Source: Deltaproteobacteria bacterium
Lineage (GTDB): Bacteria > Desulfobacterota > Desulfobacteria > Desulfobacterales > SpSt-501
Length of the DNA stretch: 34,475 nt
Direction: 5' to 3'
Assembly: GCA_016219005.1 (NCBI GenBank)
Contig: JACRCN010000007.1
Span: 1-34,475, forward strand
The notes beneath the pieces were generated by a model, which was not told the origin of the DNA, searched no databases, and worked only from the letters and a program-made list of their open reading frames with translations. Every line of letters starts with the position of its first letter. Position 1 is the stretch's first letter. A program made the position numbers and the translations under genes. Of the stretch, positions 1-34,475 are shown one piece after another.

Positions 1-159
1 AGCGGTGAAGCGGCCGTTGTTGCGCATGATGCCGCCGACAAGCCCCGTGCCCAGCAGCATGTCGGTGCGTTCGATCAGCAGGACCTCCGCACCCATTTTC
101 GATGCCGAAAGGGCTGCCGCGCACCCGGACCAGCCGCCGCCGATGACGACGATTTTCAT
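1..159 (-). CDS. FAD/NAD(P)-binding oxidoreductase, N-terminus only
   Basis: Only the first 53 codons lie in the window; the gene runs off the left edge. The protein begins MKIVVIGGGWSGCAAALSAS, a beta strand followed by a GxGxxG/A dinucleotide-binding loop. An acidic end of the second strand (LLIERTD) follows, as in FAD-dependent oxidoreductases of the Rossmann type. The segment GGIMRNNGRF near residue 42 fits the substrate-side turn of the FAD-dependent oxidoreductase/fumarate-reductase-like group, but the subfamily cannot be decided from this fragment. The ATG has GGAG about 8 nt upstream. A promoter candidate lies at 259-289. Confidence 0.75.
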   Translation of the reverse strand, partial: MKIVVIGGGWSGCAAALSASKMGAEVLLIERTDMLLGTGLVGGIMRNNGRFTA

Positions 160-258
160 GTGAGAGGCTCCTTTTTACGGATGGTGTTGGCGCTGCCAGG
201 GCGGCCGGGGCGAATGGTGCCGGACCCCGGTCCATATGCCCCGACCGCGGCAGGCGGT

Positions 259-289
259 ATTATAGACCTTTCCATCAAGCGATTGTCAA
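259..289 (-). promoter_or_regulatory. Sigma-70 type promoter for the FAD enzyme
   Basis: On the minus strand a perfect TTGACA (289-284) is followed by a perfect TATAAT (264-259). The 19-bp spacer is longer than the ideal 17. It would give a leader of roughly 90 nt before the ATG at 159. Seen by eye only. Confidence 0.5.
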
Positions 290-350
290 GTTTTTCGTCA
301 GGTGTGCTGTCCGCGGGTTCGTTCCGGGGGCCGGCCGGAATATCGTGGCA

Positions 351-830
351 TCACCCTTCCAGGTCTTCAAACACATCCGCGATGACGGCATCTGAAAACC
401 CGCGGCCGCGCAGGAACCGCTGCAGGCGGAGCATTTGTTTGCGTGGCTCCGGCGCGTGGCCGAGCGTTTTCAGTTTCTTTTGAAGCGTCCGCCGCGCCAG
501 CTCGCGCTCCTCGGACGGCGCGAGGCTTTGTTCGAGAAGGTCCCGGAACGTCTCCCCGGAAAGCCCCCTTTGCGCCAGCTCGTGGCGGATGCGGTAAAGC
601 CCGCAGCCTCTGCGCTTGAACCGTTCGATGAGCGCATGGGCCGTGCGCGTATCGTCGAGGTAGTTCAGGCGCAGGCATTCCGCCAGCACGGTCTGGATCA
701 CATCCTCCGCGACATCGCGCCGGATGAGCTTTTGCCGGAGTTCCGCGACAGAGTAGTCCCGGCGGCCGAGAAGCCGCAGGGCACTGCTCAAGGCCTTGCG
801 GTATGATGGGTCGTGCGAGTCGGGTGGCAT
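351..830 (-). CDS. recX: RecX, regulator of RecA
   Basis: RecX binds RecA filaments and limits RecA activity in recombination and SOS. The 159-aa product has the family's three-helix repeats. The first contains RRDYSVAELRQKLIRR; the later ones contain RLNYLDDTRTAHALI and KRRGCGLYRIRHELAQRGL. The length is normal. The frame stays open upstream to 1214, but that extension is low-complexity and crosses a repeat element, so I take the ATG at 830 (MPPDSHDP). No convincing Shine-Dalgarno sequence precedes it. recA is not adjacent. The 143-bp element at 851-993 sits only 20 bp upstream of this start and may have displaced or supplied the promoter. Confidence 0.85.
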   Translation of the reverse strand: MPPDSHDPSYRKALSSALRLLGRRDYSVAELRQKLIRRDVAEDVIQTVLAECLRLNYLDDTRTAHALIERFKRRGCGLYRIRHELAQRGLSGETFRDLLEQSLAPSEERELARRTLQKKLKTLGHAPEPRKQMLRLQRFLRGRGFSDAVIADVFEDLEG

Positions 831-850
831 GGCTGGATGGCTTCGTTTAC

Positions 851-993
851 CAGGGTGTTGAGAAACCGTGCCTGAGGCCGGGATCCGGCGTTGTGCGGCT
901 TTGGTAAATGCGCACCTGTCGCTGAATCGGCTGCGCTTTTCAAAACGCCGCACGCCTTGGCTGACGGCCTGACTTTCATTTTTCAACACCCTG
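851..993. mobile_element. 143-bp MITE-like element, copy 1
   Basis: The element starts CAGGGTGTTGAGAAA and ends TTTTTCAACACCCTG, which are inverted repeats matching at 14 of 15 positions. TTAC flanks it directly on both sides (847-850 and 994-997), as a 4-bp target duplication would. A second copy of exactly 143 bp lies at 30152-30294; by hand alignment about 113 of 143 positions are identical without gaps. The interior is GC-rich and carries no gene. Small size, inverted ends and no transposase fit a non-autonomous element. Confidence 0.7.
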
Positions 994-1190
994 TTACCCA
1001 AAAGTCGGCCGGTTGACAACCGGGTTTTTGGAAAATGCAAAAAAATGTGGAAAAAAAAGCTAAAGTTCCTGGGAAGGCAGCCGATAATACTATCAAACAG
1101 TCGTGAAGTTTGACTCGCTAAAGGGACTTTGTTAGGATGACGACATCCACCGGGCGTTTCGGCTGCGGTGGGTCTATGAGGAGACAGCCA
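994..1190. other. Intergenic region upstream of flgM
   Basis: Together with the repeat element this fills the gap between recX and flgM. It holds a short inverted repeat, CCGGTTGACAACCGG (1009-1023), then an A-rich stretch, the sigma-28 promoter (1061-1087) and the flgM ribosome-binding site (GAGGAG at about 1178-1183). I see no gene here. Confidence 0.6.
1061..1087 (+). promoter_or_regulatory. Sigma-28 (FliA) flagellar promoter of flgM
   Basis: TAAAGTTC (1061-1068), an 11-nt spacer and GCCGATAA (1080-1087) match the enterobacterial FliA consensus TAAAGTTT-N11-GCCGATAA at 15 of 16 positions with exact spacing. It lies about 100 nt upstream of the flgM start and points toward it. This is the strongest regulatory match in the window. 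Confidence 0.85.
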
Positions 1191-1505
1191 ATGGAAATCA
1201 CGAGTAAAAGTCAAGCGATTTCAATCGATACCTATGTGAAACAGGTTCAGGCGCAGCCGAAAACCGAGCCTGTGTCTGAAAAAGAGGCCCAGTCGCAGGG
1301 GTTGCAAACAGATACCGTGGTGATCTCGGATGCGGCCAAGCGTGTCCAGGAGGCCCAAAAACAGATCCAGGCCATTCCGGACGTGAGGGCGGACAGGGTC
1401 GCCGAGCTCAGAAACCAGATCGAAAACGGCACTTACGAGATCAAGGCGGATCAGATCGCAGGCAAAATGATCAAGGAATCCCTGATGCACGATCTTTTCA
1501 AATAG
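1191..1505 (+). CDS. flgM: FlgM, anti-sigma-28 factor
   Basis: FlgM holds the flagellar sigma factor FliA inactive until the hook-basal body is complete, then is exported. The 104-aa product has a polar, probably disordered N-terminal half. The C-terminal family signature follows: DTVVISDAAKRVQEAQ, then RADRVAELRNQIENGTYEI, ending in a basic/hydrophobic tail (ADQIAGKMIKES). I chose ATG 1191 because GAGGAG precedes it by 8 nt; an in-frame start at 1137 lies too far upstream and adds no conserved sequence. It stands alone, with no other flagellar gene beside it. The sigma-28 promoter upstream implies feedback control by its own target. A strong terminator follows. Confidence 0.88.
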   Translation: MEITSKSQAISIDTYVKQVQAQPKTEPVSEKEAQSQGLQTDTVVISDAAKRVQEAQKQIQAIPDVRADRVAELRNQIENGTYEIKADQIAGKMIKESLMHDLFK

Positions 1506-1527
1506 ACTGAAGCGGCGCCCGGAGATT

Positions 1528-1567
1528 AAAAGGCGGTTCGCGAAGTGTGTCGCGAACCGCCTTTTTT
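1528..1567 (+). terminator. Rho-independent terminator after flgM
   Basis: A perfect 16-bp stem (AAAAGGCGGTTCGCGA paired with its complement), a 6-nt loop and a T run. It starts 22 nt after the flgM stop. Its A-rich left arm may also serve the convergent gene ending at 1607. Confidence 0.92.
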
Positions 1568-1606
1568 GCTGGTGCGGGACCGGGCGCGTATCCGGATCGG
1601 ATCAAG

Positions 1607-1927
1607 TCAGGCTTCCGTTCCGGTGAATTGAAAGATGGGACCTCCAGGGCCCTGTTCGCGCACCGATTTCTGGTTTTCACTCGAGTAGATCAGGTTCTGG
1701 CCTTTTTCGGTGAGCCTCAAGTTCAGGCTTGGGCCCTCAACATTCTCTACAATGCCCATCGAGATCAACTCTTGAATGGCCCGCTTGGAGAGTTTTTTTT
1801 CATCGGTGTTCAATTCCTTCAGATAGACCAGTTCCAACCAGTTCAGCGGCAGCGCTTCCTGGTTTTCCGCGTTCATGGAACGGAACTTGTCGAGAATTTC
1901 ACGCTTGATTGTCTTTTTATCCTTCAT
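1607..1927 (-). CDS. Hypothetical protein with winged-helix-like pattern
   Basis: A 106-aa protein of unknown function. It begins MKDKKTIKREILDKFRSMN. The segment LSKRAIQELISMGIVENV followed by LNLRLTEKGQNLI has the alternation of a recognition helix and a beta wing seen in small winged-helix proteins, including the frequent L-T-x-K-G turn. That resemblance is a pattern, not a family assignment. The ATG at 1927 has a strong GGAGGAGGG site, so it is probably translated. It converges on flgM. No membrane segment or signal peptide is visible. Confidence 0.6.
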   Translation of the reverse strand: MKDKKTIKREILDKFRSMNAENQEALPLNWLELVYLKELNTDEKKLSKRAIQELISMGIVENVEGPSLNLRLTEKGQNLIYSSENQKSVREQGPGGPIFQFTGTEA

Positions 1928-2018
1928 TCAGCCCTCCTCCGTCACGGTTGCAGTTGAGGATTCTTCAACCGATGTAGACCGAAACCATTTAAAAACGTTA
2001 CATAAAGTAACTGTCCCC

Positions 2019-3863
2019 TCAAGGGCTTCCACACGCAAGGCAGTAGGCATAGACGCCCCTGGGATCGTTCAGCATCAGGATAGGGTCGATCGCCGGAGCG
2101 GCCAGTATCTTCAGCCATTCGGCCGCCGGCGGCGAGAGTACGTTAAGCCCTTGACGGCAAACTGCGACCACCAGTTCGTTGATGTGTTTCAGCAGGCGCT
2201 CGCGCCGCGTGAGCGGCTGCTCGATCATTTCGATCGTGTATTGGTCCAGGCCCGCCTTCTGGGCCGCGGATTCGACCGCCTCCCGCATGTGCCCGAGCTT
2301 GTCCACCAGGCCGATCTCGCGTGCGGTCATGCCCGCCCACACCCGGCCATCGGCAATTTTTCGGACGGCCGCCGCCGTCATTTGGCGGCCCTCCGCCACC
2401 CGCTCGATGAAGGTGCGGTAGCCCTGCTCTATGATCTGGTCCATGGCCTCCGCCAGCAGCGGGTTCATGGGCCGGTTGGGGTTGAAGGCGTCGGACATCC
2501 GGGTGGTGCCGACCCCGTCGTTGTTGACCCCTAGGGCTTCAAGGCTTTTTTCAAAGGTCGGGAACGCCCCGAAAATGCCGATCGAGCCGGTGATCGTCGT
2601 CGGTGCGGACCAGATCTCGTCGGCAGCCGTCGCTATCCAGTAGCCGCCGGAGGCGGCCGTCGAGCCCATAGAGACCACCACGGGTTTGCCGGCACGCCGG
2701 GTGATTTCCAGCTCCCGCCGGACCTGATCGGAGGCGAAGGCGCTGCCGCCGGGGCTGTCGATTCGCAGCACCACGGCCCGCACCCGGTCATCCTGCCGCG
2801 CCTGACGGATCAGGGCGGAAAGGGAGTCCCCGCCGATCCGGCCGGCCGGCTGGGTTCCCTCCAGGATGAGCCCGCTGGCTACGATCAGCCCGATCCGCTT
2901 TCCCGGGCCGGCCGTGCTGGGCGATGGGCGGATGGATTTCAGGTAGTCTTCCAACCGCACCTGGCTGTAGCCCTGCTTTGTCCGGTCCTCGCCCACCAGT
3001 TGAACAAGTTCATCCCGGACTTCGTCCTGGGTCTTGAGCCCGTCCACCAACCGGAGGCTCAAGGCCAGCGCGGCCGCATCCCCGCCGGAGCCGGCCAACT
3101 GCGCCGGAAAATTGTTGACATAGTCGTCGATTGACTGGGGCTCAATGCCCCGCAGGCCGGCCACTTCGGCCTTATAGCTATCCCACAACACGCTCAGAAG
3201 GGCCGAGTTGGCCTCCTTGTCGAACTCCGACATGTCGTTGCGCTGCATCGGGTCGAGAGCGGACTTGAAGATGCCCACTTTGAAAACGTGAAATTGGACC
3301 AGCAGTTTATCCAGGGCGGACCTGTAATAGTTCTGATAGATGCCGAAGCCCGTCAGCAGGACCCCGCCCATGGGGTGCACATACACGCGGTCGGCATGCG
3401 CAGCCAGGTAGTAATGTTTTTGATCGTAAAAATCGGCCGCCGCAACGATGGTCTTTCCCGATTCGCGGAAGCGCATGAGTGCCGCCCCGATGTCCTGAAG
3501 TTTGCTCAAGCCGGCGTTCTTCAGCTTGCTCAGGTCGAGATAAATCGCCTGGATGCGCGGGTCACCCGCGGCGTGATCTGCCGCATCGATGATGTCCTGC
3601 AGCAGGGTTTCGGCCGCGGAATCCCCGTCGAGCAGCGAGCTTGAAAGCAGGCTTTCGCTGCGCTGCTCCACGATGTTGCCGGATAAAGTCAGCACCAGTG
3701 CGGCTCTTTCAGGCAGCTTCGCACCCCGGCCGCTGAACACCATCATGAGCACAAAGACGGCCACCGCCACAACCGCGAGGTTCAGCACAGCGCTTCTCAA
3801 GAAGGTCAGCGCTTTCCAGCAGCCTGCCAGCAGGCGTCCCATCAATCTGATCAGTCTTTTCAT
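2019..3863 (-). CDS. sppA: SppA, signal peptide peptidase (67-kDa type)
   Basis: A membrane-bound serine protease that degrades cleaved signal peptides. The 614-aa length matches the long, tandem-domain E. coli type (618 aa), not the short Bacillus type. One N-terminal membrane helix lies at about residues 26-44. In E. coli the catalytic dyad is Lys209/Ser409. Here K200 sits in VGIFKSALDPM and S405 in STAASGGYW, so both are kept at equivalent places. The C-terminal protease half also carries RIDSPGGSAFASD and TGSIGIFG. A TTTACA-N16-TATAGT promoter lies upstream at 3890-3917. Confidence 0.95.
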   Translation of the reverse strand: MKRLIRLMGRLLAGCWKALTFLRSAVLNLAVVAVAVFVLMMVFSGRGAKLPERAALVLTLSGNIVEQRSESLLSSSLLDGDSAAETLLQDIIDAADHAAGDPRIQAIYLDLSKLKNAGLSKLQDIGAALMRFRESGKTIVAAADFYDQKHYYLAAHADRVYVHPMGGVLLTGFGIYQNYYRSALDKLLVQFHVFKVGIFKSALDPMQRNDMSEFDKEANSALLSVLWDSYKAEVAGLRGIEPQSIDDYVNNFPAQLAGSGGDAAALALSLRLVDGLKTQDEVRDELVQLVGEDRTKQGYSQVRLEDYLKSIRPSPSTAGPGKRIGLIVASGLILEGTQPAGRIGGDSLSALIRQARQDDRVRAVVLRIDSPGGSAFASDQVRRELEITRRAGKPVVVSMGSTAASGGYWIATAADEIWSAPTTITGSIGIFGAFPTFEKSLEALGVNNDGVGTTRMSDAFNPNRPMNPLLAEAMDQIIEQGYRTFIERVAEGRQMTAAAVRKIADGRVWAGMTAREIGLVDKLGHMREAVESAAQKAGLDQYTIEMIEQPLTRRERLLKHINELVVAVCRQGLNVLSPPAAEWLKILAAPAIDPILMLNDPRGVYAYCLACGSP

Positions 3864-3889
3864 GCGGTCACCCCGGTCCCAATCCCAAA

Positions 3890-3917
3890 ACTATAATTCA
3901 GAAACTAGTTTTGTAAA
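3890..3917 (-). promoter_or_regulatory. Promoter for sppA
   Basis: On the minus strand TTTACA (3917-3912), a 16-bp spacer and TATAGT (3895-3890). The spacer contains the palindrome AAACTAGTTT (3902-3911), a possible operator. It is divergent from the mtgA promoter. Confidence 0.5.
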
Positions 3918-3969
3918 TCGAGAGCCCGTTAAGTTTTTGGAGCGCGAGACCTGGAAACCGCAGCGCCGG

Positions 3970-3998
3970 TTGACTCCGGGGCCGCCTTTTTTTATTGT
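3970..3998 (+). promoter_or_regulatory. Promoter for mtgA
   Basis: TTGACT (3970-3975), a 17-bp spacer and TATTGT (3993-3998), about 75 nt before the mtgA start. The T-rich spacer end could instead be part of another signal. Confidence 0.45.
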
Positions 3999-4073
3999 TG
4001 TACGCGCTGATTGGCAACGCTACCCTTGCCATAGCCATCGGCTGCAAACGAGTCAAACCCAAGGGCGGCGCCG

Positions 4074-4808
4074 TTGAAAAAAATCATCCTGTTCATCATC
4101 CTGGGAGGCATCTGCACCCTCGTGGGGGGCGTGCTGTGGGTCTATCTCAACCTCCCGAATGTCGGCTATCTCAAATCTCAGAACCCGAAAACCACGGCCG
4201 TGATCGACCAGCGCCTGCGCGAAAGCCGGGCCTCCGGCAAGGAGCTGAAGGTCCGGCAGGTCTGGGTCGGCTTTGACAGCATTCCCGCCATTTTCAAGGA
4301 GGCCGTGCGCGTCGCGGAGGACGCGAGTTTTTACGAACACGAGGGCATCGACTACGACGAGGTGTGGGAGGCCATCCAGAAGAACCTCGAAGAGGGGAAG
4401 TTTGCGCGCGGGGCCAGCACGATCACACAGCAGCTGGCCAAGAACCTTTTCCTGTCCACGGACAAGAGCCTGCGGCGCAAGCTGGAGGAGTACTTCATCG
4501 CCCGGCGCCTGGAGGCCGAGTTGTCCAAGAACCGCATCTTTCACCTGTATCTGAACGTGATCGAGTTCGGACCGGGGGTGTTCGGCGTGGAGGCGGCCGC
4601 GCGGCAGTATTTCGGCAAGAGCGTCGGTCAACTCAGCCTGGAGGAGGTGGTCCGGCTGACCGCGGTGATCCCCAAGCCCCTCACCGAATCGCCCACCCGC
4701 AACAGCCGGTGGCTGAACGGGCGGGCCGGTTGGATCCTGTCCATTCTCCGTAAAACCGGCCACATCAGCGCCGCGCAGTACAAAGAGGTGATCGGCCGGT
4801 TCAAATGA
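4074..4808 (+). CDS. mtgA: Monofunctional peptidoglycan glycosyltransferase MtgA
   Basis: A GT51 enzyme that polymerises lipid II into glycan strands at the inner membrane, with no transpeptidase domain. The 244 aa begin with a membrane anchor (residues 4-24). The family motifs follow in order: AEDASFYEHEG, with catalytic Glu82; RGASTITQQLAKN (112-124); RRKLEEYFIARRLE; and the second-Glu region around LNVIEFG. The length is typical. The start is TTG at 4074, because a stop closes the frame just upstream and the anchor begins here; the ribosome-binding site is weak. It is divergent from sppA and convergent with hsp20, sharing a terminator. Confidence 0.9.
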   Translation: MKKIILFIILGGICTLVGGVLWVYLNLPNVGYLKSQNPKTTAVIDQRLRESRASGKELKVRQVWVGFDSIPAIFKEAVRVAEDASFYEHEGIDYDEVWEAIQKNLEEGKFARGASTITQQLAKNLFLSTDKSLRRKLEEYFIARRLEAELSKNRIFHLYLNVIEFGPGVFGVEAAARQYFGKSVGQLSLEEVVRLTAVIPKPLTESPTRNSRWLNGRAGWILSILRKTGHISAAQYKEVIGRFK

Positions 4809-4844
4809 AAAATGAGCCCCCGGCACAGGCGGGGGCTCATTTTT
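4808..4844. terminator. Bidirectional terminator between mtgA and hsp20
   Basis: The A run plus stem AAAAATGAGCCCCCG pairs perfectly with CGGGGGCTCATTTTT around a 7-nt loop. It gives a T run on either strand and fills almost the whole gap between the two stop codons. Confidence 0.9.
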
Positions 4845-4845
4845 G

Positions 4846-5289
4846 TCAGTGCACCGTGATCTGCTTCGGCTTCCGGGTCTCGGGTGCCGGGACCTCGACC
4901 GTCAGGATACCGTCTTTGAACTCGGCCTTGATCCGGTCGGCATCGACATCGGCCGGCAGGGTGAAGGACCGCACAAAGGTCCCGCGGGACATTTCTTTGC
5001 GGTAGAAGTTTTCCTCCTTCACCTCATTATCAAACCTGCGCTCGCCCCGCAGGGTGAGGACGCCGTTCTGGATGTCCAGGCTGATGTCTTTTTTGTCCAT
5101 GCCCGGAAGCTCGGCTTTGATAACCATCTTGTCATCCTTTTCGAAGATGTCGACGGCCGGCCACGCATTCCGGCTGCCCTCATCCCCCGCCATTTCGGCC
5201 GGGAAGAAGGGGTCGCTGAAAAAGCTGCGGAAGGGGTTGCGAAGCAGCGACATCTCTCTTAACGGATTCCATCTGACCAATTCCATCAT
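4846..5289 (-). CDS. Small heat-shock protein (Hsp20/alpha-crystallin)
   Basis: An ATP-independent chaperone that holds unfolding proteins. The 147-aa product has the usual N-terminal arm (WNPLREMSLLRNPFRSFF) and then the alpha-crystallin domain from about residue 45. The start of that domain is MVIKAELPGMDKKDISLDI and its end is EFKDGILTVEVP, which keeps the G-x-L motif. A C-terminal basic tail (TRKPKQITVH) carries an I-x-V-type anchor. AGGAGG lies 8 nt before the ATG at 5289; ATG 5286 is a possible alternative. The upstream region is markedly AT-rich and has a good sigma-70 promoter. I found neither a CIRCE element nor a clear sigma-32 match. Confidence 0.95.
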   Translation of the reverse strand: MMELVRWNPLREMSLLRNPFRSFFSDPFFPAEMAGDEGSRNAWPAVDIFEKDDKMVIKAELPGMDKKDISLDIQNGVLTLRGERRFDNEVKEENFYRKEMSRGTFVRSFTLPADVDADRIKAEFKDGILTVEVPAPETRKPKQITVH

Positions 5290-5333
5290 CTTTAAGTCCT
5301 CCTTGATTTAGTGATTGTCTTTTGCTGATATTT

Positions 5334-5391
5334 GGCTATTATTAATTAGCCTTTGTGATTGATATAATAAAACCATAAATTTAAATGTCAA
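5334..5391 (-). promoter_or_regulatory. hsp20 promoter and small inverted repeat
   Basis: On the minus strand TTGACA (5391-5386), a 16-bp spacer and TATTAT (5369-5364) lie about 75 nt before the hsp20 start. Just downstream, GGCTA and TAGCC (5334-5351) form a short inverted repeat around an 8-nt AT-rich centre, which could bind a repressor. The whole gap 5290-5450 is far richer in A and T than its surroundings. Confidence 0.55.
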
Positions 5392-5465
5392 TATAATAAC
5401 ATTATTTTTTTTCAGTAAATAAAATAATAATATAGATCAAGCCGGTCGAAAAAGGGTGAACTGCA

Positions 5466-6062
5466 ATGGACAACAAGAAGCCTCATTCGTTCCTGGTCGA
5501 TATCGAACTGCCCCAGCCGGATACGCAGGATCTGAGAGGCCGGCAATCGGTGCGGGCGACGTTCAAGCTGTCCAGCCGCGCCATCGATGCGCTCAGCATC
5601 GTGGCCGTTCACCTGGGCATCAAGCAGAAGAGCCTGTTTGACCACCTGATCGAGGATGTGTCGTCGCTCAACGCGATCGCGAGGGAGATCGAGGCCGGGG
5701 AGTTCAGGACCCTGGAGCGCGTGCAGAAGACGTTCGTAATCAGCCGCCGCACCCTGAACTGCCTGGAGGACATTTCGCGGGAGTTCAAGGCCCCGCGGGA
5801 TGCGCTCGTAGAGTATTCGATCCAGCGCTTGCTGCCGGTCATCACGCGCGAGCGTGAAAAACATCGCAAGCGCAAAAAACTGCTGGAAGAAATCAGGCGG
5901 CACCTGGAGGATGGGCGCAGGCTGTTGGAAAAATCTAACTCCCTGCTCGGTGCGGAAGACCCCGTGGCGGTCTGGCTGGAAGCGGCCGTGGCCGATTACC
6001 GCAGTGCCTGCGGCAGCATCGAACAGTTCGTCGAAAAAGGGAATATCATCGAGGAGTTCTAG
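5466..6062 (+). CDS. Unknown protein with two ribbon-helix-helix-like units
   Basis: A 198-aa cytoplasmic protein that I cannot name. Residues 29-68 (VRATFKLSSRAIDALSI...) and 86-125 (VQKTFVISRRTLNCLED...) align over 40 positions without a gap. They share the order strand-(S/R)-R-helix-turn-helix, with V, T, F, S, R, L, L and I kept. The pattern resembles Arc/MetJ ribbon-helix-helix domains, so a DNA-binding pseudo-dimer in one chain is plausible. A basic, charged helix follows (ITREREKHRKRKKLLEEIRR), then an acidic tail. The ribosome-binding site is AAGGGTGA. It is divergent from hsp20 across the AT-rich gap and could regulate it; that is inference from position only. Confidence 0.7.
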   Translation: MDNKKPHSFLVDIELPQPDTQDLRGRQSVRATFKLSSRAIDALSIVAVHLGIKQKSLFDHLIEDVSSLNAIAREIEAGEFRTLERVQKTFVISRRTLNCLEDISREFKAPRDALVEYSIQRLLPVITREREKHRKRKKLLEEIRRHLEDGRRLLEKSNSLLGAEDPVAVWLEAAVADYRSACGSIEQFVEKGNIIEEF

Positions 6063-6133
6063 ATGACCGGCTGCTTTGTGCCCGGTATGGGGCAGTTGCC
6101 GAGGTACCTTTTACGGTGTTCTCCTTATCGGTG

Positions 6134-7549
6134 TCACAAAGGCAGCGCGGCCAGCACGTCGGCGATAAACGCCTCGGTGTTCCAGGCCTGGGGAGTGGGC
6201 GTTGCCCCGAATCGCACCAGCACCAGTTTGCGCGACGGGATGATGATGACCTGCTGCTTTTGAAAGCCTTCGGCTGAATACGCATCCGCGGGCGCCGAAG
6301 GCCAGCGCCGGCTGGCTGGATCGGAGGCCGCGCCGGCGTTGAGCCAGAACAGCGCTCCGTACTCGCCCCTGGGAGCCTTCTCAGCCGGGGTCGTCGTATA
6401 GGTCACCCAGCCTTCGGGAAGAATCCGTTTGCCGTTCCAGACCCCGTCCTGCAGGAAGAGCAGTCCGAAGCGGGCCCAGTCCCGCGGGGTGGCGAAGGTG
6501 TAGGAGGACCCCACAAACGTCCCGGACGGGTCTGCCTCCATCACCGCGCTGGTCATGCCGATCGGGTCGAACAACTCCCGCCGCAAGAAATGGTAGGAAT
6601 TGGGTGTCTCCGTCTCCGCCGCCTGCCGTACGATGCGGCTGATGATGTTGGCCGTGCCGCTGGAATAGCTCCACCGGGAGCCGGGTGCGGCTGCCAGGGG
6701 CTTGGCGGCGGCGTAGGCGGCGAAGTCCCCGCTTTCGCAGAGCATGGCGGCGGTGTCGCCGAAGGGGGTGTAGACCTCGTCGAACTCGAGCCCGCTGCTC
6801 ATCCGCATGAGCTGGTCCAGAGTGATAGCGCGCCGGGGGTCGTCCTGCGCCTGCCACTCGCGAACCGGCGCCGGTGAATCGAGCTTGAGCCTGCCCTTTT
6901 TCACGAGGATCCCCACGAGGGCGTTGGTGACGCTCTTGCTCATCGACCAGCCGAGAAGCGGCATGCCGGGCGTAAGGCCGGGCGCATAGCGCTCGGCGAT
7001 GAGCCGGCCATCGTAAACCACCAGCACGGCCCGGGTGCGCTTGGGCATCTCCGGGCGGTCCTCGGCGAAGGCCGCATCCAGCGCCTGCTCGAGCTTGGCC
7101 GCGTCGACCCCCGGCGGCAACGGTCCGCCGATCTCCCGGCCTGCGGTGAGCCAGGGGAGATCGTCGATCGCGCTTTCCCGGATTTCGCCTGCGGCAATGG
7201 GTTGTGTGTTGAGCTCGGTTTCCGGCACGCCCACCACCAGGGTGCAACCGCAGCCTTCCCGGAAGACCGCCCGGGCTTCGGCGAAACCGAAGATATCCGC
7301 CGTGACCGCCTTGGCCTGACGATCGACCCGGTAGGAAACGGACGCAGCCGGAAAGATCACGGGCGCGACGTCTTCGCGGAACACTTCCGCGGCGTCGCGG
7401 CCGGAGATAAAGACATTCGAGCAGATGGTTTTTGCGGCAAAGCCGGTCCCGATGGGCGCGACCTTGATGAGGGGTAAGCCTGCAACCGCCACCGCGGCAA
7501 CCAGGACCGCCGCCACCCAGAGCACTGTGCGTTTGCCCCAGAGTTTCAT
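6134..7549 (-). CDS. Serine hydrolase, beta-lactamase/PBP4 family
   Basis: A 471-aa exported or membrane-anchored hydrolase of the class C beta-lactamase fold (esterase, amidase or D-aminopeptidase type). An N-terminal hydrophobic segment (residues 8-28) is followed by about 120 residues of family-specific sequence. The catalytic domain has S202-M-S-K205 as the SxxK nucleophile motif, and Y295-S-S in place of the Y-x-N of true beta-lactamases. The Y-S-S form is closer to the EstB/6-aminohexanoate-oligomer hydrolase side of the family. The LDQLMRMSSGLEF segment is also typical. The substrate cannot be told. The gene stands alone. Confidence 0.85.
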   Translation of the reverse strand: MKLWGKRTVLWVAAVLVAAVAVAGLPLIKVAPIGTGFAAKTICSNVFISGRDAAEVFREDVAPVIFPAASVSYRVDRQAKAVTADIFGFAEARAVFREGCGCTLVVGVPETELNTQPIAAGEIRESAIDDLPWLTAGREIGGPLPPGVDAAKLEQALDAAFAEDRPEMPKRTRAVLVVYDGRLIAERYAPGLTPGMPLLGWSMSKSVTNALVGILVKKGRLKLDSPAPVREWQAQDDPRRAITLDQLMRMSSGLEFDEVYTPFGDTAAMLCESGDFAAYAAAKPLAAAPGSRWSYSSGTANIISRIVRQAAETETPNSYHFLRRELFDPIGMTSAVMEADPSGTFVGSSYTFATPRDWARFGLLFLQDGVWNGKRILPEGWVTYTTTPAEKAPRGEYGALFWLNAGAASDPASRRWPSAPADAYSAEGFQKQQVIIIPSRKLVLVRFGATPTPQAWNTEAFIADVLAALPL

Positions 7550-7691
7550 GTGCCTCCACGCCGCTTGCGATCCGTGGCGCGTGTCAACAGCGTTTTTGTC
7601 TGAAAGTGTCGGTGTTTTGCGCTTCCCGAGAGCGGCCTAACTTCGCATATCGGCAGAGTTTCGGCAAGCGCGAAGGGTCCGGTGGCAGGGG

Positions 7692-7720
7692 TTGCGTGCT
7701 TGCACTGAAGCCATTAGAAT
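7692..7720 (+). promoter_or_regulatory. Promoter for the LarA-family gene
   Basis: TTGCGT (7692-7697), a 17-bp spacer and TAGAAT (7715-7720), 34 nt before the ATG at 7755. The rest of the gap 7550-7691 shows nothing I can support. Confidence 0.4.
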
Positions 7721-7754
7721 GTCAGTGGCAAGCCATTTGAATTGAGGTGCAACG

Positions 7755-9038
7755 ATGAAGATCGACCTCTTGTATGGCCGCGGCAAGCTGGCCGTTGATT
7801 TCCCGGATCACCTGCAGATCACCACCGTCCGCAAACGCGCCATGACGGCGGCGGCGGACCCGACCGGCGACCTGAAAAAGTCCTTTCAAGCCCCCGCGGC
7901 GGCGTCCCCGCTGCGGGAACTTGCCCGCACGCGCAAGACGGCCTGCATCCTGATCTGCGACATCACCCGACCCGTTCCCCACGGCCTGCTGCTGCCGCCG
8001 CTCGTTGCGGAGCTCGTAGCCGGGGGCATCACGAAGGAGAACATCCTGATCCTCGTGGCCACCGGCCTGCACCGGCCCAACGTGGGCGAGGACCTGCGCG
8101 AGGTCATCGGTTCGGATGCGGTGTTCAAAACGGTGCGCATCGAAAACCATTTCGGCCGGGACCGACAGGCTCACGCGGACCTCGGGCGAACGCCCTCCGG
8201 GATCCCCATTTTGATCGACCGGCGCTTCGTCGAGGCCGACCTGCGCATTACGGTGGGCTTGGTCGAGCCGCACTTCATGGCGGGCTACTCCGGCGGGCGA
8301 AAGCTCGTTGTCCCCGGGGTCGCGCACTGCGACACGATCTTCCGGCTGCACGCGGGCGGCATCATGGACCACCCCAACGCCGCCAACTGCGTTATCGACG
8401 GCAACCCGGTGCACCGCGAGCAGCTGCATATCGTGCGGGCGATAGGGGAGATCTACGCCCTGAATGTCGTCATCGACGAGGAGCGGCGCATCGGGTTCGT
8501 GAACTTCGGGGAGGTCGAAGCGAGCCACCTGGCGGCCGTCTCGTTCATGCGCGATTATGCGGAAGTGTCTCTGCCGCGGCGCTTCAAGACCATCGTTACC
8601 ACGAGTGCGGGCTACCCCCTGGACAAGACCTACTACCAGACGATCAAGGGTATGGTCGGGGTCCTGGACATCCTCGATCCCGGGGGCACCATCGTGATTG
8701 CGAGCGAATGCTCCGAGGGCATGGGCAGTCCGGAGTTCGTGGAGGCCCAGCGCAGGCTCTGCCGGCTGGGACCCGAAGCGTTCATGGCCGAGATCCTGTC
8801 CCGCAACCTGGCGCGGATCGACGAGTGGCAGACCCAGATGCTGGTCAAGGCCCTGCGTGCGGGCGACGTGAAGCTCTTCACCACCCGCCTGAAGCCCGCG
8901 GACCTCGCCGATATCTGCGTGACGCCGGTGGCTTCGGTCGAGACGGCCGTGCTGGAAAGCACGAAGGTCCACCGGGATGCCTGCGTTGCCGTAGTCCCGG
9001 AAGGCCCGTATGTCATTCCCGTCTTTCGGCAGGCATGA
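7755..9038 (+). CDS. LarA-family nickel-pincer racemase/epimerase (first copy)
   Basis: LarA racemases use a nickel-pincer nucleotide to remove and return hydride at the alpha carbon of hydroxy acids. This 427-aa protein keeps the family residues: D69-x-T-R72-P (substrate/cofactor loop), H106 in VATGLHRPN, H173 in EPHFMAGYSGGRK with K183, and H199. The YQTIKG segment near residue 296 matches the conserved Gln/Lys pair. These map onto D72, R75, H108, H174, K184 and H200 of Lactiplantibacillus LarA. The substrate need not be lactate, since many homologues act on other acids. GAGGTG precedes the ATG. The cofactor genes larB, larC and larE are not in the window. It converges on the methyltransferase operon. 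Confidence 0.85.
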   Translation: MKIDLLYGRGKLAVDFPDHLQITTVRKRAMTAAADPTGDLKKSFQAPAAASPLRELARTRKTACILICDITRPVPHGLLLPPLVAELVAGGITKENILILVATGLHRPNVGEDLREVIGSDAVFKTVRIENHFGRDRQAHADLGRTPSGIPILIDRRFVEADLRITVGLVEPHFMAGYSGGRKLVVPGVAHCDTIFRLHAGGIMDHPNAANCVIDGNPVHREQLHIVRAIGEIYALNVVIDEERRIGFVNFGEVEASHLAAVSFMRDYAEVSLPRRFKTIVTTSAGYPLDKTYYQTIKGMVGVLDILDPGGTIVIASECSEGMGSPEFVEAQRRLCRLGPEAFMAEILSRNLARIDEWQTQMLVKALRAGDVKLFTTRLKPADLADICVTPVASVETAVLESTKVHRDACVAVVPEGPYVIPVFRQA

Positions 9039-9085
9039 TTGAGGCGGAAAGGCAGTTCGATCTCCTCCTGCGTCGTCCCGAACCG

Positions 9086-9163
9086 GTGGGAGCGGCATGC
9101 CCGCCGCGATGGAACCGTGGCCAAAAACGGGCTCCGGTCATCGCGGCCGTAAGCCACTCCCAC
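9086..9163. repeat. Long imperfect hairpin between convergent genes
   Basis: GTGGGAGCGGC at 9086-9096 pairs with the complementary GCCACTCCCAC at 9153-9163 with one mismatch, and GCCGCGATG pairs perfectly inside it. The stem is about 28 bp with a small internal bulge. Such GTGGGAGCGGC palindromes are common intergenic repeats in some proteobacteria. Here it sits between the LarA-family stop (9038) and the methyltransferase stop (9181), where it could stabilise or end both transcripts. Confidence 0.7.
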
Positions 9164-9180
9164 ATGTATTTTATGGATAC

Positions 9181-9981
9181 TTACGAAGCCGTCAATTTAC
9201 CGGCCCTGAAAGCTTTCAGGTAGTTCATGCAGTAGGCATCGTGGCCCATCAGCGTTTCGGCGGTGGTGATGCAGCCCATCATGCGCGCATCCAGCGGGTT
9301 GACGATGGCTCCGTCCAGGCCCCGGGCAATGGCCATCACCATGAAGGTCTGGTTGATGAACTTGCGCTCGGGCAGCCCGAAGGAAATATTCGACAAGCCG
9401 CACATGGTGTGAACGCCCTTGAAGGTCTGGGTGATGCGCTCGACCGCCTGCAGGAACTCCACACCGAAGGCGTTGTTGGTTGCGACCGGCTGAACCAGCG
9501 GGTCCACATAGATGTTCGCCAGGGGCACATGGCTCCGGACCAGACCGTTGATCAGCTTGTCGGCAATGGCCATGCGCTGGTCGGCGGTTTCGGGCATGCC
9601 GTCGTCGCTCATGCAAAGGGCCACCACCTTGCTCTTCGATTCCGCCACCAGAGGCAGCAGCGTGTCATAGCGCTCCTTTTCGAGCGATATCGAGTTTATC
9701 ATGGCCGTACCTTTGTGCACGGCGAGTGCCGCTGCGATCGCCTTCGGGTCCGGGCTGTCGATGCAGCAGGGAACCTCCGCAACACTCTGGACGGTGGCGA
9801 CCAGCCACTTCAGCAGTTCGGGCTCCCGGCCCACGAACACGCCGGCGTTGACGTCGATGTAATCCGCCCCGTGCTCCCGCTGGTCCCGGGCCAGTTTCGC
9901 GACACCTGCGGCATCCTGGTTCTCGAGGATTTCCTTGACCGACTTACGGCTGGCGTTGATCAGTTCCCCCACAATCAGCAT
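9181..9981 (-). CDS. Methyltetrahydrofolate-corrinoid methyltransferase (MeTr type)
   Basis: This is the methyltransferase II component, passing a methyl group between a corrinoid protein and tetrahydrofolate. The 266-aa product has the pterin-binding TIM-barrel of AcsE/MeTr (262 aa in Moorella). The Moorella active-site residues D75, N96, D160 and N199 are matched here by D75 (CCIDS), N96 (MINS), D160 (YVDPL) and N198 (GLSN), almost without offset. The ATG at 9981 has GGAGGG upstream. The frame runs open to 10113, but that part overlaps the end of the upstream gene and is not conserved. It lies 34 nt after the methyltransferase-corrinoid fusion, so the two are very likely cotranscribed and work in sequence. 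Confidence 0.9.
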   Translation of the reverse strand: MLIVGELINASRKSVKEILENQDAAGVAKLARDQREHGADYIDVNAGVFVGREPELLKWLVATVQSVAEVPCCIDSPDPKAIAAALAVHKGTAMINSISLEKERYDTLLPLVAESKSKVVALCMSDDGMPETADQRMAIADKLINGLVRSHVPLANIYVDPLVQPVATNNAFGVEFLQAVERITQTFKGVHTMCGLSNISFGLPERKFINQTFMVMAIARGLDGAIVNPLDARMMGCITTAETLMGHDAYCMNYLKAFRAGKLTAS

Positions 9982-10015
9982 AATCCCTCCCTCCTTCCAT
10001 CCATAGACGGGTTCA

Positions 10016-11947
10016 TCACGCCCTTTTCTGGAGCAGCTTCCGGGCCAGATCGACGCTCGATCCGGCATCCGCTCCGTAACCGTCCGCGCCGATGTCGCGC
10101 GCAAACTTTTCATTGACCGGCGCCCCGCCCACGATAACCTTCACCGTGTTCCTCAACCCGCGGGTCACGAGCAGGTCGATGACCTTTTTCATCTCCGGCA
10201 TGGTCGTGGTGAGCAGCGCGGACATCCCCAGGATGTCCGGCCGGTGCTTCTCGACGTTGGCCACGAAGTCCTCCACGCTGATGTTGATCCCCAGGTCGAC
10301 CACGTCAAACCCCACCCCGCGCAGCATGGTGGCAACCATGTTCTTGCCGATGTCGTGCAGGTCGCCGCGCACCGTGGCGATGAGGACCTTGCCGCTCGCG
10401 TCCCGCTTTTCCTTGGCGAGATAGGGCTCGAGCACGGTTAGGGCCAGGTTCATGGCGCGGGCGGACAGCAGCACTTCGGGAATGAACACCGTGCCGTCCC
10501 GGAAGCGCCCGCCGATCACTTCCATCGCGGTGAGCATGCCCCGGTTGAGGATGTCCTTGGCGTTCAGCCCCTGATCGAGCAATGCTTGTACGTGGCCTTT
10601 GATGCCGGCGTCGTTGCCGGCGAGCACATCCGCATGCACGATCTGGAAGACATCGTCGGGTACCGCCTGTTGCGCCACGCGCCCGGCGGCCGCTTTCAAC
10701 TGCGCCTCGGTCAGGGGGCGCGCCGCCCCGGCCTGCAGCGGCAGCCGGCTCTCCTTTTCAACGCGTTCTCCGATCAGGGCCAGGCGGTCGAAGTCGGCGT
10801 TGGGCGGAGTGGTGTCGGCTACGGACAGGATGATGCGGCTGCCCGGAGCCACGGCTTTGAAGAAGTGGTCGAGGTAGGCGTTGAGATCATCCAGGCTTGC
10901 CGTGGTCGGGGAGAGCAGGGATTGGATCAGCCCGCCCATGAGGGTCAGTTTGCCGGACTTGCACCAGCGTTCGTAGTAGGTTTCGATGGGCAGCTTGGTC
11001 ATGGGCGCGCAGCAGACCGCCTCGGCCACATGCATGCCGGAGTCGGCGATGAGGTCGATGAGGCCCTGGTTCTCGCCGTCGCAGTGGCAGATGACAAGCT
11101 TGCCCTTGGAGGCCAGGTGCGCCGAGGCCTTGCGGAGCCAGGGAGTCATTTCCTTCTGAAAGTAGGGCGGGTAGGTGATCATGTCGTCGTAGTTGGCCCC
11201 CCACAGGACCACCTCGGCCGGCGATTCGCCCACAACCTTCAGGATTTGCTCATACACCAGGCCTATGGCCTCGGCGAGGCGCCGCATTTCCTTGTGGTGA
11301 TCATTGTAATGAAAAAAGAATTCGGTGGCATCCAGGAAATCGCGCTGGATGTGGTGGACGGGCGAGGCGGAGAAGGTGCCCATCATCACGGCGACCCCGT
11401 CGTCGCCGATGCGCTGCTGCCAGGCCCGGTAGCGGTCGTAATCCGGGGTCACCGTGATGTTCTCGAAGATGTAGGCCCAGATCTCGTAATCCTCGATCCG
11501 CTTGATGCCGTGTTCCTGTACCCAGGTGATGGAGACACCGGCATTGCGCATCTCCTCGTTGATCACCTCCTTGGTGCTGACGACACCCTTGGGGGTGTGG
11601 TACTCCACCCGGGTGGCTTCTTCCTCGCCGCGGCGGGTTTTCTGGACTTCCAGCTTGACGTTGGGCGAAAAGTTGATCCTGTAGCCGTTTTCCTTGAGGC
11701 TGTAGAGGCCGATGCCCCGGGTCAGGTTCTCCCGGGGGTCGACCACCTCCAGGAGCTCCGGGATGACCTTGTGCAGGGCCCAGCCCTCGGCCCGGGCGAT
11801 TTCATCGTGGGTGCGGCCCGCGTGGCGCTTGGGCAGGGTGCCCTGGTAGGAGTTGGCGTTGTACCAGAGGTCGAAGCGCGGGGTATAGGGCATCACATCC
11901 GGAGTCTCGCCCCGCATGGTCATGAGGATGCGTTCTTTCTTGGTCAT
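10016..11947 (-). CDS. UroD-type methyltransferase fused to a corrinoid protein
   Basis: A 643-aa fusion of methyltransferase I and its methyl carrier. Residues 1 to about 400 form a uroporphyrinogen-decarboxylase-like domain (start MTKKERILMTMRGETPDVMP; later GANYDDMITYPPYF and LSVADTTPPNADFDRL). A linker rich in A and Q follows, to about 430. Residues 440-520 are the helical cap (ILNRGMLTAMEVIGGRFRDG), and 520-640 the B12-binding domain, with D529-x-H531-x-x-G534 giving the lower-ligand histidine. At the usual H-x-C metal site the sequence reads C287-H-C289-D-G, so the first ligand appears to be Cys. Related O-demethylases keep the two parts on separate chains. It is followed at once by the MeTr gene, the expected acceptor. 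Confidence 0.88.
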   Translation of the reverse strand: MTKKERILMTMRGETPDVMPYTPRFDLWYNANSYQGTLPKRHAGRTHDEIARAEGWALHKVIPELLEVVDPRENLTRGIGLYSLKENGYRINFSPNVKLEVQKTRRGEEEATRVEYHTPKGVVSTKEVINEEMRNAGVSITWVQEHGIKRIEDYEIWAYIFENITVTPDYDRYRAWQQRIGDDGVAVMMGTFSASPVHHIQRDFLDATEFFFHYNDHHKEMRRLAEAIGLVYEQILKVVGESPAEVVLWGANYDDMITYPPYFQKEMTPWLRKASAHLASKGKLVICHCDGENQGLIDLIADSGMHVAEAVCCAPMTKLPIETYYERWCKSGKLTLMGGLIQSLLSPTTASLDDLNAYLDHFFKAVAPGSRIILSVADTTPPNADFDRLALIGERVEKESRLPLQAGAARPLTEAQLKAAAGRVAQQAVPDDVFQIVHADVLAGNDAGIKGHVQALLDQGLNAKDILNRGMLTAMEVIGGRFRDGTVFIPEVLLSARAMNLALTVLEPYLAKEKRDASGKVLIATVRGDLHDIGKNMVATMLRGVGFDVVDLGINISVEDFVANVEKHRPDILGMSALLTTTMPEMKKVIDLLVTRGLRNTVKVIVGGAPVNEKFARDIGADGYGADAGSSVDLARKLLQKRA

Positions 11948-12024
11948 TTCTCGGCGTTCCTTTTCTCTCCGGTTAGGTCCCCGGACGTTTCCGCTTCAGC
12001 CGCCGCCGGCTTCTCAGCGTCGGT

Positions 12025-12615
12025 TTAAAATTTCGGCGGCGTGATGATCAGATAAAATTGACATATCTTCTTGTGGGGGTTCACGAGCCGGTGGGGGGCC
12101 GAGCTGTCGAAATAGAGGCTGTCTCCCTTCTTCAATTCCCTTTGGCTCTGCTGGAATTCCACCCGCAGCGCTCCCTTGAGGATCACGAGGCACTCCTCGC
12201 CGTCGTGGGCCAGCGGATCCTCAGAGGTCATGCCGCCGGGCTGAAGGGTGCCGATCATGATCCCCATTTTCTTGGTCAGCTCGGAGTGGATGATCTCGTA
12301 TTCGAGACCGCCCCCCGGAAAGTTCACCCGCCGGCGCTTCTCCTTTGAAACCAGGCTGGCGTCGTCGGGGCTGCTTTCTGCGATCAGCGCAAACACGGGA
12401 ACCCCCATGGTCAAAGCGATCTTCCGCAGAGTGGAGAGCGAGGGGTCAACCCGGTTGTTTTCGACCTGGCTGACCAGACTGGCAGATACCCCGGCCCCCT
12501 CAGCCACCTGTTTGAGAGAGAACCCCTTTGATTTTCTCATCTCACGGATTTTCTGCCCCACATTCACTCCGCCGGACAGGTCCGGGCGGATCGCGGCTGC
12601 GACGTTGTTGCCCAT
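12025..12615 (-). CDS. XRE-family regulator with cupin sensor
   Basis: A 196-aa one-component regulator. The helix-turn-helix lies at residues 20-76 (QKIREMRKSKGFSLKQVAEG, then SLVSQVENNR and PSLSTLRKIA). A cupin domain covers about 115-190 (HDGEECLVILKGALRVEF, then GDSLYFDSSAPHRLVNP) and would bind a small ligand or metal. I prefer ATG 12615 because GAGGG lies 9 nt upstream. ATG 12639 would overlap the dctM stop as ATGA and would add eight residues (MKVRGLNA). Its place between the TRAP genes and the methyltransferase fusion suggests that it senses the imported acid and controls this operon. Confidence 0.9.
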   Translation of the reverse strand: MGNNVAAAIRPDLSGGVNVGQKIREMRKSKGFSLKQVAEGAGVSASLVSQVENNRVDPSLSTLRKIALTMGVPVFALIAESSPDDASLVSKEKRRRVNFPGGGLEYEIIHSELTKKMGIMIGTLQPGGMTSEDPLAHDGEECLVILKGALRVEFQQSQRELKKGDSLYFDSSAPHRLVNPHKKICQFYLIITPPKF

Positions 12616-12635
12616 AGCGTTTAACCCTCGCACCT

Positions 12636-13916
12636 TCATCGGCCCATCAACAGGTCCGGCAGAATCATGGTGATCGGTGGGAAGAAAATGATGATGATCA
12701 GCGATAACACCAAGGGAACATAAAACGGCAGGATCTCCCGGACGGCCTTGGCTACCGGAAGCTCCGCAATGTGGGCCGTGATGTAAAGCACCATTCCGAC
12801 CGGCGGCGTCAGGGTGCCGATCATCACGTTGAGCGTCATGACGACACCGAAGTATATGGGATCGAACCCAAGCTTGGTGATGATGGGCACGAAGATGGGG
12901 ATGGTGATGATCATCACGGAGGCCGTTTCCATGAAGCAGCCCATGAACATGAGGATCAGGTTGATCAGGATCATGATGACCCATTTGTTGTCGCTGATGG
13001 AGAAGAGCAGGCTGACCATCGCCTCCGAAATCTGCTCGTTGACCACAATCCACCCGAAAACCGACGCGGTGGCGATGACGAACATGAGCAGAGCGGTGGT
13101 GTGCACGGACTCCAGCAGGACCTTGGGCAGCGAACGAACGTTAAACTCGCGGTACAGCAGACCCAGGAGAATGGAGTAGGCCACCGCGATGGCGCCGGCC
13201 TCGGTCGGGGTGCAGACGCCGATCACGATGCCGCCGAGGATGATGACCGGTGCGAAAAGCGCGAGCCACCCGGCCTTGAAGTTTTTCCAGATGCGCCGGG
13301 CGCTCGTTTTTTCCTCGCGCGGGAAATTCTTTTTGACGGCCGTGTAGTACACCAGCGCCATCAGGAAGAAAGCGATCACGAATCCGGGCAGGAACCCGCC
13401 TATGAAGAGCTTGCCCACCGAGCATTCCGCAATGACGGCGTAGATTACCATGAGAATGCTTGGCGGAATGATGGGCCCCAGCACCGCGGAGGACGCCACG
13501 ACCCCGGCCGAGAACCCGCGCGGATATCCCTTCTGGACCATAGTGCCGATGGAGACCGTGGAAAGGCCGGCCGCATCGGCCGTGGCCGAGCCCGAGATCC
13601 CGGACAGGATGACCTCGGCCACGATGATGACGTGGCAGAGTCCTCCCCGCAGGGAGCCGACGAGGCTCAGGGCGAAATCAAACAGGCGCTGGGTCATTCC
13701 CGTCTGGTTCATGAGCGAGCCCGCGAGAATAAAAAAGGGAATGGCCAGGTAGGTGTAGCTCATGATCCCGGAAGACAGTTGATGGGCCATGACCATGAGC
13801 GGGTAGCTGCCGGCGATGAGAAAATAGAACAGGCACGCTATCCCCATCGCGAATCCGATCGGACAGCGCAGGATCATCAAAACGAGAAACGAGACGCACA
13901 GGACCGTAAACGCCAT
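12636..13916 (-). CDS. dctM: TRAP transporter large permease DctM (first system)
   Basis: The 426-aa integral membrane subunit drives sodium-coupled uptake of a carboxylate handed over by DctP. About 12 hydrophobic segments are visible. Family segments include GSATADAAGLSTVSIGTMV, AVLGPIIPPSILMVIYAV and, near the C-terminus, TLTPPVGMVLYITAHIA. The length is normal. It begins 6 nt after the dctQ stop, so the two are translated together. Confidence 0.95.
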   Translation of the reverse strand: MAFTVLCVSFLVLMILRCPIGFAMGIACLFYFLIAGSYPLMVMAHQLSSGIMSYTYLAIPFFILAGSLMNQTGMTQRLFDFALSLVGSLRGGLCHVIIVAEVILSGISGSATADAAGLSTVSIGTMVQKGYPRGFSAGVVASSAVLGPIIPPSILMVIYAVIAECSVGKLFIGGFLPGFVIAFFLMALVYYTAVKKNFPREEKTSARRIWKNFKAGWLALFAPVIILGGIVIGVCTPTEAGAIAVAYSILLGLLYREFNVRSLPKVLLESVHTTALLMFVIATASVFGWIVVNEQISEAMVSLLFSISDNKWVIMILINLILMFMGCFMETASVMIITIPIFVPIITKLGFDPIYFGVVMTLNVMIGTLTPPVGMVLYITAHIAELPVAKAVREILPFYVPLVLSLIIIIFFPPITMILPDLLMGR

Positions 13917-13922
13917 GGCGGA

Positions 13923-14426
13923 TTATCCTTTGGGGTTGGTGTCGGGGGCTGCGAACTCGATGGCGCGCCGCAGGAAGGAGAGAAGGATGCAAAAGCACAT
14001 CGCGACGCTGCTGATCAGCACGGGCAGCGAGAAATAGTTCTTCGGGATGCCCAGGGCGACCGTGTAGTGCCGCGACTGAAAGAACTGCAGCTTGTAGGCG
14101 CCCCATGCCACCACGACCAGAAAACCGAACATGAGGACACAGTTGAGCAGGCCCAGGGCCTGCTGCGCCCGCTGGGGCAACAACTTCGTGAAGAAATCGA
14201 TCTCGATGTGCTGCTCCTTCTTGAGGAGCAGGCTCGACCCGAAAAATGTCATCCAGACGAGCAGAAGCGTGCACAACTCCTCCGGCCAGGTCAACGGGTG
14301 GTTGAACCCATACCGGGTCACCACTTGCGCGATGGTGATCAGCGTCGATGCTCCTATGAACACGGTGGCGAAGCAGCTTTCGATTTTTTCGATGACGCGG
14401 TTCAGAACCTGCAGTGCTCGCAGCAT
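13923..14426 (-). CDS. dctQ: TRAP transporter small permease DctQ (first system)
   Basis: The four-helix small membrane subunit, 167 aa from the chosen start. The central signature NHPLTWPEELCTLLLVWMTF is typical of DctQ. I chose ATG 14426 (MLRALQVLNRVIEK) because AAGGAGC lies 9 nt upstream. The longer GTG start at 14477 would fall inside a stem-loop and has poor spacing. Membrane helices lie at about 20-40, 57-75, 94-114 and 134-156. Confidence 0.9.
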   Translation of the reverse strand: MLRALQVLNRVIEKIESCFATVFIGASTLITIAQVVTRYGFNHPLTWPEELCTLLLVWMTFFGSSLLLKKEQHIEIDFFTKLLPQRAQQALGLLNCVLMFGFLVVVAWGAYKLQFFQSRHYTVALGIPKNYFSLPVLISSVAMCFCILLSFLRRAIEFAAPDTNPKG

Positions 14427-14452
14427 GCGGAAAATGCTCCTTTCCGGAGACC

Positions 14453-14489
14453 CGGCGGAGGGGAACTCCTGCGACACGCCCCTCCGCCG
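14453..14489 (-). other. mRNA stem-loop between dctP and dctQ (first system)
   Basis: CGGCGGAGGGG (14453-14463) pairs perfectly with CCCCTCCGCCG (14479-14489): an 11-bp stem with a 15-nt loop and no T run. It lies right after the dctP stop (14504). Such a structure can protect the binding-protein message and make DctP more abundant than the permease. The second TRAP operon has an unrelated-sequence stem-loop in the same place (22841-22865). Confidence 0.7.
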
Positions 14490-14503
14490 ACAACGAAATC
14501 GAT

Positions 14504-15493
14504 CTATTTAAGATCCTGAATCTTCTGATAGAGACCCGGGCTCCATTTGCCCTTGTCTTCAAGCTCCTTCACCAGCGGCGCCACCTTGGCCTGGAACGGC
14601 TTGCGGTCGACCTCGATGAACTTGGCGCCCTTGGATTCCATCTCCTTGCGGTCTTTCGTCATGCTTTCGATGCCCATCTGGGTGAAGTAATCCCCGGCCT
14701 CCTTGGCCGATGCCACCAGAATATCCTGGAGGTCCTTGGGCAGCTTGCTGAATTTGGCGTCGTTTATGCAGACGCTGGAGGCGGAGATGAGATGGTGGGT
14801 CATCGAGATGTTCTGAGCGGCCTCGAAGAACTTCATGGACAGCAGGGTGTCGAAAGGCCCCTCCATGGCGTCCACCAGGCCCTGCATGAGCGCCAGGTAG
14901 GTTTCACCCCACGCCACCTGGGTGGGCTGGGTGCCCATGGCCTTCCAGACCAGCAGGTACATCTCGATCTCGGGCACCCGCATCTTGATGCCCTGCAGGT
15001 CGGCGGGCGAATTCACCGGTTTCTTGGAGACCAGGTCGCGCGGGGCCCGGTTCCAGTTCTCGGCGATGATGCGGATGCCCCGGTCCTTGCGCAGCCGCTC
15101 CTTGATTCCGGCGTTCAAGGGGCTGTTGAAGAAGGCCTGCAGGTGGTTCTGATCCCGGAATGCAAAGGCCATGGCCAGGATGTTGTAATCTTTTTCGAAC
15201 TGCGACATCCACTCGGCGGCGTCCTGGAACATGTCCTGGGTGCCCATCATCACTCCCTCGATCTGGGTGATGGCGTTGCCGAGCTGGGAGGCCGGAAAGA
15301 ACTCGATCTTGAGGCGCCCGTTGCTGCGCTCGAAGACGAGCTTCGCCATGCGCTCGCAGGCGAGGGAGGCGCTTTGCGTGGGGGCCTGAATGTTGCCGAG
15401 CTTCAGCACGATGGGGCTTTGGGCGTACACGGCCTGGCCGGCGAACACGACTGCCAGCGCCAACATAGCGATGAACCCGAAACGTCTCCTCAT
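14504..15493 (-). CDS. dctP: TRAP solute-binding protein DctP (first system)
   Basis: A periplasmic receptor for an organic anion, 329 aa. The signal peptide covers residues 1-24 (MRRRFGFIAMLALAVVFAGQ, cleavage after VYAQ or nearby). The DctP fold starts with VLKLGNIQAP. The segment DLQGIKMRVPEIEMYL carries the Arg that binds the ligand carboxylate in this family, followed by VAWGETYLALMQGLVDAMEG, the usual hinge region. AAGGAGG precedes the ATG. The exact ligand cannot be read from the sequence. It is the first gene of the downstream accessory operon. Confidence 0.93.
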   Translation of the reverse strand: MRRRFGFIAMLALAVVFAGQAVYAQSPIVLKLGNIQAPTQSASLACERMAKLVFERSNGRLKIEFFPASQLGNAITQIEGVMMGTQDMFQDAAEWMSQFEKDYNILAMAFAFRDQNHLQAFFNSPLNAGIKERLRKDRGIRIIAENWNRAPRDLVSKKPVNSPADLQGIKMRVPEIEMYLLVWKAMGTQPTQVAWGETYLALMQGLVDAMEGPFDTLLSMKFFEAAQNISMTHHLISASSVCINDAKFSKLPKDLQDILVASAKEAGDYFTQMGIESMTKDRKEMESKGAKFIEVDRKPFQAKVAPLVKELEDKGKWSPGLYQKIQDLK

Positions 15494-15603
15494 GATGGTC
15501 CTCCTTGCCTTTGGTGTTTGGTTTTGCCCGGAATGGGTGCTTCAACAACAACCCGGAATGTGCTCTTTTTGGGGTAGTGCCAAAATACATAAAAAGCAGA
15601 TTG

Positions 15604-15677
15604 TGGCAGGCTGCGCCATCCCGCCCGGTACGAAATCCCCCTTCGCCCTCTTTGCCAAAAGGGAGCGGGGGGATTTT
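15604..15677. repeat. Dispersed intergenic repeat with hairpin
   Basis: Bases 15604-15644 match 25901-25941 at 33 of 41 positions (shared core ACGAAATCCCCC and CTGCGCCAT). In this copy the C-rich arm (from 15633) pairs with a G-rich arm ending at 15677 to make a stem of about 20 bp with a few mismatches. This resembles the AAATCCCCC hairpins scattered through many Desulfobacterota genomes (from memory). Confidence 0.6.
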
Positions 15678-15854
15678 GGAATCGACTCGTTTGAACGGGA
15701 AATGCCGATGACGACGGGCAATGGCCTTGGGTGGGCCGCGCAGCCGGAAGCGCAAGCTGAGTTGCACCGTTCATGGCGGATCGTCCTTGGTGGCGCCGCG
15801 TCGCGGGAATCCGCGACCGATTCGAAAGCAACATGACTTTACAAATACTGAAAT

Positions 15855-15884
15855 TAGTTACAGTAAAATTTACCTTGGTGTCAA
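15855..15884 (-). promoter_or_regulatory. Possible promoter and palindromic operator for the first TRAP operon
   Basis: The minus strand has a perfect TTGACA (15884-15879); a weak -10 (TAACTA, 15860-15855) follows after 18 bp. Between them GTAAAATTTAC (15863-15873) is a perfect 11-bp palindrome. It lies about 370 nt upstream of dctP, so it would give a long leader. The palindrome is a candidate site for the XRE-cupin regulator. Confidence 0.35.
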
Positions 15885-15901
15885 GCCAAAAATTGGAGGG
15901 C

Positions 15902-15934
15902 AAGCGGGCCGCGGTTTAAAACCGCGACCCGCTT
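15902..15934 (-). terminator. Hairpin after the corrinoid-protein gene
   Basis: AAGCGGG-C-CGCGGTTT pairs with AAACCGCG-A-CCCGCTT around a single base, a 16-bp stem with one mismatch. It begins 27 nt after the corrinoid-protein stop. The U run is displaced by about 8 nt on the minus strand, so it may be a weak terminator or a 3'-end stabiliser. Confidence 0.55.
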
Positions 15935-15960
15935 ATCAACGCGGGGGTATGATGAAGCTT

Positions 15961-16605
15961 CTACGCCGTGACGCCGGCAAAGCGCCGGGCGAGCTCGACC
16001 GCCTCGGCGGCATTGGCGCCGTAGCCGTCCGCGCCGATCTTCTCCGCGAAGGTACGGTCCAGCGGTGCCCCGCCCACCATCACCTTGACCTTGTCGCGCA
16101 GGCCCTGGGTTTTGAGCTCGCCGATGACCTTCTGCATCTCCGGCATGGTGGTCGTGAGCAGCGCGGACAGGCCCAGGATGTCGGGCTGGATGGCCTTCAC
16201 CTGGTCGATGAGCTTCTCGACGCTCAGGTCGACGCCGAGGTCCAGCACCTTGAACCCGGCCCCTTCGAGCATCATGGAGACCAGGTTCTTGCCGATGTCG
16301 TGCAGGTCGCCCTTGACGGTGGCCATGATGACGGTGCCGCGGGACTGGCTTTGGCCTGCAGCGAGCCGCGGCTTCACGACGTCCAGGCCGGACTTCATGG
16401 TCAGGGCCGCGACCAGCATCTCCGGCACGAAGATCTTGCCCGACCCGAAATCCTTACCGACCACGTCCATCGCCGCAATGAGGGCGTCGTTGATGATCGT
16501 GTTCGGGTCGAGTCCGGCGTCCAGCGCCTGGCCCACGAGTGCCTTGATCTCAGCGTGCTTGCCGCCGATGACTGCGTTTTTGATCGCTTCCATATGGTCC
16601 ACCAT
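15961..16605 (-). CDS. Corrinoid protein (methyl carrier, MtbC/MttC type)
   Basis: A 214-aa cytoplasmic methyl carrier. Residues 1-85 are the four-helix cap (NDALIAAMDVVGKDFGSGKI, then VPEMLVAA). From about 90 comes the cobalamin-binding Rossmann domain, with D100-L-H102-D-I-G105, where His102 is the cobalt lower ligand. LGLSALLTTTMPEMQKVIGE and VMVGGAPL are typical further motifs. AAGGAGG lies 9 nt before ATG 16605. It follows a UroD-type methyltransferase by 44 nt, the usual pairing. The C-terminal part of the fusion protein at 10016 is a close paralogue. Confidence 0.93.
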   Translation of the reverse strand: MVDHMEAIKNAVIGGKHAEIKALVGQALDAGLDPNTIINDALIAAMDVVGKDFGSGKIFVPEMLVAALTMKSGLDVVKPRLAAGQSQSRGTVIMATVKGDLHDIGKNLVSMMLEGAGFKVLDLGVDLSVEKLIDQVKAIQPDILGLSALLTTTMPEMQKVIGELKTQGLRDKVKVMVGGAPLDRTFAEKIGADGYGANAAEAVELARRFAGVTA

Positions 16606-16649
16606 TGCCGAAAGTCCTCCTTGTCGGGTTTAGATCAATGCCGCTAAGA

Positions 16650-17723
16650 TTAAAGCTTGATCGGGTAGCCGCCGTGCTTCAGGCAGGCTTCCCGCATCGC
16701 CAGGTAGTTTTCATATTTGGCCCAGCTCGGGACCGAGTTGCCCGACCCCAGTGCGAACCCGCCGCCAGGGCCGGCCTCGCGCAGAAGCGCCTTGACCCGG
16801 GCCTCGATCTCCTGGGTCGAAGCACTGCGCAGCAGTTCGTTGGATACGTTGCCGATGAGGCATATCCGGTCGCCCCACTGCTTTTTCACCTTGGCCATGT
16901 CCATGCAGGACGGGTCGATGGGCTGGATCACGTCCAGGTCCATGGCGATCAGATCGTCCATGAGCGTGCTCAGGTCGCCGTCCGAGTGCATCAGGAAGAT
17001 GCGGTTTTTCTCGTGGCACCTTTCGCCCACTTTCTTGTACCAGCTGAAGACATGTTTTTTAAGGGCGGCCGGCGAGATCATCGGGCCGGTACCGAAGGCG
17101 ATGTCGTCCACCACCCAGACCCCGGCCACGTGGTCCATGGCGAAAATGGTCTCGAGCGCCTTGAACTGGATGGTCGCCACGCGCTCGAACACCTCGGCCA
17201 CGAACGACTCGTCCAGCGCGAGCTTCAGTGCGAAGTTGTTGAACCCCATCAGCATCCAGGTCAGGGTGAAGATCTTGCCGGAGATGGCGATCACCTTCAT
17301 GCCGGGCGGCAGGAGCTTCTTGACCGCATGCAGCTTGCTGAAGTCGATGTCGGCCGCGGCTTCCCAGGGAAACTTGTCAATGTCCGGACGCTCGTGAATG
17401 AAGCTCGTCATCTCAAGGTTCCAGGCCTTGGGGTCGGTGGTGCCGGGTTTTTCCCGCAGCACCATCTCCTTGAGCACGCGCGTGATCTTGGACTCCTCGG
17501 TAACCTTGCCCGGCGACATCATGCTGACCGTGAGGGGGATGAAGTCGTAGCCCGCCTTGGCCCAGAACTCCACCTGGCCGGCGAGATCATCTACGGTCAC
17601 CGTCCGCCCCAGGAACTTGCTTTGGACGGAATAGTCGATCAGGATCTCACCCAGCGGCACCCGGTCGGTTTCCTTGTGATGGACGGCAGCCAAGAATCTG
17701 TTGAAATCGGGTTTCAAATCCAT
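16650..17723 (-). CDS. UroD-family methyltransferase without the H-x-C site
   Basis: A 357-aa TIM-barrel protein of the uroporphyrinogen decarboxylase superfamily, in the branch used as corrinoid-dependent methyltransferase I. The start is typical (FNRFLAAVHHKETDRVPLGE), as are DDIAFGTGPMISP and the end FALGSGNSVPSWAKYENYL. Where MtaA-type enzymes have H-x-C-G, this one has H246-S-D-G-D, and no late Cys is present, so it does not hold the classical zinc triad. That is common in the demethylase (MTI) branch. It lies between the MtaA-like gene and the corrinoid protein, suggesting that it loads that protein with methyl groups. The methyl donor is unknown. Confidence 0.85.
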   Translation of the reverse strand: MDLKPDFNRFLAAVHHKETDRVPLGEILIDYSVQSKFLGRTVTVDDLAGQVEFWAKAGYDFIPLTVSMMSPGKVTEESKITRVLKEMVLREKPGTTDPKAWNLEMTSFIHERPDIDKFPWEAAADIDFSKLHAVKKLLPPGMKVIAISGKIFTLTWMLMGFNNFALKLALDESFVAEVFERVATIQFKALETIFAMDHVAGVWVVDDIAFGTGPMISPAALKKHVFSWYKKVGERCHEKNRIFLMHSDGDLSTLMDDLIAMDLDVIQPIDPSCMDMAKVKKQWGDRICLIGNVSNELLRSASTQEIEARVKALLREAGPGGGFALGSGNSVPSWAKYENYLAMREACLKHGGYPIKL

Positions 17724-17806
17724 TGCTCCTTCCTGCTGAAACTAAATGTCGATCGTGTCCCTTGTCGCAGTTCCTTCGAGCTTCGAGCTTTCAGGTTCCA
17801 GCTTCT

Positions 17807-18817
17807 TCAGTATCCTTCCCGAACCGCCTCGATGATGGCTCGCAGATTCTCAAGCGGCGTGGAAAGCGGGATGGCGCACTCCGGGCCGATGATGTTCACC
17901 CCGGCCGCGATGGCGTAGCGGGCCTGTTGATACACGTCTTCCGGCGTCCCCTGCAGGAGTGTGCGGGCGTTGTTGATGTTTCCGACCAGGCCGATGCGCT
18001 CGCCCACGCGCTTGACCGCTTCCTTGGAATCGACCGACCACTCGAAGTGATACGCGTCGACCCCGGTGCGGGCGAAGAGCTCCAGGCGGTCGGAGCAGTT
18101 GCCGCAAACGTGCAGGATGATGGGCCCGCCCACCTGGGCCGTGATCTCCTGGTGGATGGGCAGCAGGTACTCCTCATAGTGATGCGGCCCCACCAGGTTG
18201 CGGGTGGCGTGGTCGGCCAGGACCACGATGTCCGCGCCGGCGGCGAACTGGGCGTTGGCGAAGGCGATGGTGACCGGTGCGAGCTGCCGCAGCATCCTGC
18301 GCACCTTGTCGGTTTCGCCCATGCCGACCGCCAGCAGAAAGTTCTGGGTGCCGGCCATGTGGTAGGACAGGGTCCAGGGCCCCATGACCTTGCCGACGAT
18401 GGCGACCCGGCCGCCCACGTGGCGTCTTAAAATGGACAGGGCCTCCAACACCACGCGGCAGGAGGGTTTTTCGAGAAAGTCGGCGGGGACCCGGACGTCG
18501 GAAAAATCCGCATAGGGGAACGCCTTCACGTCCGGCATGCGGTCGCGGTCGCCCCAGTCGACCTGGGCGCCCAGTGCGGCGGACTCCTGGTCCACCGAAT
18601 ACTCGGGCATGACGGTGTCGAAGCCGACCACCTCATGGCCGGCGAGCGCCAGTTCGGCCATGGCGTTGGGGTTGAGGTGGGCTTCGGGGAACGACACGCC
18701 GACCTTGTCCATCAGTCCGTGACACGCGATGGAGGTGGGATTGCCTGCCGGCGGGCGCGGTCCGCGTCGGCCGCCGAACATGGCGGACATGACCAGATTG
18801 TACGAGTTGGGTCTCAT
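17807..18817 (-). CDS. MtaA/MtbA-like methyltransferase with zinc motif
   Basis: A 336-aa UroD-superfamily methyltransferase. It keeps the full zinc signature of methylcobamide:thiol methyltransferases: H236-V-C238-G in IILHVCGNC and C314 in IIGPECAIP, 76 residues apart. The start MRPNSYNLVMSAMFGGRRGPR is in the style of MtaA-like proteins. The ATG at 18817 overlaps the upstream regulator stop as ATGA and has AGGAGG 11 nt before it. In archaea this class methylates coenzyme M. In a bacterium the acceptor may be another thiol, or the enzyme may run as a demethylase. The longer open frame to 19123 is an overlap with the regulator gene. Confidence 0.87.
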   Translation of the reverse strand: MRPNSYNLVMSAMFGGRRGPRPPAGNPTSIACHGLMDKVGVSFPEAHLNPNAMAELALAGHEVVGFDTVMPEYSVDQESAALGAQVDWGDRDRMPDVKAFPYADFSDVRVPADFLEKPSCRVVLEALSILRRHVGGRVAIVGKVMGPWTLSYHMAGTQNFLLAVGMGETDKVRRMLRQLAPVTIAFANAQFAAGADIVVLADHATRNLVGPHHYEEYLLPIHQEITAQVGGPIILHVCGNCSDRLELFARTGVDAYHFEWSVDSKEAVKRVGERIGLVGNINNARTLLQGTPEDVYQQARYAIAAGVNIIGPECAIPLSTPLENLRAIIEAVREGY

Positions 18818-19602
18818 GTTTTGCGTGACCTCCTGGCTCCGGTGACACCGGTATTGGAACGGATGAGTTTGAACCCGCAGAGGGATTCCTTTTCGAGATC
18901 GATGTGGAGGTTGGATTCGATGCGCCGCACCACGTCGAAAAGGTGCCGTACCATCAGCTGCTCGGCCTGGTCCTGGTCCTTGTCGGCGATGGCGTCGGCC
19001 ACCCGGGTATGAAACTGCAGGGCATCGTCGACGGCCCCGGGCAAGACGGCCACCTCGCCGATGAAGCGCTGCAGCATGTCGTGGATGGTCTGCAGGAACT
19101 TGAGGAGCACCCGGTTGCCGCAAATTTGCGTCACTTCGAGGTGGAAAGCGGTATCCTGCTGGGTGAATTCGGCGGTATCATGGTTCTTGAGGGCCCGGGC
19201 CTGCAGCCTGAGGTTGTTGCGAAGGCGCTCGAGATCCTCCGGTTTGGCGCGGGCGACGGCCAGGCGCACGGCATTACGCTCGATGCAGATGCGCGCCTCG
19301 ATGAACTCCCGTACACTCAGGGGGTCCAGCAGAAACTGGCCGCTCAGCGTACTCATGTACCCGCCCGGGCTGGGCGGTTCGACCACCGTGCCCACCCCCT
19401 GCCGGGCCCGCAGCAGCCCCATGGCGGAAAGCTTGTTGACGGCTTCCCGCAGGGTGTTGCGGCTCACCCCGAGCTGCTTGGCGAGCTCGTCCTGGGGCGG
19501 CAGCTTCTGGCCGCGCGCATAGCGGCCCGTGGCGATCATCTCGTGGAGCGCCTCGAACACCTGAGTCGTGGCCGATGCCTTTTGGATGGGTTTCACGTCC
19601 AT
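18814..19602 (-). CDS. GntR/FadR-family transcriptional regulator
   Basis: A 262-aa regulator. The N-terminal winged helix (about residues 10-75) contains DELAKQLGVSRNTLREAVNK and the wing ARQGVGTVV. The C-terminal FCD ligand domain has the metal-binding D/H pattern (DTAFHLEV, then FHTRV and MVRHL). FCD regulators usually sense small organic acids. The start is uncertain. I prefer ATG 19602 (MDVKPIQKAS), which gives the usual distance to the helix-turn-helix; in-frame TTG 19683 and ATG 19668 are longer options without well-placed ribosome-binding sites. Its ATGA overlap with the MtaA-like gene shows that it is part of the operon, so autoregulation through the site at 24044-24066 is plausible. 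Confidence 0.9.
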   Translation of the reverse strand: MDVKPIQKASATTQVFEALHEMIATGRYARGQKLPPQDELAKQLGVSRNTLREAVNKLSAMGLLRARQGVGTVVEPPSPGGYMSTLSGQFLLDPLSVREFIEARICIERNAVRLAVARAKPEDLERLRNNLRLQARALKNHDTAEFTQQDTAFHLEVTQICGNRVLLKFLQTIHDMLQRFIGEVAVLPGAVDDALQFHTRVADAIADKDQDQAEQLMVRHLFDVVRRIESNLHIDLEKESLCGFKLIRSNTGVTGARRSRKT

Positions 19603-19690
19603 ATTGGTACGCTCGGTCGGTTTGGGGAAACGATCCCCCGGTGCAAGCTTCCGGGCAGCGCGGCGCATGGGTGCCACCGGCAAGCACCTT

Positions 19691-20983
19691 TCAGCCGGCA
19701 GAGTCCGGCCCGCCGGATTTTCCGGCGATCACCCGGCGCAGCCCGGGGAGTTCACCCTTTTCGTCAAAGGGCAGCGCGAAGCGCCCGGTGGATACGGAGA
19801 GCCCCTTGGCTTGAGCTTCCGCGACCAGGGCGGGCGAGACCGCCAGCCGCGTCAGGTCCGCGGTGTTGATGATCCAGACCATGCGTACGGACGCCATGTC
19901 CCACAGGCCGATGGAACGAAAGGCGGCCTCGAGCGCCCTGCGGTCGGAGGAAAGCACAATCGGTATCCGCGCCTTTTCCGGCGCGACCGCCGTGATGCAG
20001 TTGAGCGCGGTCATGTCCGCGTCCATCCGGTCCACGACCCGCCGGTGCACGTAGTCGGCCAGCCCCAGACCGATGGCGTTGCCGCCGGTCTTGGCCGACA
20101 GGTCGCGCAGCACGATGCGCGTGACCCGCGGCCGCTCGCACTCCTTCTCGTAGATGTTCATGATCCGGCCGATCACCTTGGTGTCGAAGCCGGCGCCCGA
20201 AATATCCTTGCCGATCTCGTCCACCAGCAGGACGTCCAGCCGGTCGAAGGGCAGGGATGCGTGGTGCTGCCGAGCTTCCGCGAGCAGCTGCGGCTCGCGC
20301 TCGAACACGGCCGCGGCCGGCACGGCCTCCAGGCGGCGCACCGTGTTGGTCTTGTCTTCGAGGATGGCGACACCCCCGAGAATCGGAAGCTTTTGGAACA
20401 GGACCCTGGCAATCGCCGTAATGGCCTGGATATAGCTGATCCGCACCGCGAGCTGGTGCATGACCTCGGCCCCGGCGACGCGGCCCAGGCCCACCACGGC
20501 CATCTTGATCAGGCCGGACTCGATCGCGCCGATGAACTCCGTGTGCTCCTTGACGCGGTTGACGATGAGGATGTGGTCGGCTTCGATCGCCGCACGGTCG
20601 GCATATACCGGACACCCCTCGGCTTCACCGATCACCATCGGTTCCATGCGGTCGTGAATGGGCGCCCCAAGCGCAGCCTCGGTTTGCCCCAGATGTTCGA
20701 GCACCGCAATCTGGCCCCGGGCCGTGCCGCCGCCGTGGCTGCCCATTGCCGGGAGGATGACGGGCTTTGCGCCCTTCTGCTTCACGGCGGCGACCACCGC
20801 GCCGAGCACCTCGCGCATGCAGCCAACACCCCGGCTGCCGGCCGTGACGAGCACGGTCTGGCCGGGCCTGACGCGGTTCAGCAGGTCTGCGCGCCATATT
20901 TCGTCGAGGGCGCAGCGCCGGGCATCGAGCCGCGCTTCGGTCGCGAACCCCTGGTCGATCAGTTGCAGTTGCGGCAGTTCCAT
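19691..20983 (-). CDS. LarA-family nickel-pincer enzyme (second, divergent copy)
   Basis: A 430-aa member of the LarA superfamily (DUF2088), only distantly similar to the copy at 7755. The loop reads AGS50R51G in place of the D-x-T-R-P of LarA. H83 (PAMGSHGGGTARGQ), H147 (VKEHTEF) and K160 (SGLIKMAVVG) occupy the places of the two catalytic His and the pincer-linked Lys. The sequence type resembles what databases call nickel-pincer isomerases of unassigned substrate (from memory). GGAG lies 7 nt before ATG 20983. It sits 22 nt after dctM, so it is cotranscribed with a carboxylate transporter and probably acts on the imported acid. Confidence 0.82.
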   Translation of the reverse strand: MELPQLQLIDQGFATEARLDARRCALDEIWRADLLNRVRPGQTVLVTAGSRGVGCMREVLGAVVAAVKQKGAKPVILPAMGSHGGGTARGQIAVLEHLGQTEAALGAPIHDRMEPMVIGEAEGCPVYADRAAIEADHILIVNRVKEHTEFIGAIESGLIKMAVVGLGRVAGAEVMHQLAVRISYIQAITAIARVLFQKLPILGGVAILEDKTNTVRRLEAVPAAAVFEREPQLLAEARQHHASLPFDRLDVLLVDEIGKDISGAGFDTKVIGRIMNIYEKECERPRVTRIVLRDLSAKTGGNAIGLGLADYVHRRVVDRMDADMTALNCITAVAPEKARIPIVLSSDRRALEAAFRSIGLWDMASVRMVWIINTADLTRLAVSPALVAEAQAKGLSVSTGRFALPFDEKGELPGLRRVIAGKSGGPDSAG

Positions 20984-21005
20984 TGGCGGCTCCGTTTCAA
21001 TTCCG

Positions 21006-22325
21006 TTAGTGCCTGATCAGCAGCTTGGGCAGCCACAGCGAGAGGCCGGGCCAGCCCACGGTCACGATGTTGGCTACGACCGTCCACCACAGGTAGGGCA
21101 TGGTGGCTTTATAGATCTGGGTCATGGTGACCTCCGGCGGGGTGATGCTTTTAAGATAGAAGGCCGACGGCGCAAACGGCGGGGTCAGGTAGGCCAGGTG
21201 CATGTTCATGCAGTAGACCACGCCGAACCAGACCGGATCGAACCCGAAGTCCAGGATGATCGGCAGGAAGATGGGTACCGTCAGGAACAGGATGCCGATC
21301 CAGTCCAGGAAGCAGCCCAGGAACGCCCAGATGAAATTCATCAGGATCACGGTGCCCCACGGTCCCAGGTCCATCGCCTTGAGGGCGTTGGTCACGAAGG
21401 TGGTGCCGCCGGCGAGCGTGTAGGCGCCGATGATGGTCTGGGCCCCGAAGAAGAGCCAGGAGAGCATGCAGGAGATGCGCAGGGTCTCATAGAGTGAGTC
21501 GCGCACCATGCCGAAGCTGAACTTGCGGTTGACGACCGCTGAAATTAAGGCCAGCATCACGCCGACCCCCGCGGCCTCGGAGGGGGTCGCCAGCCCGGCA
21601 TAGATGGAGCCGAGCACGCCGCCGGCGATGCAAAGCGGCAGGATGAGCTCTTTCAAGGTGGCGAGCTTCTCCTTGACCGACATGTCGCGCAACTCTTCGG
21701 CCACGAGTGGAGCCGCCTCCGGGTGCCGCCAGCAGTGAAAGATTACATAGGAGATGAACATCCCGGCCAGCAGGAGCCCGGGCCCGACTCCGGCCAGGAA
21801 GAGCTCGCCCACCGAAACACCGGCGGTCATGCCGTAGACGATGAACACCACACTCGGCGGGATGAGCGTCGCTAGCCCGCCGCCGGCTGCAATGCTGCCC
21901 AGCGCCAGTTTGTAGTCGTATTTCTTGTTCAGCATTTCCGGCAGCGCGATCAGACCGAAGGTCACGATCTCGGCCCCGATGATGCCCACCATCGAGGCCA
22001 TGATGGCGTTGGCGATGATGGTGCCGATGGCGATCCCGCCGCGCACCCCGCCGGCCCACACGTTGACGGCCCGGAACAGCTGGTCGGCGATGCCGGCCCG
22101 CTGCAGGAGCCCGGCCATGAGTACGAAGAGCGGGACCGACATGAGCGTGTAGTTCATGCTCATGTCGAAGACACGCGAGACCAGCATCATCATGACGCTT
22201 GGGTCAAAAAGGTAGAGCACGAAGGCCACCGCCACCGCGCCGATCGACCAGGCGAGCGGCAGGCCCAGGGCCATGAGCAAAACCATGCCGACGACAATCA
22301 GGATACTGATCCACTCGATGCTCAC
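21006..22325 (-). CDS. dctM: TRAP transporter large permease DctM (second system)
   Basis: The 439-aa multi-helix membrane subunit for sodium-coupled acid uptake. Typical segments are GIIGAEIVTFGLIALPEML, ATLIPPSVVFIVYGMTAGVS and HLAYLTPPFAPSAFYLKSI. It starts with GTG at 22325, sharing GTGA with the dctQ stop (4-nt overlap), which means coupled translation. It differs clearly from the first system, so the two transporters are not a recent duplication. Confidence 0.95.
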   Translation of the reverse strand: MSIEWISILIVVGMVLLMALGLPLAWSIGAVAVAFVLYLFDPSVMMMLVSRVFDMSMNYTLMSVPLFVLMAGLLQRAGIADQLFRAVNVWAGGVRGGIAIGTIIANAIMASMVGIIGAEIVTFGLIALPEMLNKKYDYKLALGSIAAGGGLATLIPPSVVFIVYGMTAGVSVGELFLAGVGPGLLLAGMFISYVIFHCWRHPEAAPLVAEELRDMSVKEKLATLKELILPLCIAGGVLGSIYAGLATPSEAAGVGVMLALISAVVNRKFSFGMVRDSLYETLRISCMLSWLFFGAQTIIGAYTLAGGTTFVTNALKAMDLGPWGTVILMNFIWAFLGCFLDWIGILFLTVPIFLPIILDFGFDPVWFGVVYCMNMHLAYLTPPFAPSAFYLKSITPPEVTMTQIYKATMPYLWWTVVANIVTVGWPGLSLWLPKLLIRH

Positions 22326-22822
22326 AGTTCTTCACCCTTCATGATGTAGTAGAAGTCGCGTACGAATTTGGCCGTCTGCTGCAGCAGCAGCATGATCAGC
22401 GAGACGACGAGGGCGATCTTGAGCGGCCAGATGACCGGGTCCCAGGGGCTCATGGTGGTCTCGCGCACGGCGATGGATTGCAGCATGTACTGCCAGGCGG
22501 CCCAGATCATGACCGCGATGTAGAGCAGAAAGGCGAAGTAGGTGACGCAGTCGATGATGGCCTTGCCGCGCCTGGAAAGCCCGTGGTAGAGCATGTCCAC
22601 CCGCACGTGCCCGTCCTGCTTCAGGGTCCAGGCCCCGCCCAGCAGGTAGAGCAGCCCGCAGCCGAACACCGTGGCCTCCGATACCCAGATGGTGGGCTTG
22701 ACCAGCACCTGGCGCACAAAGATTTCATACGAAATGATGAAGGCCACCACGAGCGACAGGATGCACACCACCTTGCCGATCCAGGTGTTTGTCGAATCGA
22801 TCAACGCCAGCAATTTTCTCAC
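22322..22822 (-). CDS. dctQ: TRAP transporter small permease DctQ (second system)
   Basis: A 166-aa, four-helix small subunit. KPTIWVSEATVFGCGLLYLL carries the conserved W-x-x-E after the second helix, and LKQDGHVRVDML is the usual cytoplasmic loop. The start is GTG at 22822 with GAGGAA upstream. It lies 54 nt after dctP, with a stem-loop between them. Confidence 0.92.
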   Translation of the reverse strand: MRKLLALIDSTNTWIGKVVCILSLVVAFIISYEIFVRQVLVKPTIWVSEATVFGCGLLYLLGGAWTLKQDGHVRVDMLYHGLSRRGKAIIDCVTYFAFLLYIAVMIWAAWQYMLQSIAVRETTMSPWDPVIWPLKIALVVSLIMLLLQQTAKFVRDFYYIMKGEEL

Positions 22823-22840
22823 GGTCGGTTCCTCGGTAGC

Positions 22841-22865
22841 GGGAGGGGGAGAACGCCCCCCTCCC
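22841..22865 (-). other. mRNA stem-loop between dctP and dctQ (second system)
   Basis: GGGAGGGGG (22841-22849) pairs perfectly with CCCCCTCCC (22857-22865) around a 7-nt loop, 11 nt after the dctP stop. There is no T run, so it is more likely a message-stabilising or attenuating structure than a full terminator. Confidence 0.65.
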
Positions 22866-22876
22866 CGGGTGTCAGG

Positions 22877-23920
22877 TTACTGAATGCGGCCGAGCTCGCG
22901 CAGCCAGGCTTCCTGCATCTCGATGGCGCGCTTGGTCTGCTCGTTCTTGCCCTTCCAGCCCTGCCATATCTCCATGGCGATCTTGCGGGCCTTGGCCCTC
23001 TCCTCCGGCGTCCAGGCGATCGGGGTGTAGCCCTTGGACTTGGCCTCGCTTACCAGCTTGGCATCCTCGATGGCAACCCGTTCGATGGTGTCCCAGGCCC
23101 ACTCGCGGCAGGCCGTGGTCAGGATCTGCTTGATGTCGGCCGGCAGTTTGTCCCATTCCTGCTGGCGTACGGTGAAGTCGCCAACCGGCATGGAGTGGAA
23201 GCCCGGGTAGGTGAAATAGGGGGCTACCTGGTGGAAACCGGTCTTGTCGTTGATGGATGCGGTGGCCCAGTTGGTCGCGTCCACGACACCCTTGTCCAGG
23301 GCCGAGAAAATTTCAGTTCCGGGCAAAACGACCACGGACGCCCCGGCCTTGGCCATGAACTCGGACTCCATGCCCTGGGGCTCACGGATCTTCAGGCCCT
23401 TGAAGTCCTCCATGTTGCGGATGGGCTTCTTGGACGGCCAGGATTCCAGGCCCCACACCATGACACCTACGGTGTAGGCGCCGAAGGGCTTGTAGAGCTC
23501 GCGCAGCAGTTCGAGGCCGCCCTTGTAGTGCATGAAGACATCCAGCTCCCAGGGGCTTTCATAGGCGAAAATGAAGTCGCACAGGGCCGCGAAGGCGGGG
23601 TTGCGGCCGCTGGCGTAGCCCGGCCACACGTGGATGGCCTGAAGCACGTTGCTCTGCAGGGCGGTCAGGGTTTCGTTGGTCGGGACGATGGCGCCGGCCG
23701 GGTAGGGCTCGATCTCGAGCCGTCCGTTGGTGAGGACTTTGACGCGCTTGCAGAAATCCTCGAAGGTCTTCTGCGGCGTTTCTTGAGCGTTCCACAGGGT
23801 CTGGGCCTTCCACTTGATGGGCGCCTGCTGGGCCGACGCGGGGCCGGCCGCCAGCGTGGCGGCGGCCATCAGGGCGATAGCGAAGAACAACACTCGTTTG
23901 CCTGCTGCCAGTCTCTTCAT
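22877..23920 (-). CDS. dctP: TRAP solute-binding protein DctP (second system, TakP-like)
   Basis: A 347-aa periplasmic receptor. ATG 23920 (MKRLAAGKRVLFFAIALMAA) gives a clean signal peptide ending near ASAQQ and has AAGGAGG upstream; the open frame beyond is spurious. The segment KGVVDATNWATASINDKTGF followed by APYFTYPGF resembles TakP-type receptors, which bind alpha-keto or alpha-hydroxy acids together with a sodium ion. GLKIREPQG carries the carboxylate-binding Arg. An alpha-hydroxy or keto acid ligand would suit the LarA-family gene downstream, but this is inference. It heads the eight-gene minus-strand unit. Confidence 0.92.
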   Translation of the reverse strand: MKRLAAGKRVLFFAIALMAAATLAAGPASAQQAPIKWKAQTLWNAQETPQKTFEDFCKRVKVLTNGRLEIEPYPAGAIVPTNETLTALQSNVLQAIHVWPGYASGRNPAFAALCDFIFAYESPWELDVFMHYKGGLELLRELYKPFGAYTVGVMVWGLESWPSKKPIRNMEDFKGLKIREPQGMESEFMAKAGASVVVLPGTEIFSALDKGVVDATNWATASINDKTGFHQVAPYFTYPGFHSMPVGDFTVRQQEWDKLPADIKQILTTACREWAWDTIERVAIEDAKLVSEAKSKGYTPIAWTPEERAKARKIAMEIWQGWKGKNEQTKRAIEMQEAWLRELGRIQ

Positions 23921-24235
23921 CGAACTTCCCTCCTTGGTGTGTGATGGGGTTTGCGTTCGGTGCGACCCGGGGCCCGGCACGGGCGAAAAGGCCCCCGGTA
24001 GCCGCAACTTTTGCCTTGCAGAGGATCTCTCCCTCGAAAATGCGTCCAATCATCCTACCATCGGACGAATGTGTCAATAGATTTTTTAGGGTGTGGGTGG
24101 TTGAAATGAGGTGTTTGGAGAATGGTGGGCTGGGTGGTCGCTGAATAAATCTTGCATCGGATGCCGAAATCAGGGATGAAGGACCGTCATCCTCAGCCGG
24201 ACGGATCATCAACCGGTTGGGATACTGAGAGCATT
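23921..24235. other. Divergent intergenic region between dctP and the corrinoid activator
   Basis: About 315 bp without a gene. It contains the minus-strand promoter and inverted repeat (24044-24077). A second small inverted repeat, GGATGA...TCATCC, lies near 24175-24193. No clear plus-strand promoter for the activator was found. Confidence 0.55.
24044..24077 (-). promoter_or_regulatory. Promoter with 23-bp inverted repeat for the upstream accessory operon
   Basis: The minus strand has TTGACA (24077-24072), a 17-bp spacer and GATGAT (24054-24049). The inverted repeat 24044-24066 has outer arms GTCC/GGAC plus matching A, T and T positions (7 of 11 per arm) and covers the -10 and most of the spacer, as a repressor site would. 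The FadR-type regulator of the same operon is the obvious candidate. Confidence 0.6.
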
Positions 24236-25870
24236 ATGGATTCAAGCATGCTGAAAATCAGCATTGACGATAAAACCGTCCGCGCCGGAAAAGGCGCCAG
24301 CCTGCTCGAGGCCATGGTGGCGGCCGGCCTCCTGCTGCGCGCCGACTGCGGCGGCCGGGGCCGGTGCGGCAAATGCCTGGTGCGGGTGGCCTCGGCTGAC
24401 GCAGGGGGGCTGAGCGCGCCGGACGAGTCGGAGCGCAGATTCCTGGGTGACGGGCGCTTGTCGACGGGGCACCGCCTGGCCTGCCGCGCCGTGGTTTACG
24501 GGACGGTGTCCGTCCAGGTCCCCGCCGAGAGCCGGCTTGCGCCGGAGGTGGTCCAAAAGGGCCTGCCCACGCTGCTCTCGCTGCCGGCCGCCCGACTCCG
24601 GCCGCCCGACTCCGCCTGGGGCATTGCCGTCGACGTCGGCACGACCACCGTTGCAGTCTACCTGTGCGATCGCCAACAACGCGTCGTCGCCGCTTCGACC
24701 TCGATCCGAAACCCCCAGGCCATCTTCGGCGACGACGTCATCAGCCGCATCAGCGCCGTGCGGCTGGACCCCGGGAGCCTGCCGCGGCTTCAATCCATGA
24801 CCGTCAGCGCCATCGACTGGGCCGTCAGCGCCCTCTGCCGACAGGCCGGGATCGACCCGCGCGCGATCGGGGCTGCGGTCGCGGTGGGCAACAGCACGAT
24901 GATCCACCTGCTGCTCGGGGAGAATCCCTCCTCCATCGGGGTCTTCCCTTACGCGCCCGGGTTCATCGAGGCCCGCAGTGTCTCCGCCGGAGCCGTGGGG
25001 CTCAAGTTCAACCCCGGAGCGCGCCTGCGCACCCTGCCGCTCATCAGCGGCTACCTGGGCGCGGACATCGTCAGCGCCGCCCTGGCGGCGGATCTCGCCC
25101 GGCGGGCCTGCGGCACCATGCTGGTGGATGTGGGGACCAACGGCGAGATCATCATGCTGGCCGACGCCGGTCTCTCGGCCACCTCCTGCGCCACCGGCCC
25201 GGCCTTCGAAGGTGCGGCGATCAGCCACGGGATGCAGGCGAGCTCCGGTGCCATCGACGCGGTCCGGTTCAACCCGCAGGCCGGCAACCTGGACGTCACG
25301 GTGGTTCAGCGCGGTGACGGACCTCCGCCGCGGCCGGCCGGCATCTGCGGCTCCGGCATCATCAGCACGGTGGCGGAACTGCTGCGCGCCGGCATCATTT
25401 CGAAGAGCGGCCGCTTCAATCCGGATGCGGACTCGGCATGCCTGCGGCCGGGGGCCAACGGTGCGGCGGAGTTCGAGATCGTCCCGGCGGGGGCATCGCA
25501 AACCGGCCGGCCGATCACGCTGACCCAGGCGGACGTGCGCGCGGTTCAGCTGGCCAAGGGCGCCCTGCGCACGGGGATCGACCTGCTGTGCCGCGAAAAC
25601 AACCTGCCGCGACCGGCCAGGATTCTTCTGGCCGGCGCCTTCGGCAGCTACATCGACAAGACCGCCGCGCTTGCGATCGGCATGTTTCCGGCCCTCCCGG
25701 AGAGCGCCATCGAGGTGGTCGGCAACGCCGCCGGCGCCGGAGCCATCCTCGCCCTTTTCGACGACGACTGCGTGAGCCGGTCCAAAACACTGGCGCAAAC
25801 GACCCGCGTGGTCGACCTCGCCGCCCATCCGGATTTTCAGAACACCTTCATCCAATCGCTGTCGTTCTGA
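24236..25870 (+). CDS. Reductive activator of corrinoid enzymes (RACE protein)
   Basis: An ATP-dependent activator that reduces inactive Co(II) corrinoid back to Co(I); the activating-enzyme part of demethylase systems. The 544-aa product has an N-terminal plant-type 2Fe-2S domain with C38, C44, C47 and C83 (DCGGRGRCGKC, then RLACRA). A linker follows, then an ASKHA ATPase-like domain from about residue 135 (AVDVGTTTVAVYL, later LVDVGTNGEI and AGAFGSYID). The start is taken at ATG 24236; ATG 24248 or an upstream TTG are possible, and none has a strong ribosome-binding site. It is divergent from the upstream operon and would serve both the separate and the fused corrinoid proteins. Confidence 0.92.
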   Translation: MDSSMLKISIDDKTVRAGKGASLLEAMVAAGLLLRADCGGRGRCGKCLVRVASADAGGLSAPDESERRFLGDGRLSTGHRLACRAVVYGTVSVQVPAESRLAPEVVQKGLPTLLSLPAARLRPPDSAWGIAVDVGTTTVAVYLCDRQQRVVAASTSIRNPQAIFGDDVISRISAVRLDPGSLPRLQSMTVSAIDWAVSALCRQAGIDPRAIGAAVAVGNSTMIHLLLGENPSSIGVFPYAPGFIEARSVSAGAVGLKFNPGARLRTLPLISGYLGADIVSAALAADLARRACGTMLVDVGTNGEIIMLADAGLSATSCATGPAFEGAAISHGMQASSGAIDAVRFNPQAGNLDVTVVQRGDGPPPRPAGICGSGIISTVAELLRAGIISKSGRFNPDADSACLRPGANGAAEFEIVPAGASQTGRPITLTQADVRAVQLAKGALRTGIDLLCRENNLPRPARILLAGAFGSYIDKTAALAIGMFPALPESAIEVVGNAAGAGAILALFDDDCVSRSKTLAQTTRVVDLAAHPDFQNTFIQSLSF

Positions 25871-25900
25871 AGGCGTGACGACTCCGTAGAAATCGGCTTA

Positions 25901-25941
25901 TGGCGTGCTGCGCCATTCTGCGTGGAACGAAATCCCCCGTC
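25901..25941. repeat. Second copy of the dispersed ACGAAATCCCCC repeat
   Basis: Matches 15604-15644 at 33 of 41 positions. It lies in the short gap between two convergent stop codons (25870 and 25946). The pairing arm seen in the first copy is missing, so it looks truncated. Confidence 0.5.
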
Positions 25942-25945
25942 GTTT

Positions 25946-26746
25946 TTACTCCACCCGCTTCAGGCACTTGCGCACCAGGGGCAGGTTGTCCGGCGCGGCT
26001 ACGAGCAGGTGGTCGTCGATCTTCTGCCCGTCCAGGTATTCGTTGAGAAAGAACTCGCTGCCGTCCAGCCTGGAGAACTTGCCGCCGGCCGCCTCCACGA
26101 TCACCCGCGCGGCCGCCAGCCCCTGGAACGATTCGTTGGCGATGAGGGCGGCGTCGGCCCGGCCCATGGCCACGTAGCACAGGTGCGCGGAGGTGCAGCC
26201 CAGGGAGCGGATCTTGCCGGGGAACGTCGAGCGGTAATGCTGGTGAAAGCGCGAATAGGTCAAGAGCATGCTTTCGTCGTTGATCCCGTCGGAGCTGGGG
26301 ATGGTGATTTCGCGCCGGCCCCAGTAGGCGCAGCAGCCTGCGCGGGCGTGAAACAGGTCGCTGGTGGCGGGCATGAAAAAGACCCCGAACACCGGCCAGA
26401 AATTCTCGAGCAGCGCCAGCGAAAGCCCCCACAGGGGGATGCCGGCCTGAAAGTTGGCAACCCCCTCCAGGGGATCAAACGCCCAGAGATAGCGCTTGCC
26501 CTCGTGCGAGTATGCCTGGTTCACCTCGTCCACGCTGAAGAGCTTGTGTTCGGGAAAATGCTGGTGCAACTGGCCCTTGAACAATTCGGTCAGCTGGATC
26601 TCGGCCTCGGTGACCACCCCCTGGTCGAACTTCACCTGGGGCCGGCCCTTGCCGTAAAACGCCATGGCACTTTCGCCCGCCTGGTAGATGAAATCCATCC
26701 CAAACCCGACCAGATCGTCGACTCCCGGTTTCTTTCCGTCGCTCAT
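25946..26746 (-). CDS. Inositol monophosphatase-like protein with altered metal site
   Basis: A 266-aa member of the IMPase/FBPase-like superfamily. Canonical enzymes carry E-E, D-P-[IL]-D-G-T and W-D-x-A-A-G metal motifs. Here they read SVDE74, D91-P-L-E94-G-V-A-N and F207-Q208-G-L-A-A. The second Asp of the DPLDG motif is thus Glu, and the Asp of WD is Gln. The fold is clear (FDPLEGVANFQAGIPLWGLSL and RVIVEAAGGKF), but metal-dependent phosphatase activity may be changed or lost. It is divergent from the HD-domain gene and convergent with the activator; no functional link is evident. Confidence 0.85.
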   Translation of the reverse strand: MSDGKKPGVDDLVGFGMDFIYQAGESAMAFYGKGRPQVKFDQGVVTEAEIQLTELFKGQLHQHFPEHKLFSVDEVNQAYSHEGKRYLWAFDPLEGVANFQAGIPLWGLSLALLENFWPVFGVFFMPATSDLFHARAGCCAYWGRREITIPSSDGINDESMLLTYSRFHQHYRSTFPGKIRSLGCTSAHLCYVAMGRADAALIANESFQGLAAARVIVEAAGGKFSRLDGSEFFLNEYLDGQKIDDHLLVAAPDNLPLVRKCLKRVE

Positions 26747-26846
26747 TCGCCCTCCTGTATTCAGTTATCGCAGAAATCCGAAGCAGAGCATAACCGGCGG
26801 CGGGCAAAGGATCAAGAGCAAAGAAGCGGGTGTCGCCAAAGCGGCT

Positions 26847-26875
26847 TGACATGACACGAATGCTGGCTTAGGCTC
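26847..26875 (+). promoter_or_regulatory. Promoter for the HD-domain gene
   Basis: A perfect TTGACA (26847-26852), a 17-bp spacer and TAGGCT (26870-26875), about 50 nt before ATG 26926. The -10 matches only three positions. Confidence 0.45.
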
Positions 26876-26925
26876 GCGTGAAAAACGCGAACCGGCGCTG
26901 CCGCAGCACGATTGAAGGAGACACG

Positions 26926-27507
26926 ATGGGAGCCCAGACACCGACCCGGGAACAGGCTTTTAAGCTTCTCACGGAATTCAACCAGACCGACAGCCTCATC
27001 AAGCATGCCCTCACCGTCGAGGCGGTCATGCGCCACTTCGCCCGCAAGCGCGGAGAGGACGAGGAGAAATGGGGGATCATCGGCCTTGTGCACGACCTGG
27101 ACTACGAAAAGTTCCCGGACCAGCACTGCCGCAAGACCGAGGAAATCCTGCGGCAGCGGCAGTGGCCGGAGGAATACATCCGCGCCGTGGTGAGCCACGG
27201 CTGGGGGATCTGCTCAGAGGTGGCGCCCGAAAGCGAGCTGGAGAAAGTGCTTTACGCCGTGGACGAGTTGACCGGCCTGGTCACGACCTCGGCCCTGGTG
27301 CGCCCTTCGAAGAGCGTCATGGACATGGAGGCCACGTCGGTCAGGAAGAAATGGAAGGACAAGCGCTTCGCGGCCGGCGTCAACCGCTCCATCATCGAGA
27401 AGGGGGCTGCCATGCTGGGGGTGGACTTGAACGACCTGATCGCCGAGACCATCCTGGGCATGCGGGAGGTGGCGGAAGAAATCGGGCTGAAGGGAAATGC
27501 CTCGTAA
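26926..27507 (+). CDS. HD-domain protein, probable metal-dependent phosphohydrolase
   Basis: A 193-aa single-domain HD protein. The metal-binding series is H27 (IKHALTVEAVMRHFA), H56-D57 (GLVHDLDYEKFPD) and D113 (AVDELTG), the standard H...HD...D order. Y60-E61 and the HGWG segment recur in small HD proteins of unknown substrate. GAAGGAG lies 5 nt before ATG 26926; the longer open frame upstream lacks a site. The substrate (a nucleotide or another phosphoester) is not known. Confidence 0.88.
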   Translation: MGAQTPTREQAFKLLTEFNQTDSLIKHALTVEAVMRHFARKRGEDEEKWGIIGLVHDLDYEKFPDQHCRKTEEILRQRQWPEEYIRAVVSHGWGICSEVAPESELEKVLYAVDELTGLVTTSALVRPSKSVMDMEATSVRKKWKDKRFAAGVNRSIIEKGAAMLGVDLNDLIAETILGMREVAEEIGLKGNAS

Positions 27508-27543
27508 CGGCCTGAAGGGTTCAAGGGGTCCAGGGTTCAAGTG

Positions 27544-27590
27544 AAAAAATGATCAGGCCATCGGCGTGCGCCGATGGCCTGATCATTTTT
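27544..27590. terminator. Bidirectional terminator between the HD gene and the MFS exporter
   Basis: A perfect stem of about 21 bp (AAAAATGATCAGGCCATCGG and its complement) with a tiny loop and T runs on both strands. The stop codon of the minus-strand MFS gene (27585-27583) is inside the stem. Confidence 0.92.
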
Positions 27591-28986
27591 CCCGCAACTG
27601 GCCCCTGGAAAGGGAGAAGTACACCCCGCAGAGGCACAGCCCCGAGAAGACGAGCAGCGCCGTGCGCACGCTTTGGATGAAGGCCGGGTACTGGGCAGGG
27701 GTGATCTGCGTCCGGCCGATGAAAAGCGCGAACATCAGGGTCGCGATCGCCATGGACAGGATCTGGCCCAGCAGTCGCATGGTGCCGACCGACCCGGAGG
27801 CGATGCCGTAATACTTCTTTTCGACCGAGCTCATTATGGCGTTCATGTTGGGCGAGGAGAACAGCGCAAAGCCGAAGCCCAGGGTCATCAGGCCGGCGAT
27901 GATGAAACCGGTGCTCGTGCCGGCGGAGATCGTGGACAGCAACAGCAGGCTCGCTGACGTGATGCCCATGCCGAGGGATGCGATCATCCGCGGCTCGACC
28001 CGGTCGGAGACCTTGCCGGCAAACGGTGAAAAAAGCGTCATCATGACCGGCTGGGCGATCATGATCAGGCCGGCGTCCTGGGGCGCGAAGCCCTTAATGT
28101 ACTGCAGAAACAGGCTGATGAGGAAGGTTACCCCGAAGGTGGCGCTGTAGTGGATGAGGGCCGCCAGGCACGAGAAGGCAAACACCCGGTTGCGGGTGAA
28201 CAGCCGCACTTCGAACACCGGATGCGCAACCCGCGTCTCCCACCACGCGAACAGGCCCATGGACAGCAGGCCGCCCAGGGTCAGCGCGGCACTCCGGAGG
28301 TCCGGCAGGCCCGAGGCCCCGATCATGAAGGCGACCACCGCCGACCCGTAGATCAGCGAACCGATGATGTCGAAGGACTCCCCTCGCGCGCCGGCCCACT
28401 CGCCCTTGAGCTTCCAGAGGATCAGCACGATTACGAGCAGCCCCATGGGCGCGTTGATCAGGAAGATGCTGCGCCAGCCCAGGTGCTGGGTCAACCATCC
28501 GCCGGCAAACGGTCCGCAGGCAAGCCCGGAGTAGACCGCGGCCACGGTGATCCCGATCACCCGCCCGCGCTCGGCGAGGGGGAAGACCGAGGTCAGGATG
28601 GCGATGCCCGTGGCGAAGATCATGGCAATCCCCACGCCCTGGAAGACGCGGAAAAAAATCAGGGACTCCGCGGACCACGACAGCCCCGCCAGAAAGGAAG
28701 TCAGCGCGAAGATCACCATGCCCCACAGTTGGACTTTTTTGCGCCCGTGGATGTCGGCCAGTTTGCCGAATGGCACCAGCGAGACGGCGGCCGCCAGCAG
28801 ATAAGCGGTCGCCACCCAGCTCAGGAGCACGGCATCGGTCTGGAACTCCTTGCCGATCGTCGGCAGGGCGATGTTGACCGACGACAGCATGAAGGGCGTC
28901 AGGAAGGAGCCCAACGAGGCAATGGCGAGCGCCGACCAACGCTCAGCCTCGTCCGGGGAAACGGTTGGTTCACTGTCGGTTATCAT
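27583..28986 (-). CDS. MFS drug/organic-ion exporter, EmrB/QacA (DHA2) type
   Basis: A proton-driven exporter in the inner membrane, 467 aa from the chosen start, with about 14 hydrophobic segments. Early motifs are SLGSFLTPFMLSSVNIALPT in helix 1, GKLADIHGRKKVQLWG (the loop 2-3 motif A) and VYSGLACGPFAGGWLTQHLG (the antiporter motif C region). I chose ATG 28986 (MITDSEPTVS); ATG 29007 is a close alternative, and the frame open to 29109 is poorly conserved. The substrate is unknown. No regulator lies beside it. Confidence 0.88.
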   Translation of the reverse strand: MITDSEPTVSPDEAERWSALAIASLGSFLTPFMLSSVNIALPTIGKEFQTDAVLLSWVATAYLLAAAVSLVPFGKLADIHGRKKVQLWGMVIFALTSFLAGLSWSAESLIFFRVFQGVGIAMIFATGIAILTSVFPLAERGRVIGITVAAVYSGLACGPFAGGWLTQHLGWRSIFLINAPMGLLVIVLILWKLKGEWAGARGESFDIIGSLIYGSAVVAFMIGASGLPDLRSAALTLGGLLSMGLFAWWETRVAHPVFEVRLFTRNRVFAFSCLAALIHYSATFGVTFLISLFLQYIKGFAPQDAGLIMIAQPVMMTLFSPFAGKVSDRVEPRMIASLGMGITSASLLLLSTISAGTSTGFIIAGLMTLGFGFALFSSPNMNAIMSSVEKKYYGIASGSVGTMRLLGQILSMAIATLMFALFIGRTQITPAQYPAFIQSVRTALLVFSGLCLCGVYFSLSRGQLREK

Positions 28987-29149
28987 ATCGAGGGACTCAT
29001 ACTGCATTTCCAACACAGGTGCAAACCGGGCAGCACCGTGTCGATCGAACCATAGTAGGGTATAGAAAAACAAGCATGCTGCGGGAGTGGCTTCCGGCCA
29101 CGATTTCAAGCGGCTTTACTTGGCGCATTCCCGCCGCTATAGTTACGGT

Positions 29150-30121
29150 ATGGCATCCGACCACCCAAAGCCCAGGCTGATCCTTGCCCCTTTGAAAGGA
29201 CTTACGGACGCGGTCTTCCGGAATACCTTTGCCGAGCATTTCGACGGCTTCGACAGCGCGCTGGCCCCTTTCGTCACCACGGTCGCTGCCGACCGGTTCA
29301 CCGACCGGCACGTCCGGGATCTCCTGCCGCACCAGAACGGTCGCATGCCCATCGAGCCCCAGATCCTGGGCAACAGCGCCGACGATTTCAGCTTTCTGGC
29401 CCGGCACCTTTTCGACATGGGCTACCCGGATGTGAACTGGAACCTGGGCTGCCCGTTCCGGCCGGTGACCAAGAAGCGCCGCGGCTCGGGGCTGATCCCC
29501 TTTCCCGGGCAGGTGGACGAGTTCCTGGACAAGACCGTGGCCGTCATCCCCGGACGGCTATCCATCAAGCTGCGTTTAGGCCGCAACACGCCGGATGAGA
29601 TCGTGAAGCTGCTCCCCATCCTCAATCGCTACCCCCTGAAGGAGATCACCATCCACCCGCGCACGGCCCGCCAGATGTACGCGGGCCGGCCGGACCTCGA
29701 CGCATTCGAGGTCTGCCTCGCGCAGTCGCGGCACCCGGTCGTCTACAACGGGGACATCACCGATCTGAAAGGCTTCCGGGAACTCTCGACCCGCTTCCCG
29801 CAGATCGACTCCTGGATGATCGGCCGCGGGGCCCTGTCCAGGCCTTTTCTGCCGGGGATCATCAAATCCGGGAAAGACGACATCCCCGACAAGATCGCCC
29901 CGTTCCAGGCATTCTACACGGACCTGTTCGGCCGCTACCAGGAGCTGCTCAGCGGCCCCGGACACCTGCTGGACCGGATGAAGGGGTTCTGGAAGTACTT
30001 CGCGGTGGGTTTCGAAAACGGCGCGGTGCTCGAGAAACGTATCCACCACACCTTCCAGTTGCCGAGATACCTCCAGATCGTTGAGCGCTTTTTCGAGGAA
30101 GAGGCGCAGTGGGAGGGATAA
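29150..30121 (+). CDS. tRNA-dihydrouridine synthase family protein
   Basis: An FMN-dependent enzyme that reduces uridine to dihydrouridine in tRNA. The 323-aa product has the TIM-barrel start LILAPLKGLTDAVFRNTF, the catalytic Cys101 in NWNLGCPFRPVTKKRRGSGL, the FMN contact K140 (SIKLRLG) and H169-P-R-T-A-R. The short length and the C-terminal helical domain resemble the DusC side of the family more than DusB, but the target position is uncertain. I take ATG 29150, where conservation begins; the ribosome-binding site is weak. A copy of the 143-bp element begins 30 nt after the stop. Confidence 0.88.
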   Translation: MASDHPKPRLILAPLKGLTDAVFRNTFAEHFDGFDSALAPFVTTVAADRFTDRHVRDLLPHQNGRMPIEPQILGNSADDFSFLARHLFDMGYPDVNWNLGCPFRPVTKKRRGSGLIPFPGQVDEFLDKTVAVIPGRLSIKLRLGRNTPDEIVKLLPILNRYPLKEITIHPRTARQMYAGRPDLDAFEVCLAQSRHPVVYNGDITDLKGFRELSTRFPQIDSWMIGRGALSRPFLPGIIKSGKDDIPDKIAPFQAFYTDLFGRYQELLSGPGHLLDRMKGFWKYFAVGFENGAVLEKRIHHTFQLPRYLQIVERFFEEEAQWEG

Positions 30122-30151
30122 GCACGAGCGGCAAGGGTTCAAAAGGTCTAT

Positions 30152-30294
30152 CAGGGTGATGAATAACCGCGCCTGCGGGGGGGATCCGGCGTTGTGCGGC
30201 TCTTGTAAATGCTCACATAATAGCCAACAGGCTGCGCTTTCCAAAATGCCGCACGCCTTGGCTGACGGCCTGATGCTTGGTTTTTAAAACCCTG
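30152..30294. mobile_element. 143-bp MITE-like element, copy 2
   Basis: Same length as copy 1 at 851-993 and about 79% identical by hand alignment. Its ends, CAGGGT and ACCCTG, are still inverted, though the inner parts of the terminal repeats have drifted. No clear target duplication is visible. It lies between the dus gene and the htrA 3' end. Confidence 0.7.
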
Positions 30295-30354
30295 ATTGCG
30301 TAAAACTTTGTGGGAGCCGCCGCCTGCCGCGCTTTTTTGAGGTCACCCAGAGAT

Positions 30355-30386
30355 GGCGGCACGCCGGAAGATGCCGGCGTGCCGCC
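30355..30386 (-). terminator. Stem-loop after htrA
   Basis: GGCGGCACGCCGG pairs perfectly with CCGGCGTGCCGCC around a 6-nt loop, 12 nt beyond the htrA stop on the minus strand. There is no T run directly after it, so termination may be weak. Confidence 0.6.
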
Positions 30387-30397
30387 CGGATTGAAAA

Positions 30398-31834
30398 TCA
30401 CTTCGTTATTTTCAGCACGATGAACCCGGAGTCCCCGCGTTTCACGAGGAGCTGCAATTGCTCACCGGGCTTGGTTTTGCCGAGCTGGCTTTTCATCTCG
30501 GCTACCGTCTGCACCGGGGTCCGGTTGACTTCCTTGACGATGTCGGCCTGCTGCAGGCCGGCCTGATCCGCTTTGCTGCCGGACCGCACGGCCACCACCA
30601 GGACGCCCTTCTCGTTCTCGTCCAGGCCGAAGCGCTTGGCGGTTTCGGGGCTGAGGTCCGCCGCCCGGATGCCGAGCTCATCGGATTCCGGCGTCTGCCC
30701 GCCCTGGGCCACGGTCTCCGTGTCCTTGCGCTCGGCCAGCTGCACCGTAAGGGTCATCTCCTTGCCGTCCCGGAACAGCTTCACCGGCACCGCTTTGCCG
30801 ATCGGCAGGCCCGCCACGGCCGAGGAGAGCTCGCGGCCGGTGGTTACCGTTTTGCCGTCCACCGCCACGATCACATCCTTGGCCTTGATGCCGGCCTTGT
30901 CCGCCGGGTTGTCCGGGAACACCTGGGTCACGAGCACGCCCTTCTGGTTTTTGAGGCCGTAGTACTCGGCCAGTTCGGGGGTCAGGTCCTGGATGCCGAC
31001 ACCCATCCAGGCGCGGGTCACGCCCCCGTGCTCCTTGAGCTGGGCCACGATGTTGCGCGCCAGGTTGATCGGGATGGCGAAGCCGATGCCCTGGCCCTGG
31101 GCGACGATGGCCGTGTTGATGCCGATCACCTCGCCGTTCATGTTGAGCAGGGGCCCGCCGCTGTTGCCCGGATTGATGGAGGCGTCGGTCTGGATGAAAT
31201 CGTCGTAGGGGCCGGCCCCGATGAAGCGGCCCTTGGCACTGACGATGCCCGCTGTGACCGTCTGCTCCAGGCCGAAGGGGCTGCCGACGGCAATGACCCA
31301 GCTGCCGACCTCGGCTTTTCCCGAATCGCCCAGCTTCAAGGGGCTGAGGCCGCTGGCGCCCTCGATCTTGATCAGAGCCAGATCGGTCTTGGCGTCGCGG
31401 CCGATCACTTTGGCGTCGAACTCGCGTTCGTCGAAGAGGCGCACCTTGATCTGGTCGGCATCTTCGACGACGTGGTTGTTGGTGATGATGTACCCCTCCG
31501 CGTCCATGATGAGCCCGGAGCCCAGACTGCGCTGTTTCTGTTCACGACCCGGCATGCCCTCGCCGAATGGATTGCCGGGGTCCCGTTTCTCGAACGGTCC
31601 GAAGAAGTGCCGAAAGACCGGGCCGCCGCCCTTCAGGGTTTTTACCGTCCGGATGTTCACCACGCCGGGCTGGGCCTGTTTGGCCAGGGCCGAAAAGTTC
31701 GGGACCACCATCTGATACTTGGCATCGGCGGCAGCGCTGTCCGCGGCTTCGGTCCGGCTGTAGCCCCAGATGGAACCGGTCAGAACGAGGACGGCCGCTC
31801 CCGCCACCAGCTTTTTCGCGAAACGTTTCTGCAT
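30398..31834 (-). CDS. Periplasmic serine protease/chaperone HtrA (DegP/DegQ type)
   Basis: A quality-control protease of the periplasm, 478 aa. The signal peptide covers about residues 1-31. In the trypsin-like domain H121 (ITNNHVVED), D151 (DAKTDLALI) and S225 (NPGNSGGPL) form the triad. Two PDZ domains follow, at about 260-345 (start RAWMGVGIQDLTPE) and 385-478 (ELGIRAADLSPE). The loop with GPFEKRDPGNPFGEGMPG fits the Do family. I chose ATG 31834 because AAGGAGG lies 7 nt upstream and the signal peptide begins there, not the upstream ATG of the longer frame. Promoter candidate at 31883-31911. Confidence 0.94.
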   Translation of the reverse strand: MQKRFAKKLVAGAAVLVLTGSIWGYSRTEAADSAAADAKYQMVVPNFSALAKQAQPGVVNIRTVKTLKGGGPVFRHFFGPFEKRDPGNPFGEGMPGREQKQRSLGSGLIMDAEGYIITNNHVVEDADQIKVRLFDEREFDAKVIGRDAKTDLALIKIEGASGLSPLKLGDSGKAEVGSWVIAVGSPFGLEQTVTAGIVSAKGRFIGAGPYDDFIQTDASINPGNSGGPLLNMNGEVIGINTAIVAQGQGIGFAIPINLARNIVAQLKEHGGVTRAWMGVGIQDLTPELAEYYGLKNQKGVLVTQVFPDNPADKAGIKAKDVIVAVDGKTVTTGRELSSAVAGLPIGKAVPVKLFRDGKEMTLTVQLAERKDTETVAQGGQTPESDELGIRAADLSPETAKRFGLDENEKGVLVVAVRSGSKADQAGLQQADIVKEVNRTPVQTVAEMKSQLGKTKPGEQLQLLVKRGDSGFIVLKITK

Positions 31835-31882
31835 GCTCAAACCTCCTTGGTTCACGCGATCACGTTCATGTTGATTTCTATG

Positions 31883-31911
31883 ATCATAATAACGGACCCA
31901 CATCACCGCAA
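31883..31911 (-). promoter_or_regulatory. Promoter for htrA
   Basis: The minus strand has TTGCGG (31911-31906), a 17-bp spacer and TATGAT (31888-31883), about 50 nt before the htrA start. Confidence 0.42.
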
Positions 31912-32031
31912 GATGACCCGCAGATGATCAAAATATCATGTTCGGCGGCAACCGGGTGTCAGGCTTCAGGTTTTAGAAGCTATCTCAAATGGGTATCAGG
32001 CGAAGGACGGGATCGGGTTTTGGAGAAGAGC

Positions 32032-32514
32032 TCAGACAGGGCGTTTTTTGAACTCCCGCCAGGGGGCGATGGTCTTTCGCAGCAGGATCTCGGAATGGCC
32101 GCGCACGATGAAGTCCGTGAGTTCGCCGATGACCTCGTAGCCCAGGCTGCGGTAGAAGCGCTGGGCGCCGGGGTTGAAGGAGGAGACACAGATGAACACG
32201 TTGGGCGCCTCCCGGAAGATCCTCTCCTCGGCATACGCGACCAGGCGCCGGCCGATGCCCCGGCTGCGCCATCCCGGGGCGACACCGATCGACTGGATGT
32301 AGCCGATGAAGCCGCCCTGCATGTTGAGGACGATGAAGCCCAGGATTTCCTCTCCGCCTGCTGCGACGTACACCTCCTTTCCGGGGGAGGTGAGGGTTTG
32401 CACCGAGGCGTCGAAGTCCCGCTGCAGGGTGATCCACGGCTCGGAGCCGGCCATCATCCGCGCGCAGGCATCGATTTCCTCCGTGCCCTGGATCGGACGG
32501 ATGGTTGTTTCCAT
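32032..32514 (-). CDS. GNAT-family N-acetyltransferase
   Basis: A 160-aa acetyl-CoA-dependent acetyltransferase. The acetyl-CoA loop is SIGVAPGWRSRGIGRRLVAY (residues about 88-107), a textbook R-x-x-G-x-G/A motif. The late segment SFNPGAQRFYRSLGYEVIGE carries the conserved N and Y of the fold. It resembles ribosomal-protein-type acetyltransferases, but the substrate is not known. ATG 32514 has GAGG upstream. It starts 10 nt after the membrane-protein gene, so they form a two-gene unit. Confidence 0.88.
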   Translation of the reverse strand: METTIRPIQGTEEIDACARMMAGSEPWITLQRDFDASVQTLTSPGKEVYVAAGGEEILGFIVLNMQGGFIGYIQSIGVAPGWRSRGIGRRLVAYAEERIFREAPNVFICVSSFNPGAQRFYRSLGYEVIGELTDFIVRGHSEILLRKTIAPWREFKKRPV

Positions 32515-32524
32515 CAGCCCGGCC

Positions 32525-33049
32525 TCACGCCGCGCTGCGGCGTCTGAATACATAGAACAGCACCGCCATCCCGAGCGCCACGCCGATCATGATCAGCCAC
32601 ACATAGCTTTTGATGTAGGCCGCCAGCACCAGCGCGAGGCCGAGAAAACACCCCAGCAGCATGACCAGGGGGCCGAGTTGCACCCCGGCGGCAAAGGTCG
32701 TCATGGCAAGCATGAGCAGGATGATCAGCCCCGTGTTCTCGTTGTTCAGGCGTCCGGAGTGCAGGAGCATGTAGATCAGCAGAACCCCCACGGCCAGGCT
32801 CAGCCACAACAGCAGCTGGACCCTCAGCACCTGGGTCCACTTCAGGCCCTTGCCCCGAAAGCCCAGCCATTCGAGCAGCAGGCATGCGCCGGCAAACGCC
32901 GGCACCAGTGACAGCCAGTACAAGTGGCTGCGTGCGGGGTTGACATCGGTGAGGCCGACGCCGGCGAGCGCCAGCAGGATGAGGAGCGCAAAAAGGATCT
33001 TGTAGAACTTCATCTGCCGGTGAGAACTCCTGGGGATCGACTCGTCCAT
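32525..33049 (-). CDS. Six-helix membrane protein of unknown function
   Basis: A 174-aa inner-membrane protein that I do not recognise. Six hydrophobic segments are visible: about residues 15-34, 42-62, 75-96, 104-125, 127-146 and 149-168. A basic tail (FRRRSAA) and positive residues after helix 2 suggest cytoplasmic ends. The N-terminus is short and polar (MDESIPRSSHRQMKF). GGAGGAG precedes ATG 33049. It is cotranscribed with the acetyltransferase gene. Confidence 0.75.
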   Translation of the reverse strand: MDESIPRSSHRQMKFYKILFALLILLALAGVGLTDVNPARSHLYWLSLVPAFAGACLLLEWLGFRGKGLKWTQVLRVQLLLWLSLAVGVLLIYMLLHSGRLNNENTGLIILLMLAMTTFAAGVQLGPLVMLLGCFLGLALVLAAYIKSYVWLIMIGVALGMAVLFYVFRRRSAA

Positions 33050-33452
33050 TTTTCTCCTCCTTGAGGGATGGGACGGACACCAGAGTATCCGAGCACCGAT
33101 AGGCAAGACAACCATACCTTTACAAAGAAATCAACTCCAAGCCCACGGCCCGGCATGTCTTAAGGATGGTATCCCCAATTTTCAGGCAAGCTGTTTGCTT
33201 GCGATCTGCTGACGAAACCTGAACTTAATGGGCTTTATCGGCGATCGATGAAAAGCCAGGCATACCATCATGCCACCTCAGAGTTGAAGAGGTCGCTTTG
33301 CCGCGGCAGCCGATGTTCAGCCAATAGCAGGCGGGCGGTCGCAGAGATAGGCAGGAATTCGGTGAACCTTGCATATGGAAGTTCAAAAGACTCTCGACCG
33401 AAATGCAGAAACCCCCGTCGAGAGTCTTTTTACAGAATCAGTAAAGCCGACT
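33050..33452. other. Intergenic region before bacterioferritin
   Basis: About 400 bp. Apart from the ribosome-binding site of the membrane-protein gene at its left end and the hairpin at 33385-33430, I see no gene, repeat or RNA that I can support. The small open frames here lack ribosome-binding sites and conserved patterns. Confidence 0.5.
33385..33430. terminator. Terminator hairpin after bacterioferritin
   Basis: AAAAGACTCTCGAC (33385-33398) pairs perfectly with its complement at 33417-33430, with an 18-nt loop and T runs on both strands. It lies 22 nt past the bacterioferritin stop on the minus strand. Confidence 0.8.
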
Positions 33453-33920
33453 TCAGCCAACCTTGGTCGTAAGAAAAATCGGCAGCGTCATGTGCGATAT
33501 CTGATCCTGAATCGCTTCGATCTCATCGATGTGCCGATCCTCATCATTGAGGATATGCTCCAGCACTTCGCGCGTGGCGAAGTCGTTTACCTCTCCGGCT
33601 TGTTTGATTGCGGCATTGTATGCGGCTATGGCACCTGCTTCCGCGGCATGATCGTTGGTCAGTTGTTTAGGAATGTCGCTGCCGATTTGAATTCCTTTCA
33701 GGTGCGACACGACCGGTATGCCTTCGAGAAATAGTATCCGTCCGATCAGTTTTTCGGCATGCTTCATCTCGACCATGGCGCGTTTTTCGAAATGCTCGTG
33801 GAGTTTGCCATACCCCCAGTTCGCGCACATCTCCGAGTGCACCATGTACTGGTTGATTGCAGTCAATTCGTCTGCCAGAAGTGAGTTCAAGGTTTCAATG
33901 AGATCCTTATTCCCTTTCAT
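33453..33920 (-). CDS. bfr: Bacterioferritin
   Basis: An iron-storage protein that oxidises Fe(II) and stores it in a 24-subunit shell, with heme between subunit pairs. The 155-aa product keeps every di-iron ligand at the E. coli Bfr numbering: E18, E51, H54, E94, E127 and H130. It also has Met52, the axial heme ligand (VEMKHAEKL), so it is a true heme-bacterioferritin and not a plain ferritin. GGAGGATC lies before ATG 33920; the longer frame upstream is not conserved. No bacterioferritin-associated ferredoxin is adjacent. In an anaerobe it probably serves oxygen and peroxide defence as well as storage. Confidence 0.95.
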   Translation of the reverse strand: MKGNKDLIETLNSLLADELTAINQYMVHSEMCANWGYGKLHEHFEKRAMVEMKHAEKLIGRILFLEGIPVVSHLKGIQIGSDIPKQLTNDHAAEAGAIAAYNAAIKQAGEVNDFATREVLEHILNDEDRHIDEIEAIQDQISHMTLPIFLTTKVG

Positions 33921-34061
33921 CTCGATCCTCCAAGGTAAAGTTGTTGGCTGCCTATGGTGTCGCTCTCCAGGTAGCATGCCTTTTGTTGAAGATCAACCCT
34001 GAAAACCGCTAGGGCAAGGAACCCGAAAGGCATCCCTGGTGGTATTATTCGAAGTCGATCA

Positions 34062-34475
34062 TTAAAACGAGAATTCGGCCCGGAGCATGCCAGCGAAGAT
34101 GCCATCGTTGTCGCTGTCGCCGCCGGGATTCCAGACGTACTGGATGTCCGGCGTGAAGGCCAGGTTCTCAGTTATTGCGATACGATAGTATAGTTCCAGG
34201 TGATACTCCGGGTCGTTTTCGCTATAGCGGTCCCCCGGCGCGAGCGCGGCAAAGCCCAGACCCAGGTTGTCCGCGTCGCGGCCGGGGATGATCCCCTTGA
34301 GGTTGACCCCTCCGGAGGCCTCCCATCCCACGATGTAGACATCGTCGTTGTTCCAGCCGAAGCGGCCGAAGAGCCCCAGCATCTCGGTGATCTGCTGGTC
34401 CGCACTCACCCCCACGCCCCAGCCCTTGGCCTTCCGGCCGGCGATGAAGGTGCGCTCGCTGTCGAGCTTGGAGTG
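34062..34475 (-). CDS. Outer-membrane carbohydrate porin (OprB-like), C-terminal part
   Basis: Only the last 137 codons are in the window; the gene runs off the right edge. Alternating beta-strand pattern, short turns rich in D, N and G, and a C-terminal Phe (LRAEFSF) mark an outer-membrane beta-barrel. EYHLELYYRIAITENLAFTP and DIQYVWNPGGDSDND are typical of the end of OprB-family carbohydrate-selective porins. The exact solute is unknown. Confidence 0.82.
   Translation of the reverse strand, partial: HSKLDSERTFIAGRKAKGWGVGVSADQQITEMLGLFGRFGWNNDDVYIVGWEASGGVNLKGIIPGRDADNLGLGFAALAPGDRYSENDPEYHLELYYRIAITENLAFTPDIQYVWNPGGDSDNDGIFAGMLRAEFSF

Follow-up and report, generated by a model that had tools for sequence, protein, structure and literature searches.

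A stretch of DNA from an anaerobic Deltaproteobacteria bacterium (assembly GCA_016219005.1, contig JACRCN010000007.1; 34,475 nt, referred to as a whole as the window) carries at 7755-25870 a cluster in which genes of corrinoid-dependent demethylation lie among rare nickel-pincer enzymes and TRAP transporters, raising the question of which compound such a combination might serve. Sixteen genes were confirmed there, encoding three UroD-type domains, a free and a fused corrinoid protein, MeTr and RACo, together with two LarA-superfamily enzymes, two DctPQM sets and two regulators. Fourteen lie on the minus strand, in two blocks divided by a 467-bp gap between CP and DctP1, and the GntR gene and the start of UroDB overlap by 4 bp.

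7755..9038, plus strand: LarA1, LarA-superfamily 2-hydroxyacid racemase with the lactate/glycerate-type (SAR/LAR) signature F-M-W-Q (Pfam, NCBIfam, PDB match, signature)
9181..9981, minus: MeTr, methyltetrahydrofolate:corrinoid methyltransferase (MTII) (NF005719, Pterin_bind)
10016..11947, minus: Fus, UroD-type methyltransferase domain plus corrinoid-binding domain, 643 aa (Pfam, congener orthologues)
12025..12567, minus: HTH-cupin regulator (XRE-type HTH plus Cupin_2) in the non-conserved TRAP1 insert; start inferred (Pfam)
12636..13916, minus: DctM1, large TRAP permease, TRAP1 (DctM 416 bits)
13923..14477, minus: DctQ1, small TRAP permease, TRAP1 (NF007374 below cut-off; phmmer likeness to DctQ2)
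14504..15493, minus: DctP1, solute-binding protein, TRAP1 (DctP 225 bits)
15961..16605, minus: CP, free corrinoid protein (B12-binding 100.7, B12-binding_2 76.8 bits)
16650..17723, minus: UroDA, candidate methyltransferase I, HSDG motif, distantly CdmB-like (URO-D 75.3 bits)
17807..18817, minus: UroDB, MtaA/CmuA-family methyltransferase with HxC...C triad (TIGR01463 250.6 bits)
18814..19602, minus: GntR/FCD-family regulator (FCD 97.4, GntR 73.9 bits)
19691..20983, minus: NPN22, nickel-pincer isomerase group 22, LarA fold (NF052515, model, aligned residues)
21006..22325, minus: DctM2, large TRAP permease, TRAP2, the conserved set (DctM 272.7 bits)
22322..22822, minus: DctQ2, small TRAP permease, TRAP2 (DctQ 81.6 bits)
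22877..23920, minus: DctP2, solute-binding protein, TRAP2 (DctP 164.8 bits, PDB matches)
24236..25870, plus: RACo, ATP-dependent corrinoid reductive activator; start inferred (RACo_C_ter 245, Raco_middle 161.6, Fer2 35 bits)

Enzymes and transporters of the cluster

The first-pass annotation had placed all parts of an O-demethylase within one 18-kb stretch, and the Pfam and NCBIfam matches bear this out: methyltransferase I, corrinoid protein, MTII and activator are encoded together. UroDA and UroDB (229.7 bits) both exceed the Pfam URO-D cut-off; the N-terminal half of Fus (FusN), at 22.7 bits, falls slightly below it (23.9), and its low-confidence model resembles the UroD structure 2eja (rank 42, E 7.5e-6). 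The C-terminal half matches B12-binding (108 bits) and B12-binding_2 (55 bits) in Pfam, and residues D529, H531 and G534 of its corrinoid-binding DxHxxG motif, which CP carries as GDLHDIG, are invariant in 9 of 9 sequences. Orthologues of Fus, 80-87% identical, occur in five of six congeners. MeTr scores 356 bits against NF005719 (cut-off 259) and 84.3 bits against Pterin_bind.

All three UroD proteins had been taken for methyltransferase I. Their UroD type stands, but UroDB belongs to the MtaA/CmuA family (TIGR01463 cut-off 235.4; PDB 4ay7, 191.5 bits) and carries an HxC...C triad, present in 24 of 24 aligned rows from 19 distinct loci, and so need not be one. The triad, absent from both UroDA and FusN, looks indicative of thiol rather than ether chemistry. 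The sole solved relative of UroDA found by profile is CdmB, in a partial match (E 6.1e-9, 38 bits).

LarA1 matches Pfam Lar_N (179.5 bits) and LarA_C (72.5 bits), and its best PDB match is LarAIp (9eid, 356 bits). Against the lactate racemase family NF033504 it reaches 351 bits, under the curated cut-off of 460 that the LarA of the related locus L098 passes with 567.8 bits. It holds all seven of the residues D72, R75, H108, H174, K184, H200 and K298, at places located by motif that agree with the LarAIp alignment. LarA proteins adjoining the cluster have the signature F-M-W-Q or F-F-W-Q; in the accessible text of PMC11770544 a glutamine ending the signature is proposed to explain the glycerate preference of LarAH43, and the corresponding part of PMC11851776 describes LarAIp as most active on lactate and 2-hydroxybutyrate, with glycerate next.

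NPN22 gave no match in a Pfam search at E <= 0.001 and scores 449 bits against NF052515 (cut-off 400). It has a LarA fold: its model (pLDDT 94.8) has 18 PDB matches at E <= 0.001, all LarA-type (TM 0.44-0.57, 10-14% identity). Residues R51, H83, H147, K160 and H176 align with LarA R75, H108, H174, K184 and H200 (probability 94%) and are invariant in 58 of 58 sequences; the D72 place is a gap in the alignment, and K298 lies beyond the aligned part. In the LarA literature searched we found no described activity for group 22, and the terms "group 22", "corrinoid" and "methyltransferase" are absent from those papers. LarC is required, with LarB and LarE, to make the nickel-pincer cofactor. Its gene (PF01969) is present in five of six congeners, but a search of the window's own genome did not find it; that genome has a match (322.8 bits) to TIGR00268, the LarE family.

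Pfam recognises DctP1, DctM1, DctP2, DctQ2 and DctM2, as well as both parts of the HTH-cupin regulator (HTH_3 51.2, Cupin_2 54.2 bits); DctQ1 is assigned from NF007374 (51.7 bits, cut-off 260) and a 22-bit phmmer likeness to DctQ2. The nearest solved kin of DctP1 are 4pc9/4ovt, followed by the SiaP group. Those of DctP2 are 4pe3, which has no ligand in its name (205.2 bits), 2zzv (204.8 bits), the TTHA0766 sensor 7e9y (175 bits; judged by sequence letters, the same protein as 2zzv) and the ketoacid-binding 7ug8 (126 bits), with a weaker match titled sorbitol/mannitol receptor. Judging from these matches, DctP2 is a relative of lactate- and ketoacid-binding proteins.

Conservation of the gene set

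TRAP2, NPN22, GntR, UroDB, UroDA and Fus were found together again in distant relatives, joined in a subset of them by LarA1, CP, MeTr and RACo; in Adiutrix-type loci the free CP, MeTr and RACo were not found within the stretches examined. Because congeners and Adiutrix-type genomes have the set too, the cluster is not due to chance. Among loci with NPN22 of at least 49% identity, UroD or Fus genes are present in 12 of 16 and TRAP2-type genes in 11 of 16, and the association of NPN22 and TRAP2 with the methyltransferases thus withstands neighbourhood analysis. The scan also covered 56 loci with a less similar NPN22, some on short contigs, and in none of these does a UroD or Fus gene adjoin NPN22. 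The four closer loci lacking them are L088 (a 3.2-kb contig), L093, L094 (4.9 kb) and L095; FusN was not found in two of the L093-L095 genomes, and the third yielded just a remoter relative (195 bits).

The proposal that the LarA genes are kept with the methyltransferases holds for NPN22, but LarA1-type genes occur in just four of the 16 loci, and in G001, G006 and G077. One cluster, L161, has LarA1 and lacks NPN22. Gene order differs between the two distant lineages, NPN22 standing before GntR in one and between UroDA and Fus in the other. UroD-linked NPN22 proteins form two separate clades, one with a TRAP and one (clade B) with a Tct-type importer, and the linkage label needs four changes on the NPN22 tree, against a mean of 14.8 after shuffling (0 of 500 shuffles as low); one gain followed by losses can also account for the two-clade pattern. 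Since the methyltransferase core is also found without nickel-pincer genes, in 16 of 20 FusN loci retrieved (two of these contigs being only 3-4 kb), the link is lineage-specific.

Among the loci examined, TRAP1 and the HTH-cupin gene adjoin Fus only in the window and its congener G004, and are a separate insert. The earlier suggestion of a single pathway served by two TRAP systems and two regulators is not supported, given this distribution and the different closest solved relatives of DctP1 and DctP2. With TRAP1 and HTH-cupin excepted, comparative genomics supports one functional unit, a gene combination for which our open-access literature search found no precedent.

Substrate and proposed pathway

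The best clue to the chemistry is a glycerate kinase gene (TIGR00045, 416 bits in L098): in five of six Adiutrix-type loci it is the first gene found after Fus, on the same strand. It is absent behind Fus in L099, and the window itself has none. In G392 and G294 the operon gene is the sole TIGR00045 gene and a DUF4147-type kinase is absent; in G000-G005 and G077 there is a single DUF4147-type gene per genome and no TIGR00045 gene. Nine different control genomes have a glycerate kinase, of one family in 5 of 14 and of the other in 4 of 14, so this genome-level pattern is weak, and the operon position is the stronger point. A D-2-hydroxyacid dehydrogenase gene follows CP in congeners G004 and G005, and clade B loci L061 and L062 carry TctA/TctC importer genes, an HpaI-type aldolase, a 2-hydroxyacid dehydrogenase and a xylose-isomerase-like protein. 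The related clusters suggest glycerate as the end product.

The proposal made from the window, that racemisation and demethylation of a methylated hydroxy acid are linked in a pathway, is favoured by the conservation of NPN22 and TRAP2 with the methyltransferases. Our preferred reading, held tentatively and a little short of even confidence, is that the cluster serves the uptake and demethylation of a small monocarboxylate, O-methylated and of the 2-hydroxy (or 2-keto) type, with glycerate the most likely product. Gene families, synteny, conserved residues and the LarA fold of NPN22 come straight from the analysis; from them we infer substrate, product, step order, direction of methyl flow and the roles of UroDA, Fus and UroDB as follows. 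TRAP2 would import the methylated acid, candidates being 3-O-methylglycerate (3-methoxylactate) and 2-O-methylglycerate, and one nickel-pincer enzyme would interconvert its enantiomers, more likely NPN22 than LarA1 because NPN22 lies inside the operon. The methyl group would be taken by UroDA and/or the UroD half of Fus and placed on cob(I)alamin, bound either to CP or to the corrinoid domain of Fus; MeTr would transfer it to tetrahydrofolate, and RACo would repair oxidised corrinoid. Demethylation would leave a 2-hydroxy acid, most likely glycerate, for LarA1 to racemise. This acid would enter central metabolism via a glycerate kinase, which Adiutrix-type bacteria encode in the operon and the window genus encodes elsewhere, from another family, or else be oxidised by a 2-hydroxyacid dehydrogenase. 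Racemisation may come before or after demethylation. In favour of this reading stand the conserved operon, the two NPN22 clades, the place of the kinase gene, the W-Q signature of LarA1, the kinship of DctP2 and the dehydrogenase genes; against it stand the FusN loci without nickel-pincer genes, L093-L095, L099, the triad of UroDB, the LarC result in the window's genome and the LarA1 score under the NF033504 cut-off.

The conserved triad of UroDB would also suit a methylthio hydroxy acid (e.g., 2-hydroxy-4-methylthiobutyrate or 3-methylthiolactate), a zinc-type, MtaA-like UroDB either S-demethylating it or methylating a thiol and the nickel-pincer enzymes racemising the 2-hydroxy group; bacterial MtaA-like clusters are proposed, in the accessible part of PMC10418091, for methyl-sulfur/selenide metabolism. 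However, the cluster definition given there rules out the MeTr found here, UroDA and FusN have no triad, and the glycerate kinase of the Adiutrix-type operons would not fit, and we consider this substrate unlikely.

A methoxylated aromatic hydroxy acid of the vanillyl-lactate or -mandelate type, imported by TRAP, aryl-demethylated by UroDA/Fus in the manner of known O-demethylases and racemised in its side chain by a LarA-type enzyme, appears less probable still. CdmB, the one solved relative of UroDA, is near the O-demethylases in sequence (PMC13222342, accessible part), and phenyllactate-type racemases are known within the LarA superfamily; the hydrophobic 2-hydroxyacid racemases, however, have F/Y at the place of W-Q in LarA1 (both from the accessible text of PMC11770544). 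Moreover, the kin of DctP2 bind lactate and ketoacids, glycerate kinase stands in the Adiutrix-type operons, and no aromatic-ring genes were noticed among the annotated neighbours, a minority of the flanking ORFs.

The serine pathway includes hydroxypyruvate reductase and glycerate kinase. The kinase and the 2-hydroxyacid dehydrogenase might accordingly belong to C1 assimilation, in which serine is turned into hydroxypyruvate and then glycerate, and be uninformative on the imported acid, the methyl donor being some other carboxylate; MeTr would feed the methyl group into the folate pool, but a glycerate-type racemase would presumably have no task there, and we regard this as very unlikely. Least probable is a set of unrelated neighbouring units, with NPN22 and TRAP2 handling a hydroxy acid, the methyltransferases some different substrate, and chance or shared regulation holding them together, for although most FusN loci lack nickel-pincer genes, L093-L095 have NPN22 without UroD, L161 has LarA1 without NPN22 and TRAP1 is an insert, two distant lineages keep the set despite rearranged order and the second NPN22 clade also adjoins UroD and Fus genes.

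Demethylation of a small O-methylated acid would link corrinoid demethylation with the nickel-pincer isomerases, a good many groups of which lack a known role. It would also indicate that small aliphatic methoxy acids can be methyl donors; those of the systems met in the papers are methoxy-aromatics, amines, betaines, methanol and haloalkanes. A short list of candidate substrates now covers two uncharacterised enzyme groups. It is possible, but on balance doubtful, that the cluster is a dedicated anaerobic route for O-methylated glycerate (or a like aliphatic methoxy hydroxy acid), the group 22 enzyme isomerising the methylated acid and the corrinoid fusion freeing glycerate; our open-access literature search found no pathway described for this class of methyl donor. 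If true, group 22 enzymes would gain a physiological context, and clade B would follow the same logic a second time, using a Tct-type importer and an aldolase.

Comparison with known systems

Odm, Vdm, Mtv and Mto are four-component corrinoid O-demethylases of acetogens and Methermicoccus. Their names appear in the accessible part of PMC13222342. The cluster resembles them in its UroD-superfamily MTI, corrinoid protein, methyl-H4F methyltransferase and ATP-dependent activator; it differs in its several UroD domains, one corrinoid-fused and one MtaA-like, and it adds nickel-pincer isomerases and a TRAP importer, to which relatives add glycerate kinase. The sequence comparison behind this covered PDB chains.

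CmuA combines a UroD-type and a corrinoid domain in a single protein, as does Fus. It serves as both MTI and CP (PMC13222342, accessible part), but TIGR01463 (mtaA_cmuA) is not among the 17 NCBIfam families matched by Fus at E <= 0.01. The CdmBCA chloromethane system of Acetobacterium is likewise built of a UroD-superfamily MTI, CP and MTII, although CdmB is, in the same portion of that paper, haloalkane-specific, and its likeness to UroDA is the weak, partial one given above. Type 1 mlp gene clusters share an MtaA-like protein, a corrinoid protein and a reductive activase; their definition bars tetrahydrofolate methylases within 20 kb (PMC10418091, accessible part), whereas the window has MeTr at 9181-9981, and a term search of that paper's main text returned no TRAP, racemase, nickel or LarA.

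Among transport proteins, lactate-binding TTHA0766 and the ketoacid-binding TRAP receptors are sequence kin of DctP2. LarAIp/SAR, the glycerate-preferring LarAH43 and group 22 provide the nickel-pincer counterparts, resembling LarA1 in signature and sequence and NPN22 in residues and fold.

Gene cluster and its nickel-pincer enzymes

The window corresponds to contig C37 of a draft genome (G000) that totals 5.24 Mb, and its interval 7755-25870 contains 16 genes, 14 of them on the minus strand. Every part that the first-pass annotation had listed for this interval was confirmed, in the following arrangement.

Minus strand, first block: DctP2-DctQ2-DctM2 (the TRAP2 importer), NPN22 (a nickel-pincer isomerase of group 22), the GntR regulator, UroDB and UroDA (UroD-type proteins), CP (free corrinoid protein)
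Minus strand, second block, beyond a 467-bp gap after CP: DctP1-DctQ1-DctM1 (TRAP1), the HTH-cupin regulator, Fus (UroD-corrinoid fusion, with FusN its UroD half), MeTr (methyltetrahydrofolate:corrinoid methyltransferase)
Plus strand, start 315 bp away from DctP2: RACo (corrinoid activator)
Plus strand, convergent with MeTr: LarA1 (LarA-superfamily racemase)

The 4-bp overlaps of UroDB with GntR and of DctM2 with DctQ2 are consistent with an operon. No Rfam family reached its gathering threshold in the window, and a shared GntR operator of the FadR-type pattern TNGTNNNACNA was dropped, being absent from the window and having no consistent place in ten relatives.

LarA1 possesses the cofactor and catalytic residues of LarA, and its four specificity positions read F-M-W-Q. 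Among solved structures it matches the broad-spectrum LarAIp best (356 bits), an enzyme for which lactate and 2-hydroxybutyrate are given as the best substrates and glycerate as the next (PMC11851776). The LarA genes beside related clusters encode F-M-W-Q in the Desulfobacterales loci and in L161, and F-F-W-Q in L098 and L102. Another study gives F, F, W, E/Q as the lactate racemase signature and a glutamine at the last position as the proposed reason for the glycerate preference of LarAH43 (PMC11770544).

NPN22 had no match in Pfam, and a sequence search of the PDB returned nothing useful; it scored above the threshold of the NCBIfam model "nickel pincer cofactor-dependent isomerase, group 22". 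Its AlphaFold2 model (pLDDT 94.8) gave 18 PDB matches at E <= 0.001, all LarA-type, with TM-scores of 0.44-0.57, and by profile comparison R51, H83, H147, K160 and H176 align with R75, H108, H174, K184 and H200 of LarA. All five are unchanged across the 58 aligned sequences, namely the window protein and 57 of the 72 loci from a scan of GTDB species genomes; the alignment omits L092 and six loci with over-long frames, L157 and L158 (scores below 200 bits), and the cut-off or poorly ended L111, L127, L131, L148, L150 and L151. The nearest relatives of NPN22 (>= 69% identity) come from records that bear the name Desulfobacterales, Desulfobacteraceae or Deltaproteobacteria.

G000 gave no LarC (PF01969) match, despite its seven group 22 genes. 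Since five of six congeners have LarC, it is probably just missing from the draft assembly. Further group 22 genes of G000 lie on contigs C95, C13, C30, C54 and C20. The one in L066 (G000:C54:14000-32000, 4173-10855) is accompanied by TctA/TctC genes and a galactarate/altronate-dehydratase-family protein, and a nearby protein has as its best NCBIfam match L-sulfolactate dehydrogenase (265 bits, below the cut-off of 500); by these matches the locus may be a racemase-containing cluster for a sulfolactate-type hydroxy acid. In L063 (G000:C95:1-12000, 3576-11096) the group 22 gene occurs with GntR, a TRAP set, a ketopantoate hydroxymethyltransferase family protein and a 426-aa protein that matches nothing in Pfam or NCBIfam.

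Conservation of the cluster

Fus orthologues (80-87% identity) are present in five of the six congener genomes (G001-G006). The order in G002 is DctP2-DctM2-NPN22-GntR-UroDB-UroDA-CP-Fus-MeTr, followed by LarA1 and RACo, without TRAP1 or HTH-cupin, and G001 (LarA1, MeTr, Fus, CP, UroDA) and G006 (RACo, LarA1, MeTr, Fus, CP, UroDA, UroDB, GntR) are consistent with it as far as their contigs reach. G004 and G005 have DctM2-NPN22-GntR-UroDB-UroDA-CP and then a 2-hydroxyacid dehydrogenase, with no Fus within the examined stretches of this cluster; in G004 Fus lies on a separate contig together with HTH-cupin and TRAP1, and the 4.3-kb piece that bears Fus in G005 has neither. From these layouts it follows that TRAP1 and the HTH-cupin regulator are a separable module. 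The first-pass proposal that both TRAP systems and both regulators serve one pathway is therefore not upheld, as no TRAP1 or HTH-cupin gene separates CP from Fus in G001, G002 and G006, or in L090, L092 and L096.

L090 also contains, upstream of TRAP2 (1198-6681), a second unit in which a TRAP1-like set and an HTH-cupin gene lie with a 385-aa UroD protein and a corrinoid protein; HTH-cupin and TRAP1 thus accompany other methyltransferases too. A small protein matching the methionine synthase activation domain (27.6 bits against a cut-off of 25) is encoded at 17107-17847 of L069, and also in L078, L090 and L092; in these relatives its gene is placed either between LarA1 and RACo or after RACo, and none was found in the window.

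Beyond the genus, the neighbourhood check did not refute the association of NPN22 and TRAP2 with the methyltransferases. Among the 16 scan loci with NPN22 at >= 49% identity (L087-L102), UroD or Fus genes are present in 12 (UroDA in 11, UroDB in 11, Fus in 10) and TRAP2-type genes in 11; GntR is found in nine, free CP in six, LarA1-type genes in four, and MeTr and RACo in three each. The 3.2-kb contig L088 has just DctM2 and NPN22, and L093, L094 (4.9 kb) and L095 (with a GntR gene at 46 bits) have only NPN22 of the gene set; two of these last three genomes lack a FusN match and the third has a more distant one. None of the remaining 56 of the 72 loci has UroD, Fus or corrinoid genes of the window type. 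Six loci (L097-L102) belong to Candidatus Adiutrix and other MAGs named Deltaproteobacteria, presumably from termite or cockroach guts, and where contigs allow their order is TRAP2-GntR-UroDB-UroDA-NPN22-Fus, with an adjoining LarA gene in L098 and L102.

In a tree of 82 NPN22 proteins, without L069, L070, L071, L141, L143, L159 and L160 (copies of other rows) and the fragments L157 and L158, UroD-linked members form two separate, supported groupings: they make up 13 of the 17 rows of clade A and all three of clade B (G000:C33, G004:C134, G005:C412). The UroD-link label, which for L088 is "none" on the basis of its 3.2-kb contig, changes four times on this tree, against a mean of 14.8 in shuffled trials (0 of 500 as low), and well-supported branches force three changes; the two-clade pattern may reflect one gain with losses. 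In the clade B loci L061 and L062, NPN22 is accompanied by a Fus paralogue, a UroD protein and the importer genes TctC and TctA; one small ORF of L061 is labelled TctB from its position or by eye. A divergently arranged set there encodes an HpaI-type aldolase, a 2-hydroxyacid dehydrogenase and a xylose-isomerase-like protein. L072, a 6.4-kb contig, shows fewer genes. The clade A gene of L095 (Dethiosulfatarculus sandiegensis, 9227-14448) is flanked on one side by a GntR gene and on the other by three ORFs that, judged by eye, resemble 2-oxoacid:ferredoxin oxidoreductase subunits.

Viewed from FusN, the link to nickel enzymes is narrower. At a threshold of E <= 1e-20, 26 of the 395 genomes sampled from the phylum, the window's among them, have a FusN match, and of 37 places we examined 20, mostly the best-scoring. 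Nickel-pincer genes are present in four (L159, L160, L161, L178); profile search found none in the other 16, two of which (L172, L177) span only 3-4 kb. Several of the 16 (L168, L170, L173, L176) have TRAP2-like genes, free FusN, corrinoid proteins, UroDB and MeTr. By this gene distribution the nickel enzymes look like a lineage-specific addition to a wider transporter-plus-demethylase core. L161 has TRAP2-GntR-UroDB-CP-Fus, then LarA1 and RACo, and lacks NPN22. The variant L178 has FusN, Tct importer genes, an aldolase and dehydrogenases, together with a LarA whose Q-K pair is the one given for malate racemases in PMC11770544; this LarA has Arg where K298 is expected. In L077 (G000:C74:18000-37000, 5304-10024) another TRAP set precedes a UroD-corrinoid fusion of 591 aa, so that G000 has at least three importer and UroD-corrinoid clusters (C37, C33, C74).

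Methyl transfer and the possible substrate

Of the three UroD-type proteins that the first-pass annotation had called methyltransferases I, two retain that role as candidates on the basis of their motifs. UroDA (HSDG) and FusN (H-C/T-DGEN) have conserved His-x-Asp motifs and lack the HxC...C triad; a profile search with UroDA finds CdmB, and FusN found nothing in the PDB at E <= 0.01. The assignment need not extend to UroDB, which has the triad in every one of 24 rows, standing for 19 distinct loci (five counted twice), and whose closest solved relative is the methylcobalamin:coenzyme M methyltransferase 4ay7. In that family the triad binds zinc, and UroDB may pass a methyl group to or from a thiol. 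A relationship of Fus to CmuA was unsupported by family-model search, and the poor structure model of Fus (pLDDT 69.4) was used for the fold only, not for reading the active site.

The favoured model would have an O-methylglycerate-like 2-hydroxy acid imported and demethylated to glycerate by the corrinoid system, with racemisation before or after. Its strong part is the position of a glycerate kinase, which in five of the six Adiutrix-type loci (L097, L098, L100, L101, L102; TIGR00045 at 416 bits in L098) is the first gene detected after Fus and shares its strand; none is found in L099, where the contig ends 1.4 kb further on. The operon kinase is the sole TIGR00045 gene in G392 and G294, which lack the DUF4147-type kinase; the window genome, G001-G005 and G077 each have one DUF4147 gene and zero TIGR00045, and G006 (80% complete) has neither. 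Mere presence in the genome is weak evidence, because five and four of 14 control genomes have one or other family; G003 has a DUF4147 kinase and lacks Fus.

DctP2 has as best solved matches 4pe3 (205 bits; its name mentions no ligand) and 2zzv (204.8 bits), by its letters the lactate-binding TTHA0766 used in the sensor 7e9y (175 bits to DctP2), followed by a ketoacid-binding protein at 126 bits; DctP1 best matches 4pc9, 4ovt and the SiaP group. We know of no environmental pool of O-methylglyceric acids. Among the matches listed, titles on cyanobacterial and sponge natural products name 2-O- and 3-O-methylglyceric acid, and most others, by title, concern the C-methylated 2-methylglyceric acid of aerosols.

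In LarA-type catalysis it is the 2-hydroxyl that gives up its proton (PMC11770544), so a nickel-pincer enzyme could act on the methylated acid only if the methyl were elsewhere, as in 3-O-methylglycerate. Otherwise it would act after demethylation, and two nickel-pincer enzymes would allow action at both stages. What the glycerate model chiefly leaves unexplained is the possible thiol chemistry of UroDB.

Relation to described systems

The first-pass annotation knew of no described system of this make-up, and this agrees with the open-access literature as far as titles and the beginnings of abstracts go, since none of the matches listed describes such a combination of LarA, corrinoid demethylase and TRAP genes. 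The words "corrinoid" and "methyltransferase" are absent from the main text of three LarA papers. The conserved combination, not found described in the open-access literature, is one of known enzyme families and a known demethylation scheme.
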